From NCBI GenBank assembly GCA_023250195.1, contig JAHFBF010000001.1:562422-626421 (forward strand): DNA of 64,000 nt. Direction: 5' to 3'. Each line of letters starts with the position of its first letter. Position 1 is the stretch's first letter. Source of the stretch: Candidatus Melainabacteria bacterium. GTDB lineage: Bacteria > Cyanobacteriota > Vampirovibrionia > 2-02-FULL-35-15. The translations under genes and the position numbers were made by a program. Shown here one piece after another: positions 1 through 64,000 of the stretch. The notes under the pieces are model-generated. The model did not search any database, had not been told where the DNA came from, and worked only from the letters and a program-made list of their open reading frames with translations.

Positions 1-15
1 CTAGCCAAGACATAA

Positions 16-498
16 ATGCCACCAATACAAAGAATACTTACTATTCAACCGGCATTTTTACCACCTTCTGGGAGAATTAGTTACTTCAGTGCTTTACCAA
101 TCAGACCCAGAGATAAGGAAAACATATTAATAATTACATTAAATCCAAATAAGATAACACCTACACAACAACTACATTTAAAATTTAAAACTAGATTAGA
201 GCTTGAACTTAATCATATTTCCTCATTATTAGATACTAAAGATGGCATTGATCTTGTTGCAATTGACTTAAATAATATAGCTTTTATAAGTTCAGAAACT
301 TTAGGAATGTTTATTGCATTTAAACAAAAAGTGTCTGATAAATTAAATAAAAATCTTATTTTTTATGGGACAAATGATCTTGCATATGGAGTATTTGAAC
401 GAAGTAGACTTGCTGATAATGGATATAATGTCTATAAATCAAAAACATTAGAAGAAGCTTTGGGTACCAGTATCCCATTAACTCCTGAATCTGATTAG
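16..498 (+). CDS. STAS-like domain protein
   Basis: A small soluble protein of 160 residues that resembles a STAS (anti-sigma factor antagonist) domain. From residue 35 on it alternates strands and helices. The segment DLNNIAFISSETLGMF (84-99) looks like the STAS strand and loop where SpoIIAA-type proteins carry the phosphorylated Ser; the SS pair at 92-93 would be the candidate. Residues 1-34 are proline-rich and look like a non-conserved leader, so the true start may lie further in. An in-frame stop sits directly before the ATG and there is no clear ribosome binding site. No partner kinase or anti-sigma factor is adjacent. The family assignment rests on pattern only. Confidence 0.5.
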   Translation: MPPIQRILTIQPAFLPPSGRISYFSALPIRPRDKENILIITLNPNKITPTQQLHLKFKTRLELELNHISSLLDTKDGIDLVAIDLNNIAFISSETLGMFIAFKQKVSDKLNKNLIFYGTNDLAYGVFERSRLADNGYNVYKSKTLEEALGTSIPLTPESD

Positions 499-622
499 GC
501 TAGACTTAGTCTTTAACCTTCATACATATAGACTTTAGAAGCTTTATTCTATAAAATTGTTTCTAATTATTTAAAAAGAATTTCATCACATATAAAATTC
601 TTGCACATAAGCAAAGAGGATT

Positions 623-2206
623 ATGTCAGGCAATACCGTTGAAGTAATAGTTGGCAACCATGCCTATCAGCCCCGCGGCAGGTTCAAAGGTGTTGTTCAA
701 CGTCAATCTTTTCATGAAGCTATAACTGGCATTAAACCCTCTAATGAATTAGTAATTGATCCTTACAATGGAAAGACAGAAGACTGGACTGGAATTGCTA
801 CAGACCAGTGTTACGATCCCTGTGCAAAGCATAAAATACTTGAGCTGGCAAGTGGAGATTTCGCACCGGGTACTCTGTCGTATTTGCAGGAAAGAAGACC
901 AGATCTTTATGATCTAATTAAAAATAGTTATTTGATAAGCAAAAGAAATTTTGGAGGAGATTCATCACATCTAATGCAGGGTGGCTATAATCACTTAATA
1001 TTCCCTTTTGAAACTCCTGAAGTTAAAGACATTCAGGTCTCAATGGGGAAAGAGGCATTTAAAGCACATCTTGGGGAATATCCAAAAGGCGCCTGGGCTC
1101 CTGAAGCAGGAATTGATTTACAAACATTGGAAGCTTTTGCAAATAATGGAATAGAGTTTACTGTACTTGCACCATGGCAGGCACACAGCATAAAAAAAAT
1201 TGGAAGTGAAACTTGGGAATATGCTGGTGGAGCAATTGATCCAGGAAGAGTATATAAATGCCATTTGCCCAATGGAAAAGAAATTGCCATTTTCTTTTTT
1301 GATAACCCTCTTACAGAAAAAGTTGCACACAACAAATATGGGATATATTCATCTCCGGATAATTTTATAGATCACATAACAAAAACAAGGCAAAATGGAC
1401 TTACTGTTACTTACAACGATCTTGAGACATGGGGACATCATTGGGGTCTTCACAAAGGAGTAGATTCCATAAAAACTGTTTCTGAAGCCCTTTTGACTTT
1501 GTATAAAGGGGGAGAAATAAATGGAACTAATTACAAGCTAACTACATTTAGCAAATATTTAAGAGAACATCCACCAGAATATGAAGTAACAATTAGACCG
1601 TGGACATCGTGGAGTTGTCATAGAGATGGCAATGATCATGGTCTTGGAAGATGGGGAGATCAAATAAGAACTGATTGTACTTGCGGTGATGTCTGGGATT
1701 CTCACTGGAGAGCTGCTTTACGAAGAGCTCATGAGTATTTAAATCGTGAAATAGAAAATATATTCTTCAGAGAACTCGGTCCTAAATATTTTATAGATCC
1801 AAAACAAGCACTTAAAGACTATATACTTACCATAGATAGCAATGATAGTTTAGCTGAACTTCTAAAAAAACATGCTAAGCAGGGGATTTCAAAAAGCAGC
1901 TATAAAACCATGTACAATCTTTTAGAATTACAAAAATTTTCTATGCTCATGAATACAAGCTGTGGCTGGTTTCATAGTAATTTAAAAAGGATTGAGCCAG
2001 TTATGAACATGGTTGCTGCAAATAGTGCACTTGAAATATTAAGAGAAGTCCTGTCTGATGGTAGAGGACATGGAATTGAAAAACACTTTATGGAACTTTT
2101 ATCCCAGGTTAACGTTAATTTCACAACAGCAAACAGTATTTTTAAGGAAGCAATTGCTGTAAATCCTCACTATAGTGAAAAACCACAGGTTACTTCTGCT
2201 GCCTAA
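623..2206 (+). CDS. GH57-type / DUF3536 glycoside hydrolase-like protein
   Basis: A cytoplasmic carbohydrate-active protein of 527 residues related to family GH57 (alpha-amylase/branching enzyme type) with a DUF3536-like C-terminal part. The N-terminus has GNHAYQP (11-17), matching the GH57 first strand HGHFYQP. YNHLIFPF (122-129) matches the second conserved block. WAPE (158-161) holds the catalytic nucleophile Glu161. Proteins of this kind are usually longer (about 800 residues, from memory), so this is a compact version. There is no signal peptide. A Shine-Dalgarno-like AGAGGA precedes the ATG. It is followed by a GH15-type gene on the same strand, suggesting a shared role in glycogen or other alpha-glucan metabolism. 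The exact substrate is not deducible. Confidence 0.8.
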   Translation: MSGNTVEVIVGNHAYQPRGRFKGVVQRQSFHEAITGIKPSNELVIDPYNGKTEDWTGIATDQCYDPCAKHKILELASGDFAPGTLSYLQERRPDLYDLIKNSYLISKRNFGGDSSHLMQGGYNHLIFPFETPEVKDIQVSMGKEAFKAHLGEYPKGAWAPEAGIDLQTLEAFANNGIEFTVLAPWQAHSIKKIGSETWEYAGGAIDPGRVYKCHLPNGKEIAIFFFDNPLTEKVAHNKYGIYSSPDNFIDHITKTRQNGLTVTYNDLETWGHHWGLHKGVDSIKTVSEALLTLYKGGEINGTNYKLTTFSKYLREHPPEYEVTIRPWTSWSCHRDGNDHGLGRWGDQIRTDCTCGDVWDSHWRAALRRAHEYLNREIENIFFRELGPKYFIDPKQALKDYILTIDSNDSLAELLKKHAKQGISKSSYKTMYNLLELQKFSMLMNTSCGWFHSNLKRIEPVMNMVAANSALEILREVLSDGRGHGIEKHFMELLSQVNVNFTTANSIFKEAIAVNPHYSEKPQVTSAA

Positions 2207-2351
2207 GAGACACCTTAAATAAATTTAATCTTCATAGTTATATACATTTAATTAGATTTCCTATAAAATCTTTCTTAATTTCTTTTAAAGATCAAACTAA
2301 AAAAGTGATTGATCTCTAAATTGTTAGCTAAAGCCAAAAACAAAGGAGTTT

Positions 2352-3926
2352 ATGGTAAGTAGAGTTACTTTAGATCTTGCACCAAGGGTTAGAGCAAATT
2401 TAAGGACTAGGACAGACCCAAGTGAAGTAGCTTCATATACACATAGGTTAAGAGGCTTGCTTGATGATGAGCCCATTAGAGCACATACAGGGACTCTAGA
2501 CAGATATCAAAGATTAACAGGCTCAGCTTTATCAGCAACCCCGGGTGATATTTTAGATTCATTAGACAGAACAGATTTAAACCTTAAATATTATGAAAAC
2601 GGAAAAGTTACTATTCCTGCTGCTGTAAACCCTGCCAGCAAATATAACAATAAGATGTGGACAAGAGATACCGCTCTTATTGCTCTTATGCTAGATGAAC
2701 TTGGGCATACTGATCTAGCAGTTGAAATAGCAGAATCTTTAGCAATGACGTATGCAAGAGAAGAAGAAAGAGAGCGTTTAATTAATTTTGTTTTAAATGA
2801 CCCTGACCCTGCATATAAGTTTCAAACTGACGTAGAAAGTATACCGCATATCATGTTTTCTATTCCACCAGGAGAAATACATGGATATAACAAATGGGGA
2901 CACAATCAACTGGATGCATTTGGAATGCTAACTTTACTTTTCTTTAAATTTGCAAGAGAGGGGAAGCTAGACTTAAGAAAGTTAGAAGAAAAACTTATAG
3001 AAATTAATCCAAAGAATGCAATTGAATCACCGTTTCCATTATTTGAGCAGTTGAAAAACCGTATTGGATACTGGAGAGTTCGTGATGTTGGTCCTTGGGA
3101 AGATGAACCCGGAGGTCCGGAAGAAGGAAGATTATCAAGCGTTTCATTATGCTTGGCAGGTTCTAACGAGGCTTTTGATTGTCTTGATCAAATGCACATA
3201 CCTAACTTAGATTTATTTAAACAGCGCCTTGCACAAAACAGAGAATATGGAGAACATACTTTACATCAAAGACTTCCTGAAAATGGAAGTTATGTCAGAG
3301 AAACTGATAGGCATGAGTCAGACGCAGCTTTAATCTTTGTTTTACTATTTGGACCAAAACTAAATAAAGAACAAAAAGATATCATATTAAAAAAAATATA
3401 TGAGCAAAGGATGACTGATTTTGGTATTACCAGAAGACACAGAGACAACTATATGGGCTCAAATTTCATACACAATCCCTATGGTCAAGGGAAATTTTCT
3501 GATGTTGATAGCTATGATCATAAATTAGCAGAATGGGTACCGTTCGATGCCTGGCTAGCTGTTTATCACTCCAAAGAATATTGCGCAAATCCTACAATAA
3601 ATGAAGAGAATTTATCTCTAGCTATCATGCATTATGAAAGGTTCATGAAAATGGTTCCTGTTAAGGATTTTAATTATATGAACAGATTTAAAGAAGCAAA
3701 TCATGATAATGGTCAAAGAGAAGTTTTTATTCCTAAAGGTACAATCGGGGAAGCTTATTTTTGGGATGGCGGGGAAAGAAAGCTTAATGAAAATTCCCCA
3801 CTTCAAATGGGTGTAGTTGCTGCTGCATGGATGGATCAGGAGTTAGGTAAAGCCCTCCAGATAAAGATTGAGCAAGATAAAAGCCCTGTTATTATTAAAG
3901 GCCGAAAATTTCAAATTGCCTACTAA
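2352..3926 (+). CDS. GH15-family / phosphorylase-kinase-like (alpha/alpha)6 barrel protein
   Basis: A 524-residue protein with the six-hairpin glycosidase fold of the glucoamylase (GH15) and phosphorylase kinase alpha/beta group. MWTRDTALIALML (102-114) is the family's W-x-R-D block. WEDEPG near residue 250 matches the W-E-D/E block around the general acid. Further conserved aromatic segments include NPYGQGKF and AEWVPFDAW. A good ribosome binding site (AAAGGAG) precedes the ATG. It lies 145 bp after the GH57-type gene on the same strand and converges on the next gene with 2 bp between the stops. It probably acts on alpha-glucan, but a regulatory non-catalytic role as in phosphorylase kinase cannot be excluded. 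Confidence 0.75.
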   Translation: MVSRVTLDLAPRVRANLRTRTDPSEVASYTHRLRGLLDDEPIRAHTGTLDRYQRLTGSALSATPGDILDSLDRTDLNLKYYENGKVTIPAAVNPASKYNNKMWTRDTALIALMLDELGHTDLAVEIAESLAMTYAREEERERLINFVLNDPDPAYKFQTDVESIPHIMFSIPPGEIHGYNKWGHNQLDAFGMLTLLFFKFAREGKLDLRKLEEKLIEINPKNAIESPFPLFEQLKNRIGYWRVRDVGPWEDEPGGPEEGRLSSVSLCLAGSNEAFDCLDQMHIPNLDLFKQRLAQNREYGEHTLHQRLPENGSYVRETDRHESDAALIFVLLFGPKLNKEQKDIILKKIYEQRMTDFGITRRHRDNYMGSNFIHNPYGQGKFSDVDSYDHKLAEWVPFDAWLAVYHSKEYCANPTINEENLSLAIMHYERFMKMVPVKDFNYMNRFKEANHDNGQREVFIPKGTIGEAYFWDGGERKLNENSPLQMGVVAAAWMDQELGKALQIKIEQDKSPVIIKGRKFQIAY

Positions 3927-3928
3927 GA

Positions 3929-5017
3929 TCATCTATTAGTTACTATCTCATCTTTTTTAGGATCTAATTCATAAAGTTTTTTAATAGTATTTTTATCACG
4001 TTCGGAAAGCTTTAATTCTTTTACTTCCCCTTCAAACATCAGATCGTCAGGATTTGGACTGAATCCCCAGAGCCCTAGCACATGTCCTACTTCACGAGCA
4101 CTGATAATTCTTAGTCTTTTAATTTGTTCATCCTTAGCTAATTTACTCAACGGTTCAAGAGGTATTGCAATCTGAGACTGAAAATAAATATACGGACTAA
4201 TCATAATTACACCAAGTACACGAAAGTTTTTTTTATCGCGAATAACAGGAAAACTCTGTGCATCAATTTGTGCAGCAATTGGATTTGTAGGATCTCCTTT
4301 TACTTTAAATCGTGACGGGAAAATCACTGTTATCTGAGCCTGATCAATAATTTCTTTTTCAGCAGCTTTTTTACCTGAAAGCTTTTGTAAAACCGAATTA
4401 CCCAGAACTTCAAATTGTAAGTCGGGAAGAGCTTCCTGCCAGAGCATTGCACCTTCTAAAAATACACTTTGAAACTCAATTCTATAATTTGGAATGCCAT
4501 TAGCTGGATAAAAGTAAATTTTTACCGGTGAACTCAAGTCCCACCTTAAGTAATGTTCTTTGCCCTGATGTTTTGTTTTTACAAGTGATAAATAATTATC
4601 TCCTTTTATAGATTCTTCTCCATGTCTTAAAAGATAAGTAAGGTATTTCACTGCTTCAAGAACTGTTTGTCTGTCAGGAGCCTGCTTTGGCGCAAATTTT
4701 AAATATTTATTGTAGGCATCAAGAGATTTTTGATATTCTTTTTTACTGTCATATGCCTGTCCAAGACCCAGATATACCACCCATAAATTCGGATCTATAC
4801 TAATTGCTTCTTCCCAAAGCTTAATCGCCTCATCTGTGTTTTTTGATTCCCAGCTTGTAACAGCTTTATTAAACTTCAATATTGATTCTTTTTTATAATA
4901 TTTTTCTGATACCTCAAGCGGTAACTCAACAGCACCATTTACAGGCTTAATGTTTAAAGCAAAGGTTAACACCAGAAATATTAAAATTAAAAGCTTAAAG
5001 TCTATGCATTTACGCAT
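3929..5017 (-). CDS. Exported TPR protein with degenerate matrixin-like protease motif
   Basis: I place the start at the ATG ending at 5017, giving MRKCIDF followed by a hydrophobic export segment (LLILIFLVLTFAL); the frame stays open to 5173, but that part overlaps a structured repeat. After the signal come two TPR-like repeats (about 45-110: NKAVTSWE..., WVVYLGLGQAYDSK...). The C-terminal half resembles cyanobacterial-type matrixin metalloproteases: SAREVGHVLGLWGFS sits where HExGHxxGLWGHS is expected. The first and third zinc-binding His are replaced by Arg and Phe, so catalysis is unlikely. It is divergent from the RpaB-like gene and convergent with the GH15 gene. Likely a periplasmic or surface binding protein, or a protease that has lost activity. 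Confidence 0.65.
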   Translation of the reverse strand: MRKCIDFKLLILIFLVLTFALNIKPVNGAVELPLEVSEKYYKKESILKFNKAVTSWESKNTDEAIKLWEEAISIDPNLWVVYLGLGQAYDSKKEYQKSLDAYNKYLKFAPKQAPDRQTVLEAVKYLTYLLRHGEESIKGDNYLSLVKTKHQGKEHYLRWDLSSPVKIYFYPANGIPNYRIEFQSVFLEGAMLWQEALPDLQFEVLGNSVLQKLSGKKAAEKEIIDQAQITVIFPSRFKVKGDPTNPIAAQIDAQSFPVIRDKKNFRVLGVIMISPYIYFQSQIAIPLEPLSKLAKDEQIKRLRIISAREVGHVLGLWGFSPNPDDLMFEGEVKELKLSERDKNTIKKLYELDPKKDEIVTNR

Positions 5018-5020
5018 TAA

Positions 5021-5097
5021 AGGATTTGTCCGATTCATTCGACAAATCCTGTCCTGTGAAAGGAATCTACCAAGAAAAGCGCAAACTTGTTTTGCGC
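5021..5097 (+). repeat. Two-hairpin structured repeat, copy 1
   Basis: This begins with a 30-nt near-perfect hairpin (5021-5050) whose apical part is CCGATTCATTCG. A 30-nt linker with GTGAAAGGAAT and ACC follows, then a second hairpin (5079-5097; arms GCGCAAA, loop around CTTG). Copy 3 at 29762-29837 has the same spacing, loops and linker core but different stem sequences that still pair. It lies in the divergent region between the TPR gene and the RpaB-like gene. Strand is given by the orientation of the alignment; the transcribed strand is unknown. Confidence 0.75.
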
Positions 5098-5200
5098 CTG
5101 GTATAGAAAATACCTGTTCATATTTCTTAACATGAGCTATATTAATCATTAAGCAATTTAAAGTATATCTCAAAACTATTAGGATTAAGGAGTTAATTTT

Positions 5201-5980
5201 ATGGAAGCCGTTTTAAAAGTTGAAAACGAAGCTGCCCAAACTGTAACACCCGCTGAACAATTAGAAAAAGAACCAAGAACAAAAGTATTAATTGCTGATG
5301 ATGAAACTGCAATTAGAAGAATTCTTGAAACAAGATTGAAACTTTCCGGATATCAGGTAGATATTGCTGTTGATGGAGAACAGGCAATTGAAAAATTTAA
5401 TACTTATCACCCTGACATTGTAATTTTAGACATAATGCTTCCAAAAATTGATGGTTTTGCAGTGTGTAAAGAAGTCAGATCTTATTCAGAAGTCCCTATA
5501 ATTATTCTCTCAGCAATTACAGATGTAGCTGATCGGATTAAAGGTCTGGAAATGGGTGCTGATGATTATGTAACCAAGCCATTTAGTCCAAATGAACTTG
5601 AAGCCAGAATTAAAGTTATTTTAAGACGAGTAACAGACAGGCCAATGGAACAGACAATTGGCCATTCAAATAATGTAATCGTAATTGGAAACTTAAAAAT
5701 AGATACAAGCAAAAGACAAGTTTACAAAAACAATGAAAGAATCAGATTGACTGGAATGGAATTTAATCTGCTTGAGCTGCTTGTAAGTAACTCCGGTAAA
5801 CCCTTTTCAAGAGGAGATATCCTGCAGCAGGTATGGTCATATCCCGCAGATCACAGAATTGATACAAGAGTTGTAGACGTACACATAAGCAGACTGCGAT
5901 CAAAGCTTGAAGAAGATCCTGCAAATCCAGAACTAATTCTTACCTCACGTGGAACCGGATACATGTTTCAAAAGATATAG
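5201..5980 (+). CDS. rpaB: RpaB-like OmpR/PhoB-family response regulator
   Basis: A 259-residue two-component regulator. The receiver domain has the acidic pair D33-D34, the phospho-acceptor D77 in ILDIMLPK, S104 and K126 (TKPFSP). A winged-helix DNA-binding domain follows from about residue 155. The segment KRQVYKNNERIRLTGMEF and the C-terminus (DTRVVDVHISRLR, LILTSRGTGYMFQKI) closely match my memory of cyanobacterial RpaB, the essential regulator of light-stress genes. The first 25 residues are an extra, non-conserved leader. AAGGAG precedes the ATG. No histidine kinase is adjacent; cyanobacterial RpaB is also encoded apart from its kinase. Its role in a non-phototroph would have to be general stress control. 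Confidence 0.88.
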   Translation: MEAVLKVENEAAQTVTPAEQLEKEPRTKVLIADDETAIRRILETRLKLSGYQVDIAVDGEQAIEKFNTYHPDIVILDIMLPKIDGFAVCKEVRSYSEVPIIILSAITDVADRIKGLEMGADDYVTKPFSPNELEARIKVILRRVTDRPMEQTIGHSNNVIVIGNLKIDTSKRQVYKNNERIRLTGMEFNLLELLVSNSGKPFSRGDILQQVWSYPADHRIDTRVVDVHISRLRSKLEEDPANPELILTSRGTGYMFQKI

Positions 5981-6008
5981 TTTTTATTACCAGCAGAAAG
6001 GAGTATCT

Positions 6009-6338
6009 ATGTTAAGTTACACAAAAACACTTACCGTTATTTTACTTTTAGCAGGTTTGACTAATCCTTTTTATGTGTCTGCAAACTCAGAGCCCGTAAC
6101 GTCTGATGAAGTTGCTGCACAATTATCAAACTTTGCTCAGGGAGATAAAAAAGAGTTAAGTAAACTCGTCAGAGAAAACAAGAGACTTCTTAAAAATATT
6201 AAAGGGGTTAATAAAAAAACCAGGCTTGAAATAATAAAATCAGTTAATGAATTAGAAGATTCATTAAACGCTGGACTGCCCAAAGATACAATTGAAAATA
6301 CAATAGATGGTCTTATACGTAAACAGCGTAGTAATTAA
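6009..6338 (+). CDS. Small exported helical protein of unknown function
   Basis: A 109-residue protein starting at the ATG at 6009, which has a clear AAAGGAG upstream; an earlier in-frame ATG at 5949 overlaps the preceding gene and lacks such a site. Residues 1-24 form a signal peptide (MLSYTKTLTVILLLAGLTNPFYVSA). The mature part is charged and predicted helical, with LSKLVRENKRLLKNI and a C-terminal helix. It starts 28 bp after the RpaB-like gene and is probably cotranscribed with it. I do not recognise the family. Confidence 0.6.
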   Translation: MLSYTKTLTVILLLAGLTNPFYVSANSEPVTSDEVAAQLSNFAQGDKKELSKLVRENKRLLKNIKGVNKKTRLEIIKSVNELEDSLNAGLPKDTIENTIDGLIRKQRSN

Positions 6339-6402
6339 GTGTGTTAAAAATCCAGTTAGTAACACAGGCACACTGCTTACCCTGAGCAAAGCACGTATGC
6401 TT

Positions 6403-6408
6403 TAATAT
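6403..6408 (+). promoter_or_regulatory. -10 box of argH, leaderless arrangement
   Basis: TAATAT lies 8 nt before the argH ATG, so transcription would start within about 2 nt of the start codon. No Shine-Dalgarno sequence is present. The same arrangement is seen at alaS, purD and marC. Confidence 0.45.
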
Positions 6409-6416
6409 AAAGTGTT

Positions 6417-7817
6417 ATGAATAAGCACAATGATAAAAAGTTCTGGTCTGGGCGTTTCAGTAAAGACAGTGCCGAGCTTCTGGATAGATTTAATTCAAGC
6501 TTAAGCTTCGATAAAAGACTTTATAAGGAAGATATTACCTGTTCAATTGCTTATGTAAGAACACTTGCTCATTCAAAAATCATTTCAGCTAAAGAATCAG
6601 AGGAAATCATAAGAGGGTTAAATAAGGTTTTTGAAGAAATTGAAACTGAAAAAGAGAAGTGGTTTGAAGAAAATAAAAATGAAGATATTCATTCGGCTAT
6701 TGAAAACAGATTAATAAATATAGTTGGGGATGTAGGCAAAAAACTGCACACCGGAAGAAGTAGAAATGATCAGATTTCCTGTGACATAAGATACTGGTTA
6801 AAAGAAGAAGTTAATAAAGTTGTTTTTCTGTTAACAAACTTAAGATCGACAATCATAAGTCTTGCAAGAGAACACTTCAAAACAATTATTCCCGGTTACA
6901 CACATCTTCAGCAAGCCCAAGCCATAACACTAGGACATTATTTTCTTTCTTATGAGCAAAAAATAAGTCGGGATATTCAAAGATTTACAGAAAATTTAAC
7001 CAGAGTTGATGTTTTAACACTTGGTTCAGGAGCACTAGCTGGTACAAGCTATCCTATCGATAGAAATTTTCTTGCAAAGATACTTAGCTTTAAAGAAATC
7101 TCTGAAAATAGCCTGGATGCCGTATCTGATCGGGATTTTATTGTAGAGTGTTTATTTAACATTGCACTTTTAAATACCCATTTAAGTCAGTGGGCAGAAG
7201 AAATGATTTTATGGAACTGTGAAGAATTTAAGTTTATATCCATATCAGATGCTTATGCTACAGGAAGCAGTATGATGCCACAAAAGAAAAACCCTGATAT
7301 TCCTGAATTAATCAGAGGGAAATCAGGAAGATTTATTGGAAACTTAACTGCAATACTCACTCTCTTAAAAGGGCTGCCACAGGCATATAATAAAGATTTA
7401 CAGGAAGATAAAGAATTAATTTTTGATTCGGTTGATAATATAAAAATAATTTTAGAAATAACAAATGAGTTTTTGCAAAATATTACTTTTAATACAGAAA
7501 AAATGTATGAAGCAGCAAACAGCGGCTTTATGAGTGCAACTGACATAGCAGATTATCTTACAAAAAAGGATGTGCCATTTAGAATAGCTCATGAAGTAGC
7601 CGGAAAAATAGTAGCTTATTGTATTGAAAGAAAAAGAACATTTAAAGATCTAAGTATGAGTGAGTGGAATACATTTCATAAATTGTTTGGTGATGATATC
7701 ATTGAAAAAATCAGGATTGAATCCTGTGTAGAATCTAAAAACATTTACGGAGGAACTGCTCCGCAGCAAGTTTTAAATGCAATAGACAGAGTCACTAAAA
7801 GACATGAACTTGAATAA
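6417..7817 (+). CDS. argH: Argininosuccinate lyase
   Basis: Cleaves argininosuccinate to arginine and fumarate, the last step of arginine synthesis, as a cytosolic tetramer. The 466-residue length is normal. The fumarase/aspartase signature GSSMMPQKKNPD lies near residue 282 and supplies the catalytic Ser loop. HTGRSRNDQ near residue 111 and TPGYTHLQ-type IPGYTHLQQAQ near 160 are other hallmark blocks. The ATG at 6417 is supported by WSGRFSKDSAELLDRFNSSLSFD directly after the start region. No other arg genes lie in the window. Confidence 0.96.
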   Translation: MNKHNDKKFWSGRFSKDSAELLDRFNSSLSFDKRLYKEDITCSIAYVRTLAHSKIISAKESEEIIRGLNKVFEEIETEKEKWFEENKNEDIHSAIENRLINIVGDVGKKLHTGRSRNDQISCDIRYWLKEEVNKVVFLLTNLRSTIISLAREHFKTIIPGYTHLQQAQAITLGHYFLSYEQKISRDIQRFTENLTRVDVLTLGSGALAGTSYPIDRNFLAKILSFKEISENSLDAVSDRDFIVECLFNIALLNTHLSQWAEEMILWNCEEFKFISISDAYATGSSMMPQKKNPDIPELIRGKSGRFIGNLTAILTLLKGLPQAYNKDLQEDKELIFDSVDNIKIILEITNEFLQNITFNTEKMYEAANSGFMSATDIADYLTKKDVPFRIAHEVAGKIVAYCIERKRTFKDLSMSEWNTFHKLFGDDIIEKIRIESCVESKNIYGGTAPQQVLNAIDRVTKRHELE

Positions 7818-7870
7818 TAGTTTAACTATTGAAATGATTGACAAGTATAAAATTATCAAGGAGGGCAGTT

Positions 7871-8965
7871 ATGAATAATCATAACCAGGCAATGATTCTT
7901 GCAGCAGGAGTGGGCTCAAGACTTAATCCTCTTACATCACAACTGCCAAAGCCTCTCTGTCCAATCCTTGGAAAACCAGTAATGGAGCACATTGTTTTCC
8001 TTTGCAGGGAACATGGATTTATCAATCTTGCTGCAAATACACATGTCATGGCTGAAAAAATAGCTGAGCATTTTAAAGATATAAATAAAAGATTAGGAGT
8101 AAATCTAAATCTTGTATATGAACCACAATTAACAGGTGTAGCAGGTGGAATAAGAAGCTGCAAAAAATATCTTACTGATGATGTAATCCTTGTAATAATG
8201 TCAGATGCACTTACTGATATTAACCTTACAGAGCTGTATGAAGCACATATAAATAGCGGCTGTGCTGTAACAGCTGCCATTAAAGAAGTAGAAGATACAA
8301 CACAATATGGTGTTGCCGTTACTGATAAAAACAACCGAATAATTTCATTTCAGGAGAAACCAAAACCTGAAGATGCAAAGAGCAATCTGGCAAACACAGG
8401 AATTTATTTTTTTAATCAGAGTGTAATTAATGAGATTCCCTCTGAAAGCGAGATGCTTAAATTTGATGTTGCTACAGATCTCTTCCAAAAATTAATGTCT
8501 AAGAACATTCCTATACAGGCAATTAAGACAAAAAGATATTGGGCAGACATAGGGACTATAAAACAGTACATGGAGAGCATTAAAGATATACTTGAGGGAA
8601 AGGTTAAAATCGAAATTGATGCTGAAAAAACTTCCTATGGTTATAGAAGCAAAGGAACAGTTATTGATTCATCTTCAAAAGTTGATGGCAGAACATATAT
8701 TGGTGAGGGTGTAAAAATTGGTTCAAATGTAATCTTAACAGGCGATGTTTACATTGAAAGAAACTGTACTATTGAATCAAATGCATATATAAACAATTCA
8801 ATTATCTGGGCAAATTCCCATATAAGCAAAAATGTAAAAATAATTAACAGCATAATCGGAAATAACTGTAAAGTAAATGAAGGAATTGAAATTATTTCAA
8901 ATTCTGTATGGGCACCTTCAACGATAATCAGGAATGACAGTAAACCAAGTGTTATATTTGCGTAG
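7871..8965 (+). CDS. Sugar-phosphate nucleotidyltransferase with left-handed beta-helix tail
   Basis: A 364-residue NDP-sugar pyrophosphorylase that makes a nucleotide sugar (GDP-mannose or a dTDP/UDP-glucose type) from sugar 1-phosphate and NTP. The nucleotide-binding signature AAGVGSRLNPLTSQLPKP begins at about residue 10. GVAGGIRSC and the Asp-containing VIMSDAL define the active site. From about residue 265 hexapeptide repeats (GEGVKIGSNVIL...) form a left-handed beta-helix. I use the ATG at 7871, which has AAGGAGGG upstream, instead of one 33 nt earlier. The stop codon overlaps the palindromic repeat at 8965-8992. The substrate cannot be assigned. Confidence 0.85.
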   Translation: MNNHNQAMILAAGVGSRLNPLTSQLPKPLCPILGKPVMEHIVFLCREHGFINLAANTHVMAEKIAEHFKDINKRLGVNLNLVYEPQLTGVAGGIRSCKKYLTDDVILVIMSDALTDINLTELYEAHINSGCAVTAAIKEVEDTTQYGVAVTDKNNRIISFQEKPKPEDAKSNLANTGIYFFNQSVINEIPSESEMLKFDVATDLFQKLMSKNIPIQAIKTKRYWADIGTIKQYMESIKDILEGKVKIEIDAEKTSYGYRSKGTVIDSSSKVDGRTYIGEGVKIGSNVILTGDVYIERNCTIESNAYINNSIIWANSHISKNVKIINSIIGNNCKVNEGIEIISNSVWAPSTIIRNDSKPSVIFA

Positions 8966-8992
8966 TAGAGGCGTAGTATGCTACGTCTCTAC
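8965..8992. repeat. 28-bp palindromic repeat (GTAGAG...CTCTAC type)
   Basis: Near-perfect palindrome between the nucleotidyltransferase and rimM: arms GTAGAGGCGTAG and CTACGTCTCTAC around TATG. The type GTAGAGACGTAGCATG... is, from memory, a very abundant repeat in cyanobacterial genomes. It begins on the last base of the upstream stop codon. Confidence 0.7.
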
Positions 8993-9005
8993 AGAGGGAT
9001 GTTAA

Positions 9006-9503
9006 ATGTTTTTAGTAGGCACTATTGTAGGCACCTTTGGAAATAAAGGAGATATTAAGATAAATCCTCTAATATCTCCTGATGGTTATTTGGCAATGGT
9101 TAAATCAATTGTTGTAGAGGATTCGGATTGTAGAAAACAGGAATTTAAAGTGCTAAGAGCAAGAAAACATAAAAATGTTTATCTGTTTGCTCTTGAAGGT
9201 ATTGATGATATGAACGTTGCAGAAAATTTATCAGGCTTATCAGTTTATCTTCCAACACTTGACTTTATTGAGCTTCAGGAAAATGAATACTTTTACCACC
9301 AGCTTGAAGGCTTAAATGTTTACACTGCAGATGGCAGTCTAATCGGCATTGTTGATCATATTATGAAAGGCGGCAATGATATTCTCGTAATAAAAGATGA
9401 GAATGGTAAAGAAATTATGATACCTTTTGTTGATGAGATTGTTCCTGAAGTAAACTTAAAAGAAAAGACAATAACTGTTAATCCTATAGATGGATTACTC
9501 TAA
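9006..9503 (+). CDS. rimM: Ribosome maturation factor RimM
   Basis: A 165-residue 16S rRNA processing protein that assists assembly of the 30S head by binding ribosomal protein S19. The N-terminal domain (VGTIVGTFGNKGDIKINPL, 3-21) is the RimM G-x-x-G-x-x-G/K-G-x-x-K/R block. The C-terminal PRC-barrel domain holds YFYHQLEGLNVYTADG and NDILVIKDENGKEIMIPFVDEIV. GAGGGATGTTAA precedes the ATG. The TAATG overlap with the next gene shows translational coupling to trpF; the pairing is unusual because rimM normally neighbours trmD and rpsP. Confidence 0.93.
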   Translation: MFLVGTIVGTFGNKGDIKINPLISPDGYLAMVKSIVVEDSDCRKQEFKVLRARKHKNVYLFALEGIDDMNVAENLSGLSVYLPTLDFIELQENEYFYHQLEGLNVYTADGSLIGIVDHIMKGGNDILVIKDENGKEIMIPFVDEIVPEVNLKEKTITVNPIDGLL

Positions 9504-10144
9504 TGCAAAATGTAAAAATTAAAATCTGCGGGATTACATCTGTCTATGATGCAAGGATGGTCTGTTCATTTCCAATTCATGCAATTGGATTAAACTTTGT
9601 AAAAAGATCAAAAAGAAGAATAAACCTGAGAACCGCCAAAGAAATTCTTGATAAATTACCTCCACTTATTGAACCTGTTTTAATTTTTGAAGATGAAAAA
9701 CTAAGTGAGGTAATATATACTTCTACAACACTTGGAATAAGCACTTTACAGTTACATGGTGCTGAAACTGTTTCATACTGCCATGACTTAAAAAGATTTA
9801 ATAAATATTTAAAAATAATAAAAGCTCTTCCTACAAGAGAAGCATCAGCAACCCAGCTTAATGCATACAAAAAAGTTTGCGACTGCTTTTTGCTTGATTC
9901 ATTTGATAGAAAAAATCAAATGGGCGCAACAGGTAAACCATCTGACTGGAATATTGCACAGGAAATAGTTTCAAAAACCAGATTACCTGTAATTCTTGCA
10001 GGCGGGCTTAATCCCTACAATGTAAACAGTGCAGTAAAACGTGTAAAACCCTTTGGCATAGATATTAATAGCGGTGTTGAATCCAGGATTGGGAAAAAAG
10101 ATAAAAGTATGATTGAAAGATTATTTACTGAGTTGAACCAGTGA
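9503..10144 (+). CDS. trpF: Phosphoribosylanthranilate isomerase
   Basis: Catalyses the Amadori rearrangement of N-(5-phosphoribosyl)anthranilate in tryptophan synthesis. The 213-residue TIM barrel begins with KIKICGIT, which holds the general-base Cys9. LLDSF near residue 131 carries the general-acid Asp. LAGGLNPYNV and FGIDINSGVE are the phosphate-binding loops. It overlaps rimM by one base (TAATG). Its 3' end overlaps the end of the convergent helicase gene by 20 bp. No other trp genes are nearby. Confidence 0.93.
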   Translation: MQNVKIKICGITSVYDARMVCSFPIHAIGLNFVKRSKRRINLRTAKEILDKLPPLIEPVLIFEDEKLSEVIYTSTTLGISTLQLHGAETVSYCHDLKRFNKYLKIIKALPTREASATQLNAYKKVCDCFLLDSFDRKNQMGATGKPSDWNIAQEIVSKTRLPVILAGGLNPYNVNSAVKRVKPFGIDINSGVESRIGKKDKSMIERLFTELNQ

Positions 10145-13100
10145 AAACATTTTCTTTAAATTCACCGCTTTGATGTCTTTTTTCTAGCCCACTCCAATAA
10201 TTTCTATCCAATTCAGGTTTACAAAGTTTACAACCATCATGATTTTTCCCTTCCATAACCCCTAAACTATCTCTAAGTTCATCTTTTGATGCTGGTATAG
10301 CATTTTTATTTCCTTCTACTTTAGGACAATGAGGGTTTCCATGTACCCTTACTTTCTTTGTTGATCCTTTTCCTATAACAGGCTTAATTTTATCTTCATC
10401 TTGTCTTGTTATCCAAAATTGGAGTTTTCCGTCTTGATCAAACCAGGGATCAGTTATTTTCCCTTCTGGTTTTGTAGAATCAGAAGCAGTAGTCGTCTCA
10501 GTTAAATCTCTAATTGCTTGTTTAAGGGCTTCATTACCTTGTAACAAAGGTTCTACATATTTGTTGTTAAATCCAACTACCTCACCACTTAAGAAGTTTA
10601 CTAATAAATCTTTTACCAACTGTTCTATTGGATCAGATATGTCTCGTGGTAATTCATTCCCAGTAGCTCTTTTGTATCGTTCCTTCAATCTTTTATATTG
10701 TGATAGTAGAGCAGTAAATTGATTTTTTACTTGGAAATCTTGCTTTACTTCTCCACCAACAAAATGAGAATTAGTACAAACAGCTGCAGCAAGAAAAATA
10801 TGATTATCATTTAAAGGAGTATCTTTGTTATTTGCTTCTAGAAAGAATAGAATATTACTTAAGTCGTCACTTGATTTAAAGTAATGTTCTACAGATCCTG
10901 CTTTTAACTTATTTAAACCAACTTTTAAATAAGCATATGCCCTTTGCGTTTCAGGAGTTGGTTTATAGTTATTAATTTTCCTCTCTGCAATTTCAAGTTG
11001 TTTTCCATAGATCTCTTTGAAATCATATACTACTAATACATGACCAGCTAGGTCTTCTCCCTTTTTGCCCCCATATAAAGTCCCATAAGGACTAATTTCA
11101 GACAGCGATAAAAAATTCAATCTGCTGAATTGTGTAGCTAGTTCAGAATTATATAAACTACGAGATGGTGCTGCAATTAAATTGCAGTTAGAATTCTCCA
11201 AGAGGCTTTTTATAAGATCTTTATTAAACTCATTAGAATCTATAGGAATAAAACAGACTACTTCTGGTAAAGTATCTATAAGATGTTGTAGGACTTCAAC
11301 TGCATTCCCAATTATTTCAAGTTTTCTTGCATCACCTAATCGTGTATAAACCCTTTGATTAACTTCGCCACTAAATACTGCAAAAGGTCTTGGATATTGA
11401 ATACTTCTTATTTCAATCTTTTGTTCAATCCCCAGAGACTTAACTCTAAGAGTGAAGTCTTTTGCAGAATTTCTAACTAAATCTACTTCATTATCTCCCT
11501 CTCCAGCTCTATATAATAATGATGCATTTTGAAGGGTTAGATCTAAAACTTTCTCAACTTCAGCTGCAATTGGTGGTAAAGTTCTGTGTTGACGCTCATA
11601 TTCTCTGTGAGCATCTCTAATTTGAAGTGCTAATTCATGAAGAAATTTTATTTTGGGATTAGTTAATCTTTCTGGAGCAAAAAAATGAACATACTCGCTA
11701 AAAGTTTTAATTAATGTCGTACCACAATCTTCAATTTGACCTGATTCATTAACTTGCAAAGCCTCACAATACTTTCTTACAGTAGTCTTAAATCTATCGT
11801 TTACAGTACCTACACTAGATTGTAGGTCTACCGATACAAGTCCTTTACCGAATAAGTAATCAGTAAATTGTTCTGGCTCAAGCTCTTCTATTTTTGATGT
11901 TTCGAAACCTTTTTCTGTTAGCTTTGGATGGACACCATAAATTCTTATAAATAAGTCCTGTAATGGCTTTGAGGAACTATATCCTACAACAGCTCTTGAA
12001 TTAGAAGCGTCTTCACTATTAGGTTTTTTCACTGTTACACGCTCTGCATCATTCAATAGAACAGTACTATCAGTATCACGAGATAAGTCAATTCCTTCTG
12101 AACTAAGTAATGAACCTTCTTCTGATGTAGGTAAGATTGTTTTTCCTAAAAGATCATCAATTAACCTTTGCGTCATTTTTTTTCTGCTTGGCTCCCCAAA
12201 TACAAGAGTTCTAAGTAAACTTAAATTTTTACCTCTTCTATATATAAGTTCTCGTCTTGTTGGACTAAATTCAAAAAATAGTTGAAACATTAATTTATCT
12301 GGTATACCATCACCCATAGAAAATTCTGTTCTTGCAATATCATTCATTAAATGTTCAATTGAACGGTAGACCATGTCTGTAGTATCAGCAAAAGGGATTT
12401 CATCCTTTTGGTTCCTTTTGTAATCATCTTCTTCATAAACACAGGAACTAAAAAAAGCTGGTCTTAATTTATCTCTAATATCTCTGATTTTTGTAGAGTC
12501 TTGTGTAGTTGCTTCAATAACTGTACGCAAGTATTGGCGTAATTTATGTCTTGCTACAGCAGACGGATCTTCACTTGTAGCTAAACCTGTTTTTATTGCA
12601 ATAAATCTTTCAAGTTTTTCTCTGTCTTCATCTGGGCAGTTAAAGAAATTTTTCCAGACGTAACATAAGTTAGCTGGAAGATCATATGCAAAATCCTGTA
12701 CTACTTTCTCAAGGCTTTCATCAAAGTAAACCCCAAGTCCGGCAGCCTCTCTGACAAAATTTTCTGATATAACATGAGTACATTCTCCATGCCCGATATC
12801 TTCTTCAACAAAATCTTCTGGTACATCAGGAACTATACAATCTCCATTACTAGTAGCTTCATCGACAAAATCTCCCTGGGTATCATCTTCTACACCCTTA
12901 CCTACTAGCTCATCTTCTCCTCCTTTGCAAACTATAGGTATAGGCCGTAAGACATTAGGTGCTAAAAATCTCACTATTTGAATATTTCTTAAAGCACCAC
13001 TTAGATCGTCAATTATTACAGAATTTGTGAAAGGACATATTCTTAGTCCTCTACCAATCCATTGAGTTAAAACCGTACCAGATTCCGAATATGCCCAAAG

Positions 13101-14717
13101 CATTAAGACATTTACTCTAGGAATATCAACACCTTCATTAAATAAATCAACTGCGATTACTGTTCTTGGAACAGGTTTTGTACTTCCATCACGCCAATAA
13201 CCATTTTTATATGCAAAGTAAACATCTTCATACCATTGTGTCCCTTTATCTGCTCCTGTTAAAACAACTGCATCTTCAGTAACACCTTTTAGATCTCCTT
13301 CTTTATCCGGACTTCTAAAATATGCAGCAAGTAACTTCGCACTAGCTATATCAGGAGCAATTATAAGAGAGACAGGGTCTAAAAATTGTTTTCTGTGTTC
13401 AAGAAATCTGGTGAAAATGTGTTTTTTACGTCTTTCAAAATCATACCTTTCTTTTCTATATTTATCATCAATCTCACTACCATGAGGAATAGGACTAACA
13501 TTGCCAGGATTTATGTCTAAATCACCAGCACAAAATTGAAAAGGTGTTAAGTAGCCTTCCTGTAAAGCATCACCGATTAAATATCTAGAGGATATTTTTC
13601 CATCAAAGAATTCAAGAACAGGCTTTGAATCATATCTAACAGGAGTAGCAGTAAAACCTAACCTCTCAATTTTCCATCCCAATTCTTTCCCTTTAGCCAT
13701 TATGGTGTTGTCTAATTTAGTATTGTTAGGAGCAGGAAGATGGTGTGTCTCATCATGACAAACAATTGATAGTTGTCTGCCTTGACTTTGTAAGGTTTCA
13801 ATTAGAAGATTTAATTTTTCATAATCATTATATTCAAGTGAACCTGGGGTAGCATAGATAATTTCTATATTAGGATCAGTAAAATTATTTTTGCCTTCAT
13901 AAATTTGTCCTGTTTTTCCTTCATATTTTTCACCGGTTACTCTTTTTAATCCTCCTTCTAGCTGTGTAAGAACAGTAGTATTATTTACAAGTACAAGAGC
14001 AACAGGCTTTTGCCCTTCTTCTTTTCTTAAATCTAATTCCTTATCTATTACCAACGTGGCTGTAGGACTTTTCCCTGTACCTGTGGCCATAACCGTCAGT
14101 GCAGTACCATGATTTGATAAATCATGCAGAGCACTACTAACAGCTCTTCTTTGATAGCCTGTAGGTCGAAATTCTTCTGCTACATACCACTCATGTAATT
14201 TTGGATTGAAATAAGTACATCTTCTCCATGCATCTTGAAGAATTTTTATCTGGTATTCAGTATATTCATGTGTAACTGGATTAGGAGCAGGTAATATTAC
14301 TGTATAGTTATTTTCGTCTTCAATTACTCCTATTTTAGGGGTTTTAATTTGTGAACCTTCCTGGAAAACAAATCTATAATTAAATCTTATGGCTCTACCA
14401 CCTTCTTGCAGTTTTAAAGTTGCCTTGCTTTTTACCGATAGGACTGGGTTCCCAGACTCTTCTGTAAAAGCTATAACCACATCATCATTATTAAGTGCTT
14501 TTGTTCCAAGCAATGGAATAACTACTTGATCAAGAAATGCTTGTTGAACTGGAACAGAAGAAAGTCTTGCAAGAGCCGCACCTGCAACAGGTAGAATAAC
14601 ACCTCTTTCAGGAGCAATCTCTCTAGGTAATGAAGCATTACGCTCCTCTATACCATTTGGATTATTGACTCCTTTAGGTAGTTTAGAGTCTGCAGTACTT
14701 AATCCTGAAATAATCAT
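10125..14717 (-). CDS. Giant SF2 helicase with C-terminal zinc-binding-like tail
   Basis: A 1530-residue protein with a DEAD/DEAH-type superfamily 2 helicase core of the restriction-enzyme ResIII kind. Motif I is ATGTGKS (211-217), motif II is DETH (322-325), motif III is TAT (356-358), and QWIGRGLR near 560 is motif VI. After the core come three degenerate repeats of about 19 residues (about 612-668, each with FV-[DER]-E). The remaining 850 residues have no domain I recognise, until a C-terminal HCP...CKLCKP pattern that resembles an Ada-like zinc-binding module. It stands alone between trpF and alaS. Likely roles are DNA restriction or repair, or phage defence; I cannot choose. The ends are intact. 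Confidence 0.75.
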   Translation of the reverse strand: MIISGLSTADSKLPKGVNNPNGIEERNASLPREIAPERGVILPVAGAALARLSSVPVQQAFLDQVVIPLLGTKALNNDDVVIAFTEESGNPVLSVKSKATLKLQEGGRAIRFNYRFVFQEGSQIKTPKIGVIEDENNYTVILPAPNPVTHEYTEYQIKILQDAWRRCTYFNPKLHEWYVAEEFRPTGYQRRAVSSALHDLSNHGTALTVMATGTGKSPTATLVIDKELDLRKEEGQKPVALVLVNNTTVLTQLEGGLKRVTGEKYEGKTGQIYEGKNNFTDPNIEIIYATPGSLEYNDYEKLNLLIETLQSQGRQLSIVCHDETHHLPAPNNTKLDNTIMAKGKELGWKIERLGFTATPVRYDSKPVLEFFDGKISSRYLIGDALQEGYLTPFQFCAGDLDINPGNVSPIPHGSEIDDKYRKERYDFERRKKHIFTRFLEHRKQFLDPVSLIIAPDIASAKLLAAYFRSPDKEGDLKGVTEDAVVLTGADKGTQWYEDVYFAYKNGYWRDGSTKPVPRTVIAVDLFNEGVDIPRVNVLMLWAYSESGTVLTQWIGRGLRICPFTNSVIIDDLSGALRNIQIVRFLAPNVLRPIPIVCKGGEDELVGKGVEDDTQGDFVDEATSNGDCIVPDVPEDFVEEDIGHGECTHVISENFVREAAGLGVYFDESLEKVVQDFAYDLPANLCYVWKNFFNCPDEDREKLERFIAIKTGLATSEDPSAVARHKLRQYLRTVIEATTQDSTKIRDIRDKLRPAFFSSCVYEEDDYKRNQKDEIPFADTTDMVYRSIEHLMNDIARTEFSMGDGIPDKLMFQLFFEFSPTRRELIYRRGKNLSLLRTLVFGEPSRKKMTQRLIDDLLGKTILPTSEEGSLLSSEGIDLSRDTDSTVLLNDAERVTVKKPNSEDASNSRAVVGYSSSKPLQDLFIRIYGVHPKLTEKGFETSKIEELEPEQFTDYLFGKGLVSVDLQSSVGTVNDRFKTTVRKYCEALQVNESGQIEDCGTTLIKTFSEYVHFFAPERLTNPKIKFLHELALQIRDAHREYERQHRTLPPIAAEVEKVLDLTLQNASLLYRAGEGDNEVDLVRNSAKDFTLRVKSLGIEQKIEIRSIQYPRPFAVFSGEVNQRVYTRLGDARKLEIIGNAVEVLQHLIDTLPEVVCFIPIDSNEFNKDLIKSLLENSNCNLIAAPSRSLYNSELATQFSRLNFLSLSEISPYGTLYGGKKGEDLAGHVLVVYDFKEIYGKQLEIAERKINNYKPTPETQRAYAYLKVGLNKLKAGSVEHYFKSSDDLSNILFFLEANNKDTPLNDNHIFLAAAVCTNSHFVGGEVKQDFQVKNQFTALLSQYKRLKERYKRATGNELPRDISDPIEQLVKDLLVNFLSGEVVGFNNKYVEPLLQGNEALKQAIRDLTETTTASDSTKPEGKITDPWFDQDGKLQFWITRQDEDKIKPVIGKGSTKKVRVHGNPHCPKVEGNKNAIPASKDELRDSLGVMEGKNHDGCKLCKPELDRNYWSGLEKRHQSGEFKENVFTGSTQ

Positions 14718-14831
14718 TTTGAATAGCCTATTTAGTTTGAAAACTACTACTTAAAAACTGCTATTAAGAATTATATATTGAAGCGAACATATTATATCAA
14801 CCAAAAAATAAAAAAATCTTAATTTCCTAGT

Positions 14832-14837
14832 TATAAT
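14832..14837 (+). promoter_or_regulatory. -10 box of alaS, leaderless arrangement
   Basis: A consensus TATAAT ends 9 nt before the alaS ATG, putting the expected transcription start about 3 nt from the start codon. No Shine-Dalgarno sequence and no good -35 box are visible. Confidence 0.6.
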
Positions 14838-14846
14838 AAGCTTTGT

Positions 14847-17606
14847 ATGTCTATAAAAACTTCAAATGAAATACGTCAATCCTGGATTGATTTTTTTTCA
14901 CAAAATCATCATCATAAGCACATTCCAAGCAGCTCTCTAATCCCAGATAATCCAACCTTACTTTTAACTGGTGCTGGCATGGTTCAGTTTGTCCCTTATT
15001 TTTTAGGGCTTAAAGAATCTGAGTTTAAAAGAGCAGTAACCATTCAAAAATGTGCACGTGTAGGTGGAAAAGATTCTGATCTCGAAAATATCGGGAGAAC
15101 ATCAAGGCATCATTCATTTTTTGAAATGCTCGGAAATTTCAGTTTTGGGGATTATTTTAAAGCTGAGGCTATTTCCTGGGCATGGGATTACGTAACAAGG
15201 ATTTTAGAATTCCCAGAAGAGAAATTAATTGTTTCTGTCTTTGCTGGAGATAAGGTTACACCATTTGACTCTGAAGCATATGATATCTGGAAAAAGCTTG
15301 GTTTAAATAAAAATAAGATTAAAAAAATGGGAAGGAAAGATGTATTCTGGGGACCACCGGGTCCTACTGGACCATGTGGTCCATGTTCTGAGATTTACTT
15401 TGACAGGGGAGAGAGTTTTAAAGATCCTGATGAACGGTTTCTTGAAATCTGGAACCTTGTTTTTATGCAGCTTGAAAAAGATGAAGAAGGAAAGTTTAAA
15501 CCACTTGCAAAGAAAAACATAGATACAGGAGCAGGACTTGAAAGAATAGCATTGATTTTACAAAACAAACCAAATACATTTGAAACTGATCTTTTAGAAC
15601 CTATCCTAAATAATGTCTGTGAAATCACAAAAACACAGTACGTAAAGGCAATTCATGAATTGCCTCAACAAACAAAAACCAATCTCTCTCTTAAGATAAT
15701 CACAGATCACATTCGCTGTATATCTTTCTTAGTTGCCGACGGTGTAAGGCCTAGCAATTTAGGACGTGGTTACGTACTTAGAATGCTTATTAGAAGAGCT
15801 GCAAGATTTGGTTACTTGCTTGGAGTAAAAGAACCCTTTTTATATAACCTGCCAAAAGCAGTAAGCGATAATTATTCAGCGTTTTATCCGGAGCTTTTAA
15901 AGAATTTAAATTCAATTATTGAAGTAACAAAAATTGAAGAAGAGAAATTCTCTGAGACCATTGAAAGGGGGCTGATTTACTTAGATGAACTTCTTTCAAA
16001 GTCAGGAGAAAAAATATCGGGCGAAGAAGCTTTTAATTTATACTCTACATACGGCTTTCCACTTGAGCTTACAGTTGATATTGCCAATGAAAAGAATAAA
16101 AAGGTAGACTTAAAAGAATTCGAAGTCTCCAAAGAAAAACACTCGGAGGTTTCAAATAAAGATATTTTTGCAGTAAAGCTTACAGATAAAAAAATCTATG
16201 GTGATCTATTAAAAGAATTCGGGCAAACAAAGTTCTTAGGTTATACACAGGAAAAATGTGAAGCAAAAGTTCTTCAAATATTAAACTCACAAGGTGAAAA
16301 AATAGAAAACCTAAAAGAAGGAGAAAAAGGAGAAATTATTTTAGACCCTACTGTCTTTTATGCTGAGTCCGGCGGACAAGTAGGAGATTCAGGTCAAATC
16401 ATTACCGACAATACTACATTATTTGTACATGATACTCAGAAGCATGAAGGATTATTTACTCATTCTATCGAGGTAAAGTCTGGTGAAATCAAGGTTGGAG
16501 AGAAGGTTTCATGTGTGGTTGATTTATTTAAACGTACTCGCACAAAACATCATCACAGTGTTACTCATCTTATGCACTCAGCACTTAGAAAAGTTTTCGG
16601 AGAAACTTTACAGCAGGCAGGGTCAGAAGTAAATGAAGAGAGAACACGTTTTGACTTTACTCTTGATCGTGGAGCAAAACCTGAAGAAATAACAAAGCTT
16701 GAAACCATTGTAAACACATGGATTCAAAAGAAATTACCTGTAGAAATAAAAGAGATGTCATTTGACGAAGCTATTAAAACCGGGGCACTTGCATTTTTTG
16801 GAGATAAATACGGAGACAGGGTCCGTGTAATTAAGATGGGTGATGAAAAAGCCCTTGCCAGTGTAGAGCTCTGCGGTGGTACACATGTAAAAAATACAGG
16901 TGAAATTGGTGGATTTAAAATAGTCAAAGAAAGCTCAATTGCTGCCGGGATCAGAAGAATAGAGGCTGTTGCTGGAGAAGTTTTGAAGGAGTATAGTAAA
17001 AATCTTGAAGAAGAAAAAGCTGTTAAAAACAAAGAGCTTGAAGAAAAGTATAAAAAACTTCATGGAAATCTTATTAAGTTAAATGCCATAAGTAAACTAA
17101 AAGAAACAAATAATCTTCAGGAAAAAATCTTACAGGCAGAAAAGATCATTGCCAAACTAGAGATCGGTCAAAGCCTTGAAAAACTAAAAGCACAAGAAGA
17201 TAAAATTCAAAAGTTATCAAATGGTATCTTTCTCTTTATTTCAGAACCAGGCAATTATGGTAATGAAGCAATAAAAGGATTTATAGAAGAGAGACTAAAG
17301 AAATCACCTGTAAAGGCAATTCCCACCGAAGGCGAGGCTCGCCAAGGGCGGCATGAATTGCCCCAACAAGAGGTAATAATAATCACCGATCTAACTGAAG
17401 AAAACAAACTGACATTTTTTGTCGGCGTTACAAAAGATCTCATCCAAAAAGGTTTCAAGGCAAAAGACCTCGTAAATAAAATCGCAGAGGTCACAGGCGG
17501 CAAAGGCGGAGGCAGAGATGATTTTGCGCAGGCCGGTGGGAAAGATATCTCAAAAGTCGAGGAAGCATTAGAACTTGGTAAAGAATTGGTTAATAAAGTT
17601 AAATAA
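14847..17606 (+). CDS. alaS: Alanyl-tRNA synthetase with two in-frame palindromic insertions
   Basis: Charges tRNA-Ala. At 919 residues it is somewhat longer than the usual 870-880. The class II core includes SSLIPDNPTLLLTGAGMVQFVP and FFEMLGNFSFGDYF. The editing domain has HHHSVTHLMHSALR (near 566) and the zinc motif Cys of ELCGGTHVKNTG (near 675). The C-terminal DHHA1 part ends with GGKGGGRDDFAQAGG. Part of the extra length comes from two palindromic repeats translated in frame: VKAIHELPQQ near residue 266, and a longer VKAIPTEGEARQGRHELPQQ near 822. Both sit in loops between conserved blocks, so the enzyme should stay active. Confidence 0.96.
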   Translation: MSIKTSNEIRQSWIDFFSQNHHHKHIPSSSLIPDNPTLLLTGAGMVQFVPYFLGLKESEFKRAVTIQKCARVGGKDSDLENIGRTSRHHSFFEMLGNFSFGDYFKAEAISWAWDYVTRILEFPEEKLIVSVFAGDKVTPFDSEAYDIWKKLGLNKNKIKKMGRKDVFWGPPGPTGPCGPCSEIYFDRGESFKDPDERFLEIWNLVFMQLEKDEEGKFKPLAKKNIDTGAGLERIALILQNKPNTFETDLLEPILNNVCEITKTQYVKAIHELPQQTKTNLSLKIITDHIRCISFLVADGVRPSNLGRGYVLRMLIRRAARFGYLLGVKEPFLYNLPKAVSDNYSAFYPELLKNLNSIIEVTKIEEEKFSETIERGLIYLDELLSKSGEKISGEEAFNLYSTYGFPLELTVDIANEKNKKVDLKEFEVSKEKHSEVSNKDIFAVKLTDKKIYGDLLKEFGQTKFLGYTQEKCEAKVLQILNSQGEKIENLKEGEKGEIILDPTVFYAESGGQVGDSGQIITDNTTLFVHDTQKHEGLFTHSIEVKSGEIKVGEKVSCVVDLFKRTRTKHHHSVTHLMHSALRKVFGETLQQAGSEVNEERTRFDFTLDRGAKPEEITKLETIVNTWIQKKLPVEIKEMSFDEAIKTGALAFFGDKYGDRVRVIKMGDEKALASVELCGGTHVKNTGEIGGFKIVKESSIAAGIRRIEAVAGEVLKEYSKNLEEEKAVKNKELEEKYKKLHGNLIKLNAISKLKETNNLQEKILQAEKIIAKLEIGQSLEKLKAQEDKIQKLSNGIFLFISEPGNYGNEAIKGFIEERLKKSPVKAIPTEGEARQGRHELPQQEVIIITDLTEENKLTFFVGVTKDLIQKGFKAKDLVNKIAEVTGGKGGGRDDFAQAGGKDISKVEEALELGKELVNKVK
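15646..15665. repeat. 20-bp perfect palindrome inside alaS
   Basis: AGGCAATTCATGAATTGCCT reads the same on both strands and is translated in frame as part of VKAIHELPQQ. The GGGGCAATTCATGAATTGCCCC type is, from memory, widespread in cyanobacterial genomes. A second, longer member of the same family lies at 17315-17362 in the same gene. Confidence 0.75.
17315..17362. repeat. Nested palindromic repeat inside alaS
   Basis: The outer arms GGCAATTC (17315-17322) and GAATTGCC (17355-17362) match the repeat at 15646. They are separated by a 32-bp GC-rich insert that itself contains GGCGAGGCTCGCC. The flanks (GTAAA before, CCAACAA after) also match the first copy. The whole unit preserves the reading frame. 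Confidence 0.75.
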
Positions 17607-17676
17607 TATTTGAAATCTCTAACCAATCCGGGTCAAGAATACTATTTTAAGTTCTTTGTAATTATGGAGAACCTTA

Positions 17677-19221
17677 ATGATTAAAGGGATAATTACTGCT
17701 GCTGCTAAAACCTTGCCGCCAACCGGCTTAGTTCCTTCAGCCACTGAAGATGATGTCAAGGGTCCAACTAATACAGGCCAAGGTTTACCTGTTGCTCCTA
17801 ATTCTGAAGGTATAGCTTCTGCAAGACTTGCTTTAAGTTCAACTTCTCTAACACCAGGACAGCTTATTCCAATTCATGATGATTCATTATTGCCAGGATA
17901 TTCTGCTAAGCCATTTGACTTTAATACAATTAAATCAGATCAAATAGTTCTTGTTAATTTAAGAGACAATTCTCCAAGCGATGACAAACTTGTTACAGCA
18001 TACGAAGCAAAATGTGGTTATCGGTATAGTACTCACTGGAATTGGAATGGCCCGGTGGGTTCACATGAGGGAGGCAGCTGGGGAGGTAAATCCTGTGCTG
18101 TATTAATTCCATATGATAATGCCTGTGAATTAAATGGAAAACCTGCTGGTGGAAACGAAGTAGATACTTTTTGGAGCAAAACATTTAATGGAAAAACTGA
18201 AGAAGCAATCTTACTTGTAAAAAAAGATTCTGTTCCTGCTGGAATGATACAACTTCTAACTCCTCAAGAAGCAGGGCTAGATCCAAACACAAAGATGAAA
18301 ATTTTCGGTGTTTCAGATGATATAAATGAAACAATTCCGCACATGGTAAGAAAAATGGGAAGAACAGCAATGAATGGAGGGACATTAACGCTTGATCCAG
18401 ATTTTAATTTGAATAATCCGATAAGTATTTTAACTGTTAGTGATGAAACTATAGCAAAACGAAATGGTGTAAAGAAATTTCTTCGAGAAGAAGGGGTTCA
18501 AGAATGTTTGCATAGTTACTCTCCTTTTATGCAGGTTGAGGCATCTTTGACTGTTCTAGGAAATTTTTTAACCGGTGAAAGTTGGACTAAAAATGGAACA
18601 GATTTTCAAAAGGTAATACTTCAAAATTTAAATAGTGCTTTAGAAGAAATAAATGCTCAGCCGGATTTGAAGCAGCATTTCCCTCTTGATGTAGAGAAAT
18701 TTAGACAGATAATAGAAGAATCTAAAACACCTGAAGATGCACAAAAAAGACTAACATCAGGATTAGGGGAATTTAAGCTTTTTACATTTAAGCTTTTTAT
18801 ATTTGATCTTGCCAATAAACATGAAGCAGTATTGAAAACAGAACCAAAACTTTTATCAGCTATTCAACAATATAGTAATTGTGATCAATTACAAAGAGCA
18901 GATATAAGCGCTCTTTTAGAACCTCTTGCAGATGCCATTTTCAGCCAAAACACAACATCCTTCTTTGGATTGTCTCCTGAACAAATACGCCATTTAAGCT
19001 TAGGAAATTTTGTTTTAGATGCTTTAAGACAACAAGGAGTCGACATACAAAATGATACAATTTTTGAAACCCTTCATGTTCCAGAAACAATTAAAGATGA
19101 AGTTTCAAGAAGATTTAGTTTAGATCCAAATAAATATTTCTCACCGGAATTTTTTGATGCTGCAAGTGTGCTAAAGAATACTTTCAGTACACTTCAAGAA
19201 GAACACAGCTCCACTAACTAA
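17677..19221 (+). CDS. Protein of unknown function, 514 residues
   Basis: I do not recognise this protein. It begins MIKGIITAAAKTLPPTG and has a low-complexity first 60 residues. Residues about 100-175 hold a Gly/Trp/Cys-rich segment (THWNWNGPVGSHEGGSWGGK, CELNGKPAGGNEVDTFW) that looks like a compact beta domain. The C-terminal 250 residues are predicted helical. No signal peptide or membrane segment is evident. A GGAG lies upstream of the ATG. The start resembles that of the helicase on the other side of alaS (MIISGLSTADSKLPKG, then ARL-SS in both near residues 50-55), which may mean a common leader or chance. Confidence 0.55.
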   Translation: MIKGIITAAAKTLPPTGLVPSATEDDVKGPTNTGQGLPVAPNSEGIASARLALSSTSLTPGQLIPIHDDSLLPGYSAKPFDFNTIKSDQIVLVNLRDNSPSDDKLVTAYEAKCGYRYSTHWNWNGPVGSHEGGSWGGKSCAVLIPYDNACELNGKPAGGNEVDTFWSKTFNGKTEEAILLVKKDSVPAGMIQLLTPQEAGLDPNTKMKIFGVSDDINETIPHMVRKMGRTAMNGGTLTLDPDFNLNNPISILTVSDETIAKRNGVKKFLREEGVQECLHSYSPFMQVEASLTVLGNFLTGESWTKNGTDFQKVILQNLNSALEEINAQPDLKQHFPLDVEKFRQIIEESKTPEDAQKRLTSGLGEFKLFTFKLFIFDLANKHEAVLKTEPKLLSAIQQYSNCDQLQRADISALLEPLADAIFSQNTTSFFGLSPEQIRHLSLGNFVLDALRQQGVDIQNDTIFETLHVPETIKDEVSRRFSLDPNKYFSPEFFDAASVLKNTFSTLQEEHSSTN

Positions 19222-19225
19222 CCAT

Positions 19226-19252
19226 GAAATGCAGTCTTTAAAAGCGGCTTAA
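19226..19252. repeat. Direct repeat of the marC 3' end, outer copy
   Basis: 27 bp that match 19871-19897 with two mismatches. Read on the minus strand it encodes PLLKTAFHG plus a stop, against PLLKTAFRG plus stop in marC. With the other copy it brackets the ORF6N gene, as an integration or duplication would leave. Confidence 0.65.
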
Positions 19253-19258
19253 CCCAAC

Positions 19259-19319
19259 GAGTTACAGACAATGTAACCCATGATATCACTTTTATAAAGA
19301 ATGTAACTTCTGGTTACAT
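19259..19319. promoter_or_regulatory. Clustered GTTACA/TGTAAC inverted repeats upstream of ORF6N gene
   Basis: Two inverted repeats are visible: GTTACA-gacaa-TGTAAC at about 19260-19276, and ATGTAAC-ttctg-GTTACAT at about 19301-19319. They sit just before the likely -10 (TAATAT, 19341-19346) of the ORF6N gene. They may be operator sites, possibly for autoregulation; this is inference. Confidence 0.4.
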
Positions 19320-19355
19320 GTGTTTTAACCTTACTAGGCTAATATTTTTCCCGAC

Positions 19356-19862
19356 ATGAGTAACACACTTATAAAAATAGAAAAAAGGATTTTTATTATC
19401 AGAGGAAAGAGCATAATGATTGATAGCGATCTTGCATTACTTTATGGTGTAACAACAAAAAGACTTAATGAGCAGGTGAAAAGAAATAAGAAGCGGTTCC
19501 CTTTAGATTTTATGTTTCAACTTACAAAGAAGGAGAAAGATGAGGTGGTCGCAAATTGCGACCACCTCCAAAAGCTAGTGTTTTCAGCAGTTTTACCGTA
19601 TGTTTTTACTGAGCCAGGAGTTGCTATGCTATCTTCTGTGTTAAATAGTGAAAAGGCTGTCCGTGTAAACATCCAGATTATAAGAATTTTTATCAAGCTA
19701 CGGGAATTTATTTCTACCCATAAGGAATTAGCACATAAACTAAACCAACTTGAAAATAAAATTGGAAAACATGATGAAGAAATTCAAACAATTTTTCAGG
19801 CAATTAGACTACTAACAAGTATTCCTGAAAGTAAAAAAAGAAGAATAGGGTTTGTAAGTTGA
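19356..19862 (+). CDS. ORF6N-domain DNA-binding protein
   Basis: A 168-residue protein of the ORF6N family, a DNA-binding domain common in phages and mobile elements. The N-terminal part has IRGKSIMIDSDLALLYGVTTKRLNEQVKRN (about 16-45) and FPLDFMFQLTKKEK, both hallmark blocks. EVVANCDHLQKL and LPYVFTEPGVAMLSSVL follow. The C-terminal helices (NQLENKIGKHDEEIQTIF) look like a coiled coil. It lies between two copies of the marC 3' end and ends one base before the marC stop. No integrase accompanies it. A TAATAT box 9 nt upstream suggests a leaderless transcript. Confidence 0.85.
   Translation: MSNTLIKIEKRIFIIRGKSIMIDSDLALLYGVTTKRLNEQVKRNKKRFPLDFMFQLTKKEKDEVVANCDHLQKLVFSAVLPYVFTEPGVAMLSSVLNSEKAVRVNIQIIRIFIKLREFISTHKELAHKLNQLENKIGKHDEEIQTIFQAIRLLTSIPESKKRRIGFVS
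19542..19568. repeat. 27-bp palindrome inside the ORF6N gene
   Basis: Perfect 13-bp arms (GAGGTGGTCGCAA and its complement) around a single A. It encodes EVVANCDHL, a segment I recall as recurrent in ORF6N proteins. Confidence 0.7.
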
Positions 19863-20495
19863 TTAGCCCCGAAACGCAGTCTTTAAAAGCGGCATAATAC
19901 CATTAACTATATACTGCACACCAATACATAAAAGCATAAATCCCATAATTCTCGTAAATGATTTCATCATTGTTGCTCCCATTTTATGAGCAATGCCATG
20001 CGCAAGTATAAGAAAAATATAACAGCTGAAAGCAACCATACCAATAGTGATTAATATGACCACATAGTGGAGAATAGTTTTTGCATCTGTAGTCATTCCT
20101 ATCATTACTGCAATAGCTCCAGGGCCACTTAAAATAGGCATAGCTAAAGGGGAAAATGCAATGTCATCTTTTTCTTCAGATTCCTGCTGCTCCTGTGGAA
20201 GAAGTCTGTCTTTCTTTTGCAGCATTTCAATAGCAGAACCAATAATCATTAATCCACCTGCTATACGAAGGCCTTCCAAAGATATTCCAAAAAACTTTAA
20301 TATAAGTCCACCTGCTATAAAAAAAATAATCAAGATCCCGAATACATACAAAGTTGCTCTTTTTGCAGTTTCTTTTTTTTGTTTTGCAGAGTATTTTTGT
20401 GTTAATGAAGCAAAAACCGGAACAGCAAGAAGCGGGTCCACTATTGAAAATAATGAAACAAAAGAACCTACAAAAAATAAAAGCATTTCATTCAT
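19863..20495 (-). CDS. MarC-family integral membrane protein
   Basis: A 210-residue inner-membrane protein of the MarC/UPF0056 family with six predicted transmembrane segments. The first helix carries SLFSIVDPLLAVPVFASLT, with the family's N/D-P motif. The second half repeats the pattern in AMPILSGPGAIAVMIG. A cytoplasmic loop (EMLQKKDRLLPQEQQESEEKDD) divides the halves. The transported substrate is not established for the family. The gene has no Shine-Dalgarno sequence and a TAAAAT box (20510-20505) 9 nt before the ATG. Its 3' end is duplicated at 19226-19252. Confidence 0.9.
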   Translation of the reverse strand: MNEMLLFFVGSFVSLFSIVDPLLAVPVFASLTQKYSAKQKKETAKRATLYVFGILIIFFIAGGLILKFFGISLEGLRIAGGLMIIGSAIEMLQKKDRLLPQEQQESEEKDDIAFSPLAMPILSGPGAIAVMIGMTTDAKTILHYVVILITIGMVAFSCYIFLILAHGIAHKMGATMMKSFTRIMGFMLLCIGVQYIVNGIMPLLKTAFRG

Positions 20496-20504
20496 GGGAA
20501 ATTT

Positions 20505-20510
20505 ATTTTA
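20505..20510 (-). promoter_or_regulatory. -10 box of marC, leaderless arrangement
   Basis: TAAAAT on the minus strand ends 9 nt before the marC ATG, with no ribosome binding site between. Confidence 0.4.
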
Positions 20511-20524
20511 ACATGGTTTTATAT

Positions 20525-20611
20525 GTCATTGCGAGCCGAATAAAATGAGGCGTGGCAATCCCAAAACGCTAGGAGATTGCCACGTCGGCACTTTGTCCTC
20601 CTCGCAATGAC
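20525..20611. repeat. REP-like palindromic element, copy 1
   Basis: Bounded by GTCATTGCGAG and CTCGCAATGAC, with inner arms GCGTGGCAATC and GAGATTGCCACG. This CATTGCGAG...GCAATCTC type of element is common in many bacterial genomes. It lies between marC and the metallophosphoesterase gene. Confidence 0.85.
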
Positions 20612-20638
20612 AGTTACCCGTGAAAACTTTTACACACA

Positions 20639-21586
20639 TTAATAAATTCTAAACTTAATAGTCTGCTCTCTGTCTTCTTTAGCTCCCTGAGTTAATGACC
20701 AGGATTTTGAGCTGTTTTTACTTTTATCTCTTAATTCCTGTCCATTAACAGGATGCCACTTGAAGTTTACAGAAAGATATTTTGACTCTTCCTGAGTAAT
20801 CGTTATTTCTCTAAATGCATTTGGATATTGGATTACAGCAGGACAGCTGTTATGAATTTTATTTTTAATTTTAACCAGTCTTGCAGCATGATAATGACCA
20901 CTGAATACACCTATTACATTTTTATAACTTTCTATAATCTCCAGCAGTTTTGTTCTGTCAGGTTCTACAATAAAATGATCTCTACTTTTAAATGGTTCAA
21001 TAATAGGGAAATGCAGAGCAATAATTACATATTTATCTTTGTTTTTTTCAAGTTCACTTTTTAACCACTCAAGCTGTTTATCATCTATCTGCCCTAGCGC
21101 TGTAACAACCTTATCAGTAGTACCATCAAGACAAATAAATGTAAACTTTTCATTTGGTGAAAAGGAGTAATAAGCCATATTGTCAGTAAAGACGCGATTA
21201 ATCGCGTCTCTATTTGTAAATTTTTTAATGTACCCCTTTTTACCGAGTCCGCCATTTACACTTACATCATGATTTCCAAGAAGCACATACCAGGGAGATT
21301 TTGAAGCCATTGTTATTTCAACATATTGATCAACAAGTTTTTCGTCAGGAACATCAACCTGATCACCAGTAGACAAAACAAAGTCGAGATCTTTTATTTC
21401 ATTAATCTCATTAACTGCATCGGTTAAGAGCTTCTCTGAACTTCCTAAAAGTCTTTCTCCATCTTTTGCAACAGATCTCTGAAGATGAGTATCAGTAATC
21501 TGTACAAAATGTAAAAGAGTCTTCGGAGCATCAGCTTTTATAACTGCAAAAAAGCCTGATAAAAAGACTAAAACACTAAGTGTCAT
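20639..21586 (-). CDS. Exported calcineurin-like metallophosphoesterase
   Basis: A phosphodiesterase of the 3',5'-cAMP/Icc type, 315 residues if started at the ATG ending at 21586. Metal-binding blocks are QITDTHLQ, STGDQVDVP (GD motif), LLGNHDVS (GNHD), ALHFPI and FSGHYH. From that ATG the protein begins MTLSVLVFLSGFFAVIKADA, an obvious signal peptide, implying a periplasmic or surface location. The frame is open to 21724, but the extra 46 residues are entirely encoded by a REP element, so the start could be either site. A 20-bp palindrome (21190-21209) is also translated within it as NRDAINRV. It lies downstream of the dismutase gene on the same strand. Confidence 0.82.
   Translation of the reverse strand: MTLSVLVFLSGFFAVIKADAPKTLLHFVQITDTHLQRSVAKDGERLLGSSEKLLTDAVNEINEIKDLDFVLSTGDQVDVPDEKLVDQYVEITMASKSPWYVLLGNHDVSVNGGLGKKGYIKKFTNRDAINRVFTDNMAYYSFSPNEKFTFICLDGTTDKVVTALGQIDDKQLEWLKSELEKNKDKYVIIALHFPIIEPFKSRDHFIVEPDRTKLLEIIESYKNVIGVFSGHYHAARLVKIKNKIHNSCPAVIQYPNAFREITITQEESKYLSVNFKWHPVNGQELRDKSKNSSKSWSLTQGAKEDREQTIKFRIY
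21190..21209. repeat. 20-bp perfect palindrome in the metallophosphoesterase gene
   Basis: AGACGCGATTAATCGCGTCT, translated in frame as RDAINRV on the minus strand. The AGAGACGCGATTAATCGCGTCTCT type is, from memory, one of the most frequent palindromes in filamentous cyanobacteria. Confidence 0.75.
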
Positions 21587-21699
21587 TGCGAGAGCATAAG
21601 CTCGAAGCAATCTCCCTGACTTCTTCACGCTTGTGAGATTGCTTCGCTCGCCTCGCTCTGCTAGCGGAGCGGGTCGGTCTTTGACCTCCTCGCAATGAC
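21582..21699. repeat. REP-like palindromic element, copy 2, at the metallophosphoesterase start
   Basis: GTCATTGCGAG at the left and CTCGCAATGAC at the right bound about 118 bp containing GAAGCAATCTCC and GAGATTGCTTCG, plus the smaller palindrome GCTCTGCTAGCGGAGC. It overlaps the ATG at 21586 and keeps the reading frame open upstream. Confidence 0.85.
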
Positions 21700-21747
21700 G
21701 GGATTCATTGTTTTTTCTTTTCATTATTTATCCTGTCCTGTTTATCC

Positions 21748-22491
21748 TTATACAGTAACAGCCTCACCAAAAGGAATTGAGAGTGCCTGCTCCAATCTTT
21801 CTTCTACAGGTTTCCAATCTACATCTGCAATAAAAGCATCTAAGTATTTCTTTTTGTCAGTACCATAATCAATCATATATGCATGTTCATAGGCATCAAG
21901 GACTAAAATCGGATGAACCATTGTCGGGACATTGAGATTATGTCGCTCAAGTCCATAGACATTTATTTTTCCTGTTCTATAATTTAACGCTGCAAGTGAC
22001 CAACCATGAAATATCTTACCAACAGTTTTCAGATGTCCTATAAGACTTTCAAGGCTTCCAAAGTCACGATTAATCATTTTCTTAAGAGTACCTTTTAGTT
22101 CTTTATTTGAAGCTCCAAGATTACCAAAATATAACTCATGCAGCACTGCACCATTTAACATGCTGGTTTGATCCAAATGCCAGCCGCGATAATTAATCGT
22201 GTCTGGATTATTTGTATCAAAGCTTTTAATTCTTGCTTCCAGATCATTGATTTTTGTTATATAACCCTCATATAACGCAAAATGTGCTGTTAACTGCTTA
22301 TCACTAAACCCTTTTAAAGCACCTCCTAATAGATTTGTATATTTTTTTGCAAGATATTTTTGAAGAGGTTTACCATTTTCTATTCCGCCAGATGAATCTT
22401 TACCTGAAGCATTAGCCGAATTTGTACTTAATGCTGCTGCTGTACTTAAAAGCCCTAATTTTAAAAAATTTCTTCTATCTAAATCTTTCAT
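21748..22491 (-). CDS. Exported Fe/Mn-type superoxide dismutase
   Basis: A 247-residue superoxide dismutase preceded by a Tat signal (DRRNFLKLGLLSTAAAL, 5-21), so it acts outside the cytoplasm on folded, metal-loaded protein. The four metal ligands appear intact: H70 (TAHFALYEGY), H118 (VLHELYFGNL), D199 and H203 (DAYEHAYMIDYG). Two usual residues differ: the second His of the H-x3-H-H block is Tyr, and the Trp of D-x-W-E-H is Tyr. GWSLAALNYRTGKINVYG is typical of the C-terminal domain. AAGGAGAAAACT precedes the ATG. The pairing with the metallophosphoesterase downstream is probably an operon. Confidence 0.9.
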   Translation of the reverse strand: MKDLDRRNFLKLGLLSTAAALSTNSANASGKDSSGGIENGKPLQKYLAKKYTNLLGGALKGFSDKQLTAHFALYEGYITKINDLEARIKSFDTNNPDTINYRGWHLDQTSMLNGAVLHELYFGNLGASNKELKGTLKKMINRDFGSLESLIGHLKTVGKIFHGWSLAALNYRTGKINVYGLERHNLNVPTMVHPILVLDAYEHAYMIDYGTDKKKYLDAFIADVDWKPVEERLEQALSIPFGEAVTV

Positions 22492-22582
22492 AGTTTTCTC
22501 CTTTTACACTTAAACATTATAAGTTCTAGAAAGTAATATATAAAATCAATACACTTTATTTGTATACACTTCTAGACTAGAA

Positions 22583-22622
22583 GAGATTGCCGCGTCGCTG
22601 CTTCGCAGCTCCTCGCAATGAC
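22583..22622. repeat. REP-like element, half copy 3
   Basis: The right half only of the same REP family: GAGATTGCCGCGTCGC, a small hairpin GCTGCTTCGCAGC, then CTCCTCGCAATGAC. It lies between the divergent dismutase and purD genes. Confidence 0.8.
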
Positions 22623-22671
22623 AGTATTGCGTAATATTTTCATACTCCTCAAGAAAACTGCCTCAATTTCT

Positions 22672-22700
22672 GTGACACACCCTTTTAATTACCGTATAAT
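22672..22700 (+). promoter_or_regulatory. purD promoter, leaderless arrangement
   Basis: GTGACA (22672-22677) and TATAAT (22695-22700) are separated by exactly 17 bp. The -10 ends 8 nt before the purD ATG, so the transcript should begin within about 2 nt of the start codon. No Shine-Dalgarno sequence is present. Confidence 0.7.
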
Positions 22701-22708
22701 CTCTATAT

Positions 22709-24037
22709 ATGAAAGTTTTAGTAATCGGTGGTGGTGGAAGAGAACATGCAATTTGCTGGAAGTTGCATCAAAGTTCACATGTTACTCAGATTTTTTGTGC
22801 TCCTGGAAACGCTGGTATTGCTGAAGTCGCTACCTGTGTAGCGATACCACCATCAGATATACAAAGACTTGCAGAACTTGCTATCGTTCAAAAAATCGAT
22901 CTGACAATTGCAAGTATGGATGAATCACTTGCTAAAGGAATAGTTGATCACTTTAAGAAAAAAGGACTCCGGATTTTTGGACCCACACAAAATGCAGCAA
23001 AACTTGAATGGTCAAAATATTTTGCAAAAGAATTTATGCTCAGGCATAATATCCCCACTGCGCCATATGCATGTTTTGAACAGAGAGATTTTGCGCTTGC
23101 TTATGCAAAGTCACAAAAAACTCCTATTGTTGTAAAAGCAGATGGTCTTGCACTTGGGAAAGGAGTTACTGTAGCAAAATCATTTGAAGAAGCAAAAATT
23201 GCAATTCATAATTGCTTTGACGGAAAATTTGGAGAAGCAGGGCAAAAAGTCGTAATTGAAGAATTTATGAGTGGGCAGGAAGTCTCTATTTTTGCAATTA
23301 CAGATGGTAAAGATGCTGTGACTCTTGCATCTGCTCAGGACTATAAAAGACTTTATGACAGCGATCTGGGTCCGAATACAGGAGGTATGGGTGCTTATGC
23401 TCCTGTTCCTTTTATGACTCCTGAATTAATTGGTCAGGTAAAAGAAGAAATAATAATGCCCACAATTAAAGGTATGGAAAAAGAAGGATCTCCTTACCAG
23501 GGGGTTCTTTATTGCGGATTAATGATAGGGGAAGAAGGGGAACTAAAAGTTGTTGAATTTAACTCAAGACTTGGAGATCCTGAAGCTCAGGTTGTTTTAC
23601 CGCTGCTGGACGAGGATTTATTTGAAATATGCTGGGCTGTAACAGAAGGTAATCTGGGAAAGTATAAAGAAGGATTTCACAGATTAGGCGGTGCTGCTCT
23701 TTGTGTAGTTATAGCCTCAGGTGGTTATCCTGCAAATTATCAAAAAGGGATTCCTGTTGAATTCTCTAAATTAAATGAGCCTGTAGAAATTGTAAGTGGA
23801 AAAAATCCGCAGACACTTGAAGCAATACTTCGTGCTAAAGGGATTATATTTCATGCCGGAACTGCACGTGATACTGACGGTAAGCTCGTTTCAAACGGCG
23901 GAAGAGTCCTAGGGGTAACAGCTCTTGCTGACAGCCTTTTAGACGCACAGGTTTTAGCTTATAAGCTCTGTGAGAGAATTGACTTTGAAGGTAAATATTA
24001 CCGCAAAGATATTGGCGATAGAGGAATGGTAAACTAG
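22709..24037 (+). CDS. purD: Phosphoribosylamine-glycine ligase
   Basis: GAR synthetase, the second step of purine synthesis, joining phosphoribosylamine and glycine at the cost of ATP. The 442 residues start with MKVLVIGGGGREHAICWKL, the invariant N-terminal loop. The ATP-grasp domain contains KADGLALGKGV and PNTGGMGAYAPVPF. ALCVVIASGGYPANYQKG and NGGRVLGVTAL are typical of the C-terminal domain. The length is normal. No other pur genes lie in the window. Confidence 0.96.
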   Translation: MKVLVIGGGGREHAICWKLHQSSHVTQIFCAPGNAGIAEVATCVAIPPSDIQRLAELAIVQKIDLTIASMDESLAKGIVDHFKKKGLRIFGPTQNAAKLEWSKYFAKEFMLRHNIPTAPYACFEQRDFALAYAKSQKTPIVVKADGLALGKGVTVAKSFEEAKIAIHNCFDGKFGEAGQKVVIEEFMSGQEVSIFAITDGKDAVTLASAQDYKRLYDSDLGPNTGGMGAYAPVPFMTPELIGQVKEEIIMPTIKGMEKEGSPYQGVLYCGLMIGEEGELKVVEFNSRLGDPEAQVVLPLLDEDLFEICWAVTEGNLGKYKEGFHRLGGAALCVVIASGGYPANYQKGIPVEFSKLNEPVEIVSGKNPQTLEAILRAKGIIFHAGTARDTDGKLVSNGGRVLGVTALADSLLDAQVLAYKLCERIDFEGKYYRKDIGDRGMVN

Positions 24038-24050
24038 CTTGAGCCTGTTA

Positions 24051-24431
24051 TCATGCTACCCATGATGTTGCAGCTGCATCCTCTTGTACATTTGCTTCAT
24101 TTGCATTTTCTTTATTTGCATTTGCCCTAGCATATTCTACTTGACCAGCTTCTCTTCTATTTGCTTCGTCGGCAGCGGCTTGAGCTTCTGCCGCTGATGC
24201 ATCTATAATAGCTTGCTCTTGTCTGTGAGTTTCTTCCTGTGCTATTATGTCTCTAATCCCAGTATCCCCATTCCTAATCTTATCGACTAGAGCCTGTAGG
24301 TCTGCTGGAAGATTTTCCAACGTACTTAGAAGATTATCTGAAAGAAGATCCTTCGCATCATCAGCATTTGTTAATGAATATTTTGAAGCTTGCTCTACCG
24401 CAGGAACAACAACATTATAGCCTTCGCCCAT
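24051..24431 (-). CDS. Small alanine-rich hypothetical protein
   Basis: A 126-residue acidic protein I do not recognise. Residues 1-75 are helical (VPAVEQASKYSL, DDAKDLLSDNLLSTLENLPADLQALVDKI). The C-terminal 55 residues are very rich in Ala, Glu, Asn and Gln (ASAAEAQAAADEANRREAG) and are probably a long helix or disordered. There is no signal peptide. AAGGAG precedes the ATG. It is transcribed leftwards from a leader of up to 290 nt that contains the structured segment at 24521-24720. Confidence 0.5.
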   Translation of the reverse strand: MGEGYNVVVPAVEQASKYSLTNADDAKDLLSDNLLSTLENLPADLQALVDKIRNGDTGIRDIIAQEETHRQEQAIIDASAAEAQAAADEANRREAGQVEYARANANKENANEANVQEDAAATSWVA

Positions 24432-24520
24432 AAAATTCTCCTTTTTTAATTAGCATTATCATCTAACGTGGGCCATTTAAACATATCCCGATTAAAGCAA
24501 GATTAAGTATCTAATAAAAT

Positions 24521-24556
24521 CAAGACCCCTACGCGAATTCTAACGCAGGGGTCTTG
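24521..24556 (-). terminator. Terminator-like 10-bp hairpin
   Basis: Perfect arms CAAGACCCCT and AGGGGTCTTG around 16 nt. On the minus strand a moderately T-rich tract (ATTTTATT) follows. It lies about 90 bp before the start codon at 24431 and could act as an attenuator or end an independent small RNA. Confidence 0.5.
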
Positions 24557-24720
24557 TTCCTTAACTTTGTCTGACCTAGCTCCTGAAAATTCTCAGGAAT
24601 TCGACCTAACTATTTTACCTTCCGCTTGGTATACCTGCGGTTAATTTTTCCGCTCTCCTTTGGGTCAATTTATGTCGCCCACTTTTATTGGCAACCACAC
24701 GGTTACTAATAAGATTACAC
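24521..24720 (-). ncRNA. Candidate structured RNA or cis-regulatory leader
   Basis: This GC-richer stretch lies in an otherwise AT-rich intergenic region, upstream of the small gene ending at 24051. Read on the minus strand it shows a hairpin GCGG-aaaaattaa-CCGC, the palindrome GGTATACC, a hairpin TCCTGA-gaattt-TCAGGA flanked by two TAGGTC copies, and finally a 10-bp stem CAAGACCCCT/AGGGGTCTTG (24521-24556) followed by ATTTTATT. The final stem resembles an intrinsic terminator. I compared it mentally with 6S, tmRNA, SRP, RNase P and several riboswitch consensuses and found no match. Ends are approximate. Confidence 0.4.
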
Positions 24721-25016
24721 ACTTAAAGAAGAAAATTCAAGATACTTATTACTCAAATAAATAATTTATTTTTAATTTAATCTCAGGTTAATTAAATTAG
24801 TTAAAATTACATTTAATTCAGGTTAAGAGCATCAGTAGAAATGTTAACCATTACTGCCTAGCTAATGTAATCCTTCCAAACAAATAACTTATGAAGGTAA
24901 GATTTTATCCGATTCACTCGGTAAAATCTGTAAAATGTTATAAAAGGCAGACCAGGAGCACTTTGCAAAGCCCGACAAGCGAAGAATGAGCAAGGAGGGC
25001 GGTAAAAATAGAAATG
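24721..25016. other. AT-rich gene-free stretch with a partial structured repeat
   Basis: No open frame of interest is visible here. The only clear structure is the hairpin at 24900-24929, followed by a degenerate linker (AAAAGGCAGACCAGGAG). A loose GCCC...GGGC pairing lies near 24972-25000. Confidence 0.4.
24900..24929 (+). repeat. Two-hairpin structured repeat, partial copy 2
   Basis: The first hairpin is preserved: arms AGATTTTA and TAAAATCT around the conserved apical CCGATTCACTCG. The linker and second hairpin have diverged compared with copies 1 and 3 (a weak AAAGGC...GACC and a CTTTGCAAAG palindrome remain). Confidence 0.6.
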
Positions 25017-25457
25017 TTAACCCTTCCCTGGTTTTGCCTTTGAAAAGTAAGTTACCAAATTAACCTGAGAACCTACATTATCTTTTCTCTTTACACTTAC
25101 TGTTACCTCTTTCAAGCCTGTATCCTGGGAAATATCTGCCGGATAATCATCAGGAGGAAGAGAGGTTTTCGGATCAACATACCTTACTGAAATTCTAACT
25201 AAATAAGGACCTTCAGATCTTATAACAGACATTCCCTGTACACCACCAAGTGCATCAAGCTCAGAATCATAATAACGAAGAGCTCTCAATTTTTCCGTTT
25301 CATTCTGAACTAAATTAACTGCCTGACCCTGTATTTGTATCCTGGCATTTTTCTGAATTATATAAGGAAAGAGAGCAATAATTCCTGATAGTGCAGTAGT
25401 AATAATTACTATGCATACCATGAGTTCTATCATTGATTGTCCAAATTCAGATCTCAT
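25017..25457 (-). CDS. Type IV pilin-like / prepilin N-terminal methylation protein
   Basis: A 146-residue protein if started at the ATG ending at 25457. FGQSMIELMVCIVIITTALSGIIALFPYI is a prepilin-type segment: a short charged leader, then a hydrophobic helix with Glu five positions after the processing site, though the residue before the helix is Gln or Ser, not the typical FTLIE form. The rest is a small globular domain (LVQNETEKLRALRYYDSELD, LVRISVRYVDPKTSLPPDDYP). This suggests a minor pseudopilin of a type II secretion or type IV pilus machine. No other pilus genes are adjacent. The start lies only 27 bp from that of the divergent glyoxalase gene. Confidence 0.6.
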   Translation of the reverse strand: MRSEFGQSMIELMVCIVIITTALSGIIALFPYIIQKNARIQIQGQAVNLVQNETEKLRALRYYDSELDALGGVQGMSVIRSEGPYLVRISVRYVDPKTSLPPDDYPADISQDTGLKEVTVSVKRKDNVGSQVNLVTYFSKAKPGKG

Positions 25458-25484
25458 AGTTTTGATGATAACATATTCATTTAT

Positions 25485-25886
25485 ATGAAAGTAAAGTTTA
25501 CACATGTTGCTCTTCTGGTTAATGACGTAGACAAGACTGCTGATTTCTACATTCAATATTGCGGTTTAAAAATTATTGCACGAAGATTAGATCCAAACAC
25601 GGGCTATCGAGTAATCTGGATTGGAGAGGATTTAAAGTTTGTTATTGTTGCTTTTGAAAGCGAAAAAAAACCAATACAATCAATTACAAAGCCACTAAGT
25701 CATCTTGGATTTTCTCTTGAATCAAAAGAAGAAGTAGACAAAGTTGCAGAAGTTGCAAAAGAAGAAGGAATATTAAATTACGGTCCGGTTTATCTTGATC
25801 CTGATGTTGGATATATCTGTGAAATATTGGATCCTGATGGAAATTCTATAGAGTTCAGCTTTGGACAGAAGCTAGGCAGTAACTAG
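25485..25886 (+). CDS. Glyoxalase/bleomycin resistance-family protein
   Basis: A 133-residue vicinal-oxygen-chelate protein. The two beta-alpha-beta-beta-beta modules are KFTHVALLVNDVDKTADFYIQYCGLK and SHLGFSLESKEEVDKVAEVAKEEG. Candidate metal ligands are the His of FTHVAL, the His of LSHLGF and the Glu of NSIEFSFG. The substrate is unknown; lactoylglutathione lyase is one option among many. I start at the ATG at 25485, since the earlier in-frame ATG would run into the divergent pilin-like gene. It converges with yidC, overlapping its end by 4 bp. Confidence 0.8.
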   Translation: MKVKFTHVALLVNDVDKTADFYIQYCGLKIIARRLDPNTGYRVIWIGEDLKFVIVAFESEKKPIQSITKPLSHLGFSLESKEEVDKVAEVAKEEGILNYGPVYLDPDVGYICEILDPDGNSIEFSFGQKLGSN

Positions 25887-27034
25887 GGCAATGCTTTTTC
25901 TTTCTCGGGTTCTTCAATCTTTAAACTCTCGATAGATATAGGCTGTCTCATTACAACCCACGTTTGTAATGCCTGAATAAGGCCACTTACAACAAAATAT
26001 AAAAGGACACCGGCAGGGACAGGAAATAATAACGTCATTGTTCCAACCATAACCGGCATCACTCTCTGCATAGTTTTTTGCATCTCAGCCTGTTTTGGAT
26101 CAGAGGATGGCGGTGTTGTATGTGAAGTAACTTTCCCGGATAACCAGATAGTTAATGCAAACAACATAACCAAAATAATAACATCAATATTAAATTTCCC
26201 TGTCAAAGGATCAACAGCACCTGTTTCACCAAGTCCTTTTATAAATAAGAACCTGTCCTTCTCGGAACTACCGGGTAGAATTGCATTTAAAAAAACTCTT
26301 CCGGGATTTTTTGTTTTAATAGTTACACTATTGTCAGGATTTATCGCAAAGTCTGCAAATGAATTTAAATTTTTTGAATTGTATCCGGGAGTAAAAAGAC
26401 CTCTGTCTGACAACTGCCATTTAATATTATTTATTACCCCATTCACATTTCCTTCAAGTGTATAAATCTTATATATAATTTCTTTTCCAGCAGGAATTTT
26501 AACTTCTCCCGGATGTAAGACTAATCTACCCTTCAAACCATTCTTACCGACAAAAATCGTTGAACCTGAAGAACCTTTAATCTGTTCATTCAATGTCTGA
26601 TCCTGATTTAAAATTTGAATGGGGACCGTAATCGCAACAGGCTTAAATGGAGAACCGTTAAACGCCCAGAACAATGCGATTAGAATCGGCAATTGAAACA
26701 ACATAGGGAAACAACCACCAAGAGGATTAACCTTATATGTCTGGTAAAACTCCATCATATCTTTTTGAAAACCTTCCTGAAGTTCTTTTAACTTTGCTGG
26801 TTTATCTTTGTATCTTTCTTTTTGCTGGTTAAATCTATCCTGAAGTATTTTAATTTTTGGCTGCAGGGCCTGCATTTTCTGCATTGCCTGAGTCTGGTGT
26901 CTTGTAAGAGGGTAAAGAACTACTTTCACAATTATTGTTACAACAATGATTGCCCAGCCATAGCTGCCTAGTGAGTTTTTAAAGAACTCAAGCATTGGAA
27001 GAATAAAATGATAGGTAATTAAACTAATGTCCAT
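25883..27034 (-). CDS. yidC: Membrane protein insertase YidC
   Basis: A 383-residue Oxa1/YidC insertase from the ATG ending at 27034 ([18 protein letters not shown]). The frame is open to 27124, but the extra residues derive from the repeat at the yidD end. Conserved blocks are [63 protein letters not shown] and [34 protein letters not shown]. About 120 residues of periplasmic beta domain lie between transmembrane segments 2 and 3, an unusual place compared with the N-terminal domain of E. coli YidC but, from memory, common in cyanobacteria. It is the last gene of rpmH-rnpA-yidD-yidC. Confidence 0.93.
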
Positions 27035-27365
27035 AGCTGCCTTTGGCGTACTGTGTATCGCGTATGAAGTATTGTGTTCTTTGTTGCGTACGCAATGCGC
27101 GCGACGCAATATGCGATACTTCATCTACTCCACCTTTAAACAACGGATTGCATCTTAGAAATCTTTTCAAAGAAAGCACTGTGCCGGAAATCAGGCCATA
27201 TGTTTTTAACGATTCTAAAAAATAATCCGAACAACTTGGATAAAATCTGCATTGGGAAATTTGAAAAAACGATCTAATAGTCCTTGTTTTTTGCCACAGT
27301 GTAACAAAAACCAAAATTAATGTATAAAACATAAAATATACTTTTGCAAATAAATATTTAGTCAC
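27024..27365 (-). CDS. yidD: Membrane protein insertion efficiency factor YidD with repeat-derived tail
   Basis: A 113-residue protein. The core [22 protein letters not shown] and [16 protein letters not shown] is the invariant YidD motif (CRFxPSCSxYxxEA, RCxP). The N-terminal 30 residues are hydrophobic. After GGVDEV the family normally ends. Here about 28 more residues ([20 protein letters not shown]...) are encoded by an iterated GCGTA/TACGC-type repeat. It overlaps rnpA by 8 bp and the yidC start by 11 bp, so the four genes are tightly coupled. Confidence 0.92.
27040..27125. repeat. Iterated GCGTATTGCGT-type repeat at the yidD/yidC junction
   Basis: Short related words recur on the two strands (GTATCGC, ATTGCGTACGCAA, GCGCGCATTGCGTACGC, ATACGCGATAC). 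The block supplies the C-terminal tail of YidD and the sequence just before the YidC start codon. TACGCAATACGCAA-like iterated repeats of this sort are known in several bacterial genomes. Confidence 0.65.
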
Positions 27366-27750
27366 AAGCCTTATTTTCCAGTCTTCTTAACAGATTCTCC
27401 ATTGAATCTTTAATCTGCTTAAATGTAGCATTTTTTATATTTTGATTTGCAATCCAGATTAATACTGATATTTTTTTAAGATTATTATTGTTAATGAGTC
27501 TTTCTCTAAATACTCTATACGCTGATCTCATTCTACGTTTTACTAAATTTCTCTTATTAGCTTTTTTTTCTACCTTAATTCCCACAATAAAAGCAGTTTT
27601 AGGTAACTTTACCTCTGATTCTCTTTTTTTCCTGAACAAATAATAAAGTAGTAACAAATCAGAGCTTAGTTTCTGACCATTTTTTTTCCCTATACTAAAT
27701 GCAGTATTAAACAGGTATCTTTCTTTTAATCTTTCTGTTTTTGAAAGCAT
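27358..27750 (-). CDS. rnpA: Ribonuclease P protein component
   Basis: A 130-residue basic protein that binds RNase P RNA and helps cleave tRNA 5' leaders. The signature [18 protein letters not shown] (about 67-84) is the RNR motif. The start [18 protein letters not shown] matches the family's N-terminal LKKxxDFxxxF pattern. It begins 2 bp after the rpmH stop. Confidence 0.93.
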
Positions 27751-27752
27751 TC

Positions 27753-27896
27753 TTAATGTCGAGACGGAGCCAGTCTCTTTCGCCCTTTAAGTCTTCTTCT
27801 CTTTAAGACGCTTCTTCCATCTTTAGATTTTAATCTGGCTCTAAAACCGCTTGTTTTGATTTTTTTTCTGTTAGAGCCTCCAAGAGTACGTTTCAT
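27753..27896 (-). CDS. rpmH: 50S ribosomal protein L34
   Basis: A 47-residue basic protein of the large subunit. It begins [18 protein letters not shown] and ends [15 protein letters not shown], matching L34 throughout, although the usual KRTYQPS start is replaced by KRTLGGS, as in cyanobacteria. AGGAAAAATAA precedes the ATG. It heads the rpmH-rnpA-yidD-yidC cluster and is divergent from dnaA. Confidence 0.97.
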
Positions 27897-28286
27897 GATT
27901 TATTTTTCCTTCTTTATTAAACGCAAAATAACTGCTAACGCCCAAAATTCAATAAAAGACTTCGCTATTTATATGCTAATTCCTTTCGATGTTCAGGTTT
28001 GCACTACGGCAAATCTTCACTTGTACAAAAGTTGAAATCGTTGAATACAGTTAATCTATCATTAATTATTTATAACACACTTTTTGTTTTACACAATATA
28101 TCTACTTTTAATTTTTGATTATTAACTGACATTTATCAATTTATATCATGTTAAGCTTTTTACCCAACTCAAAAATGATCTCTTAAATACATAAACTTAA
28201 AAGGAAAAAGATAAACGAAGGTTTATCTGTATACGACAAACCATAGTATCGATTCGTAAGGCCGAGAAAAGCAGAATAATTTACAA
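27897..28286. other. rpmH-dnaA intergenic region, possible replication origin
   Basis: A 390-bp AT-rich region between rpmH and dnaA, the place where many bacteria keep oriC. I can find only one clear DnaA-box-like sequence, TTTTACACA near 28087-28095, and a related TTATAACACA near 28071. Three or more boxes would be expected. AT-rich tracts that could unwind are abundant. It must also hold the divergent rpmH and dnaA promoters. An origin here is possible but weakly supported. Confidence 0.3.
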
Positions 28287-29675
28287 ATGAATTTAGAAGT
28301 CGAAAATATTTGGACCCTTGTTCAAGGACATCTTTCAAAAGAAATGAAAGTCCCAAGCTTTCAGACCTGGATAAAACCATCAAAGTTAATTGAGATTTAC
28401 GATAGCAGAGCAATAATCGCCGTTAAAAATGAATTTAATAAAAATTTTCTAAAGCAATGTTATTTAACCAAGATTACTTCTGCGATTGAAAAAGTAATAG
28501 GAAGAAAATTTGAGGTGGAAATTGTAGTAAAGCCCAACTTAAAGTTAAATGAGTTTATTCCTTCAATTGCAAACTTAAAAGAAGCCGACTCAATTGTAAA
28601 CACTAAGTCTTCATCGTTTAATGAAGGATACTTTGACCATACTTTTAGACATAAAACAAATTTAAATCCCTCATATACATTTGAAAGTTTTGTAGTAGGT
28701 TCAAGCAATCAATTTTGCCACGCTGCTGCACTTGCAATATCTGAATCCCAGAGCGAACAATATAATCCTCTTTTTATTTATGGTGGTGTCGGCCTTGGTA
28801 AGACCCACCTTGCTCATGCTATTGCAAATTACACACAGGAACAGGATAGAAGTAAAGTCATAAAATATACCAGTTCAGAATCATTTACAAATGAACTTAT
28901 TCATTCCATAAAATCAAATAACATGGGTAGCTTCAGAGAAAAATATAGAAAAGTAGATCTGCTTATGATTGATGATATTCAGTTTCTTGCAGGGAAAGAG
29001 GCTACTCAGGAAGAATTTTTTCATACATTTAATGCACTCAGGGAAAATGGGAAACAAATTATCCTAACTTCAGACAGGCCACCAAGTTCATTATCATCAA
29101 TTACTGACAGATTAAAAAATAGATTTGAAGGCGGCCTCATTGCAGATATTCAGGTCCCGGATTTAGAAACAAGAACTGCGATTTTAATTCTTAAAGCAAG
29201 TAACCTTAATATTGATCTCCCGATTGAAGTAGCTGAATATATTGCAACTGTTTTCTCAAATAATATAAGAGAACTGGAAGGAGCGCTAAAAAGGGTTCAT
29301 GCTTATTTATCTTTCACTCAGGAAAGTTTAAGTTTAAAAAATGTACAGAGAGTTTTATCCTCAGGGAACCTATCCCATGCAAAACCATCTCCCGAGACAG
29401 TAATTAAAACAATTGCATCATTCTATAACGTTTCCTACGAAGGTTTACTAAGTACAAAGAGATCTTCTGATCTTACTAAACCAAGACATATAGCTATTTA
29501 TATACTTCATAGCTTTTACAATTTAAGCTTTCCAAGAATCGGAGAATTACTATCCAACCGTACACACAGCTCAGCTATTTATGCATATCAGCAAATTAAG
29601 AAAAAACTTATAAAAGATCAGGCTTTTTCAGAACAGGTCAATTCTTTAAGAGGATTGATTGAGAGGAAGAGATAA
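28287..29675 (+). CDS. dnaA: Chromosomal replication initiator protein DnaA
   Basis: A 462-residue AAA+ initiator. Domain I (about 1-80) interacts with helicase, domain II is a short linker, and domain III starts at NPSYTFESFVVGSSNQFCHAAA. Walker A is GGVGLGKT (166-173) and Walker B is LLMIDDIQFL. Sensor segment ILTSDRPP follows. Domain IV carries the DNA-binding signature in KPRHIAIYILHSFYNLSFPRIGELLSNRTHSSAIYA; the usual GRDHTTV reads NRTHSSA, so the contact Asp is replaced by Thr. This might mean altered DnaA-box preference. No strong Shine-Dalgarno sequence is seen. Confidence 0.96.
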   Translation: MNLEVENIWTLVQGHLSKEMKVPSFQTWIKPSKLIEIYDSRAIIAVKNEFNKNFLKQCYLTKITSAIEKVIGRKFEVEIVVKPNLKLNEFIPSIANLKEADSIVNTKSSSFNEGYFDHTFRHKTNLNPSYTFESFVVGSSNQFCHAAALAISESQSEQYNPLFIYGGVGLGKTHLAHAIANYTQEQDRSKVIKYTSSESFTNELIHSIKSNNMGSFREKYRKVDLLMIDDIQFLAGKEATQEEFFHTFNALRENGKQIILTSDRPPSSLSSITDRLKNRFEGGLIADIQVPDLETRTAILILKASNLNIDLPIEVAEYIATVFSNNIRELEGALKRVHAYLSFTQESLSLKNVQRVLSSGNLSHAKPSPETVIKTIASFYNVSYEGLLSTKRSSDLTKPRHIAIYILHSFYNLSFPRIGELLSNRTHSSAIYAYQQIKKKLIKDQAFSEQVNSLRGLIERKR

Positions 29676-29761
29676 TTTTCCTTAACCCGCATAAGCTTTT
29701 AATTAATAATTACACATAAAAAGACTTATAATCTTCTTTATAGAATGTCCTAGCACTAAGA

Positions 29762-29837
29762 GCATTTATCCGATTTATTCGGCAAATGCGATCGGGTGAA
29801 AGGAATTGACCGAAGGAAGCTCCAGCTTGTCTGGAGC
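29762..29837 (+). repeat. Two-hairpin structured repeat, copy 3
   Basis: The first hairpin (29762-29789) has arms GCATTTAT and GCAAATGC with apical CCGATTTATTCG. The 30-nt linker has GTGAAAGGAAT and GACC. The second hairpin (29819-29837) has arms GCTCCAG and CTGGAGC with CTTG in the loop. It matches copy 1 in length and layout, with compensating stem changes. It ends 19 bp before the aldehyde dehydrogenase ATG. Confidence 0.75.
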
Positions 29838-29856
29838 ATTATAAAAGGAGAAAATC

Positions 29857-31356
29857 ATGGCCACCACACAACAACAATTACACAGCTCAGTAGTTAAATT
29901 CCTAAGTAATGCACCAAAAAAAATGTTAATCAATGGTGAGTTTGTATCAAGTAAATCAGGAAAAAGTTTTGACACGATAAATCCTGCTACAGGAGAAGTA
30001 ATAGTAAAAGTCTATGAAGCTGATAAAGAAGATATTGATCTTGCTGTTAAAGCTGCAAGAAATGCATTTGAAGGACCATGGAAAAAAGTCACCCCTTATC
30101 AAAAACAACAGCTTCTATTAAAGGTAGCTGACTTAATAGAAAAAAATGCAGAAGAGTTTGCACAGCTTGAAACCCTCGATAATGGAAAACCAATTAATGA
30201 ATCAAAATATGTAGATATTCCTGTTACAGTTGAACACTTTAGATATTATGCCGGCTGGGCTACAAAGATTCATGGTGAAACGCTTCCTGTTTCCTGTGGA
30301 AATTATCTTGCTTATACACTGCGTGAACCAGTTGGGGTAGTCGGACAAATTATACCGTGGAATTTTCCTCTTCTTATGGCAGCATGGAAAATTGCAGCAG
30401 CAATTACATGTGGCAACTGTGTAGTACTAAAGCCTGCGGAACAAACACCACTTACTGCACTTAGACTTGGTGAACTACTTATGGAAGCAGGATTCCCCCC
30501 TGGTGTAGTAAATATTTGCCCTGGTTTTGGACCTACTGCAGGAGCAGCACTTTCAAACCATCTGGATGTTGATAAAGTTGCATTTACCGGTGAGTACACT
30601 ACAGGACGTGAAATCATAAAAGCTTCAACAGGAAACTTAAAGAGAGTTTCACTTGAGCTTGGCGGCAAATCACCAAATATTGTTTTTATGGACGGTGATA
30701 TTGAAGGGGCTCTTAAGGGCTGTATGGGAAGCGTGTTCTTTAATCAGGGACAGGTTTGCTGTGCCGGAACCAGACTCTTTGTAGAAAAACCAATCTATGA
30801 AGACTTTGTAAGTAAACTTTCAGACAAAGTAAAGAAAATAAAACTTGGACATGGACTTAATTCTGATACACAAATGGGACCGCTTGTAAGTGAAGATCAG
30901 CTAAAGAGAGTTACCGGCTATTTAGATATCGGTAAAAAAGAGGGTGCAAAACCACTTTGCGGTGGAGACAGAGCAAAAGATGAAGACTTACAAAAAGGGT
31001 ACTTTGTACAGCCAACTGTCTTTGCTGATGTAAACAATAAAATGAGAGTTGCACAGGAAGAAATTTTTGGACCTGTTGTAAGTGCAATTCCATTTAAAGA
31101 TTTAAATGATGCCGTATTTCAGGGAAATGAAACAACTTACGGTCTTGCAGCTGGTGTTTGGACAAATAATCTAAAGAAAGCACACGCTGTGGCAAGAGCA
31201 TTAAAAGCAGGTACTGTCTGGGTAAACTGCTATAACGTCTTTGATCCATGTACCCCATTTGGCGGCTACAAGCAAAGTGGTTATGGCCGTGAAGGCGGGA
31301 TTCATGCACTTGAACTTTATACACAGGTGAAAAGTGTTTTTGTAAACTTGGATTAA
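29857..31356 (+). CDS. NAD-dependent aldehyde dehydrogenase
   Basis: A 499-residue enzyme of the ALDH1/betaine-aldehyde dehydrogenase group that oxidises aldehydes to acids. The catalytic Glu lies in SLELGGKSPNIVF (near 270) and the catalytic Cys in NQGQVCCAGTRLFVE (near 304). IIPWNFPLLMAAWKIAAAI and GFGPTAGAAL bind NAD. PFGGYKQSGYGREGG near the end is the hallmark of the ALDH1/2-like class. AAAGGAGAAAATC precedes the ATG, directly after the structured repeat. The physiological substrate is not evident. Confidence 0.93.
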   Translation: MATTQQQLHSSVVKFLSNAPKKMLINGEFVSSKSGKSFDTINPATGEVIVKVYEADKEDIDLAVKAARNAFEGPWKKVTPYQKQQLLLKVADLIEKNAEEFAQLETLDNGKPINESKYVDIPVTVEHFRYYAGWATKIHGETLPVSCGNYLAYTLREPVGVVGQIIPWNFPLLMAAWKIAAAITCGNCVVLKPAEQTPLTALRLGELLMEAGFPPGVVNICPGFGPTAGAALSNHLDVDKVAFTGEYTTGREIIKASTGNLKRVSLELGGKSPNIVFMDGDIEGALKGCMGSVFFNQGQVCCAGTRLFVEKPIYEDFVSKLSDKVKKIKLGHGLNSDTQMGPLVSEDQLKRVTGYLDIGKKEGAKPLCGGDRAKDEDLQKGYFVQPTVFADVNNKMRVAQEEIFGPVVSAIPFKDLNDAVFQGNETTYGLAAGVWTNNLKKAHAVARALKAGTVWVNCYNVFDPCTPFGGYKQSGYGREGGIHALELYTQVKSVFVNLD

Positions 31357-31465
31357 CGTTTATAGAAACTCGTCTATGATATACTTTCATAAATTAAAAA
31401 ACTTGAAAAATACAAACTTCTTACATAATAGGTAAGTCTTTGTATTTTTAGATGAGGAATTGAAA

Positions 31466-32638
31466 GTGCCACAAAGGATAGACAGAGACCTTAGACGCTT
31501 TGAAAAGATCGTCCGCGGAAAGGTAAAAACCGACTTAGGGAAATATATATCCCATCCGGAATTGATCGGGAAAAAAGGAAAAGATTTAATAAGTATTCCT
31601 TTACCTCAGATTGATATTCCTAAATTTAGATTTGCAGATAAAGGAAGTGGCGGTGTAGGACAGGGAGACGGGGATGCAGGTCAACCGTTAGGACCTGCAC
31701 AGGGAGAAGGAGAAAGTGGAGCAGGAAGTGGTGGAGGTGGAAAACATACATTAGAGGTTGAATTAACTTATGATGAGCTTGCAGAAATATTAGGAGAAAA
31801 ATTAAACCTGCCTAATCTTAAGCCAAAAGAGCAGGGGCAAATAGAAGAGCATAAAGATAAATATACAGGCATAAGAACAACTGGTCCAGAGTCTTTAAGA
31901 CATTATAAAAGAACTTTTAAGCGTGCATTAGCAAGAGAAATATCACAGGGGACTTATGATCCAGCTAACCCAAAAATTATTCCTATCAAGGAAGACAAGC
32001 GCTATAAAGCCGGCAAACCTACACCTAAGCCAGAAACCATAGCAGATATTTACTATATTATGGATGTATCCGGTTCAATAACGGATGAGATGAAAGAAAT
32101 CATTAGAACAGAACTCTGGTGGATTAATCTCTGGATTAAACATCATCACAAAAATGCTGGTGAGCTCTATATTATTCATGATGACAAAGCAGAAAAAGTA
32201 GATAATCATACTTTTTATCACACAACAACAAGCGGCGGTACAAAAATTTCTTCAGCCATTGCTTTAACAAATCAAATTATAAATCCAAATTCTAATAACT
32301 ATGTAATCTACAGAGGTGACGGAGACAATGCTACAGAAGATAACCCTAATACAGTTCAAGGAATAAAAGAATTACTGCCAAAAGTTAATTTATTTAGCTA
32401 CGGAGAAGTAGGACCAGAAAGAACTACTTATTACTCGGGATATATGGGCATGGGAGGAATGTCTACAAAAGCCAAAACATTTTATGATGAGATGGCAAAT
32501 CATTTTAAAGATGAAATAGGAAAAGGAACTATACGTGTAACTAAAACACCAAACAAAGATAAGATTCTAGATTCAATTAGAGCAACCTTTGAAGCAAGAC
32601 AACAGTTAGCTACTGCAAGTGACGAGGTTGTTTATTAA
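31466..32638 (+). CDS. YhbH/YeaH-family protein with von Willebrand A domain
   Basis: A 390-residue protein of UPF0229 (DUF444), the family of YeaH and sporulation protein YhbH, often next to PrkA-type kinases. The N-terminal part has DKGSGGVGQGDGDAG, a typical Gly-rich linker, then YDELAEILGEKLNLPNLKPK. The VWA domain has the MIDAS sequence DVSGSI and SGGTKISSAI. I choose GTG at 31466, because GATGAGGAA lies 7 nt upstream; a TTG at 31460 would be too close. No PrkA or SpoVR gene is in the window. It is the last intact core gene before the mobile region. Confidence 0.85.
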   Translation: MPQRIDRDLRRFEKIVRGKVKTDLGKYISHPELIGKKGKDLISIPLPQIDIPKFRFADKGSGGVGQGDGDAGQPLGPAQGEGESGAGSGGGGKHTLEVELTYDELAEILGEKLNLPNLKPKEQGQIEEHKDKYTGIRTTGPESLRHYKRTFKRALAREISQGTYDPANPKIIPIKEDKRYKAGKPTPKPETIADIYYIMDVSGSITDEMKEIIRTELWWINLWIKHHHKNAGELYIIHDDKAEKVDNHTFYHTTTSGGTKISSAIALTNQIINPNSNNYVIYRGDGDNATEDNPNTVQGIKELLPKVNLFSYGEVGPERTTYYSGYMGMGGMSTKAKTFYDEMANHFKDEIGKGTIRVTKTPNKDKILDSIRATFEARQQLATASDEVVY

Positions 32639-32976
32639 ACATTTACAATCTCACCTTTTAATAACGATATCTTTGCAGCCTTATAGCCTGATTCAATTAC
32701 ATCATCAATCTGCCAATTTTTTAAATTAAAATCAAGCGAACTAATATTCCATACAGAAGGATTCACTACAAATAATTCTCCTCGCTTTTTACAACTCTTT
32801 TCAAAATCCCACCTTTCAATATCTTCCTGCACCCTTGCAAATGAATTTATTTCAAAGCCTCTGATTATTTCTGATATTCTACCGCCTTCTTTTTCTTTTA
32901 ATCCTACATATCCGAGGTTTACTGCCAGAACAGGTAAAAAACTGTTTTCAAATTCAAAAAATATCGGACAGTTATC
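32635..32976 (-). pseudogene. 5'-truncated patatin-like phospholipase remnant
   Basis: An open frame of 113 codons that starts with an in-frame stop, not a start codon. It reads DNCPIFFEF, then FLPVLAVNLGYVG, then FVVNPSVWNISSLDFNL and VIESGYKAAK. This corresponds to the C-terminal third of a patatin-like acyl hydrolase, where DNCP is part of the D-G-G/A segment carrying the catalytic Asp region. The N-terminal two thirds, including GxSxG, are missing on the adjoining sequence, which becomes phage-like immediately. It overlaps the YhbH-type gene end by 4 bp. A GTG at 32832 could start a 65-residue fragment, but that is probably not a gene. Confidence 0.5.
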
Positions 32977-33062
32977 CTAATAACCACTAACTAATATAGC
33001 GGGAAAGTTGGTGGGTAGTGAAAAAGCACGAAAAAACAAGGAAAAGTATAGCAAATATAAAG

Positions 33063-33139
33063 TGTGCTTATGACAGCAGTAATGCTGTTCATAACACTAC
33101 CCAGGAGGTGGGTCGGCAACAACTCGCCTCCCACTTTTT
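33063..33139 (+). promoter_or_regulatory. Two hairpins in the leader of the phage-like operon
   Basis: TATGACAGCA-gtaa-TGCTGTTCATA (33069-33093) is a strong hairpin. A second GC-rich hairpin, GGAGG...CCTCC (about 33106-33133), is followed by TTTTT and resembles an intrinsic terminator. Together they look like an attenuator before the gene at 33158. Confidence 0.45.
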
Positions 33140-33157
33140 AAGAAAGAGGCAAGTGTT

Positions 33158-33517
33158 ATGACAAGTGCAGTATTAATCTGTCCAAGATGTGAAAGTAGGA
33201 ATGTTAAAGAACATAATCACCAATTCAAAGATGTTCCTCACCCAATACCAGTTAGAGAATGTAAAGACTGCAAAAGATTTGATTCTTTACTAACTGAAGA
33301 TTTTAAATTTTTAGTTAGCTATGGTCATACAAAAGAACAAGCACATCATTTAGTTTCAATTCAAAAGAAAGAAGCTGAAGCATGTTGGAAATCCTGGGAA
33401 TGCATTGTAATTCCTGAAATCCAAGTATGGAATAAATTATGGGAAGGACAAAAAGTAAATAGGCAAAATACAGAACCTAAAAATCCTGCATTTGACAAGA
33501 TTGGGGGTCAGTCATGA
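33158..33517 (+). CDS. Zinc-ribbon protein, phage-like operon
   Basis: A 119-residue hypothetical protein. Residues 8-38 have CPRCESRNVKEHNH and CKDCKRFD, four cysteines as expected for a zinc ribbon. The remainder is helical with a Trp-rich patch (CWKSWECIVIPEIQVWNKLWEG). AAAGAGGCAAGTGTT precedes the ATG. The stop overlaps the next gene by 4 bp, starting a chain of ATGA-type overlaps. Function unknown. Confidence 0.65.
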   Translation: MTSAVLICPRCESRNVKEHNHQFKDVPHPIPVRECKDCKRFDSLLTEDFKFLVSYGHTKEQAHHLVSIQKKEAEACWKSWECIVIPEIQVWNKLWEGQKVNRQNTEPKNPAFDKIGGQS

Positions 33518-33792
33518 TGACTATTACCGATCCTAATTTTGTTGAAATTGATTCACATGCGATGGACGACAATGATGATTTCCTGTGTGACTATTGTGAA
33601 GGAATTACTTACTCTAAATGGGGAAAACACAGCTATGGAAATCCTTCAATATTCTTTGTAATGAGAGGCATTGAGAAAGGTACTGAAGTCCCTGATGAAC
33701 ATGAATTCTTCAGCTTAATGTTCTGTTCACAAAAATGTGCTCATAAATATTTCACTAATTTAGATTATGAAGTAAGAGAGGTGACTATATGA
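33514..33792 (+). CDS. Small zinc-finger-like protein
   Basis: A 92-residue acidic protein with CDYC near residue 25 and CSQKCAHKYF near 72, a split CxxC/CxxxC arrangement. It overlaps the preceding gene by 4 bp and the following by 4 bp (ATGA). I do not recognise a family. Confidence 0.6.
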   Translation: MMTITDPNFVEIDSHAMDDNDDFLCDYCEGITYSKWGKHSYGNPSIFFVMRGIEKGTEVPDEHEFFSLMFCSQKCAHKYFTNLDYEVREVTI

Positions 33793-33968
33793 AAGTTGCC
33801 TCTATTCAACCAAGAATTATTCATTTTGAACATGAACCTAAAAAATCATTTTTCAAGGAAACATTTATTGAGCCATTTGAAAGATTGGGTTTTGAGAAAT
33901 CAGCTTATTTGATTTCTCATACCCTACTAACTTTCTTTATGGGTCGTTTAGCTGGAAGTAATAAATGA
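33789..33968 (+). CDS. Small basic protein, 59 residues
   Basis: This short frame starts MKVASIQPRIIHFEHEP and ends FFMGRLAGSNK. It is supported by its ATGA overlap with the gene before and by its stop overlapping an ATG at 33965. A single hydrophobic helix (AYLISHTLLTFFMGRLAG) may touch the membrane. Function unknown. Confidence 0.5.
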   Translation: MKVASIQPRIIHFEHEPKKSFFKETFIEPFERLGFEKSAYLISHTLLTFFMGRLAGSNK

Positions 33969-33994
33969 AAAAACTAAAGATAAAGGAGAAAACT

Positions 33995-34888
33995 ATGGAT
34001 ACTGAACAAAAAAAAGATAATAACAATAGTGCATTAGTAACTTTATATCCATCTGTTGATATAGATGCTGCTGAAAAATATTTCAGAGATTACCAGGAGT
34101 TATCTAAACGTATCTTAGATTCTTCTGATGTAATGAAGAAAAAATATACTGATAAAAAAACAGGCGAGATTAAAGAAATTGAGGTTAAGATTAAATCTGC
34201 TTGGCGTAAATTAGCTTGGTGTTACAGGGTTTCAACTGAAATTATTGAAGAACGAAAAGAAACAATCACTGATGAAAACTTCAATGAAGGTTTTGTCTAT
34301 CACTTTAAAGTAAGAGCTGCTTCACCAAATGGTAGAGAAATGCCAGGTATCGGTTCTTGTTCATCTCTAGAAAAAGGAATCCCGAAAACTGAACATAATG
34401 CACGTGGTATAGCCCACACAAGAGCTACTAATAGGGCAATTAGTGATTTGTTAGGTTTAGGTGAATTAAGTGGAGAAGAGTTAGATGATGATGAGGATGA
34501 AACAGGCAAGCAATCTAAAACCTCTAAACCAAAAGAACAAATAGTTGATCCATATGGCTTTGTAGGCGAAGATAAATTTTATCCTAGGAATGTCAGTCCT
34601 TTTGAATGGCGAGCACCACATGAAGGTTGGTGGCAAAGACTCATTATTAGTGGTGAAGAAAAAGGATTTACAAAAGAAGATTTACTAGCAACTCTTAATG
34701 ACAAAAGAAAAAAGGTTGAGCCTGCTTCTACTGAGGTTACAAGCATGAAGGATTTGCATTACTTCCAATATAGATGGCTTGGTAATTATATTAAAAATTG
34801 GAATGGCAAAGTTGAGGGGCAAACTGAACTGCCTTTAACAAAAGAAGAAATGATTGCTAAAGGTGAAAAAGCTGCTCTTGAATTATAG
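33995..34888 (+). CDS. Phage-type protein, possibly recombination-related
   Basis: A 297-residue protein starting at the ATG at 33995, which has AAAGGAG at 10 nt; an earlier in-frame ATG (33965) overlaps the previous stop. The core SAWRKLAWCYRVSTEIIEE, FKVRAASPNGREMPGIGSCSS and HNARGIAHTRATNRAISDLLG recurs, from memory, in uncharacterised phage, plasmid and archaeal proteins near recombination genes. The linker ELDDDEDETGKQ is acidic. The C-terminal part has Trp-rich helices. A single-strand annealing or ssDNA-binding role is plausible from position only. Confidence 0.55.
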   Translation: MDTEQKKDNNNSALVTLYPSVDIDAAEKYFRDYQELSKRILDSSDVMKKKYTDKKTGEIKEIEVKIKSAWRKLAWCYRVSTEIIEERKETITDENFNEGFVYHFKVRAASPNGREMPGIGSCSSLEKGIPKTEHNARGIAHTRATNRAISDLLGLGELSGEELDDDEDETGKQSKTSKPKEQIVDPYGFVGEDKFYPRNVSPFEWRAPHEGWWQRLIISGEEKGFTKEDLLATLNDKRKKVEPASTEVTSMKDLHYFQYRWLGNYIKNWNGKVEGQTELPLTKEEMIAKGEKAALEL

Positions 34889-34921
34889 CTAGTAGCTTCT
34901 TTTTTTTGAGGATAAGACGTA

Positions 34922-35725
34922 ATGAGTAAAAGATTTACAGAGACTGAAATCTGGAAAGACCCGTGGTTCAGGAAGCTTCCTTGTAAATATAAGATGTTTT
35001 GGAAATATATTACTGAACAATGTGATGAAGCAGGAATTTGGAAGCCTGACTTTGAACTAGCTAGTTTTTACATCGGAGAAGAAATTGATATAAATGAAGC
35101 AACGAAAGTATTTAACGAAGGAAAGCAAAGAATTATTGTATTAGACAATAGGGGCTTTTTAATTTGTGATTTTATAAGCTTTCAATATGGAGAACTAAAA
35201 AGAGATTACAATCCACATAAAAAAGCTATTACTCTTTTGGATAAGAGAAATTTATCTTTGAACCTTCAAGAAAGGTTGGTTCAAGCTTGCGGCAAGCTTC
35301 TGAATAAGGATAAGGATATGGTAAAGGATAAGAAAAAGGTAAAAGATCAAGATTTTGGAAAGTCTGAAAACCTTTTAGTTTCAGAAATTGACCATAAAGC
35401 AGAATTCGACAAGCTTTGGAGTAAATATAGGCGCAAAAAGGGTGACAAGAAAAAATTATTTGAAAAGTTTCAACAGCAAATAAAAACCAAGCAAGATTTA
35501 GAAAATATTACAAAAGCTCTTGAAAACTATAACTATTCTAAGCAAAACACGGCACTCAAATACATTGCTCATGGTTCCACTTGGTTTAACGAGGAGTGGA
35601 GAGACTGGATCGATTATCGAGAAGAACCAGAAGGACAAAAAAAAAGAGCAAGTCCAGGTGAGCCGTTACAAGATAAATGGTCAATGGTTCCAGTATTTGG
35701 TGAAAATGAAGAGGTACAAGCATGA
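34922..35725 (+). CDS. Replisome-organiser-like phage protein
   Basis: A 267-residue protein. The N-terminal 110 residues (RFTETEIWKDPWFRKLPCKYKMFWKYI...DEAGIWKPDFELASF) form a winged-helix-like domain typical of phage replication initiators. A charged Lys-rich linker (DKDMVKDKKKVKDQD) follows. The C-terminal FDKLWSKYRRKKGDKKKLFEKF...HGSTWFNEEWRDW is a domain often found in such proteins. It directly precedes and overlaps by 4 bp a DnaC-like helicase loader, the usual order in phages. It probably binds the element's origin. Confidence 0.6.
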   Translation: MSKRFTETEIWKDPWFRKLPCKYKMFWKYITEQCDEAGIWKPDFELASFYIGEEIDINEATKVFNEGKQRIIVLDNRGFLICDFISFQYGELKRDYNPHKKAITLLDKRNLSLNLQERLVQACGKLLNKDKDMVKDKKKVKDQDFGKSENLLVSEIDHKAEFDKLWSKYRRKKGDKKKLFEKFQQQIKTKQDLENITKALENYNYSKQNTALKYIAHGSTWFNEEWRDWIDYREEPEGQKKRASPGEPLQDKWSMVPVFGENEEVQA

Positions 35726-36480
35726 AACAACTAAAAGAAATGACTAAAGCAAATATAGAAAATAGACCTCCAAGCCAAATATGTACTCATTGTGCCTCTA
35801 CAATTGAACCCTTTTTTATTGAAACCATTGGCTGGAAATTCCCCTCGGTGTGTCCACCGTGTGACCAAGAGTTAACAGAAAAAGAGCAAAAAATAACATC
35901 ACAAAAAGAACTCCATGATTTACTTCAAAAATCAGGGCTTAAAGGTAAATTGTTGACTCATGCATTTAGTAATTTTAAACACAGTGAGAGCCCTCAAGTA
36001 TTTCAATTGGCTAAATCTTATGCAATAACTTTTATTACCCCTGACGTACATCATGGACTTATGCTTTTTGGTAAGACAGGTACAGGTAAAACACACTTAG
36101 CATGTGCGATTGCTAATCATATTATTAATCAAAATAGAATCTCTGTAAAGTTTATAAAGTCAATTGATTTGTTGTTTCAAATCCGTCGAGCTATGAATAT
36201 AAACACTGACGAGGAATTGAAATTTATTGAACAACTTGCTAATTGTCCATTGTTAATTATTGATGATTTAGGCTCAGAGAAAATAACCGATTGGGCTCAA
36301 CAGGTTTTTTACAAAATAATTGATGACAGAGACATCTTAGGAAAACCAATAATTATTACCACAAACATTGACATTAGAGATTTAGCAAATAGGATTGGTG
36401 AACGTACCGCATCTAGATTAGCTTCAATGTGCAAATTAGTTGCAATGAGTTCTAAGGATTATAGGTTAAAGACAAAGTAA
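35722..36480 (+). CDS. DnaC/IstB-like AAA+ helicase loader
   Basis: A 252-residue ATPase that would load the replicative helicase. The N-terminus has CTHC...CPPC, a zinc-binding pattern (22-50). Walker A is GKTGTGKTH (about 115-123). Walker B is LLIIDDLGSEK near 190. Sensor segment IIITTNIDI follows and GERTASRLASM is the box VII arginine finger region. It overlaps the replisome-organiser gene by 4 bp. DnaC is the closest match; IstB is less likely as no transposase is present. Confidence 0.85.
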   Translation: MKQLKEMTKANIENRPPSQICTHCASTIEPFFIETIGWKFPSVCPPCDQELTEKEQKITSQKELHDLLQKSGLKGKLLTHAFSNFKHSESPQVFQLAKSYAITFITPDVHHGLMLFGKTGTGKTHLACAIANHIINQNRISVKFIKSIDLLFQIRRAMNINTDEELKFIEQLANCPLLIIDDLGSEKITDWAQQVFYKIIDDRDILGKPIIITTNIDIRDLANRIGERTASRLASMCKLVAMSSKDYRLKTK

Positions 36481-36491
36481 CGGAAGTGACA

Positions 36492-37043
36492 ATGCAAGGA
36501 ATCCTTACAATGAAGTTTGATGAAATCTATCCTAAATACAACAATTTTATTGAATATTGCTTACAAAAAGTTAGGGATTTACCAGAGCTAGAGGATATTA
36601 AGCAGGAAATATTAATTAAAATATTTCAAAAGTGTAATTTTATAAAAAATCCACAGGCAATAAGAGCTTGGCTTTTAACTCTTATAAAAAACTATTTAAC
36701 TGATTACTTTAGAAAAGACAAACATAACTATATTACTTTCTCTGATATAGAAATTGGTTCAGAGATATATGAATCTTTTAATGCCGAAAATATTTTGATT
36801 GATCATAAAGACCCATCAGTAATTATTGAAAATGAAGAATTGAAAAATATAATCCAGGACACTTTAAATGATCTTGAAAATCCCTGGAAGAAAGTTCTAG
36901 TCGCAAGGCATTATAATAATCTTGCTTATAAGGAAATTGCTGAAAAATATGATATGCCACTGGGTACTGTGAGGAGTCGTATGCATAGAGCAAGAAATAG
37001 ATTTATTAAAGCGTTCTCTGAAGAACCAAGTAATGCCAAATAG
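36492..37043 (+). CDS. Sigma-70 family RNA polymerase sigma factor
   Basis: A 183-residue sigma factor of the ECF size class. Region 2 spans YPKYNNFIEYCLQKVRDLPELEDIKQEILIKIFQKC and region 4 spans NLAYKEIAEKYDMPLGTVRSRMHRARNRF, with a clear helix-turn-helix. I choose the ATG at 36492 with GGAAG just upstream; a GTG at 36486 and an ATG at 36513 are in frame. It overlaps the next gene by 11 bp. Being inside a phage-type operon it may drive the element's later genes. No anti-sigma factor is nearby. Confidence 0.85.
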   Translation: MQGILTMKFDEIYPKYNNFIEYCLQKVRDLPELEDIKQEILIKIFQKCNFIKNPQAIRAWLLTLIKNYLTDYFRKDKHNYITFSDIEIGSEIYESFNAENILIDHKDPSVIIENEELKNIIQDTLNDLENPWKKVLVARHYNNLAYKEIAEKYDMPLGTVRSRMHRARNRFIKAFSEEPSNAK

Positions 37044-37377
37044 AAACAAAGAAAAAGGATCAAGAGGTGAAATTAAACTTGTAAAAGAGTTTGAAAAAGC
37101 TGGCTTTAGAGCTAGGCGTATCCCTTATTCTGGGGCACTGGAATCCTGGAAAGGTGATGTTGAAGCATGGACACCAAAAGGTAAATTAACTGGTGAAGTA
37201 AAAATCAGAAGCTCAGGGTTTAAGTTTTTATATGACAATTTAGGAGTTCATGATTTCTTGGCTATTAGAGAAGTTAAAAAAGAAGAGGCAGCACACCTAA
37301 ATAATTGGCAATCTACAAAACCTTATTTAATCATACTTACTCTTGATAAGTTTTTAGAAATATTAGATATTAAATAG
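37033..37377 (+). CDS. Holliday-junction-resolvase-like PD-(D/E)XK nuclease
   Basis: A 114-residue nuclease. NKEKGSRGEIKLVKEFEKAGFRARRIPYSGALES (4-37) with the catalytic Glu, then KGDVEAWTP, then GEVKIRSSG (E-x-K) match archaeal Hjc and phage resolvase-like proteins. It probably cuts branched DNA during recombination or packaging. It overlaps the sigma factor gene and is the last gene of the rightward operon. Confidence 0.75.
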   Translation: MPNRNKEKGSRGEIKLVKEFEKAGFRARRIPYSGALESWKGDVEAWTPKGKLTGEVKIRSSGFKFLYDNLGVHDFLAIREVKKEEAAHLNNWQSTKPYLIILTLDKFLEILDIK

Positions 37378-37460
37378 ATGGATGATTTCAAATTATTTAT
37401 AATCTGCTTTTGTTGGACTGCTCAACTCTGTTAAGTTTAACTGCAAATTCTTTTTATATT

Positions 37461-38036
37461 TTAAATCAATTGGTGCAATTGCAAAAGCATTTTAACAAAA
37501 AAAGAGTATTCTTTATCTTCATTGCCTTCTTGTTTAATCGCTTTTAGTGCATTATTTTTCAAACTTTCATTTCTTGTTCTCATACAAGCATCAATCGTTT
37601 TCCCTATAGATTCTAATTTTGTTTGTCTTTTTTCAAGTAATTCTGGTCGATTTAATCTTATGTCGAGTATTGTTAACTCTCCTCTTTCGTTACCCTGTTT
37701 ATTTTTCAAAAATACTCCTACGGCAATAAGAAAATCATCTGGATTTTCTTCGTATGGATTAATATAAGGGGTACCTTCATCATATTTATTACTTTTTGCG
37801 TTATTGCATGTTGCACATACAAATCCTAAATTAGACCATTCAAATTCTAAATTTGGGTATTTAGATTTTGGCCTAATATGCTCTATATCACCAAAGTAAA
37901 TGTGTGTAACTTCACTTTCGCAATACGAGCATTTCTCAAAAGAGGCATTGACTAAAGCCTCCTTATTATCAGGGTGTTTATAGTTAGTAACTAATGCTGT
38001 CGGATTTGGACAACTTGGCCGATTAATTCTTCTCAT
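37461..38036 (-). CDS. PtuB-like HNH endonuclease of a Septu-type pair
   Basis: A 191-residue HNH nuclease. It has C36-x2-C39 (KCSYCE), DIEHIRPKSKYP (50-61) with the HNH His, W-SNL, and C74-x2-C77 followed by N. This layout matches HNH proteins paired with ATPases in Septu (PtuB) and in some retron systems (TIGR02646 type). The C-terminal helices may bind the partner. Its start overlaps the end of the ATPase gene upstream by 14 bp. Target is presumably nucleic acid of invading phages, by analogy. Confidence 0.75.
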   Translation of the reverse strand: MRRINRPSCPNPTALVTNYKHPDNKEALVNASFEKCSYCESEVTHIYFGDIEHIRPKSKYPNLEFEWSNLGFVCATCNNAKSNKYDEGTPYINPYEENPDDFLIAVGVFLKNKQGNERGELTILDIRLNRPELLEKRQTKLESIGKTIDACMRTRNESLKNNALKAIKQEGNEDKEYSFFVKMLLQLHQLI

Positions 38037-39252
38037 CTTTTTCTTGTATTAAATTAGTTATTGCTTCTGGAATAAGCTTTTCTAATCCAATTTGTGATAA
38101 TTCCTTTCGCATATCATTAAATGTTTTTTCTGTTACATCAGTTCTTGCATATTTTTGGACAACTTCAATTAATTTTTCTTCGGCCCAAACTGGCATAGTA
38201 AAAGAAACACCTAAAACTTCATCTAATATCTCAGTTGCAGTTTTTGCCTTATTAATCAAATCTAATTTTTGAGTTGTGACTTTTTTCTCTTTATTAAATC
38301 TAAGAATATAAACATTTGAATCTTTAACCGAACCCACAATTAAAGGACTATGGGTTGAAACAATAAAACTTACATTTGGGAAGGCTTTAACAAAGTCAGG
38401 CAAAATCCTTCTTTGCATAGTGGGATGAAGATGGTTTTCAACTTCATCAATTATTACTGTAAAACTTCCCTTTTCATCAGCTGCATACATATAAATTTGC
38501 CATGCAAAATCAATAATTGAGCTTATTCCTCCAGAAGCAGCATCGATAATAAAATCGCCAGAGTCACACTCTAAAACAATCTCAAAATTTCTAACAACAA
38601 ACTTTTTAAAACCTAGCTCTGTAGGAAGAACAGTTTTTAGAGTGTCCTCAAATCCTTTATAATATTCCAACAATTTTTCATTTGGCACCATGTCTTCATT
38701 TCCCCGTCCAAATATATTCCATGTTACTAGTGTTTCTTTCATATGAAAGCTACTAGACTGGTCACTAGAACCAAAATAACGATTTTTACTACTATTAGAA
38801 ACTTTGTTAAAAGCTTGCCCTTTATCTATTGCACCATGTGTTGGGATGCTATTTAAAACCTGATAACGAAAAATCGAACGATGTGAGGGTATAAAAAAAC
38901 AGTTAATAGTTTGTCTGTTTTCAATTTCAATATTATATTGTGGACCAACCTGTTGCGGTACTATAATATTTGCCTTAACTCCATTAGAGTATTCTATTTC
39001 TCCTCTTTTATTTTGTGTGTTTGAATCATTTGTAAAGAAACCCGTGAGCCATTTCCATATTCTACTTTGTACATCCATTTTGGGTGTAGCCAGAGACTGA
39101 ACATCCCATCCAAAGTGCTTTGCCAAAATATTCAAAATTGTTGTTTTACCGCTTCCGTTTGCACCAGTAATTACAGTCAATCTTTCGTGAAAATTAATTT
39201 CTACATTTTCAAATTGTTGCCATTTGTCAATTGTAATTGTTTTGAAGTTCAT
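38023..39252 (-). CDS. PtuA-like AAA ATPase of a Septu-type pair
   Basis: A 409-residue ABC/SMC-type ATPase. Walker A is GANGSGKTT (30-38). The ABC-like signature is DAASGGISSI. Walker B with catalytic Glu is FTVIIDEVENHLHP, followed by the His-switch FIVSTHSPLIVG. No toprim domain follows, so it is not an OLD nuclease. Position and overlap with the HNH gene support a Septu-like two-gene defence system: ATPase first, nuclease second. No reverse transcriptase or retron RNA is adjacent. It lies between the replication operon and the integrase, a usual place for cargo defence genes. Confidence 0.75.
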   Translation of the reverse strand: MNFKTITIDKWQQFENVEINFHERLTVITGANGSGKTTILNILAKHFGWDVQSLATPKMDVQSRIWKWLTGFFTNDSNTQNKRGEIEYSNGVKANIIVPQQVGPQYNIEIENRQTINCFFIPSHRSIFRYQVLNSIPTHGAIDKGQAFNKVSNSSKNRYFGSSDQSSSFHMKETLVTWNIFGRGNEDMVPNEKLLEYYKGFEDTLKTVLPTELGFKKFVVRNFEIVLECDSGDFIIDAASGGISSIIDFAWQIYMYAADEKGSFTVIIDEVENHLHPTMQRRILPDFVKAFPNVSFIVSTHSPLIVGSVKDSNVYILRFNKEKKVTTQKLDLINKAKTATEILDEVLGVSFTMPVWAEEKLIEVVQKYARTDVTEKTFNDMRKELSQIGLEKLIPEAITNLIQEKDEKN

Positions 39253-39360
39253 AAATTCGATTAACTAAAACATCTTAAGCATCTTATTTTTTAATTACTT
39301 AAGACGATTCTACACCATATAGAAATTATAGTTTATATGAAAGGTATTCATAATACATTA

Positions 39361-40476
39361 TCACCACCCTTGCATTTCCTTCACTACTTCATCTTGTGTA
39401 GTCATAAGATAACCCTGAGTAGTTTTTAGATTTGAGTGCCCTAAAGCCATTGAAATAATGTTAATTGGCTTTCCTGCGTTAGCAGCAACAGTTGCAAATG
39501 TTCTACGAAGTCCATGTGTGTTTATTTGAATATTAAGTCTCTTAGAAAGTCTTTTTAATTTCCTTAAAAGAGTTGCTCTGTTAAATGGCACAGGTTCTTT
39601 TGTTGAACTGGAAATAGTTAAAAAGAAATAATCCGGATCACTTTCAGGTCTTACCTTCAAATATTCTTCAAGACAGCTATGCAACCTGCTACAAATACCA
39701 ACACATCTGTTTTTGTATCCCTTGCCCAAATAAACGAAAATCTTACGTTTTTCCAAATCAACGTCATTAAGCCTTAAGTTACAAAGTTCACTTGCACGAA
39801 GTCCTGTAAAACCTACTGTAGCAAAAGCAGTTTTACTTAAAATAACATCATATTCAGACTGGCAATTGTATCTTTTTCCAGCTTGTTCAAGTAAAAGTTC
39901 AAACTCATCTACAGTGCAGTGTAGTTTTTTGGGTGGGTATATCCTTTTAGGTTTTAATTTCCTAAGTTCAGCATAAATACTTTCACTCAGAAGATTTTTT
40001 GCAATCAGATATTTAACAAATGACCTAAGAGCTTTGTAAATATTTTCTTTGGTACTAAAGTATTCAGGTTTTATACTACAGAAAACATGCCTTAGGCAAT
40101 CAATGGAAATAAGAGGTGTCCTCTGATACCTTCTTGGTAACCGTTCAAAGTAGTAGTCCAGGTAATAGTTATAACCTTGCATTGTTATTTCACCAATTGG
40201 TCTACCAGTAAGTAAGCCTTTCCTACACCACTCAACCCATTCTTTCTGCAGCTCTTTTAAAACCTCAAGATTAAAAATTGCATTAGAAAGTTTTCTTTTG
40301 TCGAACAATTCCTTTTTCCACTCCAGATACGCAAATATAGGTACACTATATCTAAAGCCCCCTCTACAGGTTGTAGAAAGTGCAGGTAGACCACGATGAG
40401 TTATCATCCTCTGAACTGTTCTTGTTGATACCTTTAAATCTTTTGCAATATCTTTTGTTGTAAGTGTTTCTAACAT
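39361..40476 (-). CDS. Tyrosine recombinase with fused N-terminal excisionase-like HTH
   Basis: A 371-residue integrase. Residues 1-55 (LTTKDIAKDLKVSTRTVQRMITHRGLP...FRYSVPIFAYLEW) are a MerR/excisionase-type helix-turn-helix. A SAM-like core-binding domain follows (about 70-175). The catalytic domain has R227 (GLRASE), K252/K255 region (LGKGYK), H321-x2-R324 (HGLRRTF), H347 (LGHSN) and the nucleophile Y356 (GYLMT). All six catalytic positions appear present. It presumably integrates and perhaps excises the surrounding element. The fusion would join directionality factor and recombinase in one protein. Confidence 0.85.
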   Translation of the reverse strand: MLETLTTKDIAKDLKVSTRTVQRMITHRGLPALSTTCRGGFRYSVPIFAYLEWKKELFDKRKLSNAIFNLEVLKELQKEWVEWCRKGLLTGRPIGEITMQGYNYYLDYYFERLPRRYQRTPLISIDCLRHVFCSIKPEYFSTKENIYKALRSFVKYLIAKNLLSESIYAELRKLKPKRIYPPKKLHCTVDEFELLLEQAGKRYNCQSEYDVILSKTAFATVGFTGLRASELCNLRLNDVDLEKRKIFVYLGKGYKNRCVGICSRLHSCLEEYLKVRPESDPDYFFLTISSSTKEPVPFNRATLLRKLKRLSKRLNIQINTHGLRRTFATVAANAGKPINIISMALGHSNLKTTQGYLMTTQDEVVKEMQGW

Positions 40477-40579
40477 AATCCCACCTTCCTTTTGTTTGGT
40501 GGGATTAAATTGTACTTGGCATTAACGAGGAAACGAAACTCAAGAAGAGGAAAAAATAGAAAAAGAATCAGGATGTCCT

Positions 40580-40702
40580 ATGTGTGGTGTTTTTGGATGG
40601 TTATTTAATTTAATTAAAAAGCCATTTGAAATACTTTGTGGGAAAAATGAAACAGATTCTAATAAAAACTCTTGTTCAACTAGTTGCTCGACTAAAAAGT
40701 AA
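40580..40702 (+). CDS. Tiny cysteine-rich protein, 40 residues
   Basis: Begins MCGVFGWLFNLIKK and ends NSCSTSCSTKK. It has four cysteines in 40 residues. AGGA lies 6 nt before the ATG. The frame is open upstream for about 19 more codons without an ATG (ending ESGCP), so the protein might be longer from an unusual start. The next small gene follows after 11 bp. Possibly a metal-handling peptide of the adjacent cluster; this is inference. Confidence 0.4.
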   Translation: MCGVFGWLFNLIKKPFEILCGKNETDSNKNSCSTSCSTKK

Positions 40703-40713
40703 GGAGAAAAATC

Positions 40714-40809
40714 ATGATTTTACTTTGTCCATCGTGTTATTTATTGCCTTTACTTGTTATTGTTGGACTTATCATAGGACTTTTTAACTTTAAAAAGAAG
40801 GAAAAGTAA
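40714..40809 (+). CDS. Tiny membrane protein, 31 residues
   Basis: Reads MILLCPSCY then LLPLLVIVGLIIGLF and a lysine tail: a CxxC pair followed by a single transmembrane helix. AAGGAG stands 7 nt before the ATG. It lies 74 bp before the metal permease gene. Function unknown; CxxC at a membrane face suggests metal or thiol chemistry. Confidence 0.5.
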   Translation: MILLCPSCYLLPLLVIVGLIIGLFNFKKKEK

Positions 40810-40882
40810 CTTACTAAACATGAAAAAATCTTATGATAAAGTTGTGTTATATTCATAAGTTAATAATAAGTGGAGGTTTAAT

Positions 40883-42001
40883 ATGTCAGCTAAAGCAACG
40901 ACCTTTCAAAACTTAGATACAAATCAACAGGAACAATGGCGGTGCTATGTTCGTTTATTTTTTCTAATCATTTTTGCAGGTGTAATACTTGGAACATTTT
41001 GGTTTGGTTCACGTTATCCACAACTCATTGAAAAAGCTGCTCATATTACTACATTAACCCCACACTCCTTTATTAACTCATCAGAGTTAATTCCTGTAGC
41101 AGAACAACATAGTTTCTTGTCACGTGTATTTGCATCATTTATTAATTGGATTTGGTCAATGCGAATAGGAATGACTTTTGGTTTAGCTATGGGAGCATTG
41201 CTTCATACTCTTTTTGAGTTTTACCCACCAAAGTTAACAGGTAATATTTATCTAAATACTCTTAAAGGCATTATGATTGGCGCACCTGCTGGGGTATGTG
41301 TTAATTGTGCAGTTCCAGTTGCATGTGGAATTACTCGTAGTAAAAATAAAATTGAAACAGCTCTAGGCTTTATGTTTAGTTCACCCACCTTAAACTTTTT
41401 AGTTGTATCAATGGTCTTTGCATCACTTCCTTTGGCGTTTGGAATAATTCATTACAGTCTTATTGCTGTAATGCTATTAGTAATAGTGCCACTTCTAGTT
41501 TGGCTTTATCGTAAACAACAACCTGTTCTTGAAGAAACAGGAGCATGTGCAATCAACCTTAAAGATTCATTTTGCAAAGAAACAATATTAGAGAGTTTTA
41601 ATGGTGTTTTAAAAAGTTATGGTAAAAATCTTTTATCCCTTATTAAGTTTGCTATACCAATGATGTTAGTAGCTGCTGTTATTAGTTCTTTTGCAGTTGA
41701 GATTATTCCCTTCCAAACTATTTTTGGCAAAGTTAGTTTTATTGGGTTAGCTTTAACAGCACTAGTAACAGTATTACTTCCTGTTCCAATTGCAATGGAA
41801 GTAATAGTTGCCCATCATCTTTTTGTAAGCCATGTACCAGTACAATATGTAATGCTTTTCTTATTTACACTTGGTACTTACAGCATGCTACCAATGATTT
41901 ACCTCTGGAAAGAAGTATCCAAGACACTAGCAGTGAGCCTATATATTATTTTTGTTGTAATGGGAATTATTGCAGCTAATCTAATTCAGCTATTCCTATA
42001 G
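40883..42001 (+). CDS. DUF318/ArsP-type metal permease
   Basis: A 372-residue inner-membrane permease with about eight to ten transmembrane segments. GAPAGVCVNCAVPVACGI (near 135-150) carries two cysteines in a membrane helix, and SSPTLNFLVVSMVFASLP follows; both are family features (ArsP_1, SO_0444-like). ALVTVLLPVPIAMEVIVAHHL repeats the pattern in the second half. GGAGG precedes the ATG. The family exports organoarsenicals or Cu/Zn, and the neighbours favour a metal. It opens the rightward resistance cluster. Confidence 0.75.
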   Translation: MSAKATTFQNLDTNQQEQWRCYVRLFFLIIFAGVILGTFWFGSRYPQLIEKAAHITTLTPHSFINSSELIPVAEQHSFLSRVFASFINWIWSMRIGMTFGLAMGALLHTLFEFYPPKLTGNIYLNTLKGIMIGAPAGVCVNCAVPVACGITRSKNKIETALGFMFSSPTLNFLVVSMVFASLPLAFGIIHYSLIAVMLLVIVPLLVWLYRKQQPVLEETGACAINLKDSFCKETILESFNGVLKSYGKNLLSLIKFAIPMMLVAAVISSFAVEIIPFQTIFGKVSFIGLALTALVTVLLPVPIAMEVIVAHHLFVSHVPVQYVMLFLFTLGTYSMLPMIYLWKEVSKTLAVSLYIIFVVMGIIAANLIQLFL

Positions 42002-42109
42002 TAATTTTATATTGCAAGAAAGAAGATATTTATGATTATTTACCATCCCTATGGTTGATGCTCAATACTTAAGGAACTGATATATATTGCAGAAGTTTAA
42101 CATTAAACC

Positions 42110-42547
42110 ATGAATGATAAAACCAAATCAGGATTTGAAGATAGGCACGCTCGGCTTATAAAACTATTTAACAGTTATAAAGATGCTAAAAAAGAAAACT
42201 CTGTAAAGGCTAAAGAAATATTTAAAGACTTTGCTGATTGTCTGGAAAGACACATGAGGTGGGAAGAAAAGGTGTTATTTCCTATTCTGAGGAAAGACAA
42301 GAATACTGCACATGATAGTTTAATTGATTTAATTAGAACTGAACATATAAAAATATTAGCCTACTTAAAAGATTTGCAGGAAAAGATAGATAAGAATTTG
42401 GCTTTAGAAAAAGAGGAAGAAAGACTTATTCTTTACTTAATTCAACATGAAGAACTTGAAGATGAAGTAATACATCCAACAATCATTAAATTAATAAAAA
42501 ACAAGGAAGTAAAAGAAGATATTTTTGATTCTATAGATGATATTTGA
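42110..42547 (+). CDS. Hemerythrin HHE-domain protein
   Basis: A 145-residue four-helix protein expected to bind a di-iron site. Ligand-type residues are H in DRHARLIKLF, H in LERHMRWEEKVLFP with the following Glu, H in RTEHIKIL, and H-E-E-L-E-D-E in the last helix followed by HPT. HMRWEEKVLFPIL is the family's strongest motif. Possible roles are oxygen, nitric oxide or iron sensing or storage. It lies alone between the permease and the minus-strand copper genes. Confidence 0.85.
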   Translation: MNDKTKSGFEDRHARLIKLFNSYKDAKKENSVKAKEIFKDFADCLERHMRWEEKVLFPILRKDKNTAHDSLIDLIRTEHIKILAYLKDLQEKIDKNLALEKEEERLILYLIQHEELEDEVIHPTIIKLIKNKEVKEDIFDSIDDI

Positions 42548-42562
42548 GTTTACTTTATTACT

Positions 42563-42585
42563 CCTTCAAACCCAAAACTCACTTT
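42563..42585. repeat. 23-bp direct repeat, left copy
   Basis: CCTTCAAACCCAAAACTCA and four further bases, matching 59874-59896 with two mismatches in 23. On the minus strand both copies read K-[VL]-SFGFEG, so they may be remnants of one gene. They lie at the two ends of the 17-kb efflux cluster. Confidence 0.55.
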
Positions 42586-42605
42586 GGTGGCTATAAGTTT
42601 TTAAA

Positions 42606-42758
42606 TTATTTACAACAAAAGCAAGCAAGGCAACTGCATAGACTTGCACAATTACAAGTTAGCTTATTAATAAGTAAGATTGCCAACAGTAATAAAGCAG
42701 ATCCAAAAACTATAGTTGTTGGTTTATTTAACTGTTGAATATTTAGTAATTTATTCAT
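42606..42758 (-). CDS. Small membrane protein with cysteine-rich tail, 50 residues
   Basis: MNKLLNIQQLNKPTT, then a transmembrane helix (IVFGSALLLLAILLI), then a tail TCNCASLCSCLACFCCK with seven cysteines in the last 16 residues. AAGGAG precedes the ATG, and the gene begins 8 bp after the YHS-protein stop, so the two form an operon. The arrangement resembles a membrane-tethered metallothionein-like peptide. I know of no named family. An antisense frame at 42544-42738 is not convincing. Confidence 0.6.
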   Translation of the reverse strand: MNKLLNIQQLNKPTTIVFGSALLLLAILLINKLTCNCASLCSCLACFCCK

Positions 42759-42766
42759 AAAACTCC

Positions 42767-43069
42767 TTATGATTTTGTTTCAGAATTAATATATTGGTCT
42801 GGGTTTTTTAGAAATTGTTCCTTACACCCACCACAACAAAAGTAGTAAGTTTTGCCATTATATTCAGTTTTATCTGCTGCTTTACTTGGTAGTATCCATG
42901 TCTTCATAACAGGGCATTGTACTTTTTCTTCAGTTATTTGTTCCTGAGTTAATTGCTGTACTGAAGCACTATTATTGCTTTGGTTCCCACAACCACAAGC
43001 AATTGCATAACTAATTCCTGTTAAGGATAATACTGATAATAAGATAAAAATGTAAAGTTTTTTAATCAT
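42767..43069 (-). CDS. Exported YHS-domain metal-binding protein
   Basis: A 100-residue protein with a signal peptide (MIKKLYIFILLSVLSLTGISYAIA). CGCG follows just after cleavage. The YHS-type domain reads KVQCPVMKTWILPSKAADKTEYNGKTYYFCCGGCKEQFLKNPDQYI, with Cys in VQCPVM and CCGGC. Such domains bind copper or silver in periplasmic chaperones. It is divergent from the EGKCG protein gene across a region with a strong CsoR-type operator, which suggests copper induction. Confidence 0.85.
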   Translation of the reverse strand: MIKKLYIFILLSVLSLTGISYAIACGCGNQSNNSASVQQLTQEQITEEKVQCPVMKTWILPSKAADKTEYNGKTYYFCCGGCKEQFLKNPDQYINSETKS

Positions 43070-43104
43070 GATTTTTACCTAATTTAGCCCTTTTCTTTTT
43101 ATTA

Positions 43105-43130
43105 TACCCCAACCCCCATGGCAGGGGTAA
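43105..43130. promoter_or_regulatory. CsoR-type copper operator
   Basis: TACCCC, then ACCCCCATGGCAGGGGT (43112-43128): paired C and G tracts around an AT-containing centre, as in known CsoR boxes. It lies in the divergent promoter between the YHS protein and the EGKCG protein genes; a csoR-type gene follows at 43811. Confidence 0.65.
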
Positions 43131-43219
43131 TAAAATGGGTATACTAAAGATAAGAATTACATAAAATGATTATAATTTTGTTAAACTTAGCGATATCCCC
43201 AAATCAAGGAGAGTAAATC

Positions 43220-43744
43220 ATGAAAAAGAATAAAAAAGTAAGAAAGAGTTCAGTTATAGCTGCATTAGCAATTATGCTAGGAGTCCCTGTGCAGACTAAT
43301 GCCATAGATGATACTTTAAGAAATCACTTGTTCAGCTTAAAAGAGATTGGAAAAGAACCTACTTTGTTAGTAGAACATAACTGTGGAGAAGGAAAATGTG
43401 GTGGTGAAGGTAAGTGTGGTGGAGGAGCAGGTACAGTAACAAAGCCTGTTGAAGAAATAAAGCCACAACCACAAGAGACTACAGTAAAACCACCTGAAGA
43501 AGTAAAACCTCAGCCACAAGATACAACTGTAAAACCTACTGAAGAAGTGAAGCCTCAAGTGCAAGATGCTACTACAAAACCACCAGAGGAAGTAAAACCA
43601 CAACCACAGGCTCCTATAGCTAAACCTGTTGAAGTAAAAGTAGAGCCAAAGGTTATTGAAATAAAACCAAAAAGTGAAGAGACAAAAAATACTAAGCCAC
43701 TAAAAAGAAGTAAAAGACCTGAAAGAAAGACTAAGGCAAACTAG
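43220..43744 (+). CDS. Exported EGKCG-motif protein with proline-rich tandem repeats
   Basis: A 174-residue protein. Residues 1-28 are a signal peptide ending TNA. HNCGEGKCGGEGKCGGGAG (54-72) has the spaced E-G-K-C-G motif known from DUF2282/BufA1 bufferins, small copper-storing precursors. The next 75 residues are about four imperfect 17-residue repeats of the type KPPEEVKPQPQDTTV. The C-terminus is strongly basic (KRSKRPERKTKAN). GGAGAG precedes the ATG. It differs from ordinary bufferins by the Pro/Glu/Lys repeats. A periplasmic metal-binding or wall-associated role is likely. Confidence 0.65.
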   Translation: MKKNKKVRKSSVIAALAIMLGVPVQTNAIDDTLRNHLFSLKEIGKEPTLLVEHNCGEGKCGGEGKCGGGAGTVTKPVEEIKPQPQETTVKPPEEVKPQPQDTTVKPTEEVKPQVQDATTKPPEEVKPQPQAPIAKPVEVKVEPKVIEIKPKSEETKNTKPLKRSKRPERKTKAN

Positions 43745-43810
43745 GGACTATTACTATCGTTTAAACTTCATTAAGAGACAGTAGTCTTAAAGAAAAAGAA
43801 AGGAATAATT

Positions 43811-44086
43811 ATGCTACATCAAAATCCAAAAGTTAAAAAAGATGTTCTCAAGCGTTTATCATTCATTATTGGACACCTTAAAGGTGTTAGCAATATGGTT
43901 GAAGAAGATAAATACTGCATTGATGTAGTTAAACAAATACAAGCAGTTCAATCTGCACTGAACAAAGTTACTGAGATTGTACTAGAAGACCACCTTAAAA
44001 CTTGTGTAAGCCATGCAATTAAAAAAGGTGAAGGGCACAAATTAATAAAAGAAGTAATGGAAACTATTAAGCAAACTAACAAATAA
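43811..44086 (+). CDS. csoR: CsoR/RcnR-family metal-responsive repressor
   Basis: A 91-residue all-helical regulator (DUF156). KKDVLKRLSFIIGHLKGVSNMVEEDKYCIDVVKQIQAVQSAL is diagnostic. The Cu(I)-type ligands are Cys in DKYCIDV and, in the next helix, His and Cys in EDHLKTCV. These fit the C-H-C set of CsoR and not the set of RcnR. AAAGAAAGGAATAATT precedes the ATG. It starts the csoR-cusC-cusB-cusA operon with only 3 bp to the next gene, and probably binds the operator at 43105-43130. Confidence 0.88.
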   Translation: MLHQNPKVKKDVLKRLSFIIGHLKGVSNMVEEDKYCIDVVKQIQAVQSALNKVTEIVLEDHLKTCVSHAIKKGEGHKLIKEVMETIKQTNK

Positions 44087-44089
44087 TTT

Positions 44090-45385
44090 ATGTTTAAAAA
44101 AACAACAATTTTCTTATTTGTTTTGATGCTGGTATTTAAGCCATGCTTTGCAGAAAATACTGGAACAATTGACTTGAATAGTGCAAATGAGGGAACTACT
44201 AAGACAACATCCTTGCAAGAGTTAATTCAGGAAGCTACATCTAAAAATCCTTTACTTCTATCACTTGGTTATCAAATTACAGCTCAAGGTGCTAGAGCAT
44301 CATGGATTAAAGTAAGACCAGACCCAACGTTTACAAACTCAACAAACACTGACAAGTATCCATTCAGATATCAATCACTTGGTGCAGACCCAGTAAATCA
44401 AGTTCAATTCTCACTAGGGCAAGATTTTCCATTTCCTGGCAAACTTAAATTAAAAGGCAGGGTGGAAACATCAGAACTTTCAAAGATTAAACAAGACTAT
44501 GACCTGGTAAAACTTGAGCTTACTAGCAGATTAAAAAAAGCATATTATGATTTATTTTTTACAACCAAATCTCTTGAAATCACAGAAGAAATAAAATTAT
44601 TGCTTGAAACACTTGCTAACACAGTAAAAGCAAAATATGAAGTGGGCGAAGGAAATCAGCAAGATTTACTAAAACTACAGCTTGAAGTTTCTAAGCTGCT
44701 TGATTTAATTGAAACATTAAAAAAAGATAGAGAAGTTTTTATTAGTGAAATTAATAGCATAGTTGTAAGACCTCAAGGGACAGACATTGAAGAATTAGAA
44801 GAAGTAACAAAACAACCAGTCAGTCTTAAACTTTCAGAGCTTCTAGGAATGTACAAAGAACGATATCCGCTTTTACTTGGTCAAAAAGCATTAATTGAAA
44901 AAAGCCAGTATGGAATTAAACTGGCAAAGAAAGAATATTATCCTGATTATAGTTTTGAAGGTGGCTATGGGCTAAGAAGCCAGCCATTTTCACCTATGTA
45001 CATATTTCAGGTAATGACCTCACTTCCAGTTTATTACCGTTCAAAACAAAGAAAACAAGTAGAGGAAGCAGTTGCAAGTCTTAAAGCACAAGAAGAAAAC
45101 TATCATGCAATAGTTATTGAAGCTGAAAAGAAAATAAAGAACCTCCATATTCAAATTGAAAAAAATAATACTCTGCTTGAACTTTTAGAGACTGGTCTAA
45201 TCCCACAAGCAAGATTGACCCTTGATGCTTCAGTTGCTGCATATAAGGTAGATAAGACTGACTTTTTGAATCTGCTAGACAACATAAGAACTTTACTTGA
45301 GTTTCAAATTAAATACTATAAGCGTTTAACAGATTACCAAAAAGCTATTGCTGAGCTTGAACCATTAGTAGGGAGAGAATTATGA
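44090..45385 (+). CDS. TolC-family outer-membrane factor of a Cus-like pump
   Basis: A 431-residue outer-membrane efflux protein. A signal peptide (FKKTTIFLFVLMLVFKPCFA) is followed by paired TolC repeats with long helices, including LKKAYYDLFFTTKSLEITEE and the second-repeat counterpart YHAIVIEAEKKIKNLHIQIE. LSLGQDFPFPGKLKLKG is typical of the metal-pump subgroup. It overlaps the adaptor gene by 4 bp. It would form the outer-membrane exit duct. Confidence 0.88.
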   Translation: MFKKTTIFLFVLMLVFKPCFAENTGTIDLNSANEGTTKTTSLQELIQEATSKNPLLLSLGYQITAQGARASWIKVRPDPTFTNSTNTDKYPFRYQSLGADPVNQVQFSLGQDFPFPGKLKLKGRVETSELSKIKQDYDLVKLELTSRLKKAYYDLFFTTKSLEITEEIKLLLETLANTVKAKYEVGEGNQQDLLKLQLEVSKLLDLIETLKKDREVFISEINSIVVRPQGTDIEELEEVTKQPVSLKLSELLGMYKERYPLLLGQKALIEKSQYGIKLAKKEYYPDYSFEGGYGLRSQPFSPMYIFQVMTSLPVYYRSKQRKQVEEAVASLKAQEENYHAIVIEAEKKIKNLHIQIEKNNTLLELLETGLIPQARLTLDASVAAYKVDKTDFLNLLDNIRTLLEFQIKYYKRLTDYQKAIAELEPLVGREL

Positions 45386-46689
45386 AAAATATTTTAAAAA
45401 TACTTGTAATAGTTACTATATCAGTATCCATTGGTTTTGGAATCGCAAAGTTTAACCTTATTCCAAACTTTTTTTCAAAGAGTCAACAAGCTAAAAGTAC
45501 ATTATATGTTTGTCCTATGCACCCTACTTACACCAGTGATAGACCAGGTGATTGTCCAATCTGTGGGATGAGACTTGTAAAAAAAGAAGGAAGTAAAAAT
45601 GCAAAAATTGTTGAAAGAAAAATGCCAATGGATATGGAAGAAGGAAAAGAAGAGTCTTTTAAATTAGAAATTGACCCTGCCAAACAACAATATATCGGTA
45701 TTAAAGTAACTAAAGCAATTAAAAAAGATGCGAAGAAAGAAATTAAAGCACTAGGCACTATTGTTCCTGATGAAACTAAACTAACTCACATACATACCAA
45801 GTTTTCAGGTTATGTACATCATGTTTTTGCAGATTACGAGGGTAAGTTAATTCAAAAAGGTCAACCACTGTTTACGGTTTATAGTCCTGAACTTGTAAGC
45901 ACTCAAGAGGAATATTTGCTTGCACTTGAAGCAGAAAAAAAATTAAAAGGAAACAGATTTCCAGAAATTGATAAATCTCAAAGTGCTTTAGTTGAAGCTG
46001 CAAAAAGAAGACTAGAATTGTGGGATATTACAGATGAGCAAATAAATAAATTAAGAGAAACAAAACAAGCTACTAAAGAACTAACAATTTATTCCCATGT
46101 AGATGGATTTATAACAAAAAGAGAGGTCTTTGAAGGAACAGAGATTGCACCACATGAAACACTCTACGACATTGCAGATTTATCTAAGGTCTGGGTTTTT
46201 GTTGAAGTTTATGAAGTTGACTTGCCTTTTGTAATGATTGGTCAAAGTGCAACAATTAATTTCCAATATGGAGGAGAAAAATCACTTACTGGAAAAATCA
46301 CATACATTTCTCCTGTAATTGACCCAACAACTAGGACAGCAAAGGTAAGGCTTGAAGTAAATAATTCTGGATATAAATTGAAGCCTGATATGTATGTAAA
46401 TGCTGTCATATTAAGTGATGTTGGTAAACAAATTGTTGTACCCACAAGAGCAGTAATTGATAGTGGAGAAAGAAAAATAGTTTTTGTTAAGTCGGGAAAG
46501 GGACAATTTACTCCACAAGAAGTAGAGCTAGGTCCTGAAGTAAATGACGAACGTGTAATTTATTCTGGTTTAAATGAAGGAGATGAAGTAGTAACTGATG
46601 GTAATTTTCTTCTTGATTCAGAAAGTAACTTAGAGACTGCACTCCAGCAGATGAAAACAACAGGTGGTCATGGTGGTCACAAGATGTAG
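45382..46689 (+). CDS. CusB-like RND periplasmic adaptor with heavy-metal-binding domain
   Basis: A 435-residue membrane-fusion protein. It has an N-terminal anchor (ILVIVTISVSIGFGIAKF). A small metal-binding domain follows: LYVCPMHPTYTSDRPGDCPICGM (40-62), typical of Cus/Sil adaptors. The barrel-sandwich hybrid is FSGYVHHVFADYEGKLIQKGQPLFTVYSPEL, then hairpin helices and beta-barrel (GQSATINFQYGGEKSLTGKITYISPVIDPTTRT). The C-terminus ends GGHGGHKM, a His/Met metal site. The gene overlaps its neighbour upstream by 4 bp. Confidence 0.92.
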   Translation: MKNILKILVIVTISVSIGFGIAKFNLIPNFFSKSQQAKSTLYVCPMHPTYTSDRPGDCPICGMRLVKKEGSKNAKIVERKMPMDMEEGKEESFKLEIDPAKQQYIGIKVTKAIKKDAKKEIKALGTIVPDETKLTHIHTKFSGYVHHVFADYEGKLIQKGQPLFTVYSPELVSTQEEYLLALEAEKKLKGNRFPEIDKSQSALVEAAKRRLELWDITDEQINKLRETKQATKELTIYSHVDGFITKREVFEGTEIAPHETLYDIADLSKVWVFVEVYEVDLPFVMIGQSATINFQYGGEKSLTGKITYISPVIDPTTRTAKVRLEVNNSGYKLKPDMYVNAVILSDVGKQIVVPTRAVIDSGERKIVFVKSGKGQFTPQEVELGPEVNDERVIYSGLNEGDEVVTDGNFLLDSESNLETALQQMKTTGGHGGHKM

Positions 46690-46705
46690 GTAACATAGGT
46701 AAGAA

Positions 46706-49700
46706 ATGATAAACAAAATTATTGATTATTGTGGAAAGAACTTATTAATTGTTTTCATTTTTATTATTTTTTTTACAGTGGGTTCAGTAGTAGCTATAAA
46801 AAGTGTTCCACTTGATGCAATTCCTGATCTAAGTGATGTCCAAGTAATTGTTTTTACTGAATGGAAAGGAAGAAATCCAAGAATAATTGAAGACCAGATT
46901 ACTTATCCTATTGTTACAAAACTCCTTTCTGCTCCTAAAGTAAAAGTTGTAAGAGGACAATCGTTTTTTGGTCTTTCATTTATTTATGCAATATTTGAAG
47001 ATGGTACTGATATTTACTGGGCTCGTAGTAGAGTACTTGAATATTTAAACAGTATTAAAGGTAAACTTCCCAAAGAAGTTAATCCAACCATTGGTCCTGA
47101 TGCAACTGGCGTAGGCTGGGTTTATCAATATATTCTTTTAGATAAGCACAATAAATACGATCTTGCTCAACTTAGAACATTTAATGACTGGTACTTAAGG
47201 TATTGGCTTGCGTCTGTTGCTGGTGTTAGTGAAGTAGCAAGTGTTGGTGGATATGAAAAACAGTATCAAGTAGAAGTTGACCCAAATAAACTAAGAGCTT
47301 ACAAAATATCAATCCAAAAAGTAATAGAAGCTATAAGAAGCAGTAATAATGATACAGGTGCAAGAAGTTTAGAGCTTGCAGGGCATGAGTTTCTTATAAA
47401 TGTTTCTGGCTACATTAAAAAGGTAGAAGATGTTGAAAAGGTTGTATTAGGTACAAAACCAAATGGTGTTCCAATTAGGGTAAGTGATGTAGCTTATGTT
47501 CATCTTGGACCTAACATGAGACGTGGAGTTGCTGATTATAACGGAAAAGGTGAAGTAGTCGGTGGAATAATTGTAATGCGTCATGGAGAAAATGCACTCC
47601 ATGTTATTGACCGTGTTAAAGAAAAAATCAATGATATAAAGAAAAGTCTGCCAAAAGGGGTAGAAATTGTCCCTGTTTATGACCGTTCTGATTTAATTTT
47701 AAAATCAATTGATACTTTAAAAAGAACCTTAATTGAAGAATCAATAGTTGTAGCACTTGTAATTATTATTTTCTTATTTCACCTCCCTAGTTCTTTTGTT
47801 GTAATTATTACTCTGCCAATTGCAGTAATGATGTCATTTATTCCAATGTATTTTATGGGTTTAACTTCAAATATTATGTCTCTTGGTGGAATAGCAATTG
47901 CAATTGGGGCAATGGTAGATTCTGCAATTGTAATGGTTGAAAATGCACATAAACATCTTGAAAGATGGGAAGAAACCGGAAAGAAAGAACCCAGAATACA
48001 AGTGATTATGAACGCTGCAAAAGAAGTTGGTCAACCATTATTTTTTGCACTCCTTATTATTACTGTATCTTTTATGCCAATCTTTGCTCTTGAAGCACAA
48101 GAAGGAAGGTTATTTAAACCACTTGCTTACACCAAAACTTTTTCAATGTTCTTTGCAGCTCTCTTATCTATTACTTTAATTCCAGCTCTAATGGGAATCT
48201 TTATTAGAGGGAAAATACAACCAGAAACACATAACCCTATAAACAGGTTTTTAATTAAAGTCTATGACCCAATAATTAGGTATGTTTTAAAAGCACCAAA
48301 AATGGTAATTGCAATTAGCGGACTAATCTTTATTTTAAGTTTGCCAGTAATTGGAAGTTTAGGTTCTGAGTTTATGCCACCTTTAAATGAAGGTACTCTT
48401 TTATATATGCCAAGTTCATTACCAGGTATTGGTATTTCTGAAGCGTCAAGGCTCTTACAGATTCAAGACAAGATAATTAAAAAGGTTCCTGAGGTTTTAT
48501 CTGTTTTTGGGAAAGTAGGTAGAGCTGATACATCAACAGATCCAGCACCACTTGATATGTATGAAACTATTATTAATTTAAAACCAAAAGAAAAATGGAG
48601 ACCTGGAATTACTTGGGATAAGTTGATTGAAGAGTTAGATAAATTATTAAAACTTCCAGGTACAACCAATGCCTGGACAATGCCCATAAAAACCAGATTA
48701 GATATGCTGACAACTGGTGTAAGAACTCCAATTGGAATTAAAATATTTGGTTCTGATTTAAAAGTAATAGAACAAATTGGACAAGAAATTGAAAGATTGA
48801 TAAAAAATGTAAAAGGTACAAGAAGTGTTTATGCTGAACGTGCTGGTTCTGGATATTATATGAATATAAATATTGACAGAGAGAAGATTGCAAGACATGG
48901 ATTAACTATAGAAAGTGTTGAAATGGTTATTGAATCAGCACTTGGCGGTGAAGAACTGACAACTACAGTTGAAGGCAAGGAAAGATATACAGTAAATGTT
49001 AGATATTTGCGTGAACTTAGAGATACACCAGAAAAAATAAAAAATATTTATATTGAATCACCACTTGGATATCAGATTCCACTTTCTGAAGTTGCTGAGG
49101 TAAAACTTGAAACTGGTCCAATGCAAATAAGAGATGAAGATGCTTCCCTAGTCGGTTTTGTTTATATTGATATAACAGATAGAGATATTGGTAGTTATGT
49201 AGATGATGCTAAAAAAGTTTTAAATAAAGAATTAAAATTGCCTGCTGGTTATGGACTTGAATGGACTGGACAATATGAGTTCTTACAAAGAATTGAAAAA
49301 AGATTAGCTCTAATTATTCCTCTTACTATATTTATTATTTTCTTTTTCCATTACATGGCATTTAATTCAACTATAAAGTCTTTAATGGTAATGCTTTCTG
49401 TTCCCTTTGCACTAATTGGTAGTTTATGGTTTTTACTTTTGTATAAGTTTCATTTTAGTGTTGCTGTTGGAGTTGGCTTAATTGCACTTATGGGAGTAGC
49501 AATTGAAACAGCTATTGTTATGATTATATTTCTTGATGAGGCTTACGAGAGACATTTAAAAGCTGGAAGATTAAATACCATAAAAGATTTAGAAGATGCA
49601 GTACATGAAGGTGCAGTTCAAAGAGTAAGACCAAAGTTAATGACAGTATGTGTTGGAATAGCTGGACTTCTTCCAATCATGTGGAGTCATGGAGCTGGTG

Positions 49701-49831
49701 CAGATGTAATGCAAAGAATTGCAGCACCTATGATTGGTGGATTGATTACCTCTACCATTTTAGTTTTGGTTATTGTACCTGCGATTTATTTTTTGTGGAG
49801 GAAAAAAGAGCTTTCAAAGACAAATCAATGA
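46706..49831 (+). CDS. CusA-like heavy-metal RND efflux transporter
   Basis: A 1041-residue inner-membrane proton-driven pump with 12 transmembrane segments and two large periplasmic loops. Diagnostic segments are VPLDAIPDLSDVQVIVFTEWKGRNP, TDIYWARSRVLEYL, PVYDRSDLI and GAMVDSAIVMVENAHKHLERW, whose acidic residue carries protons. LNEGTLLYMPSSLPGI, TPIGIKIFG and VYAERAGSGYYMNI are CusA-type blocks; together they favour Cu(I)/Ag(I). It completes the csoR-cusCBA operon and converges with the MerR-type gene (stops at 49831/49832). Confidence 0.94.
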   Translation: MINKIIDYCGKNLLIVFIFIIFFTVGSVVAIKSVPLDAIPDLSDVQVIVFTEWKGRNPRIIEDQITYPIVTKLLSAPKVKVVRGQSFFGLSFIYAIFEDGTDIYWARSRVLEYLNSIKGKLPKEVNPTIGPDATGVGWVYQYILLDKHNKYDLAQLRTFNDWYLRYWLASVAGVSEVASVGGYEKQYQVEVDPNKLRAYKISIQKVIEAIRSSNNDTGARSLELAGHEFLINVSGYIKKVEDVEKVVLGTKPNGVPIRVSDVAYVHLGPNMRRGVADYNGKGEVVGGIIVMRHGENALHVIDRVKEKINDIKKSLPKGVEIVPVYDRSDLILKSIDTLKRTLIEESIVVALVIIIFLFHLPSSFVVIITLPIAVMMSFIPMYFMGLTSNIMSLGGIAIAIGAMVDSAIVMVENAHKHLERWEETGKKEPRIQVIMNAAKEVGQPLFFALLIITVSFMPIFALEAQEGRLFKPLAYTKTFSMFFAALLSITLIPALMGIFIRGKIQPETHNPINRFLIKVYDPIIRYVLKAPKMVIAISGLIFILSLPVIGSLGSEFMPPLNEGTLLYMPSSLPGIGISEASRLLQIQDKIIKKVPEVLSVFGKVGRADTSTDPAPLDMYETIINLKPKEKWRPGITWDKLIEELDKLLKLPGTTNAWTMPIKTRLDMLTTGVRTPIGIKIFGSDLKVIEQIGQEIERLIKNVKGTRSVYAERAGSGYYMNINIDREKIARHGLTIESVEMVIESALGGEELTTTVEGKERYTVNVRYLRELRDTPEKIKNIYIESPLGYQIPLSEVAEVKLETGPMQIRDEDASLVGFVYIDITDRDIGSYVDDAKKVLNKELKLPAGYGLEWTGQYEFLQRIEKRLALIIPLTIFIIFFFHYMAFNSTIKSLMVMLSVPFALIGSLWFLLLYKFHFSVAVGVGLIALMGVAIETAIVMIIFLDEAYERHLKAGRLNTIKDLEDAVHEGAVQRVRPKLMTVCVGIAGLLPIMWSHGAGADVMQRIAAPMIGGLITSTILVLVIVPAIYFLWRKKELSKTNQ

Positions 49832-50260
49832 TTAAACTTTGACCTTATCAATCATCTTACAAACATTACTTTTATTTGATTTACTATCTTCCTCATGGCA
49901 GCAGTTTAAAATGTATCTTTTTAAATCCCTTTCAATTAATTTTAAATTTTTTATTTTTTCTCTAAGTTCTATTATTTTTCTCTGTGCTAAATCTCTAACT
50001 TTTGGACATGGTGATTTTCCAGAATTTCTTTCTCGTAGAATAAGTTTTATTTCATCTAAAGTAAATCCAATATTCTGAGCTTTTTTAATAAATACAACTA
50101 ACTGAACATCATCTTTTTTGTAGTATCTGTATTTAGCACTAGATTTATCTGCGGGTTGGACAAGACCAATTTCTTCATAGTATCTTAATGTACTAACTGT
50201 AGTACCTATAATTTTGGCTATTTCACCAATTTTTATTAGACCTTTAAGATTATTTTCCAT
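49832..50260 (-). CDS. MerR-family metal-responsive activator
   Basis: A 142-residue regulator starting MENNLKGLIKIGEIAKIIGTTVSTLRYYEEIGLVQP, the MerR winged helix. A dimerisation helix (AQRKIIELREKIKNLKLIERDLKRYI) follows. Cysteines lie at SPCPKVRDL, LNCC and NVCKMI; their spacing is like Cys82/117/126 of MerR and its lead and cadmium relatives. An upstream in-frame start at 50284 is less likely. It is divergent from the MerC-like operon, and the classical elongated-spacer operator lies between. The inducer is a soft divalent metal, possibly mercury. Confidence 0.88.
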   Translation of the reverse strand: MENNLKGLIKIGEIAKIIGTTVSTLRYYEEIGLVQPADKSSAKYRYYKKDDVQLVVFIKKAQNIGFTLDEIKLILRERNSGKSPCPKVRDLAQRKIIELREKIKNLKLIERDLKRYILNCCHEEDSKSNKSNVCKMIDKVKV

Positions 50261-50277
50261 TTTTAGGACTATCCCTG

Positions 50278-50309
50278 TTGACACTCAAGTTAACTTTAGA
50301 GTGTACATT
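50278..50309 (+). promoter_or_regulatory. MerR-type promoter/operator with 20-bp spacer
   Basis: TTGACA (-35, 50278-50283) and TACATT (-10, 50304-50309) are 20 bp apart. The spacer CTCAAGTTAACTTTAGAG is an inverted repeat centred on GTTAAC. This layout is the hallmark of MerR/ZntR/CadR-activated promoters. Confidence 0.75.
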
Positions 50310-50354
50310 TATATTGTACCCAAAAATTAGGAAGTTAAAAATGAAAGATGAACA

Positions 50355-50786
50355 ATGAAAAAACTAAACGTGGAAAAAATGAACCTTGTAGCACTCGTCT
50401 CTGCTATTGGAGCTGCCTTAACACCAAAGCTTGTATGTCCTGTATGTTGGCCAGCATATGTGGCTCTAGCAAGTGCTCTTGGACTTGGCTTTTTGATCAA
50501 TACAAAAAATCTTTTGATCATTTCAATTGTTTTTCTTTTAATAGCTCTTATTGCACTATATAGTCAATGCAAAAAGAGGAAGGACTTCAAACCATTTTGG
50601 CTTGGTCTTGCTGGTGCTTTACTTATCCTTGTTGGAAGATTTGTTCTGGGCAATTTGATTATTCTATATAGTGGGGCTGTACTTTTAGTATTTGCTTGTA
50701 TTCATAATGTTTTTGATTTTTGGCTAAAAAGAAAGAAAAAAGACTGTATGAGTTGTGAAAGTGAAATAAAAACGGAGGTGAATTAA
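50355..50786 (+). CDS. MerC-like membrane transporter
   Basis: A 143-residue protein with four transmembrane segments. PKLVCPVCWPAYVALASALGLGFL puts a CxxC pair in the first helix, as in MerC/MerT-type mercury uptake proteins. KKKDCMSCESE near the C-terminus is a second CxxC at the membrane surface. An alternative start at 50379 would remove eight residues. It lies behind the MerR-type promoter and 1 bp before the thioredoxin-like gene. Metal uptake in the absence of a mercuric reductase would be odd, so sequestration or another metal is possible. Confidence 0.75.
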   Translation: MKKLNVEKMNLVALVSAIGAALTPKLVCPVCWPAYVALASALGLGFLINTKNLLIISIVFLLIALIALYSQCKKRKDFKPFWLGLAGALLILVGRFVLGNLIILYSGAVLLVFACIHNVFDFWLKRKKKDCMSCESEIKTEVN

Positions 50787-50787
50787 T

Positions 50788-51063
50788 ATGACAAATAAAC
50801 GAAAAGTAGAGGTGTTTACAGCTGGCTGTCCAGTATGTAAACCAGTAGTAGAGTTGGTTAACCAGTTAGCATGTTCTTCATGCGATGTGATTATTTATGA
50901 CATTAGGGAAGGTTGTGAGACTAACGAATGCAGAGATAAGGTCAAAGCTTATGGCATTACACAACTGCCAGCTATAGCAGTTGATGGCAAGCTTCTTGAT
51001 TGTTGTAAGAAAAACAATATTACAAAAGAATCGCTGCAAGCTGCTGGAATTGGAGTCAGATAA
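50788..51063 (+). CDS. Thioredoxin-like protein with CPVC active site
   Basis: A 91-residue thioredoxin-fold protein. VEVFTAGCPVCKPVVELV carries the CPVC site. GITQLPAIAVDGKLLDCC has the cis-proline and a CC pair, and ACSSCDV and REGCETNEC add cysteines, nine in all. GGAGG precedes the ATG. It follows the MerC-like gene after one base. Possible roles are metal transfer or thiol exchange in the mercury-like module. Confidence 0.75.
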   Translation: MTNKRKVEVFTAGCPVCKPVVELVNQLACSSCDVIIYDIREGCETNECRDKVKAYGITQLPAIAVDGKLLDCCKKNNITKESLQAAGIGVR

Positions 51064-51108
51064 ATTGTCATCGTTTAGTACAGGCAGAATTTGTTAGATT
51101 GAATAATT

Positions 51109-51294
51109 ATGCAGATGACTTTAAGTTCAAAAATAAAATGTCCTGAATGTGGATTTGAAAAAGAAGAAACCATGCCAACTAATTATTGTTTATTTTTTTA
51201 TACTTGTACTAAGTGCAAATCAATGTTGAAACCTAAAAAAGGTGATTGTTGCGTTTTTTGTTCATATGGTACTGTGAAATGTCCACCAAAATAA
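51109..51294 (+). CDS. GDCCVxCSYG-family small cysteine-rich protein
   Basis: A 61-residue protein, perhaps starting at the second Met (MTLSSKI). It has CPECGFEKEE, CTKCKSMLKPKKGDCCVFCSYGTVKCPP: a zinc-ribbon-like fold ending in the GDCCVFCSYG motif. From memory, proteins with this motif accompany mercury and other metal resistance genes. Function is not established. It ends the MerR-controlled group. Confidence 0.7.
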   Translation: MQMTLSSKIKCPECGFEKEETMPTNYCLFFYTCTKCKSMLKPKKGDCCVFCSYGTVKCPPK

Positions 51295-51376
51295 GATGAA
51301 ATAAACTATTATAATTAAAATACGACTTTAGATTTTTGTGAAGGAAGAGAGGACTTAACAAAGCTAAAATCCTATC

Positions 51377-51802
51377 TCAGTTACTATGACAATGGCAATT
51401 TAAACAACAAATGATACAACTAGGACAATGTGCCTTAGCTCGAATAGTGTAAAAGGTAGTAAAAGCACTTATTAAAAGAAATATTATTATGTAATGAGCA
51501 CAAGCATATATTTTCTTTGAGTGTTTACGAATGATTTTTCTAGCCTGGTTAATTAAGCCAGTAATCTCTTTCATTGATATTTCGTAAAAGGCTTCTCTGC
51601 CTTTTTTAACTTTAGTAACTAATCCACACTCTAAAAGACAAGATAAGTGTAGAGAAGTATTTGGTTGTGAGAGCTTTGTGATTTTTACAATTTCTGAAAC
51701 AGACTTTGGTCTTTCAATTATTGCTTCAAGAATAGATAGTCTTGAAGCATCTGCTAATCCTCTAAAAAATCTTGATTGAAGCTCAGTTTGGTCTTTTATC
51801 AT
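51377..51802 (-). CDS. ArsR/SmtB-family repressor with C-terminal membrane helix and cysteine cluster
   Basis: A 141-residue protein. Residues 1-100 are a normal ArsR winged helix (LQSRFFRGLADASRLSILEAIIERPKSVSEIVKITKLSQPNTSLHLSCLLECGLV). Cysteines in LSCLLECGL and KIYACAHY fit CmtR/CadC-like metal sites. The family normally ends near there. Here a hydrophobic helix (YIIIFLLISAFTTFYTI) and a tail HCPSCIICCLNCHCHSN with seven cysteines follow in the same frame. It is divergent from the Czc-like operon, with two inverted repeats between. The tail could tether it to the membrane or be a fused metal trap. Confidence 0.8.
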   Translation of the reverse strand: MIKDQTELQSRFFRGLADASRLSILEAIIERPKSVSEIVKITKLSQPNTSLHLSCLLECGLVTKVKKGREAFYEISMKEITGLINQARKIIRKHSKKIYACAHYIIIFLLISAFTTFYTIRAKAHCPSCIICCLNCHCHSN

Positions 51803-51814
51803 AATTTATATAGT

Positions 51815-51836
51815 TATATAAGCATACACTTATATA
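51815..51836. promoter_or_regulatory. ArsR-type inverted-repeat operator
   Basis: TATATAAG-catacA-CTTATATA, perfect 8-bp arms, lies 13 bp upstream of the ArsR-type start codon. The position and form suit autorepression. Confidence 0.6.
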
Positions 51837-51860
51837 TTAATCAAGTACTTGCCTTAAAAC

Positions 51861-51877
51861 ATAAGATAATATCTTAT
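51861..51877. promoter_or_regulatory. Second inverted repeat in the ArsR/Czc divergent promoter
   Basis: ATAAGATA-A-TATCTTAT, perfect 8-bp arms with a 1-nt centre, 80 bp before the likely TolC-family start and before TATACT (51899-51904). It shares the ATAAG core with the operator at 51815. Confidence 0.45.
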
Positions 51878-51956
51878 TTATTGGGGATAAATTAGATGTA
51901 TACTAATGTCCCAGATAACGAACTATAAGACTATATGTGCGTCCTTTAAGAATGAA

Positions 51957-53258
51957 ATGATAAGGCTAGTAATAATAATCAGTATTATATTTTTTGCTAC
52001 AGACTGCTGGGCTAAAACTTTGTTATTAGAACAAAAAAACATAAAACAAGAAGTAACAAATCAAGAGGTACCAGCTACATTAAACTTACAACAGGCAATA
52101 GACTATGCAATTAAAAACAATAAACAAATAAAAGCACTCTCAGCTACTTTACCAATTACTGAAGCAAATCTAATAATTGCAAAATATAGACCAAATCCAA
52201 TATTTTCTTCTCAAAATGAAGCTGTAAAACAAGGTTCACTTCATCCAGCTCAAATAGCGATACCGCTTGAAGTAGGAAGAAAAAGATATTGGAGAGCTAA
52301 GGTAGCTAAAGAACAAATATCCAAGACAGAACTTGAAATTAGAAAAGCAATCTGGGAAACACATACCCAGGTTCACGGCTCATATAGTCAAGTAGTTGTT
52401 TTAAACTATTTAATTGAAATTGGAAAACAAAGAAAAGAGTTTTATGAAAAGTTACTTCAAATTGCAAAAGATAGATTTAGTGCTGGTGATGTATCTGGAC
52501 TTGACCTAGAGAGAGCAAATCTTGAGCTTTTAACTGCTGAAAATGAACTTAATGAACTTCAAGGAAAATCAAAGCAGGCAAAAATAGACTTTAATTTACT
52601 TCTTGGCATTTCCCCCGATAATGAAACTGCACTTGAAAATACAGACAGCTTAAAGCCTAAAGAAAAAGTTTCTGATAATCCTGCTATTAAAGATTTGCAA
52701 ATAGATGCTCAGAAAAACAGATTTGAAATAGCAATCTTAGAAAAAGAATATGGAATTACTGAAGCACAGCTTAAACAAGCAAAGTGGGAAATAATACCAA
52801 ATCTTACTATTGAAGGTGGTGCAGTAAAGCCAAGTGTTGGAACTAATATCTGGGGACCATACTTAGCTGCTCAAGCAGAACTTCCGGTGTTTAATAGAAA
52901 ACAAGGGGAAATTAAAAAGGCAAAGGCACAGCTTGATTACTTAGAAAAAGAAGAAGATAGATTAAAACTTTTAATTCAATCTCAAATTACAGATGCACTT
53001 CAATACTTTAAAGTAAGAGAAGAACAATTAAAAAGATACGAAGAAAAGTTACTTAGTCAGTCCAAAAATATACTTGAACTAATAGAGTTTGGCTACCAAA
53101 GAGGTAAGCTATCTCTGACAGATGTATTAAATGCTGAACAAAAGAACAGGGAAGTAAAGCAAGCATATTTGCAAAGCATTTTGAATTATCAAATTGCATT
53201 TTCTAATCTTGAATATGCTCTAGGTGTACCTTTAGATAAATTAGGAGAAAAATCGTAA
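51957..53258 (+). CDS. TolC-family outer-membrane factor of a Czc-like pump
   Basis: I start at the ATG at 51957 because it yields a proper signal peptide (MIRLVIIISIIFFATDCWA). The in-frame ATG at 51906 directly abuts the -10-like TATACT. The 433-residue protein has TolC repeats: LQQAIDYAIKNNKQIKALSATLPITEANL and the equivalent later segment, with periplasmic helices (VNLERANLELLTAENELNEL-like). It is CzcC-like in layout. It is followed after 2 bp by the adaptor gene. Confidence 0.85.
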   Translation: MIRLVIIISIIFFATDCWAKTLLLEQKNIKQEVTNQEVPATLNLQQAIDYAIKNNKQIKALSATLPITEANLIIAKYRPNPIFSSQNEAVKQGSLHPAQIAIPLEVGRKRYWRAKVAKEQISKTELEIRKAIWETHTQVHGSYSQVVVLNYLIEIGKQRKEFYEKLLQIAKDRFSAGDVSGLDLERANLELLTAENELNELQGKSKQAKIDFNLLLGISPDNETALENTDSLKPKEKVSDNPAIKDLQIDAQKNRFEIAILEKEYGITEAQLKQAKWEIIPNLTIEGGAVKPSVGTNIWGPYLAAQAELPVFNRKQGEIKKAKAQLDYLEKEEDRLKLLIQSQITDALQYFKVREEQLKRYEEKLLSQSKNILELIEFGYQRGKLSLTDVLNAEQKNREVKQAYLQSILNYQIAFSNLEYALGVPLDKLGEKS

Positions 53259-53260
53259 TA

Positions 53261-54490
53261 ATGAAAAAAATAATAGCAATCTTGATTTTATTTGTATTTT
53301 CACTCCCAGCATTATCAGAGTGTGGTTGTGGAGAAACTAAGTTTAAAGCAGCTAATGAAAAAATTAGTGCAAATGAAATAGCAAAAGAAGCCTTTAATAT
53401 TGAAACTAAAAAAGTTGAAGAACAAATTGTAGATGAAGCAATAAGAACTACAGGGCAAATAGAAGAAATACCAACTAACCACTTTGATATAAATAGTCCT
53501 GTACAAGGGAAAGTTCAATCAGTTCTTGTTACTCTGGGTGATTTTGTAGGAGTTGGCAAGCCTCTTGTTGTAATTCAAAGTACAGAAATTGCAAGATTAC
53601 AAGCAGAAATAAGTCAGCTAAAAGCTGAACTTGAACTTGCAAAAAGTAATTATGAACGAGAGCAAACCCTTTATGAAAAAAGTATAAGTCCAAAAAAAGA
53701 GTTTGAAGCAGCAAAAGCAATTTTACTTAGCCAGGAAGCTAAACTAAATGCAGCTGAAAGTAATTTAAAAATACTTACTCAGCAAGACATTACTTCACAA
53801 GGTACATTTACAATAAAAGCTCAAAAAGCAGGAACTATAGTAGAAAAGAAAGTTACAGTAGGTCAGATAGTGGTTCCAGATGAATTGTTGTTTCATGGAA
53901 TAGACTTATCTAGCGTTTGGGCAAGTGCTGATATTTTTGAAAAAGACTTAGCTAAAGTTAAATTAGGTCAGATAGTAAGTGTTGTTTTAGATGGAATACC
54001 TGATAAAACATATGAAGGAAGAATAACTTATGTAGGTTCAGTAATAAACCAAGATTCTAGAACTTTACCAGTAAAAACCACTTTGCAAAACAAAGATAGT
54101 CTTTTAAAGCCAGGGGCATTTCTTCAATTTTCAGTCTTTACTGGTGAAAAGAAAAACTCAATTATTATTCCAAGAACTGCATTAGTAGAAGTAGATAAAG
54201 AAGGCACAGAAGGTAAGCATAGCCATATTGTTTACATTAAAGAAGATAAAAAGTTTATACCAAGAAAAATACAAGTTGAATCACATGATTCAAATAATGT
54301 TGAAGTAGTGTCTGGTTTAAAAGCTGGTGAAATTATTGTTACAAATGGAGCTTACCAACTTCAATTTGGAAAGAAAGAAGAAGAACATGAGCACCTAAAA
54401 CCAGAGTTTAATCTACCACCTTACTTAGTTATTATTGTTGGAATAGTAATGCTTCTAATTGGCTTCTTGTTTGGAAGAAGAAAAAGGTAA
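53261..54490 (+). CDS. CzcB-like RND periplasmic adaptor
   Basis: A 409-residue membrane-fusion protein. After a signal peptide (IIAILILFVFSLPALS) comes CGCGETKF, a cysteine motif echoing the YHS protein and the outer-membrane barrel. The hybrid domain is FDINSPVQGKVQSVLVTLGDFVGVGKPLVVIQS, with a long coiled hairpin (EISQLKAELELAKSNYERE). The C-terminus has an extra hydrophobic segment (YLVIIVGIVMLLIGFLFGRRKR), a second membrane anchor not usual in CzcB. It lies between the TolC-type and RND genes. Confidence 0.88.
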   Translation: MKKIIAILILFVFSLPALSECGCGETKFKAANEKISANEIAKEAFNIETKKVEEQIVDEAIRTTGQIEEIPTNHFDINSPVQGKVQSVLVTLGDFVGVGKPLVVIQSTEIARLQAEISQLKAELELAKSNYEREQTLYEKSISPKKEFEAAKAILLSQEAKLNAAESNLKILTQQDITSQGTFTIKAQKAGTIVEKKVTVGQIVVPDELLFHGIDLSSVWASADIFEKDLAKVKLGQIVSVVLDGIPDKTYEGRITYVGSVINQDSRTLPVKTTLQNKDSLLKPGAFLQFSVFTGEKKNSIIIPRTALVEVDKEGTEGKHSHIVYIKEDKKFIPRKIQVESHDSNNVEVVSGLKAGEIIVTNGAYQLQFGKKEEEHEHLKPEFNLPPYLVIIVGIVMLLIGFLFGRRKR

Positions 54491-54499
54491 TAAGTTTTA

Positions 54500-57400
54500 A
54501 TGATTAATAGTCTTATAAAATGGTCGCTTGAAAATAGGCTTATTGTAATTGCACTTGGAATTATTTTATTTATCTTTGGGGCAATTTCAGCAGTAAATAC
54601 ACCTGTAGATGTTTTGCCAGAGTTTGCACCACCACAAGTAGTAATTCAAACTGAAGCACCAGGATTAGCTAGTGAAGAAGTAGAAGCACTTGTTACTATT
54701 CCACTTGAAAGTGCCCTAAATGGTACTGCAAAAATCCAGACAGTAAGAAGTAGCTCCATTGAAGGACTTTCTTTTGTTACTGTAATCTTTAAATGGGGCA
54801 CTGATATATACCTAGCCAGACAGCTTGTAACTGAAAAAGTTCAGCTTGTAGCTTCAGCTTTTCCAAAAGGAATTAAAACACCAGTTCTTTCACCAGTTAC
54901 TTCCCCAATTGGAAGCGTTTATTTCTTTGCACTTACAAGTAAAAACACACCTCTAATAGACCTTAGAACGTATGCAGATTGGGAAATAAGAAATAAACTA
55001 CTTTCTATTTCAGGAATATCAAAGGTGCTAACTTATGGTGGAGATGTTAAACAGTACCAAGTTCTTGTAAGTCCAAATAAATTAAAACAATATAATGTAG
55101 GACTAGACCAGGTTATAAAAGCAGCAGATAAAGCAAATGTAATTGTTGGTGGTGGCTATTTACTTGAAGATGACAGAGAATATTTAATCCGTGGAATTGG
55201 GAAACTACAATCAATAGATGAGCTTGGAGATTCAGTTGTTGCTGTTAAAGACAATACACCTGTTTGCCTAAAGAACGTAGCTACAGTAAAAATTGGACCT
55301 GCATTTAAAAGAAGTTATGGCAGTGTAGATGGAAAAGAAGCAGTAATTGTTGCTGTTAGTAAGCAGCCTGGAATAAATACTATTGAAGTAAATAAAAGAA
55401 TCAAAGAGGCATTAGATAATTTAAAAAAGACATTGCCTAAAGATATAAAAATAACTCAGACTTATAGTCAGTCTGACTTTATAGATGTATCTATTAAAAA
55501 TATTATTTCAGCAATTATTGAAGGTTCAATACTTGTAATTATTATTTTATTTTTATTCCTTGCAAATTGGCGTACAAGTGTAATTAGCTTGACTGCTATA
55601 CCACTGTCTCTAATCGTTGCAATCTTAGTTTTAAAAGCATTTGGTCAAACTATAAATGCAATGACACTTGGTGGACTTGCTGTTGCTGTAGGGGAAATAG
55701 TAGATGATGCAATTATTGATGTTGAGAATGTTTATAAAAGGCTCAGACAAAATAAATTAAGTACAAATCCAAAACCAGCTCTTGAAGTAATATTTAATGC
55801 TTGTATTGAAGTAAGAGCTTCGGTAGTTTATGGAACCTACATAATTACAGTGGTATTTTTACCAGTACTATTTTTAAGCGGTCTTGCAGGGCAAATATTT
55901 AAACCACTGGCACTTGCTTATATAATTTCAATTTTTGCTTCGCTGTTTGTAGCCCTAACACTTACTCCTGCAATGTGTTTTTATCTAATTTCAAAAGATA
56001 AAGACCTAAAAGAACATGAACCTAAACTACTTACTAAAATTAAAGAAAAATATACAAAGCTATTAGATTCAATTTTAGAAAAACCAAAGAAATTAGTTAT
56101 TTCAACAGTCTCAATATTAGTTATTGCACTTGGTATTTTCTTCTTTGTTGGCTGGTCATTTTTACCAGAACTTGGAGAAGAAAACCTTGTCATTATGGCA
56201 ATTTCTCCACCAGGTACTAGCTTAAAAGCTACACAAGGAGTTGCATTAACTATGGAAAAAGTTTTGCACAAATATTCAGGAATTATAAGGGTTGGAAATA
56301 GAGCTGGTAGGTCTGAATCTGATGATGAACCAATAACAGCTAATATCAGCCACTTTGATGTAACTCTTAAGCAAGGTATTTCTCAAGGTAACAAAGAAAG
56401 ATTAATTGAAAACATTAGAGAAGATTTTGAACAGTTACCAGGTGTTATTACCTTAATTAGGTCATTTATTACTGAAACAATTGAACAAGTTGTAACAGGA
56501 GAAAGAGCACCAATTGTACTTAAGTTATACGGCAATGACCTTGAGATTTTAAGAAAATATGCAGGTGATATTGTAGAGGTACTAGAAGAAATAAAGTCAC
56601 TGGAAGAAGTACAAATAGAGCCAATATTTGATATACCTCAGGTTCATATAAAAATTAAAAGAAAAATTGCAAGTAGATATGGTCTAAGTGTAGGAGACTT
56701 GGCAACTACAATTCAAGCAGCTTTTAATGGGGTAGCAGCACCACAAAGAGTAATAGAAGGACAAAAAGCATTTGATTTATTCGTTTGGTTTGAAAAGCCT
56801 TATAGAAATAATATTGAGGTTATAAAAAGCACTTTAATAGATACACCAACAGGAGCTAAAGTACCGCTTGGTCAGATTGCAGATGTTATTGAATCTACAG
56901 GACCAAATATTATAAATAGAGAAAAGGTTTCAAGAAGAATAGTAGTTCAGGCAAATGCTAAAAAGGGTGATATTTCAAAAGCAGTAGAAAAAGCACAAGC
57001 ACTAATTAGTAAAAAGATAAAGTTTCCTGAAGGATATTTCCTTGATTTTGAAGGTGAATACCAACAGCAAAAAGAAGCAAACAGTAAATTACTTTTACTT
57101 AGCCTTTTAATACTCGCTGGAATATTTTTAATACTTTCTCTTGCATTTAAGTCATTTAAGATAGCCTCAATAATTATGGTTAATCTACCGCTTGCTTTAA
57201 TCGGTGGGGTGGTTGCCATTGCTTTCTTTGGTGGGGTAATAAGCATTGCAAGTGTAATTGGGTTTATAACTTTATTTGGACTTTCAACAAGAAACACAAT
57301 ACTACTTGTAAACAGGTTCTTTGATATTCAAAAAGAAAATCCTAATATGCAAATAAACCAAGTAATTAAGCAGGGAGCACTTGATAGACTTCCACCAATA

Positions 57401-57571
57401 ATCATGACAGCACTTACGGCAGCATTTGCAATGCTCCCTCTTGCACTTTTTCCTGGTGCTGGGCGTGAAATTGAACACCCACTTGCAATAGTAATCTTAG
57501 GTGGAATGTTCTCAGCTACTGCTTTAACACTTTTAGTTATACCTGTGGTTTATAAGAGGTTTCATAAGTAG
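54500..57571 (+). CDS. CzcA-like heavy-metal RND efflux transporter
   Basis: A 1023-residue proton-driven pump. VDVLPEFAPPQVVIQTEAPGL, TDIYLARQLVTEKVQL and GEIVDDAIIDVENVYKRLRQN (proton-relay Asp pair) are family blocks. It differs clearly from the CusA-like pump at 46706 in this motif (DDAIIDVEN against DSAIVMVEN). Large periplasmic loops are present in both halves. The substrate is probably a divalent ion (Zn, Cd, Co) or nickel, but the sequence does not decide. It is third in the ArsR-controlled operon, 7 bp before the P-type ATPase. Confidence 0.92.
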   Translation: MINSLIKWSLENRLIVIALGIILFIFGAISAVNTPVDVLPEFAPPQVVIQTEAPGLASEEVEALVTIPLESALNGTAKIQTVRSSSIEGLSFVTVIFKWGTDIYLARQLVTEKVQLVASAFPKGIKTPVLSPVTSPIGSVYFFALTSKNTPLIDLRTYADWEIRNKLLSISGISKVLTYGGDVKQYQVLVSPNKLKQYNVGLDQVIKAADKANVIVGGGYLLEDDREYLIRGIGKLQSIDELGDSVVAVKDNTPVCLKNVATVKIGPAFKRSYGSVDGKEAVIVAVSKQPGINTIEVNKRIKEALDNLKKTLPKDIKITQTYSQSDFIDVSIKNIISAIIEGSILVIIILFLFLANWRTSVISLTAIPLSLIVAILVLKAFGQTINAMTLGGLAVAVGEIVDDAIIDVENVYKRLRQNKLSTNPKPALEVIFNACIEVRASVVYGTYIITVVFLPVLFLSGLAGQIFKPLALAYIISIFASLFVALTLTPAMCFYLISKDKDLKEHEPKLLTKIKEKYTKLLDSILEKPKKLVISTVSILVIALGIFFFVGWSFLPELGEENLVIMAISPPGTSLKATQGVALTMEKVLHKYSGIIRVGNRAGRSESDDEPITANISHFDVTLKQGISQGNKERLIENIREDFEQLPGVITLIRSFITETIEQVVTGERAPIVLKLYGNDLEILRKYAGDIVEVLEEIKSLEEVQIEPIFDIPQVHIKIKRKIASRYGLSVGDLATTIQAAFNGVAAPQRVIEGQKAFDLFVWFEKPYRNNIEVIKSTLIDTPTGAKVPLGQIADVIESTGPNIINREKVSRRIVVQANAKKGDISKAVEKAQALISKKIKFPEGYFLDFEGEYQQQKEANSKLLLLSLLILAGIFLILSLAFKSFKIASIIMVNLPLALIGGVVAIAFFGGVISIASVIGFITLFGLSTRNTILLVNRFFDIQKENPNMQINQVIKQGALDRLPPIIMTALTAAFAMLPLALFPGAGREIEHPLAIVILGGMFSATALTLLVIPVVYKRFHK

Positions 57572-57578
57572 ATTAGAT

Positions 57579-59495
57579 ATGAATGAAGAAGCTAATGAAA
57601 AATATTTTGATGGCAAATGGTATACTCACCCAAATATTAAAAGCCCTTTAATAGCTGGATTTATTACAACAGTTTCATTTGTTTTACTTTATTTCAATTT
57701 TATAGATAAAAACATAGGAAATGTTTTGTATGTAATAGCAATAATTTATGGTGGTTATCATTGGGCTTTTGAAGGATTAAATGAGTTACTTAAAGAAAAG
57801 AAGGTCGGTATTGAGATATTAATGCTTTGTGCTACGGTTGGCTCCTCATTTATTGGAATGTTAAATGAAGCAGCATTACTTGTTTTTTTATATGGATTTG
57901 CTGAAGGGCTTGAAGAATATACTTATTCTAAAACTAAGGCTTCAATTAAAAAGCTATTGAACCTGGTGCCTACTAAAGCACGTGTAATAGATACTAACAA
58001 TAAAGAAAAAGAAATACTTGCCGAGGAGCTAAAAATAGGAGATATTTTTATAGTAAGACCAGGAGAAATAATCCCTACCGATGGGGTAATACTTAAAGGC
58101 AAATCAAGTATCAATGAAGCCACTATTACGGGTGAATCAGTTCCAGTAGAAAAGAAAGAAGGGATTAAAGTCTTTGCTGGAACTCTTAGCCTTGATGGAT
58201 TACTTGAAGTAAGGGTAACTGAAAACTTTAAAAACAATACTATATCTAAAATTATTAATCTTGTTCAAGAAGCACAAGAACAAAAGAGTAAATCACAGCT
58301 TTTTATTGAAAAGTTTGGAAATATTTACTCTCCAATTATTTTGGCTGTCTCTATCTTTATAATCCTTGCCTGCTTAATGTTCCATACACATGATTCTTTT
58401 ATAGGGATAAAACAAGCAATTACTTTTTTAGTGGCAGCATCTCCCTGTGCACTAATTATTTCAATGCCAGTAGCTACAGCAGCAGGAATAGGTAGAGCTG
58501 GCAGAAATGGTGTTTTGATAAAAGGTGGAATGCACTTGGAAAATCTTGGGAAAGTTAAAGTATTTGCTTTTGATAAAACAGGCACTTTAACAAAAGGCAA
58601 ACCAATTGTAACTGATTTGATTTCTTTAAGTAATGAGCAGGATATTTTATCAATTGCATATAGTGTTGAAAAGTTTTCACAACACCCACTTGCAAAGGCA
58701 GTAGTAGAAAAAGCCTTAGAAGAAAATATTAAAACTTTTGATATTCAAGATTTTATTTCTATAGCAGGTATGGGAGTAAAAGCAAAAGTAAATAATAGAA
58801 ACATCTATATTGGTAAGGAAAAAATGTTTTCTGAAAATATGTTTAGCAAAGAAGCTGTTTCAAAGATACAAAATCTAAAAGAAGAAGGAAAAAGTTTAAT
58901 GGTTATAGGAGATGATGAACAACTAATTGGGATTATTGGCTTTAGAGACGAGATTAAAGCTAGTGCTAAAGAAACAATTACAAAGTTAAAAAGTATGGGT
59001 ATTGAAGTTACAATGTTGACTGGTGATAATGAAACAACAGCTCAAATATATGCAAATGAACTTGGCATTTCTAAAGTAATAGCAAATCTTAAGCCAGAAG
59101 ATAAAACCAGAATTATTGGGGAGTTAGAGGAAAAATACAATACAGTAGCAATGGTAGGAGATGGAATTAATGATGCACCAGCTCTTGCAAGAGCAACAAT
59201 TGGCATTGCAATGGGAGTAGCTGGTACAGATGCTGCAATAGAAGCTGCTGATATAGCCCTAATGTCTGACGATTTGAAGAAATTAATTTATGCTGTTGAA
59301 TTAGGGAAAAAATCAAATGCAATCAGTATCCAAAATGTCATATTTTCTATTTTAGTTTTACTTATATTAATTCCTTCTTCATTATTTAGTTTAATAAGTG
59401 TAACTTTTTCTGTTGCTGCACATGAGATTTCTGAATTGTTGGCAGTTGCAAATGGACTAAGAGTTGGGAAAGAAAAGTTAGTTTATGAGAGTTGA
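57579..59495 (+). CDS. P1B-type heavy-metal-translocating ATPase
   Basis: A 638-residue ATP-driven metal exporter without N-terminal metal-binding domains. The actuator loop has TGES. The transmembrane metal site is SPC (AASPCALIISMP), not CPC. The phosphorylation site is DKTGTLTKG, the nucleotide site HPLAKAVVE, and GDGINDAPALA is the hinge. The last helix has AAHEISELLAVANGL, reminiscent of the HE[GI]xx motif of the P1B-4 group (Co, Fe, Zn). It works with the Czc-like pump: the ATPase empties the cytoplasm and the RND pump empties the periplasm. Confidence 0.93.
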   Translation: MNEEANEKYFDGKWYTHPNIKSPLIAGFITTVSFVLLYFNFIDKNIGNVLYVIAIIYGGYHWAFEGLNELLKEKKVGIEILMLCATVGSSFIGMLNEAALLVFLYGFAEGLEEYTYSKTKASIKKLLNLVPTKARVIDTNNKEKEILAEELKIGDIFIVRPGEIIPTDGVILKGKSSINEATITGESVPVEKKEGIKVFAGTLSLDGLLEVRVTENFKNNTISKIINLVQEAQEQKSKSQLFIEKFGNIYSPIILAVSIFIILACLMFHTHDSFIGIKQAITFLVAASPCALIISMPVATAAGIGRAGRNGVLIKGGMHLENLGKVKVFAFDKTGTLTKGKPIVTDLISLSNEQDILSIAYSVEKFSQHPLAKAVVEKALEENIKTFDIQDFISIAGMGVKAKVNNRNIYIGKEKMFSENMFSKEAVSKIQNLKEEGKSLMVIGDDEQLIGIIGFRDEIKASAKETITKLKSMGIEVTMLTGDNETTAQIYANELGISKVIANLKPEDKTRIIGELEEKYNTVAMVGDGINDAPALARATIGIAMGVAGTDAAIEAADIALMSDDLKKLIYAVELGKKSNAISIQNVIFSILVLLILIPSSLFSLISVTFSVAAHEISELLAVANGLRVGKEKLVYES

Positions 59496-59518
59496 TACAA
59501 TGAGAATTGGAAGAAATC

Positions 59519-59866
59519 ATGCAATTTATTATTAAAGTTTTAATTTCTGCAATCATAATAGCCTTAGTATCAGAGTTAGGTAAAAGATATGCTTTCTTTG
59601 CTTCAATCCTTGCATCACTACCGTTAGTTTCTATATTGGCTTTGATATGGCTTTATAAAGAAACTAACAACATACAAAAGGTTACAAATCTTTCACATGG
59701 AATATTTTGGGCTGTTATTCCTTCATTGTTATTATTTATTGCTTTACCACTATTTTTAAAAGCAGGTTTTGCTTTTTATAAAGCTATGTTTTTATCATGC
59801 TTAATAACATCAGCAGGATATTGGATATTTATCTCTGTTTTAAATAAATTTGGAGTAAGGATTTAA
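59519..59866 (+). CDS. DUF3147-like small membrane protein
   Basis: A 115-residue protein with four transmembrane segments: FIIKVLISAIIIALVSELGKRYAFFASILASLPLVSILALIWLY is the characteristic first half. I start at the ATG at 59519, with GGAAG 6 nt upstream; an in-frame ATG lies 12 nt earlier. It is the last gene of the ArsR-controlled operon, 23 bp after the ATPase. DUF3147 proteins often accompany metal-efflux genes; the role is unknown. Confidence 0.75.
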   Translation: MQFIIKVLISAIIIALVSELGKRYAFFASILASLPLVSILALIWLYKETNNIQKVTNLSHGIFWAVIPSLLLFIALPLFLKAGFAFYKAMFLSCLITSAGYWIFISVLNKFGVRI

Positions 59867-59873
59867 AGCTATT

Positions 59874-59896
59874 CCTTCAAATCCAAAACTCAATTT
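59874..59896. repeat. 23-bp direct repeat, right copy
   Basis: Matches 42563-42585 with two mismatches. It lies just after the DUF3147-type gene, at the right edge of the efflux cluster. Confidence 0.55.
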
Positions 59897-59959
59897 ACAT
59901 CTGCTAAACAAATGGAAAAGATTAGTTTGATTAATGCTTCGAATGTTGTACAGTAGTCT

Positions 59960-60991
59960 TCAAAAAACTCTTGTAAAATTTAAAATCAACCTTACATTTG
60001 GTCCTTTCTGAAAATGATTTAATTCTTCAATTACAGGAAGTCCAACTGATAGATTAGTAACCCACAGTTTGTTGATTATTAATCTCATTCCTGGAGATAA
60101 AAGAACAATTAATCCTCCATGATTTTCATCTACGATATGCATTCCATTAATATTTGTTACTGGTTTTTGAACCCATTGTCCGTTTCCCTCTAGAACCAAA
60201 TCCCAGGTTGAATTGTTATTAAATAAATGTTCAGGAAAGATTTTGTTTAATATTTTGTCGCTTGTTCTTACTCTGTGAGCAACCCCAAGATTAAAGGTAG
60301 CAATATCACCTACTGTACTATGTTGAGTTCCTTGGGTAGAAAACTTGTATAATCCATTTGAAGTCAATGAAAAATGCTTGAATACTTTACTTACTGCTAG
60401 CCCAACTGAGGGGTCCCATGAACCAGTACCTGGCTGGTCATCAGCTTCAAATAAGTTTCCCTGGTTAGTTCTAAATCGTCTGACCCCACTAGGAATCTTT
60501 ATCCCTGCTAAGAGTGCAGCATGTAAACCAATATCATCTCTTTTTAGAAATCTATAAGCACTAGAAAAAGCTATATCGCCAAATCCAATAGAGTTTCCTA
60601 CATTTATAGGTGGTCCATCACTGACTCTTTCATTGAATCTAAAAACATAAGGTGCATTTAGTGCTATATACCAGTTATCTGTGATTCCATACCCAGCTGA
60701 TAAGGAAGGAATAAGTACATTTCTAAAGCTATGTACATCTTGACCATGTTTTCCCAAATTCAAAAATTCAGTATTTGAAAAGCTATCAAAGTTTGTATAA
60801 TTTGTTCCAAATCCAATAAACTTTTTTCCTTTTGGTAAGGTAAAAGCTGGGATGGTTATTATAGGTCCTACAAACCCAGGACCATTAATACTGTCGCACC
60901 CACAATTACATGCTATAGCAATATTTTTATCAGTAAAAGAAATAAAAATTATGATTAGTGTAGCTAGCAAGATATAACATTTAAATCCCAC
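59960..60991 (-). CDS. Outer-membrane beta-barrel protein with CNCGC motif
   Basis: A 343-residue protein starting at GTG. It has a signal-like segment (ILLATLIIIFISF) then IACNCGCDS, a cysteine cluster at the mature N-terminus. The rest consists of alternating strands with aromatic girdles (FIGFGTNYTNFDSF, SAGYGITDNWYIALNAPYVFRF, GFGDIAFSSAYRF, FIPSG-type GIKIPSGVRRF), resembling the phenol-degradation MetA-like/transporter barrel group. The last residue is Phe, as expected for an outer-membrane protein. It points back at the efflux cluster and is probably part of it. Confidence 0.75.
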   Translation of the reverse strand: MGFKCYILLATLIIIFISFTDKNIAIACNCGCDSINGPGFVGPIITIPAFTLPKGKKFIGFGTNYTNFDSFSNTEFLNLGKHGQDVHSFRNVLIPSLSAGYGITDNWYIALNAPYVFRFNERVSDGPPINVGNSIGFGDIAFSSAYRFLKRDDIGLHAALLAGIKIPSGVRRFRTNQGNLFEADDQPGTGSWDPSVGLAVSKVFKHFSLTSNGLYKFSTQGTQHSTVGDIATFNLGVAHRVRTSDKILNKIFPEHLFNNNSTWDLVLEGNGQWVQKPVTNINGMHIVDENHGGLIVLLSPGMRLIINKLWVTNLSVGLPVIEELNHFQKGPNVRLILNFTRVF

Positions 60992-61113
60992 TGTTTATCA
61001 ACCTTTAGATTTTTAACTTAGTATGAACGCAATCTTATATTACTACTGTAAAGTTAGTTATTTTTGCTAAAATATTTTTTGTTATAAAATTAGGCTCTAG
61101 ACTAGAAGATAAG

Positions 61114-62190
61114 CTAAGCACCGAACCTCAATAATCCCAATCCATAATCAGGATCTTTACCAGGAACTCCTAAATCATGCACAAAGTTATATTGCCTAAG
61201 TAAATCATCCATGTTTTGCATTATAAATCTTATATCCATTCCTTTTTTCTTTAAAAGCCAACTTGCAAAACAAACTTCAAATCCAACATGCCTTGGTGTT
61301 GCCATGCTAGTTCCAGACATCTTTGCAAATCCTGTTCCATCATTAGAATAGCTAATTTCATTTACACCATAGCTGACATAATCAACCTCTGAACCTTCTG
61401 AACTAAAAGTTGCAATATTATCGGTTATATCAATAGCACCAATACCTTTTACATTTGGTGATCTGGCTGGCCATGCAACCCTATCAGAAATTGGGTCAGT
61501 AAAACCAGGAATATGAACACCATAATTACCACTACAAGCAATAACTCTAACACCTAGATTTTTTAGTGTTGCTAAGTTATTTTCTGCTTGTTTAACATCA
61601 TCTGTAAGTGGATCATTAGGTTTCAGTGGAACTTGAATGCTCATACTGATAAAATGAGGTCTTTCATTGTCAGGTAGTGCAATAATATGTTCAAAGGCTT
61701 TATTCATATCATCTACAAAACCCATGCCAGCATTTAATACTTTGAAATGGTAGTAATGATCTACATCAGGACAAAGACCAGTACAAATATCGCCTTTATA
61801 TAAACTCAATGGTCCAATCAGTAAACCTGCCACGTGTGTACCGTGTCCTGAAATATCAGTGAACCCATCTGTACCTAAAGCACTTGTAAAGTTTTCTCTT
61901 GTAATTTTATTTTCAAGTGGTGCAAGTAATCTATGTTTTACTAAGCCTTCATCTAGAACTGCAAGTCTAATTCCTTGTCCGTTACATTTTTCTGAATACC
62001 ATTTATAAGCACAAGTTTTTAAAATACTAGGACTAAACCATTGTTCTAAATCTTTGACATACTGGCAATAGGATTTAGGATTGATTTCCTGTTCTGGCGG
62101 TGGCGGTGCCTTAATAGGAGTAATTGTTTTAGGTTGTTGTGGTCGTTTCTTCCTAAAAAATAAGTTTTTGATTATATTAATGAAATTCAT
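61114..62190 (-). CDS. Subtilisin-like serine protease (S8)
   Basis: A 358-residue protease, started at the ATG ending at 62190 with GGAGG upstream; the frame is open to 62349 but overlaps the next gene. The catalytic triad is Asp in LAVLDEGL, His in DISGHGTHVAGL and Ser in SGTSMATP. The oxyanion Asn lies in ACSGNYG. The N-terminus has a short hydrophobic stretch and a proline-rich segment (IKAPPPPEQE) but no classical signal peptide. In this position it may be a virion maturation or host-surface protease. It lies between the barrel gene and lysis-like genes. Confidence 0.88.
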   Translation of the reverse strand: MNFINIIKNLFFRKKRPQQPKTITPIKAPPPPEQEINPKSYCQYVKDLEQWFSPSILKTCAYKWYSEKCNGQGIRLAVLDEGLVKHRLLAPLENKITRENFTSALGTDGFTDISGHGTHVAGLLIGPLSLYKGDICTGLCPDVDHYYHFKVLNAGMGFVDDMNKAFEHIIALPDNERPHFISMSIQVPLKPNDPLTDDVKQAENNLATLKNLGVRVIACSGNYGVHIPGFTDPISDRVAWPARSPNVKGIGAIDITDNIATFSSEGSEVDYVSYGVNEISYSNDGTGFAKMSGTSMATPRHVGFEVCFASWLLKKKGMDIRFIMQNMDDLLRQYNFVHDLGVPGKDPDYGLGLLRFGA

Positions 62191-62299
62191 AAAAACCTCC
62201 AATGCCGTAGCAAGAAAAAAAGTTAAGAACATTTTCCCTGCACAAAAAGGTTCCACTGATACCTGTTTGGTACCTATTTGATTCTTGTTTTTTAAATAT

Positions 62300-62557
62300 T
62301 TATTTTTTAGCTTGTGGTGGTTGGACTGTTGAAGGTGGTCTATGGGCAAAAGAAATCACCGTTGCAGACACAGTAGTAATCATTCCAATAAGCCAAGCTA
62401 TCAATTTTGCTTGAGAATCTGGCTCTACGGTTACACCATGATTCTGAAGTCCTAAAATTAAATAGCTAATTACATTACTAATTATTGTTGTAAGACCTCT
62501 ACCACTTACCCAGTGCATTACAGCATTAAAAATCATTCCTTCTAATTTTTTAAACAT
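62300..62557 (-). CDS. Holin-like small membrane protein
   Basis: An 85-residue protein with a good AAAGGAGAAAACT before the ATG ending at 62557. It has MFKKLEGMIFNAVMHWVSGRGL, then two membrane helices (TTIISNVISYLILGL and AWLIGMITTVSATVISFA) and a Pro/Lys tail. Size, topology and its place next to a lysozyme-like gene suggest a phage holin. No specific family is recognised. Confidence 0.55.
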   Translation of the reverse strand: MFKKLEGMIFNAVMHWVSGRGLTTIISNVISYLILGLQNHGVTVEPDSQAKLIAWLIGMITTVSATVISFAHRPPSTVQPPQAKK

Positions 62558-62655
62558 AGTTTTCTCCTTTGTAACCAATAACAAACTCTGTAGGCAGATT
62601 GTCCTTATAAGAAATATTTGCAATGTTCCAACCCTGTAATTGTCTTGTTTGACAA

Positions 62656-63243
62656 TTACTGAATTGCAGGATTGTCTTTATAACTCTGTCTTGCAAGATT
62701 CATGTAGTAAGCTAAATTCTTTACATATTGCTGTGTTATAGGGAAATTGGCTTCTGGAAAGCCTCCGTTATAAATCCTGCCAACTATTTCATAATCCTTT
62801 TTATCTAAGTATGTTCTGCAATTGTCAATTATAAATTTAGTAAAAGCTAAAACCGGTTTGTCATAAATCTCATTAATAGCAAAAGATAAGGTTCCACATT
62901 TGATCAATAATTTTCCACTTGGTGTATATAATTTATCTAAAAAAGCATAATCACTTGAATGTATTCCCATGATTTGAAACAGTGAATGTGAGCAATAAGC
63001 ATTTAATAATTTATCCGGTGACGGACATTTAGGATTGCGTAAAATCGCATCTCTATAACCAATTTCTGTTTTTGTAGCATATTTATCACCACGGCTTTCA
63101 TTGCACATTATTGCAATATAAAAAGTATTAGGGATTTCAATACCAACTTCTTTTGCAGTTTCAACTCCTTGAAAAATCAGAGCTTCATATTTTTTTCTAA
63201 TGGCAGAGATTAAATTAAGGTCTTGTAAAGTTTTAGAAGGCAT
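62656..63243 (-). CDS. Lysozyme/transglycosylase-like endolysin
   Basis: A 195-residue protein. FYIAIMCNESRGDKYATKTEIGY has the Glu and following Ser/Gly seen at the catalytic site of SLT-type lytic transglycosylases. YCSHSLFQIMGIHSSDYAF matches their G/S-L-x-Q-I/V-M block. RIYNGG near the end matches the A/R-Y-N-G-G motif. No signal peptide is present, as for a holin-dependent endolysin. It starts directly at the stop of the neighbouring gene. Cell-wall cleavage during phage release is the likely role. Confidence 0.7.
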   Translation of the reverse strand: MPSKTLQDLNLISAIRKKYEALIFQGVETAKEVGIEIPNTFYIAIMCNESRGDKYATKTEIGYRDAILRNPKCPSPDKLLNAYCSHSLFQIMGIHSSDYAFLDKLYTPSGKLLIKCGTLSFAINEIYDKPVLAFTKFIIDNCRTYLDKKDYEIVGRIYNGGFPEANFPITQQYVKNLAYYMNLARQSYKDNPAIQ

Positions 63244-63516
63244 TTATATCTTCCTTTTTATATCCAAAACAACACTAAAGATTTTGTCTTGGCTTTCCTT
63301 TAATTCATTTAATTTAGAAGTTAAAACTGCTACATTGATATGATCTTCTTCAACAGTTGGTTTAATTTCATTTATTTTTGTTTCAAGGGCTGCAAGTCTT
63401 GTATCATTCAATACAGGCTTGGCAACATAATTATAAAAGCCTGTGGAAATACCACCTACTGCTGTCATAATTAAAATCCCATCTTTAACAAAACCTATCA
63501 TGTTTGCTGCTGGCAT
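63244..63516 (-). CDS. Small membrane/coiled-coil protein, lysis-gene neighbour
   Basis: A 90-residue protein starting MPAANMIGFVKDGILI, with AAAGGAT upstream. One hydrophobic segment (DGILIMTAVGGISTGFYNY) is followed by a coiled coil (LAALETKINEIKPTVEED...LTSKLNELKESQDKIFSVV). This resembles phage proteins with haemolysin-XhlA-like layout, often in lysis cassettes. The gene abuts the endolysin gene. Confidence 0.5.
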   Translation of the reverse strand: MPAANMIGFVKDGILIMTAVGGISTGFYNYVAKPVLNDTRLAALETKINEIKPTVEEDHINVAVLTSKLNELKESQDKIFSVVLDIKRKI

Positions 63517-63536
63517 TTTTTTTATCCTTTCTTTAT

Positions 63537-64000
63537 TTATGGGCAAATACAAGCTCCACTTGTTTTACCTGCCACTTGTGTAACAGTGCTTACATCAGTT
63601 AAATTATTTGCATTTGCAGTGCTGTCATTCCTTGTGCTTCCATCACTTTCTTTTAATTCATACCAAGCCCCAAATAATGCTTGTTGGGCTGCTGTTAATT
63701 GACACCATTTTTTACCAGCACCAGAATTATAAAGAGAAGTTATAACTGTCCCTGATAAAACTGAAGGTGCATAAAATATACTATCTAAGTTTCCTTTAGC
63801 ACTTTGATTGGTAAATGCAGTATCACTACCGACTTGTAAATTGCCACTATTACTACCAACACTAGCACCTGGGGCACTTGTATCAGCAGTCCCATTATTT
63901 ATAGAAAGGGAAAGTGTTGTACCATCCCAAGTCCCGACTACAAAATACCAAGTACCTGCACTTAAATCACCAAAGGTATTAGATTGAACATATTTTAATC
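63537..64000 (-). CDS. LamG/concanavalin-like domain protein, 3' part only
   Basis: An open frame enters from the right edge and ends at the stop at 63537-63539; about 153 residues are visible. It contains AGTWYFVVGTWDGTTLSLSI and GNLQVGSDTAFTNQSAKGNLDSIFYAPSVLS, the pattern of a LamG-type beta-sandwich (W-x-x-v-v-g-t-w-d-g). The C-terminus is DVSTVTQVAGKTSGACICP. Such domains are frequent in phage tail or appendage proteins. The N-terminus lies outside the window. Confidence 0.65.
   Translation of the reverse strand, partial: LKYVQSNTFGDLSAGTWYFVVGTWDGTTLSLSINNGTADTSAPGASVGSNSGNLQVGSDTAFTNQSAKGNLDSIFYAPSVLSGTVITSLYNSGAGKKWCQLTAAQQALFGAWYELKESDGSTRNDSTANANNLTDVSTVTQVAGKTSGACICP

Follow-up and report, generated by a model that had tools for sequence, protein, structure and literature searches.

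A dispersed two-hairpin repeat of one Melainabacteria family, frequently located immediately ahead of start codons and tRNA genes

The window analysed here, a 64,000-nucleotide stretch of a Candidatus Melainabacteria genome, contains two segments, at 5021-5097 and 29762-29837, each of which can form two hairpins, and the question raised by this locus is what kind of element they represent. An initial annotation, made from the letters alone, described a two-copy element of 76-77 nt with equal linkers of 30 nt. Both copies are present, and many more were found in 11 genomes; the two are real but belong to a high-copy family whose conservation extends further in the 5' and 3' directions, and the linkers are equal in length but measure 29 nt.

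In each window copy, hairpin 1 consists of 7 bp, one bulged nucleotide and 4 bp with the loop UUYAU, and hairpin 2, which follows the 29-nt linker, of 7 bp with the loop CUUGU. The folding z-scores of the two copies on the plus strand were -4.3 and -2.6, and a covariance model built from six copies, including both of these, gave them 92.8 and 99.4 bits. Profiles over many copies revealed that conservation reaches about 17 nt 5' of hairpin 1, with a CTWRCA-like motif, and about 9 nt 3' of hairpin 2, with the sequence wTATAAAA. This element, hereafter type A, is a non-coding dispersed element of about 100-105 bp restricted to one Melainabacteria family and composed of the 5' motif, hairpin 1 with a bulged T, a purine-rich linker of 28-29 nt, hairpin 2 and an A-rich right edge (Table 1). 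The 5' flank of copy 1 overlaps the 5' end of a divergent TPR gene, and the flank of copy 2, AATGTCCTAGCACTAAG, is nearly identical to that of the rplN copy in the same genome.

Table 1. Features of the two type A copies and of the type B element in the window
Feature	Position	Strand	Evidence
Copy 1, 5' flank of type A (about 17 nt conserved)	5004..5020	+	sequence; upstream profile over many copies
Copy 1, hairpin 1, AGGATTTGTCCGATTCATTCGACAAATCC	5021..5049	+	sequence, folding, covariance model, covariation
Copy 1, 29-nt linker with GTGAAAGGAAT core	5050..5078	+	sequence; linker length in 83 copies
Copy 1, hairpin 2, GCGCAAA-CTTGT-TTTGCGC	5079..5097	+	sequence, folding, covariance model, covariation
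Type B target duplication, left, 8 bp, TGTTAACC	24842..24849	.	sequence; 8-bp duplications of sister copies
Type B, 165 nt, MITE; left end ATTACTGCCTAGC, right end GGCGGTAAAAATAGAAA	24850..25014	+	covariance model, sequence
Hairpin 1-like hairpin within type B	24900-24929	+	covariance model
Type B target duplication, right, 8 bp, TGTTAACC	25015..25022	.	sequence
Copy 2, 5' flank of type A, AATGTCCTAGCACTAAG	29744..29760	+	sequence; upstream profile
Copy 2, hairpin 1, AGCATTTATCCGATTTATTCGGCAAATGC	29761..29789	+	sequence, folding, covariance model, covariation
Copy 2, 29-nt linker	29790..29818	+	sequence
Copy 2, hairpin 2, GCTCCAG-CTTGT-CTGGAGC	29819..29837	+	sequence, folding, covariance model, covariation
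Shine-Dalgarno of aldehyde dehydrogenase gene, AAAAGGAG, 3' of copy 2 hairpin 2	29843..29850	+	sequence

A search with the covariance model (E<=1) revealed 15-148 matches in each of the 11 genomes of this family, while 135 further genomes of the class yielded no match under strict thresholds. In a sample of the phylum, five of 292 genomes contained matches at strict thresholds, and all five belong to the same family. No Rfam family matched anywhere in the window at the gathering score, and at E<=10 only chance-level matches appeared, none of them over either copy; the initial annotation likewise knew of no named element of this kind, and the repeat family is apparently so far undescribed. The copies are intergenic, with no full-length copy inside the body of an open reading frame of at least 150 aa; some are arranged in tandem, and some have no gene nearby. 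Carriage by phages was rejected, since the only pattern match in IMG/VR lies within an open reading frame and scored just 13.9 bits.

Alignment of 83 copies strongly confirmed the initial suggestion that compensating stem changes reflect a constraint on structure. In total, 99.3% of the stem cells are paired, 16 of the 18 pairs display two-sided changes, and the covariation amounts to 0.531, compared with 0.179 in shuffled alignments and at most 0.07 in slid controls. Together with the numerous copies in 11 genomes, this covariation rules out chance. Although the copies are diverged, the loops and the bulge are invariant and the linker length is constant (bulged T in 76 of 83 copies, 29-nt linker in 67 of 83). 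A pseudoknot between the hairpin 1 loop UUYAU and GUGAA in the linker was rejected, since 43 of 83 copies cannot form the A-U pair. Very few G-U pairs occur, with none among 577 pairs in hairpin 2 and 16 among 911 in hairpin 1, against 9% in tRNAs of these genomes and 20% in a second control; the structural constraint may therefore act on DNA, and not on RNA alone.

The initial annotation had proposed either an RNA or a protein-recognised DNA hairpin; the scarcity of G-U pairs keeps pairing as DNA in play, while the location of the copies before start codons and tRNA genes points to transcribed leaders. Of 77 copies, 34 have hairpin 2 followed by a start codon at a distance of 7-15 nt, as against 4.2% of random intergenic points, and the element-preceded starts with reliable N-termini include those of L14, MurG, PlsX, GalE and FabF. 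In these 7-15-nt copies the mean anti-Shine-Dalgarno energy between hairpin 2 and the start is near zero, whereas 79% of other open reading frames have an energy below -4 kcal/mol. Where the start is at least 17 nt past hairpin 2, a Shine-Dalgarno sequence was detected in between in six of seven copies. Other copies abut tRNA genes. The strand of the copy agrees with that of the downstream gene in 61 of 77 cases, and copies that have lost hairpin 1, including those of secY and the aldehyde dehydrogenase gene of genome G010, retain the order of purine stretch, hairpin 2 and ATG.

The best reading of these data, to which we assign a probability of about one half, is a lineage-specific mobile leader element that turns over between species. 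When transcribed, type A would form a 5' leader. Genes starting 7-15 nt past hairpin 2 would have no Shine-Dalgarno of their own, and ribosomes would recognise the purine stretch immediately 5' of hairpin 2, with folding of the hairpin placing this stretch at a workable spacing from the AUG. In phage T4 genes 25 and 38, the spacing is effectively reduced by such a hairpin located between Shine-Dalgarno and AUG (PMC3014915). Type A would resemble these with its purine stretch as the Shine-Dalgarno; however, the T4 cases are single genes, and type A would carry the arrangement on a dispersed element. The layout of a split ribosome-binding site, with the Shine-Dalgarno 5' of the hairpin, the AUG shortly 3' of it and none in between, was found in 34 of 77 copies, and bridging by hairpin 2 could render insertion right before a gene tolerable. 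The purine stretch is barely stronger in copies before start codons than in other copies (Mann-Whitney p=0.065) and is also present before tRNA genes, and therefore represents a property of the element rather than proof of use. The scarcity of G-U pairs would be surprising if the element acted solely as RNA and counts against a leader role. One could go further and suppose, with considerable doubt, that the mobile element inserts between a gene's Shine-Dalgarno and its start and preserves translation of the gene by supplying another Shine-Dalgarno, followed by a hairpin that shortens the spacer, its hairpins also serving mobility as single-stranded DNA.

At the 3' end of the copy 2 linker, GAAGGAA (29812-29818) is Shine-Dalgarno-like by its duplex energy with the 3' end of the genome's own 16S rRNA, and the aldehyde dehydrogenase gene starts at 29857. 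AAAGGAG or AAGGAG also precedes this gene in relatives without the element; hence, AAAAGGAG was retained from the empty site. About 100 nt separate copy 1 from rpaB downstream of it, and the stretch between them is conserved in the 11 genomes with or without the element, so that copy 1 is not the rpaB leader proper. The TATAAAA following hairpin 2 is unlikely to be a promoter of leaderless mRNAs, since starts lie 2-4 nt past the hexamer and a stem that varies freely could not preserve a -35 box. Some copies of the 5' motif fit the TANNNT of an ordinary -10 box, while others read CTTGCA; the motif is also carried by type B.

Mobility of type A rests on presence and absence between genomes. At orthologous sites the element occurs before rplN in two of 11 genomes, before rpaB in one of 11, and as a full copy before the aldehyde dehydrogenase gene in one of 11, and many element loci of G000 and G002 are empty sites in G003. 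This turnover indicates that type A is, or recently was, mobile. An element that is repetitive, polymorphic between genomes and related to a MITE, none of which the initial annotation had foreseen, is not a regulatory RNA of the classical kind with its own set of genes. It is improbable that type A is a cis-regulatory RNA, or a leader bound by protein, that controls a regulon and was inherited vertically and lost repeatedly: presence differs in most syntenic comparisons, the targets (L14, SecY, MurG, PlsX, GalE and tRNAs) have no common theme, and tandem copies, copies without a gene nearby and the low G-U content do not fit it. What speaks for such a leader is that some loci have orthologous copies across species or genera, such as rplN in G000 and G002, and that in the C6:507054 copy common to G000 and G003 both hairpins carry compensated changes; the invariant loops and bulge, the constant linker and the bias towards the strand of the downstream gene agree with it as well.

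As to the mechanism of movement, no target duplication was detected over 77 type A copies, the apparent signal being an artefact of tandem copies, and no transposase linked to the element was found. Empty sites align too poorly to fix the insertion edges. In the L098/L231 pair (G002/G003) the 5' motif is kept while hairpin 1 is absent; this resembles an internal deletion, and 5'-truncation by reverse transcription was rejected. Movement without target duplication, near-absent G-U pairs, the conserved bulged T and hairpins about 17 and 9 nt from the left and right edges of conservation would suit a non-autonomous HUH/Y1 element (IS200/IS605-, PATE- or REP-like), in which the hairpins are single-stranded substrates of the transposase and the location before genes reflects tolerance rather than function. 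IS608 of the IS200/IS605 family has subterminal hairpins near both ends and makes no target duplication (PMC5934647), and type A, like such ends and their derived miniatures, shows no target duplication and has hairpins near both edges of its conservation; however, its two hairpins are unlike in loop and bulge and so do not resemble paired ends, there is no linked tnpA, and cleavage and guide tetranucleotides were not assigned. REP/REPIN sequences are likewise high-copy extragenic palindromes with bulged hairpins and no target duplication (PMC3733652, PMC3116915), but type A has two unlike hairpins in direct orientation, is located upstream of genes while REPs are mainly downstream, and lacks RAYT linkage and the GTAG/CGTC tags (among 77 copies, GTAG was found at the foot of hairpin 1 in four and of hairpin 2 in none, and CGTC in none). 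A RAYT/Y1 transposase (PF01797) was rejected as the mobiliser, since matches to it occur in only six of 11 genomes and not in the copy-rich G004, G006, G008, G009 and G010, and their flanks are free of the element, several upstream ones holding unrelated GTAACC..GGTTAC palindromes. The HUH/Y1 origin, which we consider unlikely, also leaves the starts and tRNAs 7-15 nt from hairpin 2 unexplained. Integron attC boxes (RYYYAAC / GTTRRRY) surround the hairpin in none of the 77 copies.

The third clear match of the covariance model in the window, at 24900-24939, comprises hairpin 1 only and belongs to a different element, type B. This is a MITE with terminal inverted repeats and target duplications of 8 bp, of which three G002 copies and the window copy have exact examples; over 77 type A copies no fixed-length duplication was found, so that type A as it stands does not qualify as a MITE. 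Judged by eye, the two share the 5' motif, hairpin 1, the linker and the right edge, but type B has an extra 5' segment with the terminal inverted repeat and another second hairpin. An autonomous partner of type B was rejected: no transposase was found between type B ends, and the incomplete type B matches are located either at the ends of contigs or close to a broken DDE transposase ORF that is unrelated. The likeness would allow type A to be an ancient DDE-type MITE of the same superfamily with decayed repeats and duplications, its covariation arising as palindromes are made perfect in replication by hairpin-templated repair, with no functional selection; this would also account for the missing G-U pairs. 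We regard such an origin as quite unlikely, since loops, bulge and linker that stay constant over 83 diverged copies need selection or a live source, and no trace of a target duplication was seen even in copies restricted to one genome.

Among known repeats, the pneumococcal BOX, RUP and SPRITE, Correia/NEMIS and ERIC are also small, multicopy, intergenic and lineage-restricted and fold when transcribed, and for these and similar repeats mobility and effects on mRNA have been proposed or shown (PMC3049150). Type A differs in sequence and architecture, its two hairpins being neither inverted nor identical, and a start at a fixed short distance past a hairpin, without a Shine-Dalgarno in between, is not described for BOX/Correia/ERIC-type repeats in PMC3049150. 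It adds a well-defined repeat family with unusually strong covariation in non-photosynthetic relatives of cyanobacteria, a neighbouring branch that has received little study. Should the leader reading prove correct, each genome would have dozens of genes that need a repeat to initiate translation, ribosomal protein and secretion genes among them, and their Shine-Dalgarno would escape standard start-site models. On contig C6, considered for a replication-strand bias of orientation, plus-strand copies exceed minus-strand copies, as genes also slightly do. With its combination of perfect Watson-Crick covariation, movement lacking target duplication and location next to coding starts, type A opens both the transposition mechanism and hairpin-bridged initiation to direct tests.

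The two hairpin-bearing copies lie exactly where the initial annotation had placed them and represent an element of about 105 bp, designated type A, composed of a 5' motif, a first hairpin (hp1), a linker, a second hairpin (hp2) and an A-rich right edge. In both window copies hp1 comprises 7 bp, one bulged nucleotide, 4 bp and the pentaloop UUYAU, the 29-nt linker contains GTGAAAGGAAT, and hp2 has 7 bp and the pentaloop CUUGU; both fold better than shuffled sequences. A covariance model constructed from six copies assigned them scores of 99.4 and 92.8 bits. Stated most safely, type A is a structured intergenic element restricted to one lineage, present in many copies and subject to turnover from species to species.

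Exact-pattern searches of the window's own genome revealed four copies, and the same approach found more across the family. At E<=1 the model retrieved 15–148 matches in each of the 11 family genomes, the weakest of which include elements of a related type B and hp1-only matches. At stricter thresholds, 135 further genomes from the class gave no matches, and in a phylum sample of 292 genomes matches occurred only in the five genomes of the window's family. The named records in which the core occurs are groundwater MAGs labelled ‘Candidatus Melainabacteria’, and no convincing copy was detected in IMG/VR. The element had been described as resembling no named one; the Rfam comparison yielded no family at the element sites.

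Across 83 copies drawn from at least eight genomes, the proposed covariation of the stems was confirmed: two-sided changes occur at 16 of 18 pairs, 99.3% of stem cells are paired, and the covariation score is 0.531, compared with 0.179 for shuffles and no more than 0.07 for slid controls. The alignment was fitted to the model, yet the copies align easily without gaps. The loops are nearly constant (CUUGU in 80 and UUYAY in 77 of the 83 copies), the bulged T is present in 76, and the linker measures 29 nt in 67 and 28 nt in 13. In some copies hp2 is swapped for a different hairpin at the same place (L063:4400 and L084:2297 of genome G000). A candidate pseudoknot between hp1 and the linker failed when tested. 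G-U pairs are nearly absent (0/577 in hp2 and 16/911 in hp1); the same DNA has 9.3% in its tRNAs and 20% in its terminator-like hairpins. Their scarcity makes pairing in DNA, or repair that perfects palindromes, more likely than a relaxed RNA helix, and a DNA-level constraint must therefore be taken seriously.

Genomic context was analysed in C6, a contig of the window's own genome taken entire and the only unbiased part of the sample, and in parts of G000, G002, G003, G006 and G008, the G002, G006 and G008 pieces being centred on matches. No full-length copy was located inside the body of any ORF of at least 150 aa in this sample; overlaps correspond to upstream-extended starts or short spurious ORFs. 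Of 77 copies, 61 share their strand with the downstream gene, and 34 of the 77 have a start codon 7–15 nt past hp2, versus 4.2% expected. The genes starting there include those for L14, MurG, PlsX, GalE, FabF, ProC and S10, named by reading their first residues; the N-termini of these proteins are well known. Six copies are followed by tRNA genes 9–15 nt downstream on the same strand, and some have neither a start codon nor a tRNA gene nearby. At L094:9874-10185 of G002, three perfectly spaced tandem copies with a 117-bp period precede a tRNA-Gly gene; their upstream 30 nt are identical and the duplications of the 117-bp unit are perfect.

The 16S rRNA of the window's own genome ends in GGATCACCTCCTTTCT, and 79% of C6 ORFs have an anti-Shine–Dalgarno match below -4 kcal/mol. 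None of the 34 genes starting 7–15 nt past hp2 has such a match between hp2 and the start; 6 of 7 genes starting at least 17 nt past hp2, the class including the window's aldehyde dehydrogenase (ALDH) gene, do. The 3'-terminal linker nucleotides (GAAGGAAG, GGAGGAAG and similar) are complementary to the 16S end, giving the order Shine–Dalgarno, hairpin, AUG. The same split arrangement has been shown for T4 genes 25 and 38 (PMC3014915). In roughly half of the copies close to genes, hp2 would bridge Shine–Dalgarno and AUG. Copies without hp1 retain the purine stretch, hp2 and ATG. At the G000 secY gene, one half copy of this kind, which G002 lacks, lies between a retained AAGGAC and the ATG. Copies followed by a start have only a marginally stronger purine stretch (p=0.065), and the stretch also occurs before tRNA genes. 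From the placement of copies ahead of AUGs and tRNAs, we infer that they serve as 5' leaders. Neither window copy is of the split-site class.

Positions of the elements and neighbouring features in the window
Feature	Position	Description
Copy 1	5021-5097	Type A; flanked by divergent genes; a sequence conserved ahead of rpaB in all genomes lies downstream
CTGTTCATATTTCTTAACATGAGCTATATTA-like stretch	about 5105-5140	Before rpaB, conserved in 11/11 genomes; likely rpaB promoter or operator
Type B element	24850-25014	165 nt, hp1-like hairpin; flanked by TGTTAACC
Type B with duplication	24842-25022	MITE-like element including 8-bp target duplication
Third model match	24900-24939	Part of the type B element
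YidC-like gene	25883-27124	60-kDa inner membrane protein; upstream of dnaA
dnaA	28287-29675	GC skew changes nearby on C6
TATAAT	29727-29732	Upstream of copy 2; conserved in relatives
Copy 2	29761-29837	Type A; between native TATAAT and native Shine–Dalgarno of the ALDH gene
AcrB-type efflux pump genes	46706-49831, 54500-57571	Two, close together

Among the 11 genomes, the rplN locus carries the element only in G000 and G002, with different left flanks, and the rpaB locus only in G000. The ALDH locus has a full element in G000, only the purine stretch and hp2 in G010, and, in G006, an apparent remnant of hp2 whose loop contains an insert. In L138 (reverse strand, just before ALDH), a CCCGACTAGGCGGG palindrome has been inserted into the hp2 loop between duplicated CTTG motifs; it appears to be a further small palindromic element lying within hp2. 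G003, which belongs to the same genus, lacks the element at several further loci; at others, such as C6:507054, the element is shared and its stems are compensated. No target duplication was seen for type A. Y1/RAYT genes occur in 6 of the 11 genomes examined, are absent from five copy-rich ones, and carry their own GTAACC..GGTTAC palindromes. L193, L195, L192, L194, L196 and L197 encode RAYT-like Y1 transposases, several with these palindromes upstream; the transposases and palindromes constitute a separate REP system in the family.

Type B has terminal inverted repeats (GTTACTGCCTAGC.../...GGTAGGCAAAAAC). G002 contains 11 copies, ten with 96–100% identity over (nearly) the full length and three flanked by exact 8-bp duplications, and G000 has an empty site; dozens of relatives were observed in G000 and G010. 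By eye, type B resembles type A in its 5' motif, hp1, linker length and right edge, a possible homology that otherwise rests on the model's hp1 match.

Since the GC skew changes near dnaA, the replication origin is probably close to this gene.

Follow-up and report, generated by a model that had tools for sequence, protein, structure and literature searches.

In textbook accounts, repressors of the ArsR/SmtB family are soluble proteins that sense metal in the cytoplasm; the sensing of metal in the periplasm is generally ascribed to two-component systems or to sigma/anti-sigma pairs. Among the closest described systems, CmtR of Mycobacterium tuberculosis (Rv1994c) is a soluble Cd/Pb repressor proposed to bind both metals via C57, C61, and C102 (PMC1665450). 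PacL of the same organism is composed of a membrane helix and a metal-binding tail, and its gene accompanies those of CmtR/CsoR and of P-type ATPases (PMC13043812, PMC9374683). Transmembrane transcription regulators, in which a DNA-binding domain and at least one membrane helix share a chain, are common, and more than a hundred types of DNA-binding domain occur in them (PMC10269533). The principle of giving a regulator a membrane helix is therefore not new; the main text of that survey names no ArsR or metal-sensing example. ToxR, TcpP, E. coli CadC, and BcrR have an N-terminal DNA-binding domain, a single membrane helix, and a C-terminal part predicted to lie outside.

We analyzed a window of 64,000 nucleotides (the whole stretch of DNA under study, from contig JAHFBF010000001.1 of a Candidatus Melainabacteria bacterium), in which one gene joins a CmtR-like domain in frame to a hydrophobic helix and a cysteine-rich tail. 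With a probability of roughly 0.55, we regard its product as a membrane-tethered CmtR-type repressor of the adjacent metal pump operon, probably bearing its thiol tail on the outer side. The gene and its parts are as follows.

51377-51802, minus strand: CmtR-like ArsR/SmtB regulator with a predicted C-terminal membrane helix and a Cys-rich tail (141 amino acids plus stop)
51503-51802, minus strand: ArsR/SmtB winged-helix domain, residues 1-100 (Pfam/NCBIfam, structure model, and PDB matches)
51626-51640, minus strand: recognition-helix codons from C55 through C59 (CLLEC); C55 and C59 pair with CmtR C57/C61
51500-51502, minus strand: codon of C101, at the position where CmtR-like relatives have a conserved terminal Cys (YECTRY-stop)
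51440-51496, minus strand: predicted transmembrane helix, residues 103-121 (hydropathy and AlphaFold, moderate confidence)
51380-51430, minus strand: Cys/His tail HCPSCIICCLNCHCHSN, residues 125-141, kept in the relative SW_12 as HCPxCxxxCxxCHCHSN

The fusion protein shares with CmtR the ArsR/SmtB fold, the recognition-helix Cys pair (C55/C59 versus C57/C61), a C-terminal Cys (C101 versus C102), and a gene position beside metal efflux genes, but CmtR has no membrane helix, and the fusion adds a hydrophobic helix and a six-Cys tail. Like PacL, it has a small membrane helix with a putative metal-binding tail in the setting of an efflux system under CmtR or CsoR control. PacL, however, is a separate protein with a cytoplasmic tail and no DNA-binding domain, and its defining order (first a helix at the N-terminus, then Ala/Glu repeats and a metal-binding motif; PMC13043812) is not that of the fusion, from which the repeats are absent. 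The fusion has the predicted layout of ToxR, TcpP, CadC, and BcrR, and hydropathy and the structure model place a DNA-binding domain and at least one predicted membrane helix in its single chain. It differs from them in having an ArsR/SmtB repressor fold with a cytoplasmic metal site of its own and, as its outer part, a 17-residue thiol tail instead of a folded sensor domain. The OmpR-type domain typical of ToxR and CadC (Trans_reg_C) had no match in the fusion, for which Pfam gave HTH_5 and related winged-helix families. The original prediction knew of no standard ArsR protein of this form, and we likewise found no membrane-anchored ArsR/SmtB protein of this kind described in the open-access literature.

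The fusion gene and its orthologue

The predicted architecture of an ArsR domain followed in frame by a hydrophobic helix and a Cys tail was borne out by the open reading frame, by hydropathy, and by matches to Pfam HTH_5 (1e-14; 54.6 bits, cutoff 22) and NCBIfam HTH_metalloreg (69.8 bits, cutoff 55). The tail had been called a seven-cysteine tail; its letters were given exactly, but HCPSCIICCLNCHCHSN holds six cysteines (residues 126, 129, 132, 133, 136, and 138), and the seventh, C101, lies ahead of the helix. Among the 191 open frames of at least 60 amino acids in the window, this is the only one with at least six Cys in its last 17 residues.

Among 146 related genomes, we found one full-length relative (67% identity over residues 4-141), encoded on JAGVKQ010000010.1 of Candidatus Caenarcanales bacterium SW_12, which belongs to the same family as the source genome of the window but to a separate genus. 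Across helix and tail, the alignment of the two proteins has no internal gaps; identity is 66-67% overall and 60% in residues 87-141, and both proteins end in RAKAHCPxCxxxCxxCHCHSN. Because an in-frame orthologue with an identical helix-tail layout exists in another genus, a frameshift between two genes, which the original prediction had named as a possible refutation, is ruled out, as are sequencing error and chance read-through. The second refutation that it named was relatives in which the tail is absent and unexpressed. Ordinary relatives from other families do lack the tail, but the sole true orthologue retains it.

Between the window and SW_12 genes, pN was lower than pS both in the helix and tail (0.23 versus 0.55) and, similarly, in the ArsR domain (0.20 versus 0.65). 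As only two members are known, the constraint on the tail is that of a single pair of genes, 18 codons, and about 10 synonymous sites. These figures bear on the idea that the C-terminal part is a recent, largely idle extension, created when loss of a stop codon opened the frame into downstream DNA. Its confinement to two genomes and the tail-less ordinary relatives are what such an event would leave behind. Yet both genera retain the tail, with HCPxCxxxCxxCHCHSN identical and with the pN and pS values above, and at this divergence drift would probably have broken the frame, so that we consider an idle tail very improbable.

A search for the architecture, proposed with the original prediction, recovered the in-frame fusion in SW_12 and in no other genome among several hundred. 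The fused form was confined to these two genomes both with the tail as query (382 genomes of the class) and with a two-member profile (386 genomes of the phylum, a set that overlaps the first). When the tail alone was searched against the 382 class genomes, the matches beyond the two true members were at noise level (best 4.5e-4), and many crossed stop codons. Matches extending beyond the stop codon in genomes of other families were traced to alignment overrun past ordinary CmtR-like genes and were rejected. No significant match to the tail was found in plasmids (best E 0.8), single-sequence scans of genome and viral contigs gave no relatives, and neither did an alignment scan of the viral contigs. 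Within the collections searched, which comprised several hundred genomes, viral contigs, and plasmids, the fused form is rare.

Putative metal site and predicted membrane helix

The relatives from other families are ordinary proteins of 103-117 amino acids with 37-44% identity to the fusion. In an alignment of 12 relatives (ten of these proteins and the two fusions), C55, C59, and C101 were invariant in all 12. A phmmer alignment to M. tuberculosis CmtR (2jsc) pairs C55/C59 with C57/C61; it ends before the third Cys, and C101 is assigned as the counterpart of C102 by the relatives and by spacing. The NCBIfam CmtR equivalog model scored 51.6 bits, under its cutoff of 150, and we therefore term the protein CmtR-like and not CmtR; judged by sequence, its ArsR part falls within the CmtR (Cd/Pb) branch. 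The tail-less CmtR-like relatives of another family also adjoin CzcC-, CzcB-, or CadA-like genes.

Most tail-less relatives end in ...ECTRY plus at most one residue (also ...FYECTRY-stop), and a few are 4-11 residues longer. The window protein reads YACAHY at this point and runs straight into the helix. C101 sits where the ordinary relatives end, which indicates that the normal C-terminus is where helix and tail were appended; as aligned, the added part starts just beyond this presumed third ligand.

Mean Kyte-Doolittle hydropathy over residues 98-116 of the window protein (a 19-residue window) was 1.87. The best such windows were 1.85 in SW_12 and at most 0.94 in two tail-less relatives; both orthologues thus exceed the usual membrane threshold, and no charged residue lies inside the helix. 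An AlphaFold model built on the 12-sequence alignment gave the ArsR fold with confidence (residues 11-90 have pLDDT above 90). The PDB fold matches were Rv0081, SmtB, and CzrA. The model placed one helix at residues 78-101 and a separate helix at 103-121 with moderate confidence (pLDDT about 52-70), while the C-terminal end was disordered or unmodelled.

ArsR/SmtB proteins dimerise via terminal helices, and the added helix might accordingly be packed in the dimer interface without spanning the membrane, the tail then forming a second cytoplasmic metal site. The K/R residues on both sides of the helix would suit such an arrangement. Against it stand the mean hydropathy of 1.85-1.87 over 19 residues in both orthologues, a helix free of charges, and tail-less relatives that manage without such a helix, and we judge a buried, non-spanning helix unlikely. 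For the membrane-tethered repressor that we prefer, the 15 residues ahead of the helix contain six K/R and no acidic residue, and two K/R follow the helix, which favors an N-in/C-out orientation; since K/R residues do follow the helix, the topology is not certain. On this charge pattern, the DNA-binding domain is probably cytoplasmic and the tail probably on the outer (periplasmic) face.

Pump operon, candidate operator, and proposed mechanism

The fusion arsR gene and a tightly packed operon, czcC-czcB-czcA-P-type ATPase (51906-59495), are arranged divergently.

51815-51836, no strand assigned: inverted repeat TATATAAG-CATACA-CTTATATA, probable operator between arsR and czcC
51906-53258, plus strand: czcC-like outer membrane efflux protein, whose gene opens the divergent operon
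53261-54490, plus strand: czcB-like periplasmic adaptor
54500-57571, plus strand: CusA/CzcA family RND pump (TIGR00914, 780.8 bits against a cutoff of 701)
57579-59495, plus strand: cadmium-family P-type ATPase (TIGR01512, 510 bits against a cutoff of 313.5)

In SW_12, the fusion arsR is likewise divergent from czcCBA, and its CzcC is 80% identical to that of the window. Behind the SW_12 fusion gene lie a gene for a 51-amino-acid helix-plus-Cys protein, a YHS gene, a gene for a 42-amino-acid helix-plus-Cys protein, and a MerR gene. In a genome of the same genus (G002), the order is MerR / 42aa-YHS-p50-czcCBA, and no ArsR gene separates p50 from czcC. As pump genes occur there without the ArsR gene, the fusion regulator is optional, a module that sits ahead of the pump genes. 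In the same genome (L092, 8063-15083), MerR is divergent from 42aa-YHS-p50-czcC-czcB-czcA, an arrangement that points to MerR as the regulator of the pump in the absence of the ArsR fusion.

The inverted repeat ATATAAGCATNNACTTATAT is common to the arsR-czcC intergenic regions of the window and SW_12, as is TTATATAAGCATNNACTTATAT beside the arsR start. The best ungapped 24-base window between the two regions was identical at 21 of 24 positions, against a maximum of 20 in 300 dinucleotide shuffles. The 20-bp core of the repeat occurs exactly once in the source genome and once in SW_12, both times at arsR-czcC, which supports a small local regulon made up of the pump operon and the regulator's own gene. 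None of the nine further family genomes contained an exact match, and their number of two-mismatch matches (three) was near that of a reversed-pattern control (two). A scan with the consensus sigma-70 promoter did no better than on shuffled sequence. The repeat at 51815-51836, conserved between the two arsR-czcC regions, is probably an operator of the inverted-repeat kind that ArsR/SmtB proteins have at their own or target promoters.

In the mechanism that we propose, a cytoplasmic dimer of the ArsR/SmtB domain would bind this repeat and, when bound, repress its own gene as well as the czcCBA-cadA operon. Binding of metal at C55, C59, and C101 would cause release of the DNA; the likeliest metals are Cd and Pb, with Zn, Hg, or Cu possible. 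The single transmembrane helix directly after C101 would anchor the repressor, and the Cys/His tail would emerge, most likely in the periplasm, where it could bind the metal that the RND pump removes. Through the helix beside C101, the tail may tune DNA release, or it may serve as a local thiol buffer. The original prediction had suggested a membrane-anchored sensor, which fits the conserved helix and tail, the CmtR-type site, the common repeat beside the pump operon, and the strongly positive N-terminal flank that predicts a cytoplasmic DNA-binding domain. If correct, such a repressor would be a single-protein route to sensing metal in the compartment that RND pumps empty, and a worked case of a soluble regulator gaining a membrane anchor at an existing ligand-bearing C-terminus. 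A direct test is feasible, as one small gene and a 22-bp site are all that is involved.

A stronger version, which we put forward tentatively and with clearly less than an even chance, is a one-component transmembrane sensor with two metal sites across the inner membrane, the inner CmtR site and the outer thiol tail, joined by the helix. The helix starts about two residues past the inner presumed ligand C101. Were this version true, the cell could compare cytoplasmic with periplasmic metal before releasing the RND pump operon.

Helix-plus-cysteine proteins of the lineage

The tail had also been said to resemble a 50-residue protein encoded at 42606-42758 (minus strand), which consists of a hydrophobic helix and a short Cys-rich end and had no family match. 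Its gene is genuine and conserved, with 80-92% identity in four other family genomes, mostly right behind a YHS-domain gene. The likeness holds in kind, as such proteins of 50-51 amino acids have a helix and then a Cys-rich end, as the fusion does, and the SW_12 one adjoins the fusion gene there. Homology is not supported: the 50-residue protein has no significant sequence similarity to the ArsR tail (segment-preserving shuffles, p = 0.58 for helix and tail and 0.28 for tail; hhalign probability 0.4%), and descent of the tail from it is unsupported. For the 51-amino-acid neighbor and the fusion of SW_12, the shuffles gave p = 0.003 (helix and tail) and 0.013 (tail), a weak signal.

Mini-proteins of 41-45 amino acids that begin with a helix (signal or anchor) and finish in a CxC-rich stretch such as NCPCGTSCACSPCNCGK occur in nine of 11 family genomes, often encoded beside CsoR or MerR genes (L104-L117, e.g., L104 1501-1659 and L111 1498-1653; in the source genome, G000:C6:394653-394772). 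Some showed weak, sub-cutoff matches to plant metallothionein models, and in sequence they look like exported or anchored mini-metallothioneins. For a possible descent of the fusion tail from these proteins, the hhalign probability was 23% and shuffles were mostly non-significant. At 43220-43744 (plus strand), a putative exported protein carries NCGEGKCGGEGKCGGG followed by long P/E/K/V repeats; it resembles the RiPP metallophore precursor HvfA weakly, with a score below the cutoff.

Since helix-plus-Cys mini-proteins are so many, membrane-bound thiol tails appear to be a local theme, and the fusion could be one more instance: a repressor with ordinary CmtR action at the cytoplasmic site, whose helix only places it at the membrane and whose tail is a metallothionein-like buffer near the pump that leaves DNA binding unaffected. 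The frequency of 41-51-amino-acid proteins of this kind beside CsoR or MerR genes in the same lineage and the intact set of three CmtR-type cysteines agree with this account. Repressors, however, are made in few copies and hence are poor metal buffers, and almost no linker separates C101 from the helix, which makes coupling of the helix to the metal site likely. We therefore consider a purely buffering tail rather unlikely. The original alternative of a fused regulator and trap fits the same anatomy, though an origin of the tail from the 50-residue protein is unsupported. For the membrane-tethered repressor, the short connection at C101 is the point at which the tail could act on the metal site.

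A MerC-like protein, a thioredoxin-like protein with extra Cys, and a GDCCVxC-domain protein are encoded at 50355-51294 (plus strand) in a small cluster divergent from MerR, and no mercuric reductase was seen among the listed open reading frames nearby. A metal-resistance block of about 19 kb (40883-59495) comprises a permease, CsoR, two RND systems, MerR/MerC, the GDCCVxC protein, and a P-type ATPase. It adjoins a gene that we identified by eye as a probable site-specific recombinase (39361-40476, minus strand), and together they look like a mobile island.
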